From: a virus | IMG/VR virus record: IMGVR_UViG_3300042922_001437 | Coordinates: 1-39,487 of that record | Direction: 5' to 3' (one strand) | DNA: 39,487 nt | Part shown: positions 1-39,487 of the stretch, in pieces | Position numbering within the stretch: the stretch's first letter is position 1 | Layout of the letters: every line of letters starts with the position of its first letter | The notes under the pieces: generated by a model | Database searches by the model: none | Told to the model about the DNA's origin: nothing | What the model saw: the letters and a program-made list of their open reading frames with translations, nothing else | Position numbers and translations under genes: made by a program

Positions 1-55
1 TTAGAGTAGAAGACTCATAATCTTTTGGTCCCTGGTTCGAGCCCAGGTGGGAGCA
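1..55 (+). tRNA. tRNA with CAT anticodon (Met or Ile2), 3' part
   Basis: The window opens inside the D arm. The anticodon stem is GAAGA (9-13) with TCTTT (21-25), around the 7-nt loop 14-20 carrying anticodon CAT at 16-18. A 5-nt variable loop (26-30) follows, then the T arm CCTGG/TTCGAGC/CCAGG (31-47), the 3' acceptor strand TGGGAGC (48-54) and discriminator A55. CCA is not encoded. The 5' half is outside the window, so elongator Met and lysidine-type Ile cannot be told apart. An integrase gene starts 227 bp downstream and points away from it, so this tRNA is the likely integration site, with its 3' end restored by phage DNA. Confidence 0.9.
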
Positions 56-65
56 CTTACATTCG

Positions 66-102
66 AAAAAACCGCCTTTAAATAACATTGAAGGCGGTTT
101 TT
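66..102 (+). terminator. Intrinsic terminator downstream of the tRNA
   Basis: A hairpin with stem AACCGCCTT / AAGGCGGTT, flanked by A and T runs, lies 10 nt after the tRNA discriminator and ends in TTTTT. It would end the tRNA transcript and insulate the integrase from it. Confidence 0.85.
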
Positions 103-116
103 AGAATAAAATCTAC

Positions 117-276
117 TTCGCGACGGCCGTTTAATCTCCTTCGCAATTAGATACAAAAAAATAACTTTGGAATAAGCCAGCATTATTCGATACGTTTTTA
201 TTTGACCAACTACCTACGACGTATTTTTTTCCAAATCATTCAAAAACTTTAAATTTTCGCACTTCGCAAGGAGATT
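117..276. promoter_or_regulatory. Possible integrase arm-site / attachment region upstream of int
   Basis: The sequence between the tRNA terminator and the integrase has four TTCGC hexamers: TTCGCG at 117 and TTCGCA at 140, 256 and 263. It also has a near-perfect inverted repeat, AATCTCCTTCGC (133-144) against GCAAGGAGATT (266-276). Short repeats between a tRNA 3' end and a tyrosine recombinase gene are typical arm-type binding sites, but the core cannot be placed without the other attachment site. The right arm of the inverted repeat contains the integrase ribosome-binding site, so pairing could also affect int translation. Confidence 0.35.
268..273 (+). promoter_or_regulatory. Shine-Dalgarno-like RBS of the integrase
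   Basis: AAGGAG lies 8 nt before the ATG at 282. It is unusual here because most genes in the window have no purine-rich motif at this position, as is normal in Bacteroidota. It supports the 282 start. Confidence 0.6.
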
Positions 277-281
277 TTGCT

Positions 282-1463
282 ATGGAAGAAAACATCAATA
301 TCCGCTATTATGTCGCTATGGATTCGCGTGTTGGCGCAAAAGGATTATCAACAGTCTATATACGGTTTTGGGAAGGTGATAAAAAGACCGATTTCAATAC
401 GACCATAAAATGGCCTAAAACCCTGCTTGACGCAAAAAATCAATTACTCCTACCCCGATACAACGGCGATCCCGATGTCGATGCCTACAATGCCCGACTG
501 AACCACATTAAGACCATCATCAACAAGTTAACCACTAAGGCCTATGTAGATGACTACGCCATACGGCTGAGCCAAATCATTGACAGCATTACAAACAATA
601 AAGTATATGTCAATTTTTATCTGTTCATGACCGAGGAAATACGAGATAGATATAAATCCAAAGAAATCAGCTATGAGACCTACCGGAAGCACAAATCCAG
701 TTTACAGCGCTTCACCGAATTTTGGGGATCCGACTATATACCGATGGCTGAGATAACAAAAGACAAAATTTCAAAATTTGATGCCTACCACAAGAGCCAG
801 GCTAAAATGCACAATACGATATCCGCATACCATAAGGATATCAAAACGTACATCAATAGAGCCGTGGACAAACGCATTTTAAAAGAAAATCCGTACAAAG
901 ATTTCAAGTTCAATTTTGTTGCTGGAGATCGGGAAGCACTGGAGCAGGAAGATGTAACTGCCTTGATGGTGTTGTATGAAGAAAACCTATTGCGACCAGA
1001 TCATCACGAAATTTTGAAACGTATTCTTTTTTCCTGCTTAACAGGAGTGCGCATTTCCGATACACACCGACTAAAAAAAGATAATATACGAGATAGGCGT
1101 TTAGTTTTTCGGCCGAAAAAAGGCGAACGCTTCGGTAAGTTAATGAAAGTGCCGCTAAATGATTATGCTTATGACCTGGTCAAAGATGCAGAAGATTATT
1201 TATTTAAATCCTATTCGGATGACTTTATCAATGAATCGTTCAAAATCATTGCCGCTCGTGCTCAGATTGACAAACATCTTACCTATCACAGCACACGCGA
1301 TACATTTGGGACGATCTACATCGAACTAGGTGGCGACCCATTTTCATTAAAGGAATTGATGGGCCATACTAATATTGCAACGACTCAGTTGTATGTAAAA
1401 ATGGCTGCGAGAAAGAAAAAATCACTGGTTCAAAATTTCAATGCACTGATCCCAAAAAAATAA
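282..1463 (+). CDS. int: Tyrosine recombinase (phage integrase)
   Basis: A 393-aa site-specific recombinase expected to integrate and excise the prophage at the adjacent tRNA. Residues about 1-90 form the Bacteroidota-type N-terminal arm-binding region. Residues 105-205 form the SAM-like core-binding domain. The catalytic domain spans about 215-385. The active-site set is visible: Arg257 in TGVRISD, His336-x-x-Arg339 in YHSTRD, His362 in LMGHTN and nucleophile Tyr371 in TTQLYVKM. Length and residue set are normal for an active enzyme. The start is supported by AAGGAG 8 nt upstream. It is transcribed away from the tRNA and towards the leftward structural genes, and ends at a terminator shared with the opposing transcripts. 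Confidence 0.95.
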   Translation: MEENINIRYYVAMDSRVGAKGLSTVYIRFWEGDKKTDFNTTIKWPKTLLDAKNQLLLPRYNGDPDVDAYNARLNHIKTIINKLTTKAYVDDYAIRLSQIIDSITNNKVYVNFYLFMTEEIRDRYKSKEISYETYRKHKSSLQRFTEFWGSDYIPMAEITKDKISKFDAYHKSQAKMHNTISAYHKDIKTYINRAVDKRILKENPYKDFKFNFVAGDREALEQEDVTALMVLYEENLLRPDHHEILKRILFSCLTGVRISDTHRLKKDNIRDRRLVFRPKKGERFGKLMKVPLNDYAYDLVKDAEDYLFKSYSDDFINESFKIIAARAQIDKHLTYHSTRDTFGTIYIELGGDPFSLKELMGHTNIATTQLYVKMAARKKKSLVQNFNALIPKK

Positions 1464-1488
1464 AGCCCGACACTTCACAGCGTCGGGC
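1454..1488 (-). terminator. Terminator of the leftward structural transcript
   Basis: GCCCGAC (1465-1471) pairs perfectly with GTCGGGC (1482-1488). Read on the minus strand the hairpin is followed by TTTATTTTTTT, and that U-tract is encoded by the last lysine codons of the integrase. On the plus strand no T-run follows, so it mainly stops leftward transcription. Confidence 0.75.
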
Positions 1489-1514
1489 AATCGCTAACCA
1501 ATTATAAACCTAAA

Positions 1515-1814
1515 TTATGAAAAGACTAAACCAATATCCTCACCGTACTTACAGATGAGATCACCACTTTCTTTATCCCATACACACAATTCGACTTTCT
1601 TCCAATTGGAAGGTTTAAAAGTCCCTGCCCATACTAAAAGAAGATTATTACAGAAATTTTTCAAGTAAGTTTTATCCTTTCCTTGCAGAAAAGCCCTGAA
1701 CAAATAAATATTGGGTTTATCTGTCAGTTCCTGCAGGACGCCCAGCGCAATTAAATCATTCACCGCCTGATACTTTGCTGCCACTCGTTCGATTGCTTTC
1801 TTTTCAAATTTCAT
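1515..1814 (-). CDS. Hypothetical 99-aa protein with its own shared-type promoter
   Basis: I do not recognise this protein. It is 99 aa, basic at the N-terminus (MKFEKKAIERVAAKY), with a tryptophan-rich C-terminal half and no signal peptide or membrane segment. It is the last leftward gene before the terminator next to int. The start is well supported: the promoter element shared by phage operons (GTGTCCTTT, 24 nt, ATTG) ends 4 nt before this ATG, the same geometry as at the tape-measure and head genes. It also has hexamer array A just upstream. Being separately controlled at the prophage edge, it could be a lysogenic-conversion or regulatory gene; that is inference. Confidence 0.7.
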   Translation of the reverse strand: MKFEKKAIERVAAKYQAVNDLIALGVLQELTDKPNIYLFRAFLQGKDKTYLKNFCNNLLLVWAGTFKPSNWKKVELCVWDKESGDLICKYGEDIGLVFS

Positions 1815-1818
1815 AGTA

Positions 1819-1855
1819 CAATATTACATGCAAAAGTGAAAATTCCAAAGGACAC
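1819..1855 (-). promoter_or_regulatory. Shared-type phage promoter P1
   Basis: The minus strand has GTGTCCTTT (1855-1847), 24 nt, then ATTG (1822-1819) within TAATATTG, one mismatch from the Bacteroidota -7 box TAnnTTTG. The ATG at 1814 follows after 4 nt, so the mRNA would be leaderless or nearly so. A GAAAGGGAAAG block lies just upstream at 1863-1873, as it also does near two other copies. Confidence 0.6.
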
Positions 1856-1886
1856 TAAATCTGAAAGGGAAAGTAAAAATAAATGA

Positions 1887-1972
1887 TGGACATTTTGGAC
1901 AAGTGGACATTCCACTGATTTTCAAAATAAAAGCCACGTCCATCTCGTAAAAATACTGTCCAAGGTTGTCCA
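1887..1972. repeat. Hexamer array A: 3 x TGGACA facing 3 x (T)GTCCA
   Basis: TGGACA occurs at 1887, 1896 and 1904 (steps 9 and 8). The inverted form occurs at 1937 (CGTCCA, one mismatch), 1957 and 1967 (steps 20 and 10). A further TGGACA at 1982 lies inside the end of the 688-aa gene. The array is upstream of promoter P1. The same arrangement recurs at 27222-27338 and 28278-28431, so it is a designed element, probably protein-binding. Confidence 0.7.
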
Positions 1973-1974
1973 TT

Positions 1975-4041
1975 TTAATACTGGACAAAAGTACCATCCA
2001 ATTGCTGAATGGAGTGTCCCATTACTTCAAATTTGTCGTGTAGAGGAGAACTATCTGAAACATAGTAATACATCAATGCATCCCTTCCCCCGTATCGATA
2101 CCAATATCTGTCTACATTACTACGTAGTATCATTACATTTGAAGACACAACATCATCACCATATGGCCCTTGTTCTCGCACTGAACCATCATCAAAATTT
2201 TTGACCTGCCTTTCAATATGGACCTGTAAATTATTGACTGAAAGAGCGGGTATTGAGGTTTGGCTATCCTGATAAAACTCTATTTTTAAATCCGCATAAG
2301 TCCTATACTGATTATTACCAGGTTTAATAACCATAATAACCTTTGCATACAACTTACCTTCCGGATCAATTGTTTCAGGAGAATTAACCACAACACGGAA
2401 GCCCGACGCAATTGCATTAAGGTCATAGTGTGGATATCCAACAATTTTTGCGAAAAGCGTTTCATTATTACGCGATGGTTCAAAAGTGACTTCATCCATC
2501 AGCAATTCAACCTTTGCTCTATTCTCCCCGGCGATGAAAAGTTTCTGTAGTGGATTGATTGCCATAAACTGGTTGATGTTCAATTTAGCCTGCAGCTCCA
2601 CCTGTTCAGAAATACAATAGAACGAATACCAGGGTAAAGAAAACTTACTGATAATTCCCTTATCACCTCCAAGCATCAGCGAATTATCGAATGTCCTATT
2701 CAGATTCCCGATATCGTCGGAAGTAGATTCCGCAATATGGACCGTACCACCTAAACCCAAAGAACCTTTGTACGATAATAGCCGCAATGCAAATGAATTT
2801 TTTCCATATTCATTATCCGCATTGTAGGCTGTTTTAGCATTCAGCGCATTACCATAGCAATTACCTGTCTGCAATTTCCGTGGGAGTCTTACACCGTCAA
2901 TATCCCAAAGCTTTAACGCCCACATAAAAGGCCGTCCGATGGTCATAGGAGCCTCTTTAAAATTTTCGGTATAACCTATGATCACGCTACCCTCATACGG
3001 AAGCACTTTATACATTTCGTCGGAATCATCCGTTTTCGTCATCAGCTTGAATGCTCCAGTCGGTTGCCGTTTTATGGTGATGCTATCCTTTATCTGCGCA
3101 TCGGTGATATCCATCCGATTGGGCTGTGACAATATGAGATTCGACTTTTCAAAATGCGCAATCTGATTCTGAGAATCAAAATAGAAAATGACCTTATGAT
3201 CATTTCTGAGTGCTTTGAAAAAATCAGAAATCGACAACGTTGGCAAGTGCTGAGCCGGATTGATCGCACCACTAGCCAGGATATCGCTTCCCTGTCTGAC
3301 CCCCGTATTGTCGATGATAATCGATTTTACAAATGGATCGTCCAGATAAGAGCCTACCGCCTTAAATCCGAGAAATGCACAAACCTCTTTAATCACCCAC
3401 GTGAGGTAGAACGATGCACCATATAGTGATAAATCTTTCACAGCATATCCATCGGAGAAATCATTGATCACCGACTTTTCGAAGTCGATACCGTCCGACC
3501 CATCATTTAAGGTTTGCAGTTCGCCAGTGGCCATGGGATTAATGTACGTAGGCATGCAGAATGGATATCCACCCACTGAATCATTAATTGTACGAATACG
3601 ATCTTTCACACTGGATCCCGATGCATCAATACGGATGGATTTGTGACTTACAAATTTACCGTTTTTAGTTTCCGTGAAAACTTGCGGAACGGTCACATCG
3701 CGTAAGAAATCCGCGACAAGGGAATTGTCAACGACGATAAACGCATCATATCCTTTGCTCGAAACATCATATTCCACGCGGCCACGCTTCCAGCTCATTC
3801 CCAAAAATGACAAATTCACATCGATCGCTTTACGTCCAAATCTATTTTCAAGAAATCGTCCATAAGAAAATGCCGCGTCGTTCTTTTCGGTAAATGGAAA
3901 AACCACCGGATAAGAATAAGAACCTTTGATGACGGTATCTTCATTAAAAGCAGAACTGACGAATTTAACCGTCAGTTTGCTATCCTGTGCCACGTCCAGT
4001 ACGACACCATTATCTGTAATTACTGCGAATGGAGCCGCCAT
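1975..4041 (-). CDS. Putative tail-tip / baseplate protein, 688 aa
   Basis: A large protein without signal peptide or transmembrane segments, opening with a beta-rich stretch (DSKLTVKFVSSAFNEDTVIKG). I know similar openings from Bacteroidota prophage proteins encoded near the tail fibre, but I cannot name a family with certainty. It starts 1 nt after the endolysin stop, so it is in the same transcript as the amidase and fibre. Position, size and beta-rich character suggest a tail-tip or baseplate component; a virion-associated accessory protein is the alternative. No enzymatic motif was seen. Confidence 0.6.
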   Translation of the reverse strand: MAAPFAVITDNGVVLDVAQDSKLTVKFVSSAFNEDTVIKGSYSYPVVFPFTEKNDAAFSYGRFLENRFGRKAIDVNLSFLGMSWKRGRVEYDVSSKGYDAFIVVDNSLVADFLRDVTVPQVFTETKNGKFVSHKSIRIDASGSSVKDRIRTINDSVGGYPFCMPTYINPMATGELQTLNDGSDGIDFEKSVINDFSDGYAVKDLSLYGASFYLTWVIKEVCAFLGFKAVGSYLDDPFVKSIIIDNTGVRQGSDILASGAINPAQHLPTLSISDFFKALRNDHKVIFYFDSQNQIAHFEKSNLILSQPNRMDITDAQIKDSITIKRQPTGAFKLMTKTDDSDEMYKVLPYEGSVIIGYTENFKEAPMTIGRPFMWALKLWDIDGVRLPRKLQTGNCYGNALNAKTAYNADNEYGKNSFALRLLSYKGSLGLGGTVHIAESTSDDIGNLNRTFDNSLMLGGDKGIISKFSLPWYSFYCISEQVELQAKLNINQFMAINPLQKLFIAGENRAKVELLMDEVTFEPSRNNETLFAKIVGYPHYDLNAIASGFRVVVNSPETIDPEGKLYAKVIMVIKPGNNQYRTYADLKIEFYQDSQTSIPALSVNNLQVHIERQVKNFDDGSVREQGPYGDDVVSSNVMILRSNVDRYWYRYGGRDALMYYYVSDSSPLHDKFEVMGHSIQQLDGTFVQY

Positions 4042-4042
4042 A

Positions 4043-4747
4043 TTATTTTAAATATTGACTTGAAACCCAACCTTTCAAACTACCTATTTGGATATACGTC
4101 CAAAAACCACTCCTCCTCAATTCATCCACATAAGTTCCTTTCGGGATTTCTTTGATAAGTTCGTGCTTAGTCCCTGGACCAACACGGACATTTAAATTTG
4201 TTGTCGTAATTCTTTTAACAATGGTGTATTCACCGAATACCGCCTGCCGCACCCTTTCCATCGGGAATTTTGGTCCCGGATCATCTTTTCGTCCGAAAGG
4301 CGTTGCTACTTCCGAATGCGCCAATATTTCTGTGATCGATGGATAAGCCGCAACCAAGGCTTTGCACACTTCGATACACTTTTGAATTTGGACTTCCGTC
4401 CAGTCTTGGTAAACTCCCTTGAACATACCCATGTTTTCCTGCTCGATCCCAATTGCATATCGGTTCAGATTAGTAAATCCATTCCATTCACTTCGACCGG
4501 CATGCCATGTAATTTGATTAAACTTAGCCATTTGGGTTACATATCCTGTTTTCGTGATATGTAAATCCGCGCTTACTCCTGAAGCTTTTTGAGTAAGCCA
4601 ATTGACTGCTGATGTTGAATTACTCGCTGCATCGAAATGAAGGAGGATAAAACGAATATCCTTAGTGCCATAGCTTACGTTTGGCGATTGACGGAACTCT
4701 ACCTGAGTCCCGTCATTATTGTATAATAAGTTGTTTTTTACTTGCAT
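4043..4747 (-). CDS. Endolysin: N-acetylmuramoyl-L-alanine amidase with SH3b domain
   Basis: A 234-aa two-domain lysin. Residues about 28-165 are an Amidase_2 (T7 lysozyme/PGRP-like) zinc amidase, with candidate zinc ligands His37 (ILLHFDA), His144 (ILAHSEVA) and Asp156 (KDDPGP), plus TWHAG (80-84) and Glu102 in the active-site region. Residues about 175-234 are a bacterial SH3 domain with NLNVRVGPGTK and a closing GWVSSQYL, expected to bind the cell wall. It should cut the MurNAc-L-Ala bond of peptidoglycan at lysis. There is no signal peptide, so release needs a holin, and none is certain nearby. Its ATG lies inside the 3' end of a 31-codon ORF that resembles a peptidoglycan-binding motif. 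Confidence 0.92.
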   Translation of the reverse strand: MQVKNNLLYNNDGTQVEFRQSPNVSYGTKDIRFILLHFDAASNSTSAVNWLTQKASGVSADLHITKTGYVTQMAKFNQITWHAGRSEWNGFTNLNRYAIGIEQENMGMFKGVYQDWTEVQIQKCIEVCKALVAAYPSITEILAHSEVATPFGRKDDPGPKFPMERVRQAVFGEYTIVKRITTTNLNVRVGPGTKHELIKEIPKGTYVDELRRSGFWTYIQIGSLKGWVSSQYLK

Positions 4748-4833
4748 GGTTTCCCCTTTCTTTTACCAAGCAAGCCGTCAGGATAAGCCCCGACGACACG
4801 CTGTATATATTGTATTGATTGTTGCTTTGTCAT
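4738..4833 (-). CDS. 31-aa mini-ORF resembling a peptidoglycan-binding motif
   Basis: ATG at 4833 to TAA at 4738 encodes a 31-aa peptide containing IQYIQRVVGAYPDGLLGKR, which resembles the core of PG_binding_1 modules (Q..LG.YPDG..G..T). Its last codons overlap the amidase ATG in another frame (-1 relative to the mini-ORF), and its GGGGAAA stretch sits just before the amidase start. It could be a coupled leader peptide, the remnant of a wall-binding domain once fused to the amidase, or part of a frameshift product. I saw no classical X XXY YYZ slippery heptamer in the right frame. Confidence 0.45.
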   Translation of the reverse strand: MTKQQSIQYIQRVVGAYPDGLLGKRKGKPCK

Positions 4834-4852
4834 GATTAGGATTTATTAGTTT

Positions 4853-7384
4853 TTACTCCAACCAAATTGATTCAATATCTAGAGATATACTGGATACTTG
4901 ACTTGCTAAAGCTTGAAAAAATAGGTATTGGTTTCCTGTTACACTAGATACGTTAAATACTATTTCTGTAGAATTATAACCAATATCTGATGCTGTAGTA
5001 ATTAATTGTACACCATTTGTTTGTCCATCAACAGTGGTGTCTGTTGATGTTTTCAATCGAAGAGAAGATGTTGTCCCGACGAATCTTTTTACACTACAAA
5101 TAATTTTAATGTAGTTGATACTCGTAAAGTCAATAAGTTCTGTTCTCAAGGAATGATAGGTAGATGTACCAGCAGCATTATTTTCGGCCTCTAATGTAAT
5201 TAGAGAGTTCCCTTGCAATGCTTTGCCAGCTCCGAATCCCTTTACCTCATATTTAAATCTATTGACATTTAGGGAGTCAAAAATAATACTGTTTGTTTGT
5301 GTGAAAACATTGGCAGCAAAACTTGCCTGATTTTCAAAAGTCACACAGTTAAACCTATAAGTCTCGAAGAATATGAATTCTCCGCTCCGTGTCATTGGTA
5401 AAGTTAAAGCGTACTCTAAATTATCAGCTAAAACATATCGATCGATGTAAGGAGGAGGCGAGCATATTAGTCTCTTATTTTTGCTCTCTGCTGTCACTGC
5501 ATAGAAATTACCTCTCGCGTCTAAGATTGCATTTCGCATTGTTTCTCCTGTATCTGCATCGGGTAGACCATAAACCCGAGAATTTATAAGAGACTGCCCA
5601 GCAACAGTGTTACTAATTTTTGTAGCGGTCAGAAACATTTTAGTCCTGTCTGCACCTCCAATTAAGCAATTAACCCCATCAATCTGAGCAATGGTAGAAC
5701 TCACCGGATAATGAGAATTACCATCGGCAGCATCATGTGTATAAGTCCACTGAAGCCAATTATCTGCGATGCCGTCATTCGAAATCGAAGTTATCCGATG
5801 ATAACCAACCTGATCTCCCCAGCCGGCATCACCGAAACAAACGAAAAGCGCAATAGTGCCTTGAGCAGTGAAAGAATGACCATGCCTAGCATTTGGAAAT
5901 TGCCCTGATACTGTCCACACACTAGTTGCTGCATTGTACCTATGAATCTTAGGACCTCCATCAGGCTTTAGCTCACCAGTATTGGTTTGGGAGTACTCCA
6001 CATAAAACAGGTAATTATTCCAGACAAACAAACAACTTGGCAACGCTACTGCTTTTGGGTTTTTATCGGCGGGTGTTATATCTGTCCAAGTTATTGTACC
6101 TGTAGTTATATCGGAACTTTTGTATATAATACCTCCTTGGGTCATCCAGTACAAGTTGTTACCAATTTTCTCAATTGCATAACAGCCTGCGTTTGGAATT
6201 CCGGAAATCTCTGCCCATGTAACACCATTATCAACACTTCTGACCGTCTTAAAAGTAGCCGTGTTGTACCCAACAAGCCCATATCCACTAAAATAATTAA
6301 ACTGACGAATAGTAGGCGTCCTTAGTATGCCAAAACCAGTGTATCTTAAATTGTTGGGTGATATCACTTTAAATTCAAAGGCAAATGGAATCCTTTGTAC
6401 AGAACTTAAAACACTAGGCATTGGATAAACTTTAGCAGAAGAAAAACCCTCTTTAGGTTGAAATGAAGCTTTGAAACTAGTGAGATCATTATTAGAGTTC
6501 ACTTCCATTCCTATATAATATTCCCCTACATCAAATCTTTTATAAGGCATGCCAAAATGTTGCCAGCCATTTGAGATAGCATTTGAAGAAGTTGAAGTTA
6601 CTATCTTGTTATAATTTTTGTCATAGATAGCAACTTCAATTTTATCAGCTGGTTTTTGATTGATAACATTAATCTGTACCCCTAATAATTCCTTACCCGG
6701 TTCATCGTTCTCCCATTTTGAAAACATTATTTTAGTAGGTCTGATGATTTTATTTCCATCTATTATTCTTGAGTTAACTAGATCTCCCATCACTTGAGAC
6801 ATTGTTACTATTGCACCAGTTTCATCAGTTAATATTGGTTTAAGAGACTTGCCACTAGTAGCATTTGGGGAATTTGGGGAATAATTCGAATCTGTTTTTA
6901 TACCTGTGCTCAACCAATCTGACACTACATTAAGTAAGCTTTTATTTCCATCTTTTAAACTAACGTATGAAATGCCGTCAATATCCCTAACCTGTGCATC
7001 TTTAGCATATCCATTTACTTTAGCAGAATCGAAAAGAGGGAGCAAGCCCTGGCCATTCGGAATGGGAACACTGCTTCCTAAGCTCCACGTAGTGGCATCC
7101 CACCAATTAGTATTTTTAAACCCGGACTTAGCTTCCCAAGGTGTTCCAGTAGCAACAGGGGGATTGGCGGCCGTACCATTAACAAACCATCCTTCGACAT
7201 CTTCCATTTTTCGGGTTGCTCCTGCAGGACCAGGAGGCAAAATTGTAGCGGTAGCTGAGGTAGCTCCGCCTTTGACGGTTTTCAATTGAATGGATGCCTC
7301 AATCGTTGAATTTTTAACTTGCTGAGCCATATCCGCGACCACCTTGGTCCCAGCGAATACGGTAACTTTATATGATTTTGCCAT
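4853..7384 (-). CDS. Tail fibre / receptor-binding protein with propeller-like repeats, 843 aa
   Basis: The N-terminus (about 1-60) is an attachment region and includes a short collagen-like PPGPAGAT (50-57). A tail-spike type linker follows (GWFVNGTAANPP, GYAKDAQVRDIDGISYVSL, about 86-150). Residues about 350-600 contain repeated blocks with the look of BNR/Kelch beta-propeller blades (SVDNGVTWAEISGIP, IGNNLYWMTQGG, YKSSDI..TWTDIT). The C-terminus is beta-rich and jelly-roll-like. The gene is more AT-rich than the adjacent tail genes, as often seen in exchanged receptor-binding modules. Its stop lies between this fibre and the lysis genes, and its start is 2 bp from the BppU-like gene stop. 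It probably binds the host surface; whether the propeller has glycosidase activity cannot be seen. Confidence 0.75.
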   Translation of the reverse strand: MAKSYKVTVFAGTKVVADMAQQVKNSTIEASIQLKTVKGGATSATATILPPGPAGATRKMEDVEGWFVNGTAANPPVATGTPWEAKSGFKNTNWWDATTWSLGSSVPIPNGQGLLPLFDSAKVNGYAKDAQVRDIDGISYVSLKDGNKSLLNVVSDWLSTGIKTDSNYSPNSPNATSGKSLKPILTDETGAIVTMSQVMGDLVNSRIIDGNKIIRPTKIMFSKWENDEPGKELLGVQINVINQKPADKIEVAIYDKNYNKIVTSTSSNAISNGWQHFGMPYKRFDVGEYYIGMEVNSNNDLTSFKASFQPKEGFSSAKVYPMPSVLSSVQRIPFAFEFKVISPNNLRYTGFGILRTPTIRQFNYFSGYGLVGYNTATFKTVRSVDNGVTWAEISGIPNAGCYAIEKIGNNLYWMTQGGIIYKSSDITTGTITWTDITPADKNPKAVALPSCLFVWNNYLFYVEYSQTNTGELKPDGGPKIHRYNAATSVWTVSGQFPNARHGHSFTAQGTIALFVCFGDAGWGDQVGYHRITSISNDGIADNWLQWTYTHDAADGNSHYPVSSTIAQIDGVNCLIGGADRTKMFLTATKISNTVAGQSLINSRVYGLPDADTGETMRNAILDARGNFYAVTAESKNKRLICSPPPYIDRYVLADNLEYALTLPMTRSGEFIFFETYRFNCVTFENQASFAANVFTQTNSIIFDSLNVNRFKYEVKGFGAGKALQGNSLITLEAENNAAGTSTYHSLRTELIDFTSINYIKIICSVKRFVGTTSSLRLKTSTDTTVDGQTNGVQLITTASDIGYNSTEIVFNVSSVTGNQYLFFQALASQVSSISLDIESIWLE

Positions 7385-7386
7385 TA

Positions 7387-7755
7387 TTATTTAGTTACAA
7401 TTCCGGTTAATATTAATTTTCCTTTTACAAAAGTTGTTCGCTCGGCACCGTCGATTACCAGGATATCATAGTAGTACACATCCTTTTTCAGGTTAACGGT
7501 ATTTAATCCAAAATTCATCGTCAATTTGGTTGGTTCAATAGTCAGCCCACCATTTGCTACTGTAAGTTCAAGCGCAATTTCAGTATCGTTCAAATCCTCC
7601 TTAAATTGAACACGAACTTCTTTTCCCGTCAAACTAAAATCAACGATATCTCCAGTTTCTTCATCGACAACCTTCCACCCCCAAAAAACAAAGTCCTCAG
7701 TATTACCACGAACTACCGTGATATCAAATTCATTCACATCAATATTATAGTCCAT
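7387..7755 (-). CDS. BppU N-terminal-like / Ig-fold baseplate protein
   Basis: 122 aa, all predicted beta strand, with an opening DITVVRGNTEDFVFWGWKV and a closing YYYDILVIDGAERTTFVKGK. This is the pattern of the phage baseplate upper-protein N-terminal domain and related Ig-like tail proteins. It lies between the distal tail gene and the fibre gene with 2-6 bp gaps, as expected for an adaptor joining the fibre to the tail tip. It has no signal peptide. The fold assignment is by pattern only. Confidence 0.65.
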   Translation of the reverse strand: MDYNIDVNEFDITVVRGNTEDFVFWGWKVVDEETGDIVDFSLTGKEVRVQFKEDLNDTEIALELTVANGGLTIEPTKLTMNFGLNTVNLKKDVYYYDILVIDGAERTTFVKGKLILTGIVTK

Positions 7756-7761
7756 ATCAAA

Positions 7762-9345
7762 TTAATTTTCATAAAACATTTCCTGTATATGCTGTCCTGA
7801 AATCTCGAAAGATTGAGCAAATAGGCCGTTCCCATCCTGAAATTCGTCGATATTTGATGAACTCAGATTGATTGGCCACCAAAGTCCATCGACGTACGTC
7901 AGTTTCTCTTTGCTCAGATAAAAATCACGCATAGCCTTTATTTCTGCCTTAGACTTGAAGCCGGTGTTTATCTTCTCCTTTTCCTGCGCGGTGATATCCA
8001 AATCGATATTTTCGCCATTTGCCAACACAAAATCACGAACCTGTATCACACGTGCCGAATCCTTATCAAAGTCCAACGTATTCGTTTTTTTGCCATACGT
8101 GTAGAAACTCTCATAACTTCCAAGGGAATTCTGAAAGAGAAAAAAACGCTTGTATGGGCGATATTGGTTATCTACTTGATACGTTATAGACTCAGATACC
8201 TCTTTACCGCCGGCAATCAGTGTAACTTCATACGACACGACTGAAAGCTCCGGGTACAATGAATTTGCCCCGATCTGAGGTAATCCAACCGGAATGATAA
8301 CTTTCTCAAATTTTCCAATAGATTCGTAAGTATGAGCAATGAAAGTATAATACGACCCATCATTGTATTCAAGTGCGACACTTACGTTAACATCCGATAA
8401 ATTATCACCGATATTAAACCACGAAATCCACTGAGGTTGATCGGGCGTAACCTTTTTTACGCGTGATGTCGTTAGAAAATTCACCCTATTTTCATTGGTT
8501 AAAAAGTTAAGCAATGACGTGCCTAAGAGATTCTTTGGCAATCCCCCATAAATCGTGACGAATCGCTGTGAACGAATAGATCCCCTAGCCAATTGCGGCT
8601 CCCCATACAATTCAGTCACCTGGAGAAAATAAGAACGGATCACTTTTCCTTTTGCAAATGCCACGTCGTATAGCAATGGCCTGTCCGTACCGTTTTCAAG
8701 TAAAAAAGAACTTAATGGTTTTGAGAAATCCCAAAAAGCTTTTCCACTTAAATCAGGAGCAAGTGCAGCAGCCACCACACTCCGCTCATTCCCTTCGAGA
8801 TCAAAAGAGAAGAGTTCTACAAATAATTTCAGGTTCGGCGTATAAAAGATATCAATAGCTGTTTGCGTGATTGTTAATTCAGGCTGATCGGCATGATCAG
8901 AATAAAAACTCACCGTCAACGAGCTATCATTTTTTTTTGATGTGAAAACCAATGTTTGATTTTCTACAACAACATTGAATAAAGAGCCCAAATTATACGC
9001 TTCCAACAATGCTAGCCTTACCCTTCCCAACCACTCTATTTTTGTCTCCCCTGGCCCCTTTCGATGTGGAATTCTATACTTATCGACTGGATTGCCGTAT
9101 TCACATGAAATATAAAGTGTAGAGCCTTTAATGGTTAGCTGAAATTCCCAATCCAAATAGATATAATAATTACCTTCAGGACTTGCCAAAATCTCGTAAT
9201 ACTGATTTTCACAGGGTGAGAAGTCCAGTATAAAAACTAGTGGCCGTCCAGGATCCTGAACTACCTGATCGGTAGAAAATTCGAATAAAATCGGATTTCG
9301 TGACCATGTGATATTATCCGGTTGCCGTGTAATCTGAATTGCCAT
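7762..9345 (-). CDS. Putative distal tail / tail-hub protein, 527 aa
   Basis: A 527-aa soluble, beta-rich protein immediately downstream of the tape measure gene, the usual place of the distal tail protein or hub in siphophages. The N-terminus (AIQITRQPDNITWSRNPILFEF) and Ig-like strands in the first 250 residues fit a structural role; no enzymatic motif is seen. The start is fixed by the shared-type promoter P2, whose TTTG ends 4 nt before the ATG. It begins the tail-tip unit (distal tail, BppU-like, fibre, endolysin, 688-aa protein). Confidence 0.6.
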   Translation of the reverse strand: MAIQITRQPDNITWSRNPILFEFSTDQVVQDPGRPLVFILDFSPCENQYYEILASPEGNYYIYLDWEFQLTIKGSTLYISCEYGNPVDKYRIPHRKGPGETKIEWLGRVRLALLEAYNLGSLFNVVVENQTLVFTSKKNDSSLTVSFYSDHADQPELTITQTAIDIFYTPNLKLFVELFSFDLEGNERSVVAAALAPDLSGKAFWDFSKPLSSFLLENGTDRPLLYDVAFAKGKVIRSYFLQVTELYGEPQLARGSIRSQRFVTIYGGLPKNLLGTSLLNFLTNENRVNFLTTSRVKKVTPDQPQWISWFNIGDNLSDVNVSVALEYNDGSYYTFIAHTYESIGKFEKVIIPVGLPQIGANSLYPELSVVSYEVTLIAGGKEVSESITYQVDNQYRPYKRFFLFQNSLGSYESFYTYGKKTNTLDFDKDSARVIQVRDFVLANGENIDLDITAQEKEKINTGFKSKAEIKAMRDFYLSKEKLTYVDGLWWPINLSSSNIDEFQDGNGLFAQSFEISGQHIQEMFYEN

Positions 9346-9349
9346 AATA

Positions 9350-9386
9350 CAAAAATGCCCTTCCGCCTATAAAAGGGAAAGGACAC
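9350..9386 (-). promoter_or_regulatory. Shared-type phage promoter P2 (tail-tip operon)
   Basis: GTGTCCTTT (9386-9378), 24 nt, TTTG (9353-9350, within CATTTTTG), then 4 nt to the ATG at 9345. It lies in the 58-bp gap after the tape measure gene. An imperfect CCCTT/AAGGG hairpin between the boxes is followed by CATTTTTG, so it might also slow readthrough from the tape measure gene. Confidence 0.65.
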
Positions 9387-9403
9387 TTCAAACAACCTAA
9401 AAA

Positions 9404-12400
9404 CTAAGAATCCACACTATTTTCGATACTGACAATCTTCTGATTATGCTCCTGTGTCAAGTGATAATTTTGCACCACTTCAATTTTGGAAATCCGATCA
9501 TCCACGTAACCTTTCATGATTTTTGCAAATTGCTCATAACTCATTTGCTCACCTGCAGTGTAGTTTACAACGGGTGGCGGCACCACAACATTTCCACCCG
9601 ATCCACGTCGGCTCGCTTCCTCAGCGACAATGGCATCGGAATTTATACCAATGGATGCTCCATTCTTGCGCTGGCTTGCATAAATTAGTGCATCCACCAC
9701 ATCCTTATTATTGGCATAGGTGGCGCGTGATAAAATAGGTTCTCCACCTTCAATATTGGCAATGAGTTTATTCCTACGATCCACGATATCCAGTCCCCCC
9801 TGAGTGTGCGATGGTCCGTCTGGAATAAATCCACCTTTGGCAAATTGAGGAGGTTTTTGAGCAGCAATCACGCCTGTTTGCAATAGACCAGCGGCGGCGG
9901 CTGCTGCCATGGCAAATGGATTAGGGATAACCTTTGTGACAGCCAAAGCCGTGTTAATGATCGATTGAATGATTGAAGCTTTTTGATCCGCTTTCCATGC
10001 TTTCAATTTCTCTGCTTTTACCTGCTTATCATACTTATCGTTAATCGATTTTTTCTGATTCTCGGTCAAGTTTTTATTTGAAAGTTCCCTTTCCCGTTGC
10101 TTGTCTATGTTGGACAGAACAGCATCTAACTCAGACTGTCGATTGTTTGCCCCGATCGCAAAAATTGCATCTGCAGTTGATTGGGCGATATCCAATAAAG
10201 CACTTTTTTTCTCTTTTTGCTTTTCTAATTCGACGTTATCTTCTAAAACTTTATATTTTGCAAGTAGAGCAGCTTCAGCCTCTTTGAATTCTTCAGTGGC
10301 AAGAAGCTCTGCGCCAAATTTAGCTTTTAGTGCCTCCAGTTCATTTGTATGAGCGATCCTTATCTTTTCAAGTTGCTTTTCTCGTCTAGTAGATGTTGAT
10401 TTTTCAGTTTCATCATTAATGCGCTTAGTTTCATCCTTAATACGTTCCTTTTCCCTTATTTCAGCATCTGCCAGTGCTTTCAGTCGCTCTTCTTCTATTT
10501 TTGCTTGCACATTTGCATCAGATGACGCATTCTTTTTCAGCTCATTATAAAACTTGTTAATGTTTGCTTTCTCCTTTTCCAATTCAGTAGCATGTTTGTT
10601 GGAAAGGCTGGTATTGAGTTCCTCAATTTTTTCATTTGTCTCGGTAGCCTGCTTAACTTTTAATGCAGAAACCGCCGATTCGCGTTCCACCTCCAGTAGA
10701 GCAATACGCCCAGCTGCATCGCTATAATCTTTATCTTTTAAAAGCTGTTCCTCATTCTTTGTTTTAAGTATTTCAGAACGCTTATCCTGAAATTCTTCCC
10801 ACTGATCAATTTGTTTTTGATATTTATCGCTCTCGGCTTGTAACTCTTTGTCATTTTGAGATAGCGATTCTAACAATTGAGTAGCCCCGAAATCCTCAGA
10901 CGCTTTGATTAGTTTTTTATACATTTCATTGGCCTGATCGATTTGTTTTTCCGCGTCAGATTTGCCTTTTTTATCATCACCTTTTAAAACATTCCCTCCT
11001 GTTTGCGTATTGTTGACAGACTTCTCCGGCTTATAATAAGGATTCTGATTTTTAAAAAAATCGGGAGTAAATTTTTGGAGCAATTTTATTTGATCAGGAG
11101 ATAAATTCAAACCATCATTCGATTTTCGCTGTGCAATTTCAATTTGCTTCATAATCAATGATGAAATTTTAGATTGCCTTTTTTCGATTGAATTAGCAAT
11201 GTCATTTTGATTCATCCCAACATTGAATAATTTTCCGAACCAATTTTTTGTACCATCACCATTAACCCCTATGTCGGAAAATTTACCAACAAACGTTCTT
11301 CTGGAATTTAATGCGTTATCCTGAATTTTATTTAATTGATCCAATTGCCTTTGTGCCTCATCATATTCCTGATCTGCAGTAATACCTGATTCTAAATGCA
11401 TGGATTTTACGAGTTCCTTTTGCGCTTTAGAGAACTTCTCAACTTTACCTCTATTGATATCTATAGCTTCACCATAAGTATTGAATTCAGTTACCGCGGT
11501 AGGAACCAACTTCGCTAACTTATCAATTACAGATCGAAGCTCCTCCTGCTCCTCCTTGTTTCTTGTTGTCAAACTTTTAAGCTCATCATATCTTTTTATA
11601 AGTGGCTTAGACTCTCTTTCAAGGACATTTTGTTTGTCATTCAAAATACTCCATTCATTAGACAAATTTCTACTTTCAGAATATGTACCCAACATTTTGG
11701 CAGTTATATCCGTAAACCATTGTCTTGCGGAACCATTTTGCCACAAATCGGACATACGATTAGACAACTTCTCTAAATTCGCACCAAGTGTACTATTCAC
11801 TGTATTGAATTCATTTAAAACACTAGTACCTTCCACTAGTGCAGTTTTAGAATCCTCTTGACGGCGTCTCACTAAATCAATATTTTCAGCCATAGAATTT
11901 AATGCCTGAATACCACGAGCACCGGAAACTTCAAGAACTCCCATATTCTTTGCCATAACCTCCAGTCCGCCACCCGCACTTTTTGCTTTGTCCAATACTC
12001 TAAGAAGTGCTTCATTGGCATCATTTTTCAATAAGGCACTAAATTCCTTTACAGACATGCCAGCTACTTTTGCGTATTTCGGGATATCGGCACCTATACC
12101 AACAATAAATTGTCCAATTGCTGTAGATGATGATTCCATAGATTGTCCCATCTCATCCATAACTGCCGCAATACCTAATACTTGATCAATAGTCATCCCA
12201 GCTGCAGGAGCAACCCCGGCCATTCGATTAGCAAAATCAACGAGGTTTTTTTCAGCTGCTGTACCAGTAGCTCCCAAAGTATTAATAGCCGATCCCACTT
12301 TATTCAGTGCCTCCTCAATACCAAATGTATCTTTCAGCTTAAAGATATCCGTCAATTTACCCAGGGAATTAATAGCTTCTTCCGTTCCGCCCAAGTCTTC

Positions 12401-12970
12401 ACCGAGTGCGACACCGATACGATCTGCAGCACGGACAAAACCTTCTACATCTTTCTCAGCAGATATACCCAACTTTCCCGCTACCTCGGCCAATCCCAAT
12501 AATTCGGAATTGGCAGTACGAGTATTCATTTTTTTAAACTTATCATTCAATCGGTCTACAGCTTCCTCCGTAAGACCTGTAGTCTTTTGCACACGTGCAT
12601 ACGAGTCGGATAACTCTGCGTTTTTAGAAACTAAAGTTTTTACCCCATTGACTGCAGCGTACGCTAGACCTGCCATTGAAAGGCCCCCAATCGCATTAGA
12701 GGCCATATCCTTCAATTCATCTTTAAATGATCGGGCTTCTGTTGTGGCTCCATTCAATTCCTTTCGGATATTCCCCCAGGCAGCAGCAACCTTTTTAAGC
12801 TCCTCTGCCTTTTTCCGATAAGCCACCGGGTCATCCTCCTCTTTCATTTTCTTCAATTCAGCCCGAAGCTTTCTGAAAGTATCTTCTAATTCCTTACCCG
12901 ATGTTTTTGCCTGCTTACCATCTAAGACCAGTTTAATTACTGCTTCTGTATCTGTTCTTTGCTTTGCCAT
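9404..12970 (-). CDS. Tail tape measure protein, 1188 aa
   Basis: The longest gene of the window, coding for the ruler that sets tail length and helps DNA entry. Residues about 10-80 are basic and helical. About 95-420 match the TP901-type tape-measure core (YARVQKTTGLTEEAVDRLNDK, GLAEVAGKLGISAEKDVEGFV, GIAAVMDEMGQSMESSS). Residues about 430-1000 are long charged coiled coil rich in E, K and Q. A hydrophobic Ala-rich stretch follows near 1045-1070 (NPFAMAAAAAAGLLQTGVIA), with a glycine-rich C-terminal part. By the usual about 0.15 nm per residue, the tail would be near 180 nm long, i.e. a siphovirus; this is an estimate. The start is fixed by promoter P3, 4 nt upstream. Confidence 0.92.
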   Translation of the reverse strand: MAKQRTDTEAVIKLVLDGKQAKTSGKELEDTFRKLRAELKKMKEEDDPVAYRKKAEELKKVAAAWGNIRKELNGATTEARSFKDELKDMASNAIGGLSMAGLAYAAVNGVKTLVSKNAELSDSYARVQKTTGLTEEAVDRLNDKFKKMNTRTANSELLGLAEVAGKLGISAEKDVEGFVRAADRIGVALGEDLGGTEEAINSLGKLTDIFKLKDTFGIEEALNKVGSAINTLGATGTAAEKNLVDFANRMAGVAPAAGMTIDQVLGIAAVMDEMGQSMESSSTAIGQFIVGIGADIPKYAKVAGMSVKEFSALLKNDANEALLRVLDKAKSAGGGLEVMAKNMGVLEVSGARGIQALNSMAENIDLVRRRQEDSKTALVEGTSVLNEFNTVNSTLGANLEKLSNRMSDLWQNGSARQWFTDITAKMLGTYSESRNLSNEWSILNDKQNVLERESKPLIKRYDELKSLTTRNKEEQEELRSVIDKLAKLVPTAVTEFNTYGEAIDINRGKVEKFSKAQKELVKSMHLESGITADQEYDEAQRQLDQLNKIQDNALNSRRTFVGKFSDIGVNGDGTKNWFGKLFNVGMNQNDIANSIEKRQSKISSLIMKQIEIAQRKSNDGLNLSPDQIKLLQKFTPDFFKNQNPYYKPEKSVNNTQTGGNVLKGDDKKGKSDAEKQIDQANEMYKKLIKASEDFGATQLLESLSQNDKELQAESDKYQKQIDQWEEFQDKRSEILKTKNEEQLLKDKDYSDAAGRIALLEVERESAVSALKVKQATETNEKIEELNTSLSNKHATELEKEKANINKFYNELKKNASSDANVQAKIEEERLKALADAEIREKERIKDETKRINDETEKSTSTRREKQLEKIRIAHTNELEALKAKFGAELLATEEFKEAEAALLAKYKVLEDNVELEKQKEKKSALLDIAQSTADAIFAIGANNRQSELDAVLSNIDKQRERELSNKNLTENQKKSINDKYDKQVKAEKLKAWKADQKASIIQSIINTALAVTKVIPNPFAMAAAAAAGLLQTGVIAAQKPPQFAKGGFIPDGPSHTQGGLDIVDRRNKLIANIEGGEPILSRATYANNKDVVDALIYASQRKNGASIGINSDAIVAEEASRRGSGGNVVVPPPVVNYTAGEQMSYEQFAKIMKGYVDDRISKIEVVQNYHLTQEHNQKIVSIENSVDS

Positions 12971-12974
12971 GAAA

Positions 12975-13011
12975 CAAAAATGTCCTTTCCGATTAGCGCC
13001 GGAAAGGACAT
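12975..13011 (-). promoter_or_regulatory. Shared-type phage promoter P3, inside a perfect palindrome
   Basis: ATGTCCTTT (13011-13003), 24 nt, TTTG (12978-12975), then 4 nt to the tape measure ATG. Here the upstream box is one arm of a perfect 11-bp inverted repeat, ATGTCCTTTCC / GGAAAGGACAT (12980-12990 and 13001-13011 on the plus strand). On the minus strand the second arm runs straight into TTTTTG, so the same DNA also looks like an intrinsic terminator. Confidence 0.65.
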
Positions 13012-13053
13012 ATATACAGTACGTTATAAGGTTTTTTTAGGATAAAAAACTAC

Positions 13054-13512
13054 CTACATATGAAAATCGATATCATCTAAAACACCTAACATTTTATCCG
13101 CTGTAAGTTCAGATAAAACGCTCTCAGCCAGTATTTCACTAAGGCGATAAACTTCGGCCATTTTTCTCTTATTAATCCATCTTTTGGGCTTACGTGTCGA
13201 ATAGCTCACATTGGCACCATATCGCTTAGCAGCGGTACGATCTGCGCTATTGCTTTTGCGCTCGTAAGCTTTTACCCCATTTCCTACTCCCATATCGACA
13301 AATCGTCCATACATGGAAAATTTTGCAAGAACCGCGGAGATATCTCCACCATTACGCAATAGCTCCCCTTTTATAGAGTTTGCCAATGCCTCCGTTTTGC
13401 CGATGTTTTTTAGCTTAAGTTCACGCCTGAGCTTCTCCAAAAAAATACGGAGCCAATCGCTTAATATTCCGCGGAATTCAATTCGCTCATGTAAACTTTT
13501 TGCGTCCATCAC
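13054..13512 (-). CDS. Putative tail-completion / neck protein (gp10-like)
   Basis: 152 aa, basic, with a FSMYGRFVDMGVGNGVKAYE motif (about residues 75-95) followed by an Arg/Lys-rich segment (TRKPKRWINKRK). That arrangement reminds me of HK97 gp10-like head-tail joining or tail-completion proteins of Bacteroidota phages. It overlaps the upstream gene by 4 nt and precedes the tape measure gene, the usual place for such a factor. The identity rests on motif resemblance and order. Confidence 0.55.
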   Translation of the reverse strand: MMDAKSLHERIEFRGILSDWLRIFLEKLRRELKLKNIGKTEALANSIKGELLRNGGDISAVLAKFSMYGRFVDMGVGNGVKAYERKSNSADRTAAKRYGANVSYSTRKPKRWINKRKMAEVYRLSEILAESVLSELTADKMLGVLDDIDFHM

Positions 13513-13997
13513 CCACAGAATCCGTCAGGTCCAACAAACTCCAATGTAAATTGATAACCATACCAGCGTATATCCATCGGCCCCACTGGAGAATAATTTG
13601 TTCTAAGCGGTACTTGTATCATCTTATCCGGTATAATATTCATTTCGCGTTGATCTTTTAAAATTGACTTGATAATCTCTTTACCAATGGCATAGCAGCG
13701 ATTTCGACAATCTCGCACTTTTTCAAAGTCACCTTTTTTATCGATCACCATAAACGAACAATTTACCGTGTTCAGGTAACTTGCATTCGTCTGGTCATCG
13801 ATCACACCATCGGCCAACTCGAAAAGCATAGCTGGGGATTTGGCTACCGAACGCAATGCTTTATCAAACTCATTCAGGTCATAGGGATCATCAATGACAA
13901 AAAAAGCCTGACCACTGGCAGAATCTTTCACGTGCAGAATAGCAGGCGATTCCGAAGCCTTACGCTCCAAATAATCTGTAATAATCTCAGGACTCAT
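13509..13997 (-). CDS. Putative tail terminator / minor tail protein
   Basis: 162 aa, mixed alpha/beta, no membrane segment. The segment from about 65 to 162 (NCSFMVIDKKGDFEKVRDCRN, then RWYGYQFTLEFVGPDGFCG) has the look of tail-terminator or tube-completion proteins, but I do not recognise a named family. It overlaps both neighbours (4 nt downstream, 11 nt upstream), showing translational coupling within the connector/tail operon. Confidence 0.5.
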   Translation of the reverse strand: MSPEIITDYLERKASESPAILHVKDSASGQAFFVIDDPYDLNEFDKALRSVAKSPAMLFELADGVIDDQTNASYLNTVNCSFMVIDKKGDFEKVRDCRNRCYAIGKEIIKSILKDQREMNIIPDKMIQVPLRTNYSPVGPMDIRWYGYQFTLEFVGPDGFCG

Positions 13998-14109
13998 TGT
14001 TTTTATGAAATTTAAACATGAAAAATCCTCCGATAAATGCTAAAGCTCCAGCGATAAAACCTGCAACGAATGACAGGCTCATAAAAAGGGTATGTAAGAT
14101 ATCATTCAT
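13987..14109 (-). CDS. 40-aa single-span membrane protein
   Basis: ATG at 14109 to TGA at 13987 encodes 40 aa with one hydrophobic helix (SLSFVAGFIAGALAFIGGFF, about residues 11-30) and a short basic tail (KFHKNNES). It begins 2 bp after the stop of the 259-aa gene and its last 11 nt overlap the ATG of the next gene. That arrangement and the clear membrane segment argue that it is real. A small holin or antiholin-like protein or a virion membrane protein are possible; no family is recognised. Confidence 0.6.
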   Translation of the reverse strand: MNDILHTLFMSLSFVAGFIAGALAFIGGFFMFKFHKNNES

Positions 14110-14111
14110 AA

Positions 14112-14891
14112 TTATTTTTTATTCCGGTTATACTCTTCAATTTTTTGCTTTAAATGACTAAAAAAGATATAGACATTATTACGATTCGTTTCCTCAAAAT
14201 TCCCCAGTTTACCACCCGAATAAGCAAGTATCGTATCTTCCAAATCGCTTATACTTTCCGTTGGTTTACCCTCCCCTTCCGGAGCTTGAAAAACAACTGG
14301 AAATCGGCGTACAATATCTGCTCTACAGCCCTCATAGAATAACTGAATTGCTTTCAATAGTGTCGGATGCAACGCCCATTTGAAAAATCTAGCCCGATTT
14401 GAAACACCCTTTTCCGTCAGTTCGCAACGAACATCATCAACGGCATTTCCCCCTTTCTCACGAAACAATGTCGCTGCAAGCCCCAATAGATAATCTTTTT
14501 TTCCAGTCTTGATATACATTTGGTGGAAAAGATCAGCACGCCTATACTCCCCTATCGTCAGATTGGATAAGCGATTGGCTGGACCATAGTAGACCTTCCA
14601 TCCGATCCGTATGCGACCAATCAAATTATTGGTCAGTTTATTATCAAGTAGCCATTTCATCTGATCAGCCAACGCCAAATCTTCCCCAGCTTTAAAGTGC
14701 CGAAATACTGATTTCGGAATGCGATAAAAACTGTACGCTGCGATTTGTAATACTTGATCTACTTCCAGGTATTGCCGTCCCAATCCACACCACAAAAGCA
14801 GCTGCTTACGAGTAAGGGAGTTCCAGTCTTTAGGGCCTGTAAATCGGTGAATTTTATCATTGACATAAACGTCGAGCACACTTTTAGCCAT
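14112..14891 (-). CDS. Hypothetical 259-aa phage protein upstream of the tail genes
   Basis: Soluble 259-aa protein, mostly helical and rich in aromatic and basic residues (KVYYGPANRLSNLTIGEYRR near 105). I do not recognise it. It lies two to three genes upstream of the tape measure gene, where tail assembly chaperones are often encoded, and it seems to be one product with no obvious frameshift extension. It ends 2 bp before the small membrane ORF and begins 3 bp after the spanin-like gene. A chaperone or connector role is inference from order only. Confidence 0.6.
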   Translation of the reverse strand: MAKSVLDVYVNDKIHRFTGPKDWNSLTRKQLLLWCGLGRQYLEVDQVLQIAAYSFYRIPKSVFRHFKAGEDLALADQMKWLLDNKLTNNLIGRIRIGWKVYYGPANRLSNLTIGEYRRADLFHQMYIKTGKKDYLLGLAATLFREKGGNAVDDVRCELTEKGVSNRARFFKWALHPTLLKAIQLFYEGCRADIVRRFPVVFQAPEGEGKPTESISDLEDTILAYSGGKLGNFEETNRNNVYIFFSHLKQKIEEYNRNKK

Positions 14892-14894
14892 ATC

Positions 14895-15416
14895 CTATAA
14901 ATTCCGACTTTTCCGATAATTCCGAATGACCAGAACAATTATTCCGATGAAAACCAAAATCACGCCGGCAACAGTTTTCCAGGATACCGACTTCACCTCA
15001 ATTTTATCCTTTATGGTCTCCTTGAATTTGGTTTCCTCTTTTTTCTTCGCAGTGATTCCTTTGTTTTCAACTTTCAGCGATGTGCGTTCACCTTTCAGCA
15101 AAGTATCGGGCAAACTAAATACGCCAGTCAAGTTGTTTGTCGAACTATCCAAATTCAACATCAAAGAGTACAATGAGTTAACCACATGTACACTACCGTT
15201 TACAACAGGCACATTAATGGGATAAGAACGCACAGGCAATTTGACATCCAGCGACTCGCGCACCACCTCAATTACTTTTGATGTATCGACCACCTCGTAT
15301 TCGATTTTAGCTGACTGCTTCACCTCAGACACATGCGATTCCTTTTTAGAATTACGAAAGATGCTACACGAAGTCATCATTCCGAAAATTCCGATTATTC
15401 CGATAATTTTCCACAT
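14895..15416 (-). CDS. Candidate unimolecular spanin: lipoprotein with C-terminal membrane anchor
   Basis: 173 aa with both ends membrane-attached. The N-terminus is a lipoprotein signal (MWKIIGIIGIFGMMTSC) with the modified cysteine at position 17. The C-terminus has a hydrophobic helix at about 148-164 (VAGVILVFIGIIVLVI) followed by RNYRKSRNL. The middle (about 25-140) is hydrophilic and beta/coil rich, long enough to span the periplasm. Outer-membrane lipoprotein plus inner-membrane anchor in one chain is the defining plan of u-spanins such as T1 gp11, which fuse the two membranes at the end of lysis. It overlaps the upstream 57-aa secreted ORF. A non-lytic phage lipoprotein is the alternative. 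Confidence 0.65.
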   Translation of the reverse strand: MWKIIGIIGIFGMMTSCSIFRNSKKESHVSEVKQSAKIEYEVVDTSKVIEVVRESLDVKLPVRSYPINVPVVNGSVHVVNSLYSLMLNLDSSTNNLTGVFSLPDTLLKGERTSLKVENKGITAKKKEETKFKETIKDKIEVKSVSWKTVAGVILVFIGIIVLVIRNYRKSRNL

Positions 15417-15568
15417 AACGAATCCAGTTGTATTAAATCATTCTTTAATTCACCTACCGACTGGAATTTTCGGAATTCCGAACTCCAAGTTTTTTCCAGT
15501 GGTTTTTCTTCGATAGGTTTTGCCCCGACAAAAAGGAGCATTACCATACAGATAAAAATTTTTTCCAT
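15395..15568 (-). CDS. 57-aa protein with signal peptide, overlapping both neighbours
   Basis: ATG at 15568 to TAA at 15395 encodes 57 aa. Residues 1-16 are a hydrophobic signal or membrane segment (MEKIFICMVMLLFVGA), followed by a charged domain (KPIEEKPLEKTWSSEF...) ending ...CGKLSE. It starts in a TGATG overlap with the upstream gene stop and ends 22 nt inside the spanin-like gene, in another frame. That coupling and the signal peptide support a real gene. Nested small exported proteins are typical of spanin loci, but it has no lipobox, so its part in lysis is only suggested. Confidence 0.6.
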   Translation of the reverse strand: MEKIFICMVMLLFVGAKPIEEKPLEKTWSSEFRKFQSVGELKNDLIQLDSLCGKLSE

Positions 15569-15909
15569 CATTCCATGCTTTTAAGTTTTTCACTCAGTTT
15601 ATGCACAAGTGGTTTAATCTGACCACGCAGCGTATCAAGCGTTGCGTTGCTGCTATCGGCTTTTTCCTTTATTTCTCTGAAAGCCGGGTCATACCGTTCC
15701 AATAACTTTTTATAAATCTCAGCCTCCGTCTTGCCCGACAATCTGATCTCCTTTGAAATCTGTCCATTGAGATTCTGATTTTCGATATAGAGATATATTA
15801 TTGCTGCGATCAGAGTAACCTGAATGGCCGCTTTACCCTTCGTATCAAATAGGCCGACTACATCCGAAAATACCTTTGCGATCCATCCAAATTTTTGTTC
15901 CATGTTCAA
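15568..15909 (-). CDS. Single-span membrane protein with coiled-coil C-terminus (i-spanin- or holin-like)
   Basis: 113 aa: an N-terminal cytoplasmic part (1-26), one transmembrane helix at about 28-43 (AIQVTLIAAIIYLYI), then a charged helical, coiled-coil-like region to the C-terminus. This is the plan of inner-membrane spanins (Rz-like), and also of some single-pass holins or tail-associated membrane proteins. It is followed by two further exported small proteins, giving a compact membrane-protein cluster 11 kb from the endolysin. It is 33 bp from the adaptor gene and coupled to the next ORF by TGATG. ATG at codon 3 is an alternative start. Confidence 0.6.
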   Translation of the reverse strand: MNMEQKFGWIAKVFSDVVGLFDTKGKAAIQVTLIAAIIYLYIENQNLNGQISKEIRLSGKTEAEIYKKLLERYDPAFREIKEKADSSNATLDTLRGQIKPLVHKLSEKLKSME

Positions 15910-15942
15910 ATCAACTAATTATAAATCATGCCCGAAATGACA

Positions 15943-16911
15943 TCAAGCGAAATAGATATTACTTGTCGGGTCATCATTCATTTGCTGAACCGGATAAATA
16001 GAGTTTTTAGAAACCGGAGCTGTCGGAAAATCCGTCGCATTTTCCGTCAAAAATTTGATCAACTTCACGCGATTAGCTTCAAATTCCGAGGTCAGTTTTA
16101 TTGCAAGTGCATTCAATGCCCTAGAAGCTGCAATAGATTGTTCCTCCACATTATCATTACTGCCGCTTATTGATTTTTGATAAACACCATCGTTGCGCAA
16201 TTCGACTACACGGTAAGCAAGTGCCTCGGCTACAGCCATTGGTGCCACTACACGCATGGCAAGGCGTTGGAGTCGCTTGTCATTTTCACTCGCATTTAAC
16301 GATACCACGCTCATTCCGATAAGTTTATCCAGCAGGACGTTACCCAAAATTGGCTGTAGATAGTCGTCTTGCACAAATTGGATCTGCCTTTTGATATTTC
16401 GGTACAATGAGGCCGTGATCGGGGTGCCGCCGAATGGTCCAAACTCATTGGAGCTCCGGAATAGCGTGTCAAAATATTGCTTCCGCTCATCTGACGTAAG
16501 CCATTCCCCAAACTCCGCACTTCGCACCTCAAAGGTATTGATCATCTCCTCCAGTGCCTTACATCCCAATTCCTGACAATCCCTTTTGAACGCCAAAATC
16601 TTTTTATCGCTTGCAACAGATCGTGTTGAGCCAACCTCAACGTGCAAACCAGCATCCCCGATTCTCAGCACGCCACTATTCGCGTACACTTCCAACGCCC
16701 AATTGGCGACAATTCGACGCATAATAGTCAACGTCGCTTCATCTGCTAAAACTTTATCTGCAGTAGCTAAGCCAATCACCATTATTACCTCATTCTCCGC
16801 ACTTTCAATATAAGATTTCAATGTTAATGGTGAAAACGCTGGATCAACTGCACCGACAGCACCTTTCAATTGCTGAGGGAATATGGATGTATTTTCTGAA
16901 AAGTATTTCAT
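15943..16911 (-). CDS. Putative head-tail adaptor (DUF6712-like)
   Basis: 322 aa, largely helical, with no membrane segments. It appears to have two similar halves: a ...LTLKSYIESAENEVIMVIGLA.. block near residues 28-50 and a second ...RNIKRQIQFVQDDYLQPILG.. block near 170-190. I associate this layout with a Bacteroidota phage family encoded just after the portal (DUF6712), but that name is from memory. It follows the portal and a small protein, fitting a head-completion/adaptor role. The C-terminal tail (PVQQMNDDPTSNIYFA) is unstructured. Confidence 0.55.
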   Translation of the reverse strand: MKYFSENTSIFPQQLKGAVGAVDPAFSPLTLKSYIESAENEVIMVIGLATADKVLADEATLTIMRRIVANWALEVYANSGVLRIGDAGLHVEVGSTRSVASDKKILAFKRDCQELGCKALEEMINTFEVRSAEFGEWLTSDERKQYFDTLFRSSNEFGPFGGTPITASLYRNIKRQIQFVQDDYLQPILGNVLLDKLIGMSVVSLNASENDKRLQRLAMRVVAPMAVAEALAYRVVELRNDGVYQKSISGSNDNVEEQSIAASRALNALAIKLTSEFEANRVKLIKFLTENATDFPTAPVSKNSIYPVQQMNDDPTSNIYFA

Positions 16912-16923
16912 AAATATTTTAAA

Positions 16924-17109
16924 TTAATGTTCCCATGGATTTTCGCCAGTAGCTTCTACAAAAGCCTGACGCATTCGAATTACCAATTCAGGTAGTCCCT
17001 GCTTTAAACAATCAATGTGAAATTCCGGATCCATAGGAATCAACATGGCATGACAGAAATTATTAAGAGAATCAATACACTGTCCTAATTCGTCAAATTT
17101 ATCTTCCAT
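16924..17109 (-). CDS. Hypothetical 61-aa phage protein between portal and adaptor
   Basis: A 61-aa acidic, helical protein with a conserved-looking C-terminus (LPELVIRMRQAFVEATGENPWEH). It sits 6 bp after the portal gene and 12 bp before the adaptor gene. I recall small proteins of this kind in Bacteroidota prophages but not a function. The length and intergenic spacing fit a real gene. Confidence 0.6.
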   Translation of the reverse strand: MEDKFDELGQCIDSLNNFCHAMLIPMDPEFHIDCLKQGLPELVIRMRQAFVEATGENPWEH

Positions 17110-17115
17110 AATAAT

Positions 17116-18459
17116 TTAATTTATAACCTCTTTACTTGTTTTCCCTTTATCCAAGGTTTCCAATTCAACCTCTATAAATTTGAATTCTAAGCGCGGATAT
17201 TTTGCTTTCCAACCGTTGTATTCAGCAATGAAATAGAGCGGTTCCAACAATAGCTCACGATGAGGATTGAGCAAAGCGACCTTCGCGTTAAAAGCTACGC
17301 GCTTATCCGATCCACTACCCGAACCCATATTTTTACCCGGGCTATCTCCGACCAATGTCGGATCCAAATCTAAAGAGCGCATAAGATGCTGTGATGCTTC
17401 TCGGCTATCTTCTAAGTTCTCACCGCCCTGTACAGCTTTTTCAACAGGTATGATCTTCCATCCAGGTATTTCTTTACCTGTTTGCTGATCGTATCCAACT
17501 TCTGTTAAAATAGTCCGTCCATCAGCTTCCGGTCCTGTAAGCTTATCATTGATCTCTTTTACTTTAGCTTTCTTAATAGCCTGTTGTTCCTCGAAAGTAA
17601 GTTTAGCCCAATCTTTATAAGCGGTTGGCCAATATGAAAATGGAATTTGCAAGATATATTTAGCAGAAAGAACCTGCTTCATCATTGCAGTCTTGCTCTT
17701 TGGAACCATGCGAGATATCTCCGCCCAGGTAGATGTAATGAATCCGTTCCAGTGGGCTAGTTGATAGTATATTTTCCCAGGGGACGGCGACGAAACTGGA
17801 TAGATATATCGAGGTGTATTTGAACTTTTTACAGTTTCAACCTTTGTAAAATCATAAGGATCGATGACATCAATCTTTGTAGTTTCTTTATCAGCCGCTT
17901 TTGCATCCGGGAAATTGGCATTGACATAACAATACTTGACCTTACCTTTGTCATCCATCTTTTGCCAACGGCAAAACGAGGCATCTTGCGTACCAATGTA
18001 AGCTATGCTGTTACCATCTTTGGACTTAATCAGTTCAGGGAATATATTGGCAAACCAAACAAAATCCGTGGCAGCTTCATAAAAATATCTTTTGGTCGTG
18101 GTATCGGTCAGAAACATATCGATATCATCATCTTGGATATCACGATATTGATATTTCTTTTTTTCAGTATCAAAATAGCGCTCCATAGCCACAACACCTT
18201 TTCCTATCAGCAAGCGCGCCTTCCAATCCAACATTGTCGGAATCTCGGTAGATAGCTCGGCCATTTCAATCACTTGCTGAGGGAAATTGTTATCTTCACC
18301 CCACATAGCGATATCACTACCTCCATTGGAATCTTTTATTTTCGGGTCAACTGGCTTTACTTTCAGCTCCCCAATATTTAATACCTCGCCGATATCAACT
18401 ATTAGGTTGCCATTTCCGACCAGCGCTAAATTTTCACTTATAAATTTGGGCTTACTCAT
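17116..18459 (-). CDS. Putative portal protein
   Basis: 447 aa with portal-like organisation: an N-terminal wing region, a long central segment with a helical stretch near 270-320, and a C-terminal SGSGSDKRVAFNAKVALLNP (about 388-407) followed by ELLLEPLYFIAEYNGW, as in portals of Bacteroidota siphophages. It would form the dodecameric ring through which DNA enters and leaves. It lies downstream of the large terminase in the usual order, overlaps the upstream 102-aa ORF by 1 nt, and lies between the terminase and the adaptor. The assignment rests on order and motif memory; no catalytic residues exist to check. Confidence 0.7.
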   Translation of the reverse strand: MSKPKFISENLALVGNGNLIVDIGEVLNIGELKVKPVDPKIKDSNGGSDIAMWGEDNNFPQQVIEMAELSTEIPTMLDWKARLLIGKGVVAMERYFDTEKKKYQYRDIQDDDIDMFLTDTTTKRYFYEAATDFVWFANIFPELIKSKDGNSIAYIGTQDASFCRWQKMDDKGKVKYCYVNANFPDAKAADKETTKIDVIDPYDFTKVETVKSSNTPRYIYPVSSPSPGKIYYQLAHWNGFITSTWAEISRMVPKSKTAMMKQVLSAKYILQIPFSYWPTAYKDWAKLTFEEQQAIKKAKVKEINDKLTGPEADGRTILTEVGYDQQTGKEIPGWKIIPVEKAVQGGENLEDSREASQHLMRSLDLDPTLVGDSPGKNMGSGSGSDKRVAFNAKVALLNPHRELLLEPLYFIAEYNGWKAKYPRLEFKFIEVELETLDKGKTSKEVIN

Positions 18460-18767
18460 TATTGAACCACCTCCATGCCGTTAAATTTTAATACCAAATG
18501 CGAATGAATTTTGACCAGACGATCACTATTTAAATGCCGAATGTTACGCGTATGATTTTCGTAATGATTCGGATTTCTTGCCTTATCTTTCCTAGATGGA
18601 CCACCTACAAAAAAAGCTGAATCAAAGTGGATCAGTTTACCCCCTTGATGCTTTTTCTGATCACAGGTAACGAACGATATGGAGAAAGGAATCAAATCCC
18701 GATCCCGACCTCGCATCATCATAGTATTGAGCATGTCTTTTATTGAAATAGTTACATTTTCACGCAT
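18459..18767 (-). CDS. Hypothetical ~102-aa phage protein upstream of the portal
   Basis: A basic protein with KARNPNHYENHTRNIRHLNS (about 60-80) followed by VKIHSHLVLKFNG. I have seen similar short proteins before portals in Bacteroidota prophages; the function is unknown. The open frame extends to a TTG at 18773, but the ATG at 18767 is preferred because the TTTG of promoter P4 ends 3 nt before it. It overlaps the portal start by 1 nt. It opens a transcription unit separated from terL by a terminator. Confidence 0.6.
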   Translation of the reverse strand: MRENVTISIKDMLNTMMMRGRDRDLIPFSISFVTCDQKKHQGGKLIHFDSAFFVGGPSRKDKARNPNHYENHTRNIRHLNSDRLVKIHSHLVLKFNGMEVVQ

Positions 18768-18770
18768 ACC

Positions 18771-18807
18771 CAAAATTCATGGTTCCTGCTCGCGCGCGAA
18801 AGGACAC
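18771..18807 (-). promoter_or_regulatory. Shared-type phage promoter P4 (portal operon)
   Basis: GTGTCCTTT (18807-18799), 24 nt, TTTG (18774-18771), then 3 nt to the ATG at 18767. A GAAAGGGAAAG block lies upstream at 18812-18822. Between the boxes is an odd GCGCGCG run. Confidence 0.6.
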
Positions 18808-18849
18808 CACCGAAAGGGAAAGAAAAACTAACGCAAACTATTCTAGTAG

Positions 18850-18882
18850 AAAAAAGGTTAAAAATTTAATTTTTAACCTTTT
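18850..18882 (-). terminator. Terminator after the large terminase gene
   Basis: A perfect long stem AAAAGGTTAAAAATT (18852-18866) / AATTTTTAACCTTTT (18868-18882), with T-runs on both sides. Read leftward it ends in CCTTTTTT. It lies in the 240-bp gap between terL and the portal operon, which otherwise holds promoter P4 and a G8/C-rich block at 18984-19004. No gene is seen there. Confidence 0.75.
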
Positions 18883-19007
18883 AACTCGAAATCCCGAAAT
18901 CAAAAACAGCTTTGTCGCACAATCGACCCCGCCACGCACTATCCAAAAAGGAAAGGAAAATGAGCAATTTTTACGATATATGAGGGGGGGGCTGCCCCCT
19001 CCCCGAC

Positions 19008-20648
19008 CTAGCCGATGATGAGGTCACCGACCTGCTCAACGTAGCCGTATTGTGTCTTGAACTTGCCAATGTATAAGGTATCAAAGGCATCACTGAGGTG
19101 TGGTGCCTCCTCTTGTTTGACCGAACTATTGGACTCTGGCCGCTTATCCTTCTCGGTACCGTTCTTTCCCGATCGTGTCTGCACCTGTTGCATGGAAGTA
19201 AGCAGCGCATCACAGTTCTCTCGGTTGAAACGTACAGGCTTAAACTTGCTATCATTCTCTTTGAATACAGCTTCGAATAGCCTGAACCTAGTTTCATGCA
19301 TAGGCTGCTGACCGATATCAAAGCGGTTAACTGCCCAATCATTCTTTATTAATCGAGCCGTCACCATATCAGATAGCGTTTCCAAGCGTGTCGCATCCGT
19401 CACCTTGGCCGTGTTATCGTAGAAGTAATTGACCGTATGATTGTTGTGATGTTTATAGTATTTACAGAAATCATCAACTAAATCATCCAATACCTTTTCC
19501 TGCTCACGCTTCACATACATAGACTTAAGCACGCGATAGAACCGTTCTGTTTCCTGGCCGATAACCAATGACTTGATCGATGAATTATAATCGAATGAGA
19601 TATCTATCGGCATCCCCTTGATCAGGTCACCATCATTACGGCAATCCTTAACCAGTCCTTCCGGTAGGTATAAGCCCATCGATTCGATGTAAGAATAATC
19701 ATACAAGGAATAACAATGGTGATCCGTATCCAGTAGATGATAGAACCCATTCGTTACAGCGATGACGTTCTCATTCAGGATAGCCGCACGGAATACAGGC
19801 CACAGCATTTCCCTTCTCCATTGCTTAATCGTATCAACACCCAATATCTCCAGGTTATCCAATGACGATGCCTCAGAGTAATATACTGTATTGGCTCGTA
19901 AGGCATTCAGAATACGAACATATTCATTACGTTTGCGACGATAATACCTTTTGCTTTCAGTCGTTTCAGCCAAATAGAATTGCTGTTCAAGACGTTGTAC
20001 TTCCAATTGGAAGTTGACAATTTGAGCAATCTTCTTGGTGTCCATTAAATCTTTCTTATCCAGTATCCATTTAGCTTTCGGATCGGTAGGCATATCCGTG
20101 CACATGGTGACCATGTGATGCTCAGGACGTGACCCGAATATTTCGCGGTTACCCCGATTGATCGGTGCGATATCATCCATGTAACGCTTATGATTGAGAA
20201 AACGAACCTCATCACCAGCAATCGCATCCACTGTTTTTCCGTTGGCCGATCCAGGACGGTCCTGTGAGATTAGATGAAACGCATGTCCATTCCACCAAAA
20301 TATCGTATGCTCCGGATGTAACACTGGATAAATTGCATCAGGTATTTTATATTCCTTTGGCGGCCGCCTACGTACCCAATAATGCAGCCCTTCGTAGTAG
20401 CCAAAGTTTTCCCATGCCTTCATCAATGGCGGTAATGTACGATCGAGCAATTGCATGTAAGTAAGGCCAACTAACCCAGTAGCACCACGAGGCATAGCAT
20501 TAGCCGCCTGAATGGTTCGATAAGCCAATGGCCCCTGCGTTTTGCCGGTACCACGCCCCCAAACATCGAACTCCTCTTTGCACATCGTCAAAATAGATCG
20601 TTGCTGAGGTTTATTAAAATACATGACTTTTTCCCTATACTTCTCCAT
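19008..20648 (-). CDS. terL: Terminase large subunit
   Basis: The packaging motor ATPase and nuclease. From the chosen ATG (about 546 aa) the Walker A is GRGTGKT at residues 31-37 and the Walker B is IAGDE with Asp146-Glu147. The C-terminal RNase H-like nuclease is marked by PIDISFDYNSS, with candidate metal ligands Asp349 and Asp353. The open frame runs 18 codons further up to 20702 in Trp/Lys-rich sequence that overlaps the preceding gene, so the ATG at 20648 (14-nt overlap), or the one at 20624, is more likely. It follows the putative small subunit as usual and is ended by a terminator, unlike many phages where the portal follows directly. Confidence 0.93.
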   Translation of the reverse strand: MEKYREKVMYFNKPQQRSILTMCKEEFDVWGRGTGKTQGPLAYRTIQAANAMPRGATGLVGLTYMQLLDRTLPPLMKAWENFGYYEGLHYWVRRRPPKEYKIPDAIYPVLHPEHTIFWWNGHAFHLISQDRPGSANGKTVDAIAGDEVRFLNHKRYMDDIAPINRGNREIFGSRPEHHMVTMCTDMPTDPKAKWILDKKDLMDTKKIAQIVNFQLEVQRLEQQFYLAETTESKRYYRRKRNEYVRILNALRANTVYYSEASSLDNLEILGVDTIKQWRREMLWPVFRAAILNENVIAVTNGFYHLLDTDHHCYSLYDYSYIESMGLYLPEGLVKDCRNDGDLIKGMPIDISFDYNSSIKSLVIGQETERFYRVLKSMYVKREQEKVLDDLVDDFCKYYKHHNNHTVNYFYDNTAKVTDATRLETLSDMVTARLIKNDWAVNRFDIGQQPMHETRFRLFEAVFKENDSKFKPVRFNRENCDALLTSMQQVQTRSGKNGTEKDKRPESNSSVKQEEAPHLSDAFDTLYIGKFKTQYGYVEQVGDLIIG

Positions 20649-21327
20649 CTTCCAAATCTTCATAGTCCACGTCCACGGCTTCATCTTCCAACATTCGATC
20701 AATAGATGAAGATTTACCTTTTAATTCTTTCAATAGATCAGCTTTAACGGCATCTAGATTTTCTATTTTTTCAAATCCTAGATTGGACGCATCCGGTTCA
20801 ATAACTGGCTTGATCGGCGTGAATTCCTTATAGTCTGGAATATCGTGGTCTTTTTCATGCAGCCCTTTTACCTTGCTCAATTCTTTGTAAAATGCAGATG
20901 CCGCCCGAAAGTCCCCAGCACCATGGGCTTCCATCATCATCCTTTCGCCCCAATAGATATGCATACCGCGTGCATAGTCTTTATCCTCTTTAGATTCAAA
21001 TGTTTTAAAAAACTGCTGCGACATTTGGATGTCTATGTACGCCTGAGCCTGCGAAACTCCGAAGCGAGCCATGATCCAGTGAGCCAGTTCCAATTTTTGA
21101 TAAGGTCGGTTTATCCTGTGTATTTCTACTTCCAGTTGAAGCTCATAATCAAACTTCGTGATCTTTTGGACAAACCCTGTTCGTACCTGCGCATCTACCT
21201 CTCGAATGCGTTCATAAACGCGCTGATCAGTTTCCGAAAGGGAATCAATCTTATTCGCTAGAAAAGCTCTGAAAATACGATCCATGATCGTATCACCTTT
21301 AATATGCTTTGGTCTTAGTTCACCCAT
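20635..21327 (-). CDS. terS: Putative terminase small subunit
   Basis: 230 aa with an N-terminal helical region and an HTH-like segment at about 88-100 (ARFGVSQAQAYIDIQ), then a helical middle and a very acidic C-terminus (DEAVDVDYEDLEDGEV). DNA-recognition helix, central oligomerisation helices and acidic tail, next to terL, fit a small terminase. The stop overlaps the terL start by 14 nt and the start shares one base with the upstream gene stop. It would recognise the packaging site. The family is not confirmed; a different DNA-binding packaging factor is possible. Confidence 0.6.
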   Translation of the reverse strand: MGELRPKHIKGDTIMDRIFRAFLANKIDSLSETDQRVYERIREVDAQVRTGFVQKITKFDYELQLEVEIHRINRPYQKLELAHWIMARFGVSQAQAYIDIQMSQQFFKTFESKEDKDYARGMHIYWGERMMMEAHGAGDFRAASAFYKELSKVKGLHEKDHDIPDYKEFTPIKPVIEPDASNLGFEKIENLDAVKADLLKELKGKSSSIDRMLEDEAVDVDYEDLEDGEV

Positions 21328-21947
21328 TACAATTCCACTCCTTTCCGCTCAGCTATCAGCTGAGCAATGCGTGCTTTCTTCTCACGAAGCTTTTGTTCAG
21401 ACTTCGCTTTATTGCGCAATTGATCATCGGGCTTTTGTAAACGCTTTTCCATTTTATTCACCTGGACATACAAACGTTGCAGCTCCGGAGTAACAAAAAC
21501 TGTCTGTTTAGTAACGATCTCCGGCAGTTCGCCATATTCCTCAAAGTGATCGATCTTTTCGAATATCGTACGTTTACGTTCCACTAACTTTAAAATCTGA
21601 ATGGCATATTCCAATCGAGTTTTATCGGTTTTACATCGCGCTAACGCAAATCGATTCGAATCAATCTGACGGTATACCTGTTGCAGATCATACTTAAGCT
21701 TTTTTACAATGTAGGAGTTGTCGAACTTCTTTTGTTCAATTTGATTGACGGATGGTTTTATCTCTGCCTCCGGTTCCGGCTCCGGATGATCACTGGAAAA
21801 CTTTCGCAATTCATCCTCCAGTTTTTTGACTGTATATTCAGACTTGCTTTGGAACAAGTCTTTTAAGAATTGATTTGTCGATAGTGTGTTGAATATTTCT
21901 ACACCCTGCCAATAATCTTTATTTTCAAACCATTTATGCAATTCCAT
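21327..21947 (-). CDS. Hypothetical 206-aa coiled-coil protein, first gene of the terminase operon
   Basis: 206 aa, charged and helical, with coiled-coil-like segments at about 75-130 and 165-200 and a PEPEPEAE linker (about 55-63). Not recognised. It is coupled to the putative terS by a one-base overlap and may help DNA recognition or packaging. The start is supported by promoter P5, whose TTTA ends 4 nt upstream. Confidence 0.6.
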   Translation of the reverse strand: MELHKWFENKDYWQGVEIFNTLSTNQFLKDLFQSKSEYTVKKLEDELRKFSSDHPEPEPEAEIKPSVNQIEQKKFDNSYIVKKLKYDLQQVYRQIDSNRFALARCKTDKTRLEYAIQILKLVERKRTIFEKIDHFEEYGELPEIVTKQTVFVTPELQRLYVQVNKMEKRLQKPDDQLRNKAKSEQKLREKKARIAQLIAERKGVEL

Positions 21948-21951
21948 AGGC

Positions 21952-21988
21952 TAAAAGTGCGAAAGGGAAAGTATCAGAGAAAGGACAT
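21952..21988 (-). promoter_or_regulatory. Shared-type phage promoter P5 (terminase operon)
   Basis: ATGTCCTTT (21988-21980), 24 nt, TTTA (21955-21952; one mismatch to TTTG), then 4 nt to the ATG at 21947. A GAAAGGGAAAG block lies between the boxes (21961-21971). The outer end abuts the plus-strand -7 box of the divergent island gene. Confidence 0.55.
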
Positions 21989-21995
21989 ATATTTG
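21988..21995 (+). promoter_or_regulatory. -7 box for the plus-strand island gene
   Basis: TATATTTG matches the Bacteroidota -7 consensus TAnnTTTG exactly. The predicted transcription start is near 22000, 13 nt before an ATG at 22013. A -33 TTTG is not evident, so the promoter may need help from the overlapping P5 element. Confidence 0.5.
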
Positions 21996-22021
21996 TATAA
22001 ATTATTAATCTTATGTGTTAA

Positions 22022-22654
22022 ATATTAACAAAATGGGGAGCCTCAGAATGGGCTGGTATTATTCAAGCTGGAGGAGCAATAATTTCATCTATATTTTTAT
22101 TCTATACTTTCAATAGTCAGAAAGATTCAGCTGAAATAGCAAGAAAATCAGCTGAATTAGATAGAAAAGCCAAAAGAGCTGAATATTTACCCAAAATTGA
22201 AACTTCTATAAATGTTTTTGAGCCAGTTAGGCAGCTACCTGATGGAAGTTTTGTACCAAATGGATTTAATGGCGAAATCACAAAAGTTATAGCAAAAATA
22301 AAATTCGATAAGAACCCAGTTCAAATTTTAGATTATGATTTTGATAAGACTGAAAAATATATTCAAAAAGAATTTTATCCATTTCCGTTTGATCAAAACA
22401 AAATTTTACTGCCAGGTGAGTATTTTGAGGTTACATTTGGTATAAATCTTCTCACTTATTTTGATCTAGACAAGGATTCTAACCATCCACAGTTTAGTCA
22501 GATAATTGAAGCAAATGGAATAGATTATCGCGGAAAAATATATTTGAGAAACAGATTAATCTTTGCGGATATGTTAGGAAACAAATATCAATTTCAATTT
22601 GACATTATAAATTTAAATGCAATTCATATAACAGAACTAAAAATGATTGATTAA
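22022..22654 (+). CDS. Plus-strand membrane protein of the island; start codon problem
   Basis: An uninterrupted frame of 210 codons against the direction of the surrounding structural genes. Residues about 11-30 are a transmembrane helix (AGIIQAGGAIISSIFLFYTF). A charged helix follows (SAEIARKSAELDRKAKRAEY), then a soluble beta-rich domain ending ITELKMID. The topology suggests an inner-membrane protein with a cytoplasmic domain. The frame has no ATG, GTG or TTG near the N-terminus: the in-frame ATG at 22013 is followed by TGT and the stop TAA (22019-22021), directly before the open frame. Either a stop mutation has truncated translation, or ATA/ATT initiation or reinitiation is used. The DNA is notably AT-rich, as in phage accessory (moron) genes. 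A superinfection-exclusion role is possible but not shown. Confidence 0.6.
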   Translation: MLTKWGASEWAGIIQAGGAIISSIFLFYTFNSQKDSAEIARKSAELDRKAKRAEYLPKIETSINVFEPVRQLPDGSFVPNGFNGEITKVIAKIKFDKNPVQILDYDFDKTEKYIQKEFYPFPFDQNKILLPGEYFEVTFGINLLTYFDLDKDSNHPQFSQIIEANGIDYRGKIYLRNRLIFADMLGNKYQFQFDIINLNAIHITELKMID

Positions 22655-22662
22655 AAAATTTA

Positions 22663-22670
22663 TATCTTTG
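22663..22670 (+). promoter_or_regulatory. -7 box of the candidate small RNA
   Basis: TATCTTTG followed by CACC is a strong housekeeping-type Bacteroidota -7 box. It begins 9 nt after the membrane-protein stop codon. The predicted start, 4-6 nt downstream, coincides with the 5' strand of the RNA closing stem. Confidence 0.65.
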
Positions 22671-22674
22671 CACC

Positions 22675-22772
22675 TCTCACAACGTACGAACAAAAAAGCA
22701 CAAGATAGCGGAAGATTTACCCTCCGGGCTATGCTTGTGCATTTGTTTTTAAAAACGTTGTGAGAGACTTTT
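22675..22772 (+). ncRNA. Candidate structured small RNA (about 97 nt)
   Basis: From the predicted start, the 5' end CTCTCACAACGT (22674-22685) pairs perfectly over 12 bp with ACGTTGTGAGAG (22755-22766), followed by ACTTTTTATTT as a terminator U-tract. Inside is a second helix, GCACAAG-ATAGC (22698-22709) with GCTAT-G-CTTGTGC (22728-22740), with one bulged G. An A-rich/U-rich internal loop lies between the helices and an 18-nt apical loop caps the second. The loop sequence CCCTCCGG (22720-22727) is exactly complementary to CCGGAGGG at 22780-22787 downstream. There is no ORF. Read on the minus strand, part of it also works as a terminator for the opposing gene, which is the main alternative explanation. 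Confidence 0.6.
22692..22740 (-). terminator. Terminator of the leftward head/tail-tube operon's last gene
   Basis: On the minus strand the hairpin GCACAAG(C)ATAGC...GCTATCTTGTGC is directly followed by TTTTTTG. It lies just beyond the 22788 stop codon and prevents readthrough into the plus-strand island. It overlaps the candidate small RNA on the other strand. Confidence 0.6.
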
Positions 22773-22787
22773 TATTTAACCGGAGGG

Positions 22788-23045
22788 CTATTTTGTAAGC
22801 TCAACAGTTTTGATAAAGTCAATCATCATCCTGAGCAATTGAATTCTTTTCTTTAATCCTTTCGCCTTTTTTTCATCAGAATACGTTTTGACAATGTCAT
22901 CGATAACATCCTCCAATTCGGTTGTCAAATCTTCAATGGATTCAACATCCAAATTTTGAACTTGATTAAAGAAATCCAGTAGCTCCGATTTTAAAATAGT
23001 TACAGCAAGATCTTGCGATTTGATAATTAGTAAGTTTCCTTTCAT
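22788..23045 (-). CDS. Hypothetical 85-aa helical protein
   Basis: From the ATG at 23045 it is 85 aa, helical and acidic in the middle (VESIEDLTTELEDVIDDIVKTY), with a basic segment (EKKAKGLKKRIQ) near 58-69. The open frame extends to a TTG at 23099 through a tyrosine/phenylalanine-rich stretch that is probably untranslated. It lies beyond a terminator that follows the tail-tube unit, so it may be expressed separately. The function is unknown; its position just before the terminase operon is not informative. Confidence 0.55.
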   Translation of the reverse strand: MKGNLLIIKSQDLAVTILKSELLDFFNQVQNLDVESIEDLTTELEDVIDDIVKTYSDEKKAKGLKKRIQLLRMMIDFIKTVELTK

Positions 23046-23115
23046 AGTAAAAAAATAAGTTGGAAAAATGAGGAATATTAAATAATAATAGGATGACAAT
23101 AATTATTCAATTACA

Positions 23116-23143
23116 TAAAAAAGCCCCTACTGTGAAGGGCTTT
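23116..23143 (-). terminator. Terminator at the end of the head/tail-tube operon
   Basis: AAAGCCC (23120-23126) pairs with GGGCTTT (23137-23143). Leftward it is followed by TTTTTT (A-run on the plus strand at 23116-23121). The stop codon of the 72-aa gene (23127) lies in the loop. Confidence 0.75.
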
Positions 23144-23345
23144 CTTTATCCGAACTTTGAGCCTTTTTAGGCTTTATTTTTTGCAAATACCTGGTACCTG
23201 CAGTATACAATGCATTAGCTTTCTCTAAGGAAATATAACGAAAATCAACACGTCCAATTTTGGATTCCAAAATTGGCGAACTCGTATTCACCACCTCGTA
23301 GTGATCTACGATTGCAGGCGATACCTGCCAATTTAGTTTCGCCAT
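23127..23345 (-). CDS. Hypothetical 72-aa phage protein
   Basis: A small protein with FRYISLEKANALYTAGTRYL (about 36-55) and a lysine/serine-rich C-terminal tail. It shares one base with the stop of the upstream 185-aa gene. Not recognised; the operon position suggests a small structural or assembly protein. Confidence 0.6.
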   Translation of the reverse strand: MAKLNWQVSPAIVDHYEVVNTSSPILESKIGRVDFRYISLEKANALYTAGTRYLQKIKPKKAQSSDKESPSQ

Positions 23346-23902
23346 TATGGTGCCGGAACTGGAAGTTCACTATCGTAACGGTAGAAAGGAGATGCCCCAT
23401 ACCATCCAAATGTAACCTTAATACCCTTTTCTCCAGTTGGACCAGTACCAAAGTTCATGTCGATATTTTCGACATCGACCATGATATCCTCATTACCTGC
23501 CTGCCAAAATCCGGGACCACCTTCAGCACCTTTAAATAGCAAAATACCAGTTTGATTTTTAACGATTTTAACGGTACCAACATTATGAGCCCCGATAAAT
23601 GGAATAAAGGCTTCAATAGTGCCTTTGGAAATTTTGGATTTCTTTTCACCCTCCAATGTTGAATTCGCTCCCGACTTTTCATAAAGCAAAGTCATTTCAA
23701 TTGGAGCTTTACCAGCTTTCAGAACGTGTGGATCAGAAATAGTGACCAAAGAAGCTGCAGTTGTTCCACCAGCTGCAGGTGCCGCAATAGACGCGAAATA
23801 GTTTTCGGGAATCCAATAAATTTTACGAGATATACCGGCAGGATTCTCACATCCATCGGCATAGGCCAATTTCATATCTGTAATAGTTTCGAAACAAGAC
23901 AT
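23345..23902 (-). CDS. Candidate major tail tube protein
   Basis: 185 aa, beta-rich, with an N-terminal CENPAGISRKIYWIPENYFA (about 18-37) and Gly/Ala-rich loops (APAAGGTTAAS). The C-terminal half (VENIDMNFGTGPTGEKGIKV, then FGWYG) has the look of tail-tube or decoration proteins of Bacteroidota siphophages. It is two genes after the major capsid gene, where a decoration protein would also be expected. Both are possible; tube is favoured because no other tube candidate is near the tape measure gene. No membrane segment or enzymatic motif. Confidence 0.5.
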   Translation of the reverse strand: MSCFETITDMKLAYADGCENPAGISRKIYWIPENYFASIAAPAAGGTTAASLVTISDPHVLKAGKAPIEMTLLYEKSGANSTLEGEKKSKISKGTIEAFIPFIGAHNVGTVKIVKNQTGILLFKGAEGGPGFWQAGNEDIMVDVENIDMNFGTGPTGEKGIKVTFGWYGASPFYRYDSELPVPAP

Positions 23903-23920
23903 AATTCAATAATTTAAAAT

Positions 23921-24244
23921 TTAACCTTCTAACATAGTCAAAGCACCTGACCCAGCTTTTACTAGTTTTGATAGTAAAGTTGAATCATCAGCTACTTGTT
24001 CTTTTGTTTTTCCATCAACTCCGAAGTTAACGCGATATGTATTTTTACCGACTTTGGCTGTAATATCGATCACACCACTTTTGCTATTAAACTTCTTTAT
24101 AGCATCCTCTGCTACAGCTTTTACTTCTGCCAATTCACTAGCCTTAAGCTCTAACTGAATTTTAGTTTCGGATTTATATTTAGAAAAATCACTTTCCAAA
24201 TTATCATAAGCCTTTTGTGCGGCTTCTAAAGTTTCAAATTTCAT
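23921..24244 (-). CDS. Hypothetical 107-aa protein after the capsid gene
   Basis: The N-terminal half is a charged coiled-coil-like helix (EAAQKAYDNLESDFSKYKSE, then ELKASELAEVKAVAEDA). The C-terminal half is beta-like (VIDITAKVGKNTYRVNFGV), ending GALTMLEG. It lies between the major capsid and tail-tube candidate genes, so a head-completion or decoration role is possible. Not recognised as a family. Confidence 0.6.
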   Translation of the reverse strand: MKFETLEAAQKAYDNLESDFSKYKSETKIQLELKASELAEVKAVAEDAIKKFNSKSGVIDITAKVGKNTYRVNFGVDGKTKEQVADDSTLLSKLVKAGSGALTMLEG

Positions 24245-24297
24245 TGTAACGCTTTTTTAGATTAGAAAATAGGGACCGGATATCCGATCCCATTTAA

Positions 24298-25536
24298 TTA
24301 CATATCATTCATGGTAATCTCATCACCATCTTGGTAATTAAAACCAAGTACACCTGTGATACCCAAGTCAACCGTATACATGTTAAGGATGACACCAAGA
24401 GTAGAAAGATCTGATAACAAATCTGTACCCATCAAAAGATTTGCTTTCGTCGTACAAACTAATTTTTCAGATCCTGACATCCAATCTACAGGTTTAATGA
24501 TACAACCTTTTTGAGTTTTAGGAAGATAGAATCCAACCCCATCAGGCGACGTGAATTTGGTCACATCTTCAAAATCATCTGCAAATGCGTCCCAAGCATT
24601 TAAGGAACAATACATAAATAATTGTCTATTGGCTCTTACAACAGGATCATGTGCACGATAAACTTGCATCATTTTCTTATAGGCGTCCGTCATTACGGAT
24701 CCAGTTGATACAATTCTTTTAATATCATCTGACGCACGTCCATCATCCAATCGTGTACCAAGGCCAACAGTAATTGCCAATGCATTTGCATTTACAAACT
24801 TTTCAGGATGTGTCAAGGGTGTTTCTCCAGCATTAGTAGCGACTTTTACTTTAAAATAAAAAGTCTTTTTAATGACCTGAAAAGAAACAAGCGCCCCAAC
24901 TGCATAGGTATTGGCATTATTGAACGGTAAAAACTTATCTTTACCCACACCAGCCCATCCAGTCTGATTACTTAGAATTGAAGCGTTTTCATCAATGATA
25001 GCTTCATTAGTGAACTGAGCAAAAGGAATTCTTTTATTGTTTACATTTTCACCTGAACCACGTTCTTCACCTAAATAGCTAGTACGGTATTTTGCTGGTA
25101 AAATTGATAAGTCACGCTGAAATGCATCGACGCTTAAAACACGACCACTATATTCAAGATCGTTACCAGCACTTTGAAATTCACCGGAAAATGGTTCAGG
25201 ACCATTATTTATTGTAAGCTTAGTAAGATTTAATGCGTGTTTTACATTTGACACTAAAGTAATATCCTTAGCTATTGACATTCCAGTAACCAACCTCCGG
25301 CTCAATTCCTTTTTATACTTACCAGCATAAGCCGCTATTTTTGTCAAATCAGGACTGATTGTATCAAACAACACTCCTTTTTCTCCAGTTCTAGGGATAA
25401 GACCCAAAACAAACATAATCCCACCAACTAACAATCCTACAGATTGATTAAAAGCATTCGCCGCAAACATTGCCACAAACATGATCACAAGCAGCCCTGC
25501 AGCAATTGTGAACAAATCTTTAAAACGATTTCCCAT
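24298..25536 (-). CDS. Putative major capsid protein with a hydrophobic N-terminus
   Basis: 412 aa, directly downstream of the protease-scaffold gene, which is the place of the HK97-fold major capsid gene. The body (about 60-412) is alpha/beta with capsid-like features (DPVVRANRQLFMYCSLNAWDA, KTQKGCIIKPVDWMSGSEKL, LGFNYQDGDEITMND). Unusually, residues 8-47 form two membrane-like helices (LFTIAAGLLVIMFVAMFAAN and VGLLVGGIMFVLGLI), followed by PRTGEKG. Major capsid proteins normally lack these. They could be a delta-like domain removed by the protease, a membrane tether for assembly, or a fused small membrane protein. The capsid call rests mainly on gene order and size. Confidence 0.65.
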   Translation of the reverse strand: MGNRFKDLFTIAAGLLVIMFVAMFAANAFNQSVGLLVGGIMFVLGLIPRTGEKGVLFDTISPDLTKIAAYAGKYKKELSRRLVTGMSIAKDITLVSNVKHALNLTKLTINNGPEPFSGEFQSAGNDLEYSGRVLSVDAFQRDLSILPAKYRTSYLGEERGSGENVNNKRIPFAQFTNEAIIDENASILSNQTGWAGVGKDKFLPFNNANTYAVGALVSFQVIKKTFYFKVKVATNAGETPLTHPEKFVNANALAITVGLGTRLDDGRASDDIKRIVSTGSVMTDAYKKMMQVYRAHDPVVRANRQLFMYCSLNAWDAFADDFEDVTKFTSPDGVGFYLPKTQKGCIIKPVDWMSGSEKLVCTTKANLLMGTDLLSDLSTLGVILNMYTVDLGITGVLGFNYQDGDEITMNDM

Positions 25537-25563
25537 TTTATATAAATTAATAATATTTACAAA

Positions 25564-26640
25564 TTAGACTTTACCATAAATGGCTTCATACTCAGCATCC
25601 ACTGAGGTACTAAAATCATCTACCTCTTGTTGTGTGCCTGTTCCAGGGGTATCATTCTTATCCGTCACCGGAACAACTGGCTGCTCAGCAGGTTTAGACC
25701 CCAGATCTTTCACTTGCTTTTCAAGTTCAGAAATACGGGCATCTTTTTGAGTGACCGAATTTTCAAGGTCGGTAACCTTTGTTTTCAAACCAGTGTTTTC
25801 AGTGGATGCATTTTCCAACCCTTCCAAATAGGAATCCGACACAACCGTTACACCTTCAACACCTGCTTTTTGAATTTGCTCATTAACAGCCTCGAACAAT
25901 TCATTCGTTCTATCATTCACAGCCACTTTGGCCAATTCCGATAATTTTGAGTACTTATTAAACATATTATTTTGATTTTCTGAATTATTAGTTTCGATCT
26001 TGTTTATCTTACCTTGGAACCAAGCGGCAACCTGACCGTAAGACATATTTTTAACATTTTCTGGAGTTTCTTCCGCTTCGTAATCTTCAATAACATCAAT
26101 CAGTCCCTCCGCCAAAGCTTCTGCTGGAGTGTAATAATGATCTTCTCCATCAAAGTACTTAGCTTTAACCTGTTCCAATGACAACCCTAAACGATCAACT
26201 AAGAAACTGGCTAAGATATCATCGTATTTTTCGAGATCTTCTGCTGTTTTCTTCAAGGATTTTGAGTTACCGTAACCGTAGACAGATGCACTGTGAAACA
26301 TCAATAAGGAACCTTTTGCAACGTGTGCATTGCCTTTTTTAGCTGCTGCCATTAGTATTGCCGCCATAGAAAACTCAATACCATCACCGTAAAGATGAAT
26401 ATGATCGTAAAGAGGTGATGATTTAATCGCATTCGCAATAGGCAATCCTTCCCAAACTGAACCACCAGGGCTGTTCACATGTATATCGATCCGCGAACAC
26501 GTGCTTTCCAACGCATTAAATACGGCTAAAAAATCAGCTGCATTAACGTCACCCCAATAAGGACCAATGTCACCGTAAATTTTAAGCTTTCCTACTCCAG
26601 TTGTACCGGAAGCTAATACCTGGAAATATCTTTGTTTCAT
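25564..26640 (-). CDS. Prohead protease (ClpP/S14-like) fused to a scaffold-like domain
   Basis: 358 aa. Residues about 15-190 are a ClpP-type serine protease: the oxyanion/substrate strand has HVNSPGGSVWEG (54-65), the nucleophile is Ser91 in GIEFSMAAILMAAA, the base is His116 in SLLMFHSAS, and the acid is probably Asp167 before TPAEALAEGLID. Residues about 225-315 are a coiled-coil scaffold (KVTDLENSVTQKDARISELEK), then a Pro/Thr-rich linker and an acidic C-terminus. The protease would cut scaffold and capsid N-termini during maturation. Met226 begins a possible separate scaffold product. It precedes the major capsid gene, as usual. Confidence 0.88.
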   Translation of the reverse strand: MKQRYFQVLASGTTGVGKLKIYGDIGPYWGDVNAADFLAVFNALESTCSRIDIHVNSPGGSVWEGLPIANAIKSSPLYDHIHLYGDGIEFSMAAILMAAAKKGNAHVAKGSLLMFHSASVYGYGNSKSLKKTAEDLEKYDDILASFLVDRLGLSLEQVKAKYFDGEDHYYTPAEALAEGLIDVIEDYEAEETPENVKNMSYGQVAAWFQGKINKIETNNSENQNNMFNKYSKLSELAKVAVNDRTNELFEAVNEQIQKAGVEGVTVVSDSYLEGLENASTENTGLKTKVTDLENSVTQKDARISELEKQVKDLGSKPAEQPVVPVTDKNDTPGTGTQQEVDDFSTSVDAEYEAIYGKV

Positions 26641-26671
26641 ATTCTATTTGCTAAAACCAAACTTTAGTACC

Positions 26672-26708
26672 CAAATATCCATTTAGAAAAAAGCCTTTGA
26701 AAGGACAC
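26672..26708 (-). promoter_or_regulatory. Shared-type phage promoter P7 (protease-capsid operon)
   Basis: GTGTCCTTT (26708-26700), 24 nt, TTTG (26675-26672, in ATATTTG). Unlike the other six, the start codon is 31 nt downstream, giving a normal leader. The upstream box touches the stop codon of the previous gene, so this promoter lies within the head region. Confidence 0.6.
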
Positions 26709-27133
26709 TAAAGCGCCCTATCAATTTGCGTGACTGAATATTTAAACTCATTCCCTGCCATATCCGAAGGTTTTGCACCGCGCTCCCCTGACCGTGACAC
26801 CAATACCGGAGTATCGAGGGTACCAATGATTGTTTTGATACCATTCAAATCAGTGACCCGAATAATGGAGCACTGGCCGATGTAGCGAGCAAATGAAATT
26901 TCGTCTTTTTTTGATGGGAAATGCCGTTTGAAAGTTCCGGCATAAGTGTAGGTAATACCCTGGTCGGTTTCATTTTCATCATCTCTGAATTGACCAGATT
27001 GCGGAAGATGGGCAATAACTTCCCAATGCTTTCCATTTTTTAACCGTAAAGGATTGACCGATATCAGGTCATCAATATGGCAAAACTCAAAACGAGCTAC
27101 GCCACCAATATTTTCACCGCTATGCAATTTCAT
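26708..27133 (-). CDS. Hypothetical 141-aa protein, first gene of the leftward structural region
   Basis: 141 aa, beta-rich, with conserved-looking IGGVARFEFCHIDDLISV (9-26) and TYTYAGTFKRHFPSKKDE; no signal peptide or membrane segment. Not recognised. It is the first structural-region gene and carries its own shared-type promoter (P6) ending 4 nt before the ATG, with hexamer array B further upstream. It may be a head protein; the family is unknown to me. Confidence 0.6.
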   Translation of the reverse strand: MKLHSGENIGGVARFEFCHIDDLISVNPLRLKNGKHWEVIAHLPQSGQFRDDENETDQGITYTYAGTFKRHFPSKKDEISFARYIGQCSIIRVTDLNGIKTIIGTLDTPVLVSRSGERGAKPSDMAGNEFKYSVTQIDRAL

Positions 27134-27137
27134 ATTG

Positions 27138-27174
27138 CAAAGGGATGCATGTCTAGGATTTTAGGAAAGGACTA
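27138..27174 (-). promoter_or_regulatory. Shared-type phage promoter P6 (start of the head region)
   Basis: TAGTCCTTT (27174-27166; the first bases differ from GTGTCCTTT), 24 nt, TTTG (27141-27138), then 4 nt to the ATG at 27133. It is followed upstream by hexamer array B (27222-27338). Confidence 0.6.
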
Positions 27175-27221
27175 TGATTTAATGTTTTTTTCAAGTGACA
27201 CCAATTAGTGTCCTTTTGCGT

Positions 27222-27338
27222 TGGACATGCTGGACATTTGGACATGAAAAATAAAAAGTGTATTTAATCAAGTTTAAAGGCATTTATTTTTTTATAAATT
27301 GTGTCCAACGGGGTGAAAATCGTGTCCAAGTGTGTCCA
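27222..27338. repeat. Hexamer array B: 3 x TGGACA facing 3 x TGTCCA
   Basis: TGGACA at 27222, 27231 and 27239 (steps 9 and 8, the same as array A). TGTCCA at 27302, 27323 and 27333 (steps 21 and 10; array A has 20 and 10). The spacer is very AT-rich. It lies between promoter P6 and the plus-strand 60-aa ORF. The layout is like an operator or an iteron-type origin. Confidence 0.75.
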
Positions 27339-27415
27339 ATTTTTTTTTCACTATTTACAAATAAACATTTATAGTATATATTAAAAGAGTGCCGATATTA
27401 AACGGCTATAAATAA

Positions 27416-27598
27416 ATGAAAATATATGACTATTTAGTATTTAATGGAATCATCCAAGGGATGTTTATTATGGCAAATGGAAATATAGTAACTCTTAGGA
27501 TTACTATAGAAAATGGGAATTTTAAAACAAACTACGTTTTAAATTCAGAAGAACGTGAATTTATTTCTAAATTTTTAGAATCAATAAATTTACTGTAA
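27416..27598 (+). CDS. Small plus-strand ORF, 60 aa (or about 42 aa from an internal ATG)
   Basis: A short AT-rich gene in the control region, reading against the structural genes. From ATG 27416 it encodes 60 aa; an internal start at 27470 gives MANGNIVTLRITIENGNFK and a compact 42-aa protein. It ends 3 bp before a bidirectional terminator that it shares with the opposing 180-aa gene. It could be a small regulator or host-takeover protein. The AT-rich context makes chance possible. Confidence 0.45.
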   Translation: MKIYDYLVFNGIIQGMFIMANGNIVTLRITIENGNFKTNYVLNSEEREFISKFLESINLL

Positions 27599-27601
27599 TG
27601 A

Positions 27602-27627
27602 AAAAGCCTAGAATTTTCTAGGCTTTT
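27602..27627. terminator. Bidirectional terminator between convergent genes
   Basis: AAAAGCCTAGAA (27602-27613) and TTCTAGGCTTTT (27616-27627) form a perfect 12-bp stem with T-runs on both strands, between the 60-aa ORF stop and the 180-aa gene stop. Confidence 0.85.
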
Positions 27628-27632
27628 AATAT

Positions 27633-28175
27633 TTAAAACATAACCATCTGCATTTCCTGCTTCACCTCCAGTACCGACAGTTGTAATGGTATAGTCAATA
27701 GCCCCTGCTTTACCTCACCTTTTCTTTTAGCCATTCTTTCACGCTCGCGATAATACCAACGCTTACAATTATCAAAGCTCAAATCGTCCTCCGAAAAACC
27801 ATAAAAATCAAGAAAGCGTTTGATGTTATAATCAACGTATTCATCCGGTTTATTATGCGCGTGGCACCAACTGTACATATTTTGTTTGATGATCAGATCA
27901 ACAGACTTCGAAAATGTCTTGATATTTTCATCAGAGATATAACCACCATGTTTTTTGAGCAAGTAATCAGAAACGAAAATTTCAATAGATCCGCCCAAAC
28001 TATATTTCTTTGATGGACGAATCTTTCCTGGATCAACCTTACTAAATGGTTCCATCAGATTTTTGAGCAATACTGTAATCTGATTGTTATCGGAAAGCTC
28101 CAGCTGCTTTCCAAACGCTGTAGTAATATAAGTTTCCACATGCGGCTCTACTGTAAGTTGGATAATATTCGACAT
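27633..28175 (-). CDS. 180-aa phage protein; candidate late-gene regulator
   Basis: A soluble 180-aa protein that I do not recognise. The C-terminal part contains IKRFLDFYGFSEDDLSFDNC followed by KRWYYRERERMAKRK, a helix pair plus basic patch that could bind DNA. It is monocistronic, with its own terminator and a TATATTTG -7 box, and lies exactly between the early operon and the first structural promoter, flanked by hexamer arrays B and C. In many phages that is the place of the late activator. A regulator of the TGTCC elements is an attractive inference, not a demonstrated role. Confidence 0.6.
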   Translation of the reverse strand: MSNIIQLTVEPHVETYITTAFGKQLELSDNNQITVLLKNLMEPFSKVDPGKIRPSKKYSLGGSIEIFVSDYLLKKHGGYISDENIKTFSKSVDLIIKQNMYSWCHAHNKPDEYVDYNIKRFLDFYGFSEDDLSFDNCKRWYYRERERMAKRKGEVKQGLLTIPLQLSVLEVKQEMQMVMF

Positions 28176-28200
28176 GGCTTTCCTTTTGGCTTTAACTACC

Positions 28201-28208
28201 TCAAATAT
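28201..28208 (-). promoter_or_regulatory. -7 box of the 180-aa gene
   Basis: TATATTTG on the minus strand matches TAnnTTTG. The predicted start is near 28196, giving a leader of about 20 nt. T-rich sequence with TTTGTTG lies upstream as a weak -33. This gene lacks the GTCCTTT element, so it is not controlled like the structural operons. Confidence 0.55.
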
Positions 28209-28277
28209 AATAAATTAAAACAACAAACTAAAAAATACAGTATTTTACTAATTTATTTAGTTTTTAATATTTACCTT

Positions 28278-28431
28278 TGGACATGGTTGGACATAGATGG
28301 ACACGTTTAATATAGTATTATATGAGATTTATTAGTATATATATAATAAGATAAGTTAATAATTATCAATACTATATAAAGAATGGTAGTTGCTCATTAT
28401 TCTTGCGTGTCCAACATGTCCATTGTGTCCA
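28278..28431. repeat. Hexamer array C: 3 x TGGACA facing 3 x TGTCCA
   Basis: TGGACA at 28278, 28288 and 28298 (steps of 10). TGTCCA at 28408, 28417 and 28426 (steps of 9). The intervening 100 bp is very AT-rich. The array lies between the divergent 180-aa gene (-) and the two-gene plus-strand cassette, and its right half surrounds the predicted start of the cassette transcript (TATTCTTG at 28398-28405). Confidence 0.75.
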
Positions 28432-28439
28432 CTGCAAAA

Positions 28440-28655
28440 ATGGGTTTTATGAAGCTTAGTAAAATTCCTCCTATTGGTTATGTAGATCATCTAAAAGAAT
28501 CGGCCTTGTTAGCATCTGAAGGAGTTGGTATTGAATCTGGAATGCGTATACTTGAAGAAGGTTTAAAAGAATGGCCGGAAGAATTGGAACAATCAATAAG
28601 ATGGGTTGTTAAAGAGAGAAAATTAAGAAATGAAATTCGAAAAAGTAACACATAG
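28440..28655 (+). CDS. First gene of the plus-strand accessory cassette, about 71 aa
   Basis: From the ATG at 28440 (28449 is also possible) it encodes a 71-aa helical protein (KIPPIGYVDHLKESALLASE...WPEELEQSIRWVVKERKLRN). The frame is open back to 28383, but that would place hexamer array C in coding DNA. It overlaps the next gene by 26 nt, so the two are coupled. Not recognised; the size and coupling could fit an antitoxin-like or accessory partner. Confidence 0.55.
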   Translation: MGFMKLSKIPPIGYVDHLKESALLASEGVGIESGMRILEEGLKEWPEELEQSIRWVVKERKLRNEIRKSNT

Positions 28656-29322
28656 TGTATTAAGGAGATTGCAGGCACAAGGCTACAATGTTCTTATTGC
28701 TCCATCTGATAGTGAAGATGATGAAAATGTAACATGGAAGGCGATAGCTGTTCCAAATGTTATGGACTGGCTTGTTGCATTGGATTGTGAAGGGTGGACG
28801 AATATTCCGTTTCAAGAGCCACACATCTTACTAATAGAAGAAGCTCTACAGAATATTGAAAACGAAGAACTATTTGGAAGCGTTTTTATTGAAAACAATA
28901 TGAAGACATTGCAAGATTATAGAAATGAAGTCGGTGATTACGGTGAAAAGCTATATCTGAGAAATGCAGCTATTCGCACAGGCGATGTTTCAAAGTATGA
29001 GACATTTCTTAGAATTGCGTTTCCTGATAGGATTTCGGAAGAACTTGAGGAAGTGCGATTGACCACCGATCGGGTCAAAAAGATGACAAAAGATGAGCTT
29101 AAAATTTGGATATCTAAGAATAAAATAAATTTAATTACCACTGACCTATATTTCCTTGATGAAGGTAGCATTATAACTGGAGAAAAAGCTATTAACGAAA
29201 ATCTACAATTCATCATCGGAGATGGGATAGAAGATATCATTGACTGTCCTGTTTCTCCAAATGATATTTTAAAGCTTACAGATCATCAGTTTTATTTTGT
29301 CGATTCATTAATTAAAATGTAA
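28630..29322 (+). CDS. Second gene of the plus-strand accessory cassette, 230 aa
   Basis: 230 aa, soluble and acidic, with no signal peptide, membrane helix or motif I can name. The N-terminal region (VLRRLQAQGYNVLIAPSDSE) and a middle part rich in LYLRNAAIRTGDVSKYETFL are well-formed sequence, so it is probably real. It overlaps the preceding gene, ends at a bidirectional terminator and lies against the early and structural genes. This arrangement, AT-richness and separate control suggest a moron expressed in the lysogen, such as a defence or conversion gene. The function is unknown. Confidence 0.65.
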   Translation: MKFEKVTHSVLRRLQAQGYNVLIAPSDSEDDENVTWKAIAVPNVMDWLVALDCEGWTNIPFQEPHILLIEEALQNIENEELFGSVFIENNMKTLQDYRNEVGDYGEKLYLRNAAIRTGDVSKYETFLRIAFPDRISEELEEVRLTTDRVKKMTKDELKIWISKNKINLITTDLYFLDEGSIITGEKAINENLQFIIGDGIEDIIDCPVSPNDILKLTDHQFYFVDSLIKM

Positions 29323-29346
29323 AAGCCAACTTTGAAGTTGGCTTTT
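29321..29346. terminator. Bidirectional terminator between the accessory cassette and the early operon
   Basis: AAAAGCCAACTT (29321-29332) and AAGTTGGCTTTT (29335-29346) form a perfect 12-bp stem with a TG loop. It overlaps the stop codon of the 230-aa gene and adjoins that of the methyltransferase half-gene. Confidence 0.88.
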
Positions 29347-29743
29347 AAACAGTAAATAATTGTTGATTATTCGAAAAATGTAATTTAAATCTCCGTATTG
29401 CATCTATATAATAATTCTTATTAAGTTCACAAGCAGTAAGGTCATATCCATAATCAAAACAAGCAATAGCACTACTCCCACTTCCTAAATGCGTATCTAA
29501 TATTTTGTTTCCCTTTTTTGCATATTTACTTAATAGCCACTTGTATAATTCAACAGGTTTTTGAGTTGGATGTATTTTCTTCTCATGGTTTTTACCTCCT
29601 GTATTAGACATTGAAAATAATTTAGCTGGCACATCGAACGAGGTCCAAGCTAATTCAACTTGAGAAAAATTGTCCCAAGGTTGACGCTTATCCCAAATCG
29701 CTATACCTCTTGTTGGCGGTAAGTTAAAATAATTCCCCCCCAT
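29345..29743 (-). CDS. DNA methyltransferase, C-terminal part (frameshifted)
   Basis: 132 aa that continue the upstream methyltransferase in another frame. It contains GGNYFNLPPTRGIAIWDKRQ at the start, the conserved HPTQKPVELYKWLL (58-71) and the AdoMet-binding motif I ILDTHLGSGSSAIAC (81-95). Together with the DPPY part this is the beta-class order (DPPY before FxGxG-like motif). A frameshift in the G7 run at 29735-29741 separates the two parts. It could be translated from its own ATG in the run, but half an enzyme would lack the catalytic motif. Confidence 0.8.
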   Translation of the reverse strand: MGGNYFNLPPTRGIAIWDKRQPWDNFSQVELAWTSFDVPAKLFSMSNTGGKNHEKKIHPTQKPVELYKWLLSKYAKKGNKILDTHLGSGSSAIACFDYGYDLTACELNKNYYIDAIRRFKLHFSNNQQLFTV

Positions 29744-30072
29744 ATTATTTGGTTTTTACTTACACGAAATAATTCGTCAAAATATGATTGATCGGGAACT
29801 ATATCCCACGAAAGATCGCTGTTTACTAAGACCGAATTTTTCATATGACCTGAGCCGCTATTTAGCCTACCTTTTCTTAATCTATCTGCAGTCGATATTG
29901 CAGGATACTTAATATTATTAGTTTTATTAGGAGAACTTCCCATGGGTTGATTTGGTGCATTAATTCCATATGGTGGATCCACAATTGCCAAATCAAAATA
30001 ATTATCAGGATAACGTGCCATTAATGACATGTTATTTTCATTTGTAATGTTAATATTTTGACTTACAAACAT
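29701..30072 (-). CDS. DNA methyltransferase, N-terminal catalytic part (frameshifted)
   Basis: 123 aa with the N6-adenine/N4-cytosine methyltransferase catalytic motif DPPY (32-35, in AIVDPPYGINAP). It ends ...SKNQIIWGG and then loses the normal frame. With one more G in the G7 run, the reading continues IIWGGNYFNLPP, which is how this family normally reads. So the gene is either phase-variable, a recent pseudogene, or a sequencing indel. If restored, it would be about 240 aa and would methylate phage and host DNA, commonly to escape restriction. It shares one base with the DnaA-like gene stop. Confidence 0.82.
   Translation of the reverse strand: MFVSQNINITNENNMSLMARYPDNYFDLAIVDPPYGINAPNQPMGSSPNKTNNIKYPAISTADRLRKGRLNSGSGHMKNSVLVNSDLSWDIVPDQSYFDELFRVSKNQIIWGGIILTYRQQEV
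29735..29741 (-). repeat. G7 homopolymer at the methyltransferase frameshift
   Basis: The minus strand has a run of seven G in TGGGGGGGAATT. A change to eight restores the WGGNYF reading. Homopolymers of this type are typical slipped-strand phase-variation sites, and also typical places of assembly error. Confidence 0.75.
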
Positions 30073-30416
30073 TAAAACCTCCTCCCTAATTCTGCCAAAA
30101 CTGCCTCATGGTTCCTACGGAAAGTAGGTTCCGTTTCGAGTCTCGCATCGAAAACTTCAAAATAATAACTGATTGTTGTTCTTTCTCTGTGAAGTTCTTT
30201 AGCGATTTGGGCGGACGTGAAATGAAATTTATTTTTAAGTACCCATGCAAAAAATATCCTGCTATCCACCAATAATGGAAAATGACTGCGGCCAATTAGC
30301 TTAGACTTACTGACACCCATTGTTTTAAATATCGCATCAAAAACTGACTCAATATTTTTTGAAATATAATTTTGTTGGCTTGTGGGTAATCCCACATAAA
30401 TCATAGGTTCTATCAT
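30072..30416 (-). CDS. Stand-alone DnaA domain IV-like DNA-binding protein
   Basis: 114 aa. Residues about 64-90 (FTSAQIAKELHRERTTISYY) match the helix-turn-helix of the DnaA C-terminal DNA-binding domain, where hosts have an H.STV-type signature. The AAA+ part is absent. It could bind DnaA-box-like sites in the phage origin or host oriC, as a replication factor or regulator. It is ATGA-coupled to the 25-aa ORF upstream and shares a base with the methyltransferase start. Confidence 0.75.
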   Translation of the reverse strand: MIEPMIYVGLPTSQQNYISKNIESVFDAIFKTMGVSKSKLIGRSHFPLLVDSRIFFAWVLKNKFHFTSAQIAKELHRERTTISYYFEVFDARLETEPTFRRNHEAVLAELGRRF

Positions 30417-30490
30417 GATTTTATGTTTTTAATTCGACAATCAATTTGAGTGGCGACCCAAGCCGCCACAAATGCAATAAAAGGTATCAT
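30413..30490 (-). CDS. 25-aa hydrophobic micro-ORF
   Basis: ATG at 30490 to TGA at 30413 encodes 25 aa with one short hydrophobic helix (MIPFIAFVAAWVATQI) and a basic tail. It overlaps the exonuclease stop by ATGA (30487-30490) and the DnaA-like start by ATGA (30413-30416). Overlaps at both ends argue for translation; otherwise it is a coupling device between its neighbours. The function is unknown. Confidence 0.5.
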   Translation of the reverse strand: MIPFIAFVAAWVATQIDCRIKNIKS

Positions 30491-31029
30491 ATTGATATTC
30501 CGTTTAGGTCCCAGTAAACAGCGCATACCATATCGATCTGTCTTAAGCAATCATCTACAGGCTCGTGTGTTGCTTTTCTAGCAAATTCATTTGCAATATC
30601 TGATCGTATTGCAACAAATGTCCTAACATCCCTTTCTTTCCAATAAGGAAATGGCCATGGATTTTTAACTGCATTTTTGAGAATAATTAAGTCAAATGAT
30701 GGGCTATTGGACCACAACCTTACTTCATCAATGCATTTTTCAGTTATGAAATCATTCATGTGCTGAATAGATCTAGTTACCCATTCACCTCCGGACAGGC
30801 TATTCGATAAAAAATTTGCATCTTGTTTAATCCACCATTGTAAAGTATCTAAACTGATTGTACGTCCATCATGTACTTGGAGGCTAACATCACATTTAGA
30901 CCTATACTCCTGCCCACATTCTCCGGTAACAATATTGAACGGCACCGCTCCAATACTTAATATGACCGATGTCGGTGTCGTATCTAAAGTTTCGATGTCA
31001 ATCATAACATCTGTAAATAGTCTTTCCAT
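30487..31029 (-). CDS. DEDDh 3'-5' exonuclease (Rv2179c/exonuclease VIII-like)
   Basis: 180 aa from the ATG at 31029 (the frame is open to a TTG at 31038, overlapping the previous gene). The motifs are Asp11-x-Glu13 in MIDIETLDTTPTSVILSIGAV, Asp113 in SFDLIILKNA, and His155 with Asp159/160 in THEPVDDCLRQI, giving the DEDDh set of the RNase H-like 3'-5' exonucleases common in phages. It would trim DNA or RNA 3' ends in replication or recombination. It lies within the early operon, next to the ASCH-like gene and the DnaA-like gene. Confidence 0.85.
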   Translation of the reverse strand: MERLFTDVMIDIETLDTTPTSVILSIGAVPFNIVTGECGQEYRSKCDVSLQVHDGRTISLDTLQWWIKQDANFLSNSLSGGEWVTRSIQHMNDFITEKCIDEVRLWSNSPSFDLIILKNAVKNPWPFPYWKERDVRTFVAIRSDIANEFARKATHEPVDDCLRQIDMVCAVYWDLNGISI

Positions 31030-31031
31030 GC

Positions 31032-31697
31032 CTAACAAAAATTATTTGGTTTATCAATTTTCTTAAAATTATACACCCATACATATGGATTTTGCTCCCA
31101 TGATTCAATCCCGTGAATAGATTGCCAAAGAGTCATAAATGAGAACAACTCGTTGCAACCATAGTCCAAAGTAAAATAGTTGTAATACAAGCGCCTCGTT
31201 TTGCCTTCTATAAAATCAATCCCTTCATCAGCGGCATCAGCATGAAAAATATTCCTTAAGCGTTCCACTCTTACACTAGTCACTTCTAAAAATAACCTAG
31301 CGGCTCCTTTGGGCATGAAGATAGATGGCTTCCAATTCCACGATCCATTATCTCCATTATTAGAAACACCATTTGCTTTATACTCATTAAACACTTCGTT
31401 ATGACCGTTCCGCAATTCAGCCCATGTTTCCCGAACCCATAATATATCGCCTACCTGAAACCTACTTTTAATTTTATACTCTTCGCCGTTTTTGTTGATG
31501 AAAACAGCATTTGTTTCAAGTGGCCCCGGTGCTGTCTCTATAGTCGAATCCCACAATCTTCTTTTGGTCATTATTGTTTGAAAAACATCCTCAACACTCT
31601 GAATTCCCCTAACTAATCGTCTAGTCTGATTTTTTCTGTCATCCAGTAAGGCACCCACCATTGGTGTACTAAACAAAATTGGTTTAAACGTTTTCAT
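31032..31697 (-). CDS. ASCH/PUA-like phage protein
   Basis: 221 aa with the well-known phage opening PILFSTPMVGALLDDRKNQTRR (5-26) and a later RFQVGDILWVRETWAEL (about 80-96), the pattern of ASCH-type phage proteins often mislabelled as morphogenetic. ASCH domains are PUA-like and may bind RNA or modified bases; the phage role is unknown. The stop lies 2 bp upstream of the exonuclease ATG. Early-gene context suggests nucleic-acid metabolism. Confidence 0.8.
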   Translation of the reverse strand: MKTFKPILFSTPMVGALLDDRKNQTRRLVRGIQSVEDVFQTIMTKRRLWDSTIETAPGPLETNAVFINKNGEEYKIKSRFQVGDILWVRETWAELRNGHNEVFNEYKANGVSNNGDNGSWNWKPSIFMPKGAARLFLEVTSVRVERLRNIFHADAADEGIDFIEGKTRRLYYNYFTLDYGCNELFSFMTLWQSIHGIESWEQNPYVWVYNFKKIDKPNNFC

Positions 31698-31702
31698 AAA
31701 AT

Positions 31703-32005
31703 TTATCTTTTGAAGTTTCTACTATGAAACTTGGTTCTTAATTTTTCTTTTGATCTGTTTCTTAATGATTTTTTAGGTAGTGCACTACCGGCCATCGGAA
31801 CACTTTTCAATGTTTTTAAAAAATCTCTTTCTTCAAAAATCATACGTATAGACATATCGTGATTTAAGATTCTTAGTAAATCCGATTTATTATAAATTAT
31901 CCATCCCGACTTTACATATCTTAATACTATTTCCAAAACTCCTAAAGTGCCACATCCGCTAAATCCTAAATACTTGGAGTATTTAACAATGTTGTCAATT
32001 ATCAT
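31703..32005 (-). CDS. Hypothetical 100-aa protein after the primase-helicase
   Basis: 100 aa with a hydrophobic-to-mixed N-terminal half (LGFSGCGTLGVLEIVLRYV) and a strongly basic C-terminal tail (PKKSLRNRSKEKLRTKFHS). The ATG overlaps the primase-helicase stop by 4 nt. The basic tail suggests nucleic-acid binding; no family is recognised. Confidence 0.6.
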   Translation of the reverse strand: MIIDNIVKYSKYLGFSGCGTLGVLEIVLRYVKSGWIIYNKSDLLRILNHDMSIRMIFEERDFLKTLKSVPMAGSALPKKSLRNRSKEKLRTKFHSRNFKR

Positions 32006-34845
32006 ATCGTCACCTCCTTTCCATCCGGTTCGGGGAAACCATCATTAAAGGCATCCATCTGTTTTGGAAGTTGAATTGTTTTCACGGGTTCATCGTCCAT
32101 CTTTAAGCCCATGGATTGAAGTTTTTTACGCAAATCTTCCACATCTGTACCGCGGATGAGATCCACATTCAAACCAGCATATTTGAACACCATACCCCAG
32201 GTATATTTTCCTCCGAATTGAGCTTTTTTTCTGCCCTCAAAAGAAGCATCAGAACGCAGATAATTTTCAAGGGTAGCACGGTCCAATACGTTTGGGTCAC
32301 GTCGCCTGTGCATTGCTTCAGCATACATTTGGTAGATATCTTGCACTCGCAGGTGGATATTTCCATTTTCGAGTTTAAAGTGCTTTTCTTCGAGAATGCT
32401 ACCATCAGTAAACAGCTGCTCAACAATCTGCCAAAACTTGGATGTGTCATCACTACCCTGCAGTACGCTAAATTGGGAAAGTAGTAACTCTTTACATTGG
32501 TCTCTGAATTCGTCAACTGTAAATGGGAACGAAATATGATCTGACAATAAACCGATCATTGTGATCATCATAGACCAATTGCTAAGCATCCGTTCGTCGA
32601 TATCATCTTTTGCAACTAGCTTGGAAAAATTACGTATCTCTTCCTCATAGAATTCCTTAAAGTTATCAGCCACTAAATTCCGATATGCTAATAGGCCAAC
32701 AGTCAAATGTGATAGTCCCTCTTTTTCCATGGAAACCAAAGATCGATAGAGCTGTCGTGCTTCCTCAGTACGTACAGTTTCGGAAAATGATATTAGCATA
32801 TTACGCGAAAACAAGGCAGGTTCGATAGTTGGCATTTCCTGACCAGACAAAATACAAGCAGAAGATATCGGGGTGCTCTCGGTCTGGAAAGTATTATCTT
32901 TTTTACCGCGCTCATAACCAATACGGTCATAGATGTTCTTTAGAGACTCAATCGTCTTGACTGGCAAGTTATTTTTGTATTCATCCAGCCATACGAGCCC
33001 ATTTATAAACTGTGCCAGCTTACGCATGAAACCGACAGCAGTTGACGAACCTCCCAACATTACTTGATCTTGCTTTTCACCGTACAAGTTGAGAAGTGAT
33101 TGTACCATCGTTCCCTTTCCAGATCCGCGCTTTCCGTAGGCAAATAATATTGGAAACCTCGATCCCATCGCTTTGAAAATAATATCTGAAAAAAGTGCAC
33201 AGATAAAGTAAGCTATACCAACACGGCCATTGTTTCCATATACTTTACAAAACAACTCTGTCCATTCACTCCATTTTGCATTCCCGACAATAAGCCTGAA
33301 TTTTTTATCATTTGAATACATATCGTCTTTGTCAATAAATATTTTAGACAGAGCCGGAATGAAATAATTGATTTGTTCACCTTTTAGGTTTTTGGTAGGT
33401 ACGATACCATAAGGATCGATGTCCAAAAATTCACTTTCTCCAATGACATAGATTCCGTTGGCAAAAGCAAAGAAATTCCCTTTACGATTAAACCCAAGAT
33501 TTTTAACCATTGTCGTTGGTGCCTCCTCTCGCTGAAGCATATTTTGCAGCTTTACCAAATCAGCATCTGCACCCATCCAAATATAATTTCCGTGTCTAGC
33601 GATGACCTTTTTGAATGATCCAGCGGACACAAAATCATCGGTATTTATGTTGATCACACGTTCGTCTCCAAAGATATTCCTAATGATTATCAAGCGGTAA
33701 GCCTCAGCATCCGACGTGTTAACATGGAATAAAATTTTAAGCCAAAAATTTGAAACAGGGCGCGGCAACCCTTTTAAATCTAAAGAGTAATAAACGCCCT
33801 CAGACTTCTTTAAATAAATACCGTACTTGATATAATCATTAGATTGATCCGCGTTTCCGATAGTCTGTTTTATAACACCCTGCCGGATTGCTTCTTGATC
33901 GGTTATAGGTAATTTAGTATCGATCCCCTCTTTTCCGGCTAAGCTGAAAAACTTATTGGCGTTTTTAAATTTCTTTCTATTTTTCAGCGCATCGGTAAAT
34001 TTTTTGTCCGCTTCGTCATAATCATACTGACCGTTTAATGCTGAAACACGATGGAAAAATGTTCTAGCCTCCTCCCCCAGCGATGCCAAAGAGAAAGCGA
34101 TCATTTGCCAATTATTATAATCATCGGTGATATCGATATTTTCTTGTTCGAGGTCGGCCACCACCATTTCCACGCGCTTTAGATCACGTTGTATTTTAAA
34201 CGTTAGGCGTGCTTCCTCTACCCTGCTTTCTTCCTCAGCGATAAGGCGAACAGACTTTTCCTGAACCATTTCGAAAGGCACTTTATTAATTCCAAGTTCC
34301 TCTGCATTGAGCTCTTTAGAAGTTGGATTGTAGTACACCTCAGGATCCCAAGAAACAAAACAGGCTCTGACAATGTCTTTACCACTATCATCCATATCCA
34401 ATAAGAAATTGCCTGCAAAGAAGTCTTTTAGCCAAAGGAAAGTATCTAAGTGATAGTGCGGATCAATCTTCACCAAAACTTTAAGCCCTAGTCCAGACGG
34501 GGAGATCCAAACTGCCAAAACCCATTCAATCGTTTTTATTTGCTCTTTTAGTTCAGGCAAACGATCGATATCCAGCTTGTCGAAATCAAGAACCAACAGT
34601 CCCGAATGCTTAATTAAAGATTCCTTTCTCCTATTTTTAAATGTTCCCGAAAATGTAAAATACGGTAAACCTTCTTTCAGCGTTTTCTTTAACGGAAGGT
34701 TTTCGCACTCACGAAATTTGATAATGGCATCCTTATAAGTATCAGAGCCGATTAGTTCAATCGCTTCCTTTACCGACATATCACGCTTAGGAACCTTTTT
34801 GGTAATGGGACCAGGATAAAAACTGAAAGTATATGTGTTAGTCAT
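32002..34845 (-). CDS. Primase-helicase: BT4734/VirE-N primase, PriCT-2 and SF3-like helicase
   Basis: 947 aa, the main replication enzyme of the phage. Residues about 50-180 are the BT4734/VirE-N primase-like domain with LVLDFDKLD (84-92) and SPSGLGLKVLVK (115-126). About 230-300 match a PriCT-2 primase C-terminal domain (NWQMIAFSLASLGEEARTFF). From about 520 follows an ATPase: Walker A in AYGKRGSGKGTM (about 570), Walker B in GLVWLDEYKN (about 618), then the SGQEM / SRNMLISF region typical of phage primase-helicases. It would prime and unwind at the origin. It overlaps both neighbours (8 and 4 nt), so expression is coupled. Confidence 0.88.
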   Translation of the reverse strand: MTNTYTFSFYPGPITKKVPKRDMSVKEAIELIGSDTYKDAIIKFRECENLPLKKTLKEGLPYFTFSGTFKNRRKESLIKHSGLLVLDFDKLDIDRLPELKEQIKTIEWVLAVWISPSGLGLKVLVKIDPHYHLDTFLWLKDFFAGNFLLDMDDSGKDIVRACFVSWDPEVYYNPTSKELNAEELGINKVPFEMVQEKSVRLIAEEESRVEEARLTFKIQRDLKRVEMVVADLEQENIDITDDYNNWQMIAFSLASLGEEARTFFHRVSALNGQYDYDEADKKFTDALKNRKKFKNANKFFSLAGKEGIDTKLPITDQEAIRQGVIKQTIGNADQSNDYIKYGIYLKKSEGVYYSLDLKGLPRPVSNFWLKILFHVNTSDAEAYRLIIIRNIFGDERVININTDDFVSAGSFKKVIARHGNYIWMGADADLVKLQNMLQREEAPTTMVKNLGFNRKGNFFAFANGIYVIGESEFLDIDPYGIVPTKNLKGEQINYFIPALSKIFIDKDDMYSNDKKFRLIVGNAKWSEWTELFCKVYGNNGRVGIAYFICALFSDIIFKAMGSRFPILFAYGKRGSGKGTMVQSLLNLYGEKQDQVMLGGSSTAVGFMRKLAQFINGLVWLDEYKNNLPVKTIESLKNIYDRIGYERGKKDNTFQTESTPISSACILSGQEMPTIEPALFSRNMLISFSETVRTEEARQLYRSLVSMEKEGLSHLTVGLLAYRNLVADNFKEFYEEEIRNFSKLVAKDDIDERMLSNWSMMITMIGLLSDHISFPFTVDEFRDQCKELLLSQFSVLQGSDDTSKFWQIVEQLFTDGSILEEKHFKLENGNIHLRVQDIYQMYAEAMHRRRDPNVLDRATLENYLRSDASFEGRKKAQFGGKYTWGMVFKYAGLNVDLIRGTDVEDLRKKLQSMGLKMDDEPVKTIQLPKQMDAFNDGFPEPDGKEVTI

Positions 34846-35419
34846 TTAACACCTCACTTTCCTTCTTCAAATGCTTTTTAAGTTCAGGAAGAAATTTGGA
34901 TAACCAAATATTTGTAGATGGGGGATCGTTGACAATGAAATACCAAGGTTCAATAGTAATACTTTGTAGCATTTCGTCCCATTCTGATTGGTATTCATGC
35001 CATCGAGTTTGCTTTGGAAAATCAGGGTCTAAGTCTTGCATAAGTCGGATAAAATCGTTCTTATCAAATGATAATTCTTGTACTTCTTTTAATTTTAAGC
35101 GCAAATTTTTGTCCGCTTCTAAATTCATGTAAAACCGCCAAGATGTTTCGTTCTTAATAAAACTGCGGACTACAGCCATAGTCTTTTTTACATTCATTGG
35201 ACCATCGCTATCACGTTCACCTAATTTTCGAATCAAATATTCGTCACCAACTTTTAAAATGAATTTAGAGAGGTTATATCCTTCTCCCATGCTACTCCAG
35301 TAATATGACAGGTTAATGTCTCTATCATCGTTTGAAAGGATTATTTTACCCTTTCCATCTTCGTAATCTTGTAGGATTACATCCGTATAGTTAAGCCTAA
35401 AATGAGTCATATTAACCAT
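34838..35419 (-). CDS. Hypothetical 193-aa early protein
   Basis: 193 aa, mixed alpha/beta, acidic in parts, with a KLKEVQELSFDKNDFIRLMQ segment near 110-130 and tryptophan-rich C-terminal motifs (WYFIVNDPPSTNIWLSKFLP). I do not recognise it. It is coupled by overlap to both the clamp-like gene upstream and the primase-helicase downstream, so a replication role is likely by context. Confidence 0.55.
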   Translation of the reverse strand: MVNMTHFRLNYTDVILQDYEDGKGKIILSNDDRDINLSYYWSSMGEGYNLSKFILKVGDEYLIRKLGERDSDGPMNVKKTMAVVRSFIKNETSWRFYMNLEADKNLRLKLKEVQELSFDKNDFIRLMQDLDPDFPKQTRWHEYQSEWDEMLQSITIEPWYFIVNDPPSTNIWLSKFLPELKKHLKKESEVLND

Positions 35420-36107
35420 TTCCTTCCTCCTTCATTTGCTCTAATAAATATTTACCTAAATCCACCACTGCAGATGCTTTTATTTCTCTGCTAAAAGGCA
35501 TAGTAAACACTTCGACATCACCAATTTTGAAAACGGTCTTGCCGTAATTTTTTGTTTGGTATATCATTGTTATTACATCGACTCGTAATATCTCGGCAGC
35601 ATTCACTAATTCGACCAAATTGTTACCTCTAAAAATGTGGTAACCTATCTTAACACCTTCTTCTTTACTGAATACCTTTCCATCAAAGGTGATATCAAAT
35701 CGATCACTTATTCCATATCCATTACAAACAGGGCAATCATCAATGCGTTCATAATATTGGTTCCAATTATTATATTCCCATGTTACCTTCCCTCTTCCTT
35801 CACAAATAGGACATGACTTTGATATTTTTGGTATAAGCTCCACAGCTGTCCGCAACCAGGTAAGGGGGATGTCAATCCATAGATTTTGAGAATACTCTTT
35901 TATTTCATCCATATGCTTAGATGCATCTGGAAAGCGTTTTATTATTCTCGAAACCTTTTCCCCAGGAATAATTACGACAGAATGTCCATTTGTAGCTGCT
36001 ATCTTATCATCAAAAGTGAAAGGTGATCTTTGCCAAATTTGATTGTATTGATCGTTTTCCTCTTTCAACTTAAAGAGGTCAAGTAGCTGTTTATATTGAT
36101 CTTTCAT
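35412..36107 (-). CDS. Zinc-finger early protein, possibly sliding clamp-like
   Basis: 231 aa from the ATG at 36107 (a GTG at 36140 extends the frame). It has two CxxCxGxG DnaJ-type zinc knuckles: CPICEGRG (99-106) and CPVCNGYG (125-132). Around them is KIAATNGHSVVIIPGE (35-50), resembling the ATDGHR segment of DNA sliding clamps, and a closing VEVFTMPF (198-205), like the last strand of such clamps. So it could be a clamp-fold protein with an inserted zinc ribbon, as reported for some phage proteins; this is speculative. It lies between small early genes and the replication genes. Confidence 0.5.
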   Translation of the reverse strand: MKDQYKQLLDLFKLKEENDQYNQIWQRSPFTFDDKIAATNGHSVVIIPGEKVSRIIKRFPDASKHMDEIKEYSQNLWIDIPLTWLRTAVELIPKISKSCPICEGRGKVTWEYNNWNQYYERIDDCPVCNGYGISDRFDITFDGKVFSKEEGVKIGYHIFRGNNLVELVNAAEILRVDVITMIYQTKNYGKTVFKIGDVEVFTMPFSREIKASAVVDLGKYLLEQMKEEGNG

Positions 36108-36111
36108 TGCT

Positions 36112-36399
36112 TTAGGAATTTTGGTCAAATTTTTCACCACAAAAAATGCAGTATGATGGATTCAGATTTATGGTCTGTTTTTTCTCTTTACTTTTTTCTC
36201 CATTGGTTTTGGTGAAGGTGTAATTCACGCAAAACTCTTGGTATAGGAATATTCCTTTTTTATCCCCGATTACAATTGCTTTATTTTTAAATCCGGTTCC
36301 TTGCCAGCTATTAAGCTGCTTATCGTATTCTCTCTCAGGAAATTGTTCACAAAGGTGTTCTAATATTCTTTTTTCTTGATCATCAATGCAGGTACACAT
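36112..36399 (-). CDS. Hypothetical ~95-aa protein with a C-terminal zinc knuckle
   Basis: From the ATG at 36399 (a GTG at 36423 is upstream), a helical N-terminal half (CIDDQEKRILEHLCEQFPE) followed by a beta-like part and a C-terminal YCIFCGEKF knuckle. The single CxxC, plus CTC near the N-terminus, suggests metal binding. The stop is 4 bp before the ATG chosen for the next gene. Not recognised; probably a small early phage protein. Confidence 0.55.
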   Translation of the reverse strand: MCTCIDDQEKRILEHLCEQFPEREYDKQLNSWQGTGFKNKAIVIGDKKGIFLYQEFCVNYTFTKTNGEKSKEKKQTINLNPSYCIFCGEKFDQNS

Positions 36400-36406
36400 A
36401 ACTTTT

Positions 36407-36496
36407 CTATTTTTTAGGTTCACTATATTTTTTTATTTCTCTACAGGCAGCGACGAAGATTATCACCATCATCGCTGCTAATTCATAGATTGCCAT
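36407..36496 (-). CDS. 29-aa hydrophobic micro-ORF
   Basis: ATG at 36496 to TAG at 36407 encodes 29 aa with one hydrophobic helix (MAIYELAAMMVIIFVAAC) and a basic tail (REIKKYSEPKK). It lies 2 bp after the SSB-like stop and 7 bp before the next ATG. Similar in plan to the 25-aa ORF at 30413-30490, so small membrane peptides may be a recurring trait of this early operon. Confidence 0.45.
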   Translation of the reverse strand: MAIYELAAMMVIIFVAACREIKKYSEPKK

Positions 36497-36498
36497 GA

Positions 36499-36864
36499 TT
36501 AAAAAGGCAAATCATCTTCTTCCTGAGTGGCATTACGTACCATATCCCCAAGCTTAAACGACTTAATATTTAGCCCCACAGCGTAGCCTTTACCACCATC
36601 ATTGCGATCAAATTCTCGGCCTTTTAGATAAACCTCAACATCGATCTTTCTACCGATATCGGCTGTTGTTATCGGATTCTTTTCAATGTTGTCATTGAAT
36701 TGGTCGATTTGAAATTTTTCGTCTGGTCCTTTTTTCACGCCATATCCGTCGGTCCATCCTGGAACCATTACGACAATGCTTTGTCTTTTTCCTGCTTTTT
36801 CACCTTCACCGTAATTTGAGATTTCAGTTTTTTCAACGATTCCTTTAAAACTTGTAGTAGCCAT
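36499..36864 (-). CDS. SSB-like DUF3127 protein
   Basis: 121 aa, predicted OB-fold, with GIVEKTEISNYGEGEKAGKR (8-27), DIGRKIDVEVYLKGREFDRN and a closing tail EEDDLPF. That acidic tail ending in LPF is the C-terminal tip by which bacterial SSBs recruit partner proteins. I associate the body with the Bacteroidota family DUF3127, which has been treated as SSB-like. It would protect phage single-stranded DNA. It is in the early operon, near the clamp-like and primase genes. Confidence 0.75.
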   Translation of the reverse strand: MATTSFKGIVEKTEISNYGEGEKAGKRQSIVVMVPGWTDGYGVKKGPDEKFQIDQFNDNIEKNPITTADIGRKIDVEVYLKGREFDRNDGGKGYAVGLNIKSFKLGDMVRNATQEEDDLPF

Positions 36865-36896
36865 GATTTTTTGTATTTATTATGAAATGATTTCGA

Positions 36897-37409
36897 TTAT
36901 TTGATTAAAGACCTTACTTGATCAAGATTCAACATTGGTAAGGTATTACCCGATGATTCCTTTGGTAGGAATTCGTAGGCTTCAGGAAAATGCTTCTGAA
37001 CTTGTAAAGCTGTTCGAAGTCCGAAAATTGTATTTGATATTATTTTTTTTGCATCAAAAATTTCATCGGCTTTAGCTTTAATTTCATTGGCCATAGCTTC
37101 GAAGCTTTTATATTCTTCTTTAGATACATATATAAATACTTTCCAATTCCCTTCCGATGGCACAGGCTTCGATAATTTTATTTCAACAGGATCGTCATGA
37201 ATTTCTTTACAAAGAATGGCTACGTAATCCGAGGTATTGAAAAATTTAGGAAATTTACTATACACCTCCTTTATATCGTCTCTGATAGACGATAGAGTGC
37301 GATCGTAAACTATATTTTTTAGCTCTAAACTTTTTGCATCTAATGAATCTTGTTTTCCTTGAAGCAATTTTTTAGCAACTTCTTTAGCGAGGTCTTTTGA
37401 TATTCTCAT
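36897..37409 (-). CDS. Hypothetical 170-aa early protein
   Basis: 170 aa, helical, beginning RISKDLAKEVAKKLLQGKQD and ending in a NLDQVRSLIK segment. It has a faint resemblance to the Nmad5-type phage proteins (nucleotide-modification associated), which open with a similar K-rich helix, but I cannot confirm it. It lies in the early operon with gaps under 35 bp. Confidence 0.55.
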   Translation of the reverse strand: MRISKDLAKEVAKKLLQGKQDSLDAKSLELKNIVYDRTLSSIRDDIKEVYSKFPKFFNTSDYVAILCKEIHDDPVEIKLSKPVPSEGNWKVFIYVSKEEYKSFEAMANEIKAKADEIFDAKKIISNTIFGLRTALQVQKHFPEAYEFLPKESSGNTLPMLNLDQVRSLIK

Positions 37410-37426
37410 GATTTTATTGATTAGTA

Positions 37427-37855
37427 TTATTTTATTTGATTGATTTCTTTAAACTCAGCGCACCACAAAACGATTGGAGCAATAGTTTCACTGAATAGTG
37501 GGAAAAATTTACTTTCCTTATGAGGAGCTAGCAATTTTATAAAATCCATATTGCGGACAACTTTGGCGCAAACCGATTTCAATGAGCTTTCCATGTTGTT
37601 AGCGATCATTAGGAGCAATTTGTCAATTGCTGCAGCTCGACGACCGTCAAGACGTTTGCACGCTTTTAGGTTATTTTGGCGGCTGACCACCCATTTGCTA
37701 ATACGATCCAAAATGTATGACCGAACTTCACGTTCCCAAATCATTACGGCTAAATCAACCGGAACGATATTGAGCGTTTTCTTTGGAAGACGGGCTTCCT
37801 TTGGAAAGCAAACGACACCTTGGCCATTCGCTCTGTTTACGTTAATCTGTAGCAT
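37427..37855 (-). CDS. Hypothetical 142-aa early protein
   Basis: 142 aa, helical, with PKKTLNIVPVDLAVMIWERE (about 24-43) and NNLKACKRLDGRRAAAIDKL (about 60-79). No motif recognised. It lies between two other small early genes (12-bp and 17-bp gaps). Confidence 0.55.
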   Translation of the reverse strand: MLQINVNRANGQGVVCFPKEARLPKKTLNIVPVDLAVMIWEREVRSYILDRISKWVVSRQNNLKACKRLDGRRAAAIDKLLLMIANNMESSLKSVCAKVVRNMDFIKLLAPHKESKFFPLFSETIAPIVLWCAEFKEINQIK

Positions 37856-37867
37856 AGTTTATATTGA

Positions 37868-38128
37868 TTATTTAATTGGTTTGACATAGATCATTTCATC
37901 GTAATACATAATGCTTGTGAGTTGCTTGCCCATAACGTATAGGGACAATTCAATTCCATCGTTTCTAACATCGGTTACGTAGCACATGTGCGCGCCACCA
38001 TGTCTAATGATTTGAAGTTTATTCCCACGATCAATACTAAATCGAAATGTAGTTGACCAATGTTCCTTAGAGAGTTCAAAACGTTGTCCCGCTTTGACCA
38101 ATTCTTTACACATTTTTTTTGTTGCCAT
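37868..38128 (-). CDS. Hypothetical 86-aa early protein
   Basis: 86 aa, beta-rich and basic, with a MCKELVKAGQRFELSKEHWS opening and HGGAHMCYVTDVRNDGIELS in the middle. No family recognised. It follows the LuxR-type regulator gene by 15 bp in the early operon. Confidence 0.55.
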   Translation of the reverse strand: MATKKMCKELVKAGQRFELSKEHWSTTFRFSIDRGNKLQIIRHGGAHMCYVTDVRNDGIELSLYVMGKQLTSIMYYDEMIYVKPIK

Positions 38129-38143
38129 AATTTTTAAGATTGG

Positions 38144-38716
38144 TTATCTGATATTTTTGAGAATGGCGAATGATACCATTTCGAGCTTGTTATCTACACC
38201 GAGTTTGCGCTGTATATTCTGATTATGCGTACTTACAGTATCTTCTGAGATAGAAAGTATATCTGCTATCTCTTTATTAAATTTTCCCTGAGCTACACAT
38301 CGCAGAACTTTTACTTCTTGCTTAGTAAGGAATCCATTTGCTACTTTAATTGTAGCACATAGTTTCCCCTCATGCGCACAATTACCACGTCTACCACAAT
38401 CAAAAAATTCAGTGTGATCAATATTCCCTTTGGAATCTATATCCGGCTCTAGATCGAATCCGCCAAATCGACAGATAATATATTGCTTAAGCATTTCATC
38501 GCGCTGAGTGAGATCCCATGCAACCAATGCATTAAGAGCTTCCTGATTTTGCAGCATGTCAATTGCAACAATTTCAAGTATCCAATCAGGAATATTTTCC
38601 CAATCAAATGTTTGACCTCTATGTAAGCATTTGATGTCGTTGTTATGGACATAAAATTCCGCTCCGTTATCTTCTAGACCTGCAGGTAAAAACTGGGTTA
38701 TTTTAGAAAGATTCAT
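38144..38716 (-). CDS. LuxR/GerE-type HTH regulator with a cysteine cluster
   Basis: 190 aa. Residues about 129-186 are a LuxR-type HTH (LTKQEVKVLRCVAQGKFNKE IADILSISED TVSTHNQNIQ), including the recognition helix at about 157-171. Upstream is an unusual cluster Cys107-x5-Cys113-x6-Cys120 in FFDCGRRGNCAHEGKLC, with Cys82 before it, which could bind zinc or an iron-sulfur cluster. There is no receiver domain. I recall similar cysteine-containing regulators in Bacteroidota prophages. It is the second gene of the early operon and a plausible developmental regulator. Confidence 0.8.
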   Translation of the reverse strand: MNLSKITQFLPAGLEDNGAEFYVHNNDIKCLHRGQTFDWENIPDWILEIVAIDMLQNQEALNALVAWDLTQRDEMLKQYIICRFGGFDLEPDIDSKGNIDHTEFFDCGRRGNCAHEGKLCATIKVANGFLTKQEVKVLRCVAQGKFNKEIADILSISEDTVSTHNQNIQRKLGVDNKLEMVSFAILKNIR

Positions 38717-38719
38717 ATA

Positions 38720-38941
38720 TCACAATTCTATAATTGATCGTTCAATGCTAGATAGGTCAGTCTGAGACTTTTTAGCGAGTTCAATAGCTGCTTTTATAAT
38801 TACCTCATTTTTACGCTTTCCCGTAATAACATAGTAGATATAGCTTTCACTAAATCCAGTTTCTTTAGAAATTGATTCTTTGTAATCCTTCGGAAGCTTC
38901 TTTCTAAGCTTCTCCAAAAGTGTGTTGTCGATTTGGTACAT
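38720..38941 (-). CDS. Cro-like small HTH protein
   Basis: 73 aa from the ATG at 38941 (the frame is open to 39028, but that would include operator DNA). It has an HTH: KDYKESISKETGFSESYIYY followed by VITGKRKNEVIIKAAIELA. It is the first gene of the leftward early operon, divergent from the repressor, with operators between, the lambda cro position. It probably controls the lytic switch; the exact family is not identified. Confidence 0.7.
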   Translation of the reverse strand: MYQIDNTLLEKLRKKLPKDYKESISKETGFSESYIYYVITGKRKNEVIIKAAIELAKKSQTDLSSIERSIIEL

Positions 38942-38979
38942 ATATGGTATTTTTTGTCTCAACTTATTTGCGAACTTTT

Positions 38980-39093
38980 GTTCACAACAAATATAGACAG
39001 AAAATTCACATTGTGAATATTTTGTCACACTTTTGGCTCAAAAAAGTCTTTAACATCCTGATATATAGGGAAAAAAAATTCTCAAATTTGTGA
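38980..39093. promoter_or_regulatory. Immunity operators and divergent early/repressor promoters
   Basis: Half-sites resembling TTGTGAA recur: GTTCACAA (38980-38987), the perfect palindrome ATTCACA-T-TGTGAAT (39005-39019), TGTCACA (39024-39030) and TTTGTGA (39088-39094). The leftward -7 box TATATTTG lies at 38988-38995. On the plus strand CAAATTTG (39083-39090) ends 4 nt before the repressor ATG, so that mRNA may be leaderless. The sites overlap both promoters, as expected for a repressor/Cro switch. Confidence 0.6.
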
Positions 39094-39094
39094 T

Positions 39095-39487
39095 ATGGAA
39101 TTCACTATTGGTCAACGAATCAAAGAAATATTAACAGAAAAAGGTGTGACTCAGACTTCATTTGCGGACAAAATTGGCATGTCGCGAAGAAATCTAGAAC
39201 GTTTTTTTAAGAATAAAGACATATCAATTCGGCAATTAGTAGATGCTTCAGAAATATTGGATTATGATTTTGTTTCAGAATACCTCCAAAACAATGGGAC
39301 AAATTATGGACAAAATCTTATGCAAGAGCCTGTGGTAATGTACGAAAGATCATTGCCTCAAAATAAAAATGAGATTACAGTACAGTTGACAATAAAAGGG
39401 GATGTCACACTTGTATCTAAATATTTTCCTGAAATATTATCGAAATTAAAAAGAGAGACTGATAACTATGGCCTTACAATAGCCTAA
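39095..39487 (+). CDS. XRE-family repressor-like regulator
   Basis: 130 aa with an N-terminal HTH_3/XRE domain (about 5-60): IKEILTEKGVTQTSFADKIG followed by MSRRNLERFFKNKDISIRQL. The C-terminal part is beta-like (KNEITVQLTIKGDVTLVSKY) and may be for oligomerisation. It has no Ser-Lys LexA-type protease domain visible, so induction would not be by the usual autocleavage. It is divergent from the Cro-like gene with shared operators, so it is the likely immunity repressor. Its stop codon is the last base of the window. Confidence 0.8.
   Translation: MEFTIGQRIKEILTEKGVTQTSFADKIGMSRRNLERFFKNKDISIRQLVDASEILDYDFVSEYLQNNGTNYGQNLMQEPVVMYERSLPQNKNEITVQLTIKGDVTLVSKYFPEILSKLKRETDNYGLTIA

Follow-up and report, generated by a model that had tools for sequence, protein, structure and literature searches.

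A TGTC box at fixed distance from a host-type -7 box precedes late genes of Bacteroidota temperate phages and is linked to a candidate activator family

Late genes and spaced sites in the window

The window, i.e. the whole stretch of DNA analysed here, is the IMG/VR virus record IMGVR_UViG_3300042922_001437, positions 1 to 39,487 (39,487 nucleotides). Its late genes include the following:

25564..26640, minus strand: head maturation protease gene (phrog_2976, 4.6e-45), in a late operon
19008..20702, minus strand: terminase large subunit (TerL) gene (tblastn matches in features with that annotation), in a late operon
17116..18459, minus strand: portal protein gene (phrog_11226, 5e-05; in 24 of 25 phages), in a late operon
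9404..12970, minus strand: tape measure protein gene (phrog_25337, 2.2e-55)

The late genes 23345-23902 and 26708-27133 fall into the same protein family cluster, which comprises 33 proteins in 19 contigs and is represented several times per phage. In addition, the ORFs 29345-29743 and 29701-30072, which overlap in different frames, apparently encode a DNA methyltransferase in two parts, possibly because of a frameshift.

The original prediction described seven occurrences of GTCCTTT followed after 24 nt by TTTG, with ATTG and TTTA once each, and all seven are present on the minus strand. GTCCTTT starts at 1853, 9384, 13009, 18805, 21986, 26706 and 27172, but the ranges first given for the sites include 2 nt ahead of it. 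Five of the seven are exact, whereas the site at 1853 ends in ATTG and that at 21986 in TTTA. A mismatch-tolerant scan found an eighth, weaker site, GTCATTT-N24-TTTG at 15941. The sites, which we regard as putative late promoters, are listed below, with the distance to the ATG counted from the last base of TTTG or its variant:

1819..1854, minus strand: putative late promoter 1, TGTCCTTT-N24-ATTG, ATG (1814) of the 99-aa gene 1515-1814 4 nt on; PWM score 20.2
9350..9385, minus strand: putative late promoter 2, TGTCCTTT-N24-TTTG, ATG of 7762-9345 (527 aa, tail-tip region) 4 nt on; PWM score 26.1
12975..13010, minus strand: putative late promoter 3, TGTCCTTT-N24-TTTG, ATG of the tape measure gene 9404-12970 4 nt on; PWM score 26.1
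15907..15942, minus strand: eighth site, weaker, TGTCATTT-N24-TTTG, ATG of 15568-15903 3 nt on; PWM score 10.9
18771..18806, minus strand: putative late promoter 4, TGTCCTTT-N24-TTTG, ATG of 18459-18767 (102 aa) 3 nt on, then the portal gene; PWM score 25.2
21952..21987, minus strand: putative late promoter 5, TGTCCTTT-N24-TTTA, ATG of 21327-21947 (206 aa) 4 nt on, then a probable small terminase gene and TerL; PWM score 20.9
26672..26707, minus strand: putative late promoter 6, TGTCCTTT-N24-TTTG, ATG of the head maturation protease gene 25564-26640 31 nt on; PWM score 23.8
27138..27173, minus strand: putative late promoter 7, closest to the candidate activator gene, AGTCCTTT-N24-TTTG, ATG of 26708-27133 4 nt on; PWM score 16.9

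The sites do lie before structural operon heads, as had been claimed, but those at 18805 and 21986 precede the 102-aa and the 206-aa gene, and the portal and terminase genes follow only after these. In simulated strands that keep the trinucleotide statistics of the window strand, exact spaced matches number 0.03 on average (maximum 1) against five observed, and matches with at most one mismatch number 0.71 (maximum 3) against eight observed in the window; none of the exact sites occurs on the plus strand. The excess over shuffled sequence expected by the original prediction is thus seen.

Profile and geometry of the element

A profile of 94 sites from 24 phage contigs (23 IMG/VR scan records and the window) shows a wider element, TGTCCTTT-N19-[Y]AnnTTTG, in which an upstream box at about -40 to -33 is combined with the -7 box of the host sigma-A. 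T stands ahead of GTCC in 88 of the 94 sites. The identification of TTTG with the Bacteroidota -7 box, TAnnTTTG, agrees with an A three bases ahead of TTTG in 85 sites, a position outside the selection pattern (the A is also present in six of the seven window sites), and with a T at the first position of this box in 43. The TTTG that host promoters carry near -33 (PMC7366714) is lacking, also from the variants TGTCACAA and TGTCTTAA described below: G comes right after GTCCTTT in only 4 of 94 sites, and TTT rarely completes the host motif. The idea that TGTCC replaces the -33 TTTG therefore holds for the replacement itself and is refined as to place, since the box spans about -40 to -33, the TTT of its common form falls where the sigma-A TTTG would start, 19 bp from the -7 box, and the G is selected against. 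Unlike the sigma-ABfr promoters of Bacteroidota (TTTG at -33, TAnnTTTG at -7), with which it shares the -7 box, the element has an upstream TGTC[N4] box and no -33 TTTG, its spacing is rigid, it is restricted to phages, and its transcripts would often be leaderless.

The TAnnTTTG box of sigma-A promoters sits at -12 to -5 (PMC9723704), which gives the upstream box its position and makes the fifth base past TTTG the predicted +1. This base is an A in 60 of the 94 sites, with a pyrimidine ahead of it. In 35 of 95 sites it is also the first base of the ATG (4 nt past TTTG), and the distance is 3 nt in four sites and 5 nt in six; the contigs behind these 95 sites were partly picked via one near-ATG site each. 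In the protein-first set described below, to which no ATG selection was applied, the distance is 4 nt in 9 of 40 sites, 3 nt in three and 5 nt in one, and the other sites have their ATGs at varied distances between 8 and 37 nt. Since by the published geometry transcription would often start at the ATG itself, late mRNAs should in many cases be leaderless or carry very short leaders, as judged from predicted starts; about two thirds of the sites would give short leaders, not leaderless mRNAs. Leaderless mRNAs make up 3.7-5.5% in host species (PMC7366714, PMC9723704), so that the late mRNAs of these phages, if the reading is true, would largely be of a kind that is rare in the phylum. Natural phage messages could then serve to test leaderless translation in bacteria that do not use Shine-Dalgarno sequences. 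A terminator-like hairpin precedes many sites; the mean folding energy of the 44 nt upstream is -10.1 kcal/mol, and that of shuffled sequences is -5.9.

The element stands right at start codons, and operator-like TGTCCA arrays also occur in the window; both would suit a repressor operator, or an RNA-level element that governs leaderless translation. However, the box lies upstream of the transcript if the -7 box sets +1, and the conserved -7 A, together with a box-TTTG distance that is fixed while the ATG distance varies, fits a promoter best. We consider the operator or RNA-level explanation extremely improbable.

Distribution among phages and variant boxes

A pattern scan of IMG/VR with TGTCCTTT-N24-TTTG-N{3,5}-ATG returned at least 120 stretches; among the matches listed, 75 sites had N4, 29 had N3 and 17 had N5. 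The whole records behind 49 of these stretches hold one to seven copies of the TGTCC form each, on one strand only in 48 of 49, and the reversed pattern gave 0 matches in the same 49 viral records. The spacing control TGTCCTTT-N25-TTTG-N4-ATG gave 116 stretches with a single match in each one listed, suggesting that lone IMG/VR matches are partly background; our conclusions are based on multi-copy contigs and the protein-first set. For the latter, the candidate protein introduced below served alone as the query. The 32 loci obtained (563 kb), some of them near-identical, contain GTCCTTT-N24-TTTG 42 times in sense and 0 times in antisense orientation (40 unique sites), against one sense and four antisense matches for 12 other spacings. 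Where a locus lacks an exact copy, a near match is mostly present, usually AGTCCTTT combined with a weaker -7 box some 550 nt past the gene; the scan of these loci found no near match to the element in L182 and L183. Chance origin was rejected from the simulated strands, the protein-first counts and the spacing control. With about 94 sites in 24 contigs and the one-sided protein-first result, the recurrence in related phages is as the original prediction anticipated.

A count over 396 Bacteroidota genomes showed no enrichment of the motif, which had about 103 matches where the reversed control had about 205 (hand count); a host regulon was rejected because the motif is at or below this control. 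The candidate protein family is present in 5 of the 396 genomes. The same element is found on the late strand of diverse Bacteroidota temperate phages, including Leef_1, Ingeline_1, P. gingivalis phages, and gut and metagenome phages, and is common to dozens of relatives from gut, mouth and sea. Among the phage records that share the terminase, Leef_1, Ingeline_1, P. gingivalis phage018a and Mea-Yong924-1 have 4-5 TGTCCTTT or AGTCCTTT sites each. The last of these (L222; MZ447863.1, 'Microcystis phage Mea-Yong924-1') has putative late promoters of Bacteroidota type, a terminase akin to those of Bacteroidota phages and the candidate activator, and its recorded host, Microcystis, may be wrong.

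Other phages carry variant boxes. The G226 prophage has six TGTCCTATT sites, and the G373 and G124 prophages have two CGTCCTATT sites each; in these three the spacing is unchanged and the -7 box is degenerate in some sites. Phage laban6-1 has TGTCACAA in five sites at identical offset and a relative of the candidate protein at 4e-14, and phage 1H has TGTCTTAA with the spacing shorter by 1 nt. The protein family is found in Leef_1, Ingeline_1, phage018a, Mea-Yong924-1, laban6-1 and 1H alike (E 8.7e-31 to 1.2e-5 before they joined the model), and the variant boxes occur beside diverged homologues of the candidate. TGTC is constant, and the bases after it vary together and are uniform within a phage, which is expected of a phage-encoded reader. 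The phage-specific factor that the original prediction had called for is supported as the best reading by the absence from hosts, the variant boxes of individual phages and the candidate gene.

The first putative late promoter, on the side of the candidate activator gene, often has AGTCCTTT instead of TGTCCTTT and often an imperfect -7 box (window 27138-27173, L173, L174, L175, L176, L179, L180, L185, L204, L205 and L223), as if it were systematically weaker.

A candidate activator gene at the early/late junction

Clustering of the genes on the contigs revealed a late module common to them and, outside it, a single widespread candidate, hereafter REG:

27633..28175, minus strand: candidate late activator gene (REG, 180 aa), the last gene ahead of the first late promoter, with a predicted C-terminal helix-turn-helix
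28202..28209, minus strand: host-type -7 box TATATTTG upstream of REG, with the ATG 26 nt further and no TGTC box

REG itself thus looks sigma-A transcribed. By iterative profiles, REG is present in 25 of 25 near-complete phages and is the only such window gene outside the late module, as the other five of the six window gene families found in all 25 lie inside it. For comparison, the integrase is found in 20 of these phages, the CI-like repressor in 15, the LuxR-like gene in 13 and the primase in 10. In profile searches, all contigs spanning the early/late junction proved to have REG (in G010 at the contig end), and its position is just ahead of the head genes; the contigs without REG are short late-region fragments. 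A 242-aa gene (35412-36140) with weak matches to Q-antiterminator PHROGs was set aside as a late regulator, being present in 1 of 25 phages.

AlphaFold2 modelled REG with confidence (pLDDT 85, pTM 0.76). In the model, alpha and beta structure is mixed in the N-terminal half, and a helix pair (111-125 and 134-154) with a turn between follows towards the C-terminus; R143, in the second of these helices, is invariant in 34 aligned sequences. This helix pair is probably a DNA-binding helix-turn-helix. The 18 candidate proteins taken together are without conserved stretches for an alignment search, and subgroups were used. The fold search gave no PDB match and a sole strong viral match, the Leef_1 homologue; therefore, the proposed DNA binding rests on the predicted helix-turn-helix. 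Searches of Pfam, PHROGs and NCBIfam returned no fitting family (scattered single-member matches, best E 0.0045), and PDB sequences gave nothing beyond noise. Matches to histone H2B, none of them better than E 0.03, were disregarded.

Rigid spacing and a distinct upstream box are typical of promoters read as a whole by an alternative sigma factor, here of phage or host origin. However, the -7 box is the consensus of the primary sigma-A (PMC9723704, PMC7366714), and the motif shows no excess in host genomes. Moreover, the N-terminal half of REG is predicted to be mixed alpha/beta, unlike sigma region 2, domains of sigma regions 2 and 4 were not found in REG, and no sigma family rose above noise (one at E 0.053). 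An alternative sigma factor is therefore very unlikely.

Instead, it is likely that the sites are late promoters of a temperate siphophage, composed of a host -7 box and a phage TGTC box and activated by REG. The sequences themselves show the element with its spacing, strand, multiplicity, phage restriction, between-phage variation and linkage to the REG family; its promoter nature, its activation and REG as the activator are inferred. The -7 box (yAnnTTTG) would be read by the host primary sigma factor, and the TGTC-type box, at fixed spacing around -40 to -33, would stand in for the host -33 TTTG. REG, expressed from its own host-type promoter where the early region ends, would bind this box via the predicted C-terminal helix-turn-helix and touch RNA polymerase or sigma-A region 4. 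It would thereby switch on separate late operons, the host sigma-A RNA polymerase using promoters without a normal -33 box, and initiation on or just before the ATG would leave many late mRNAs leaderless or with very short leaders.

REG is the leading candidate for the reader of the box because of the variants uniform within a phage, the absence from hosts, and its universality outside the late module. However, the late module to which REG is linked is also common to the phages, and co-occurrence alone is no proof of box reading. The box of such late promoters might be read by another phage protein, such as the small-terminase-like 20635-21327 or the LuxR-like early regulator, with REG only travelling with the late module; five other families are likewise found in 25 of 25 phages, and LuxR-type regulators occur in several annotated relatives. 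We regard this as unlikely, since the other universal families are late-module genes that are themselves downstream of the promoters, and the LuxR-like family (38144-38716) is found in only 13 of 25.

In T4 middle promoters, which depend on sigma appropriation by MotA/AsiA, the downstream box of the host is kept and its upstream sigma box gives way to one of the phage, as proposed here. The present element differs in its box and position and in serving late rather than middle genes; REG has no PDB sequence or fold match, and no homology to MotA was seen in either search. In Mu C, P2 Ogr and staphylococcal Ltr/RinA, one small protein of the phage acts at a number of separate late promoters, and REG, lying ahead of the late region with several late operons as targets, has the position of this activator class. 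This is described for Mu C (PMC4461284) and Ltr (PMC13123087). Unlike in these systems, the box lies at -40 to -33 without an obvious dyad, the sigma factor is that of Bacteroidota, and no family relation is detectable. Late antitermination of the lambda Q type likewise has its regulator gene at the early/late boundary, and some of our elements follow terminators, but here many dispersed promoters take the place of one that is read through, and a box is tied to each -7 box.

The original prediction knew no description of the element, and none was found in open PMC papers, nor was any work on how these Bacteroidota phages control their late genes. Additions to the prediction are the eighth site, the conserved -7 A, the leaderless arrangement, the candidate activator and the spread across phage families. 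With somewhat more reserve, we also think it probable that these phages are a large group of Bacteroidota temperate phages, not described before, that share one transcription system. In this system, a new activator family would take over the host primary sigma at TGTC boxes of fixed spacing, with specificity diversified between lineages (CCTTT, CCTATT, CACAA, CTTAA) and largely leaderless late mRNAs. The promoter consensus is usable for annotating late operons in gut, oral and marine phages, and a candidate activator can now be named for 'hypothetical protein' genes of cultured phages and prophages (Leef1_39, Ingeline1_41, laban61_gp042, and DBA55438.1 of P. gingivalis phage018a). The natural pairs of box and protein would offer different specificities, and an inducible expression tool for Bacteroides is possible.

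In addition, the window has three clusters (1887-1972, 27222-27338 and 28278-28431) in which TGGACA occurs three times and then TGTCCA two to three times with a period of about 10 nt, forming inverted arrays. One lies on either side of the candidate activator gene and one ahead of the 99-aa gene. TGTCC, which is common to the arrays and the late box, is also clustered in the close relatives L166-L169. The arrays look like operators of another regulator, or of the candidate activator.
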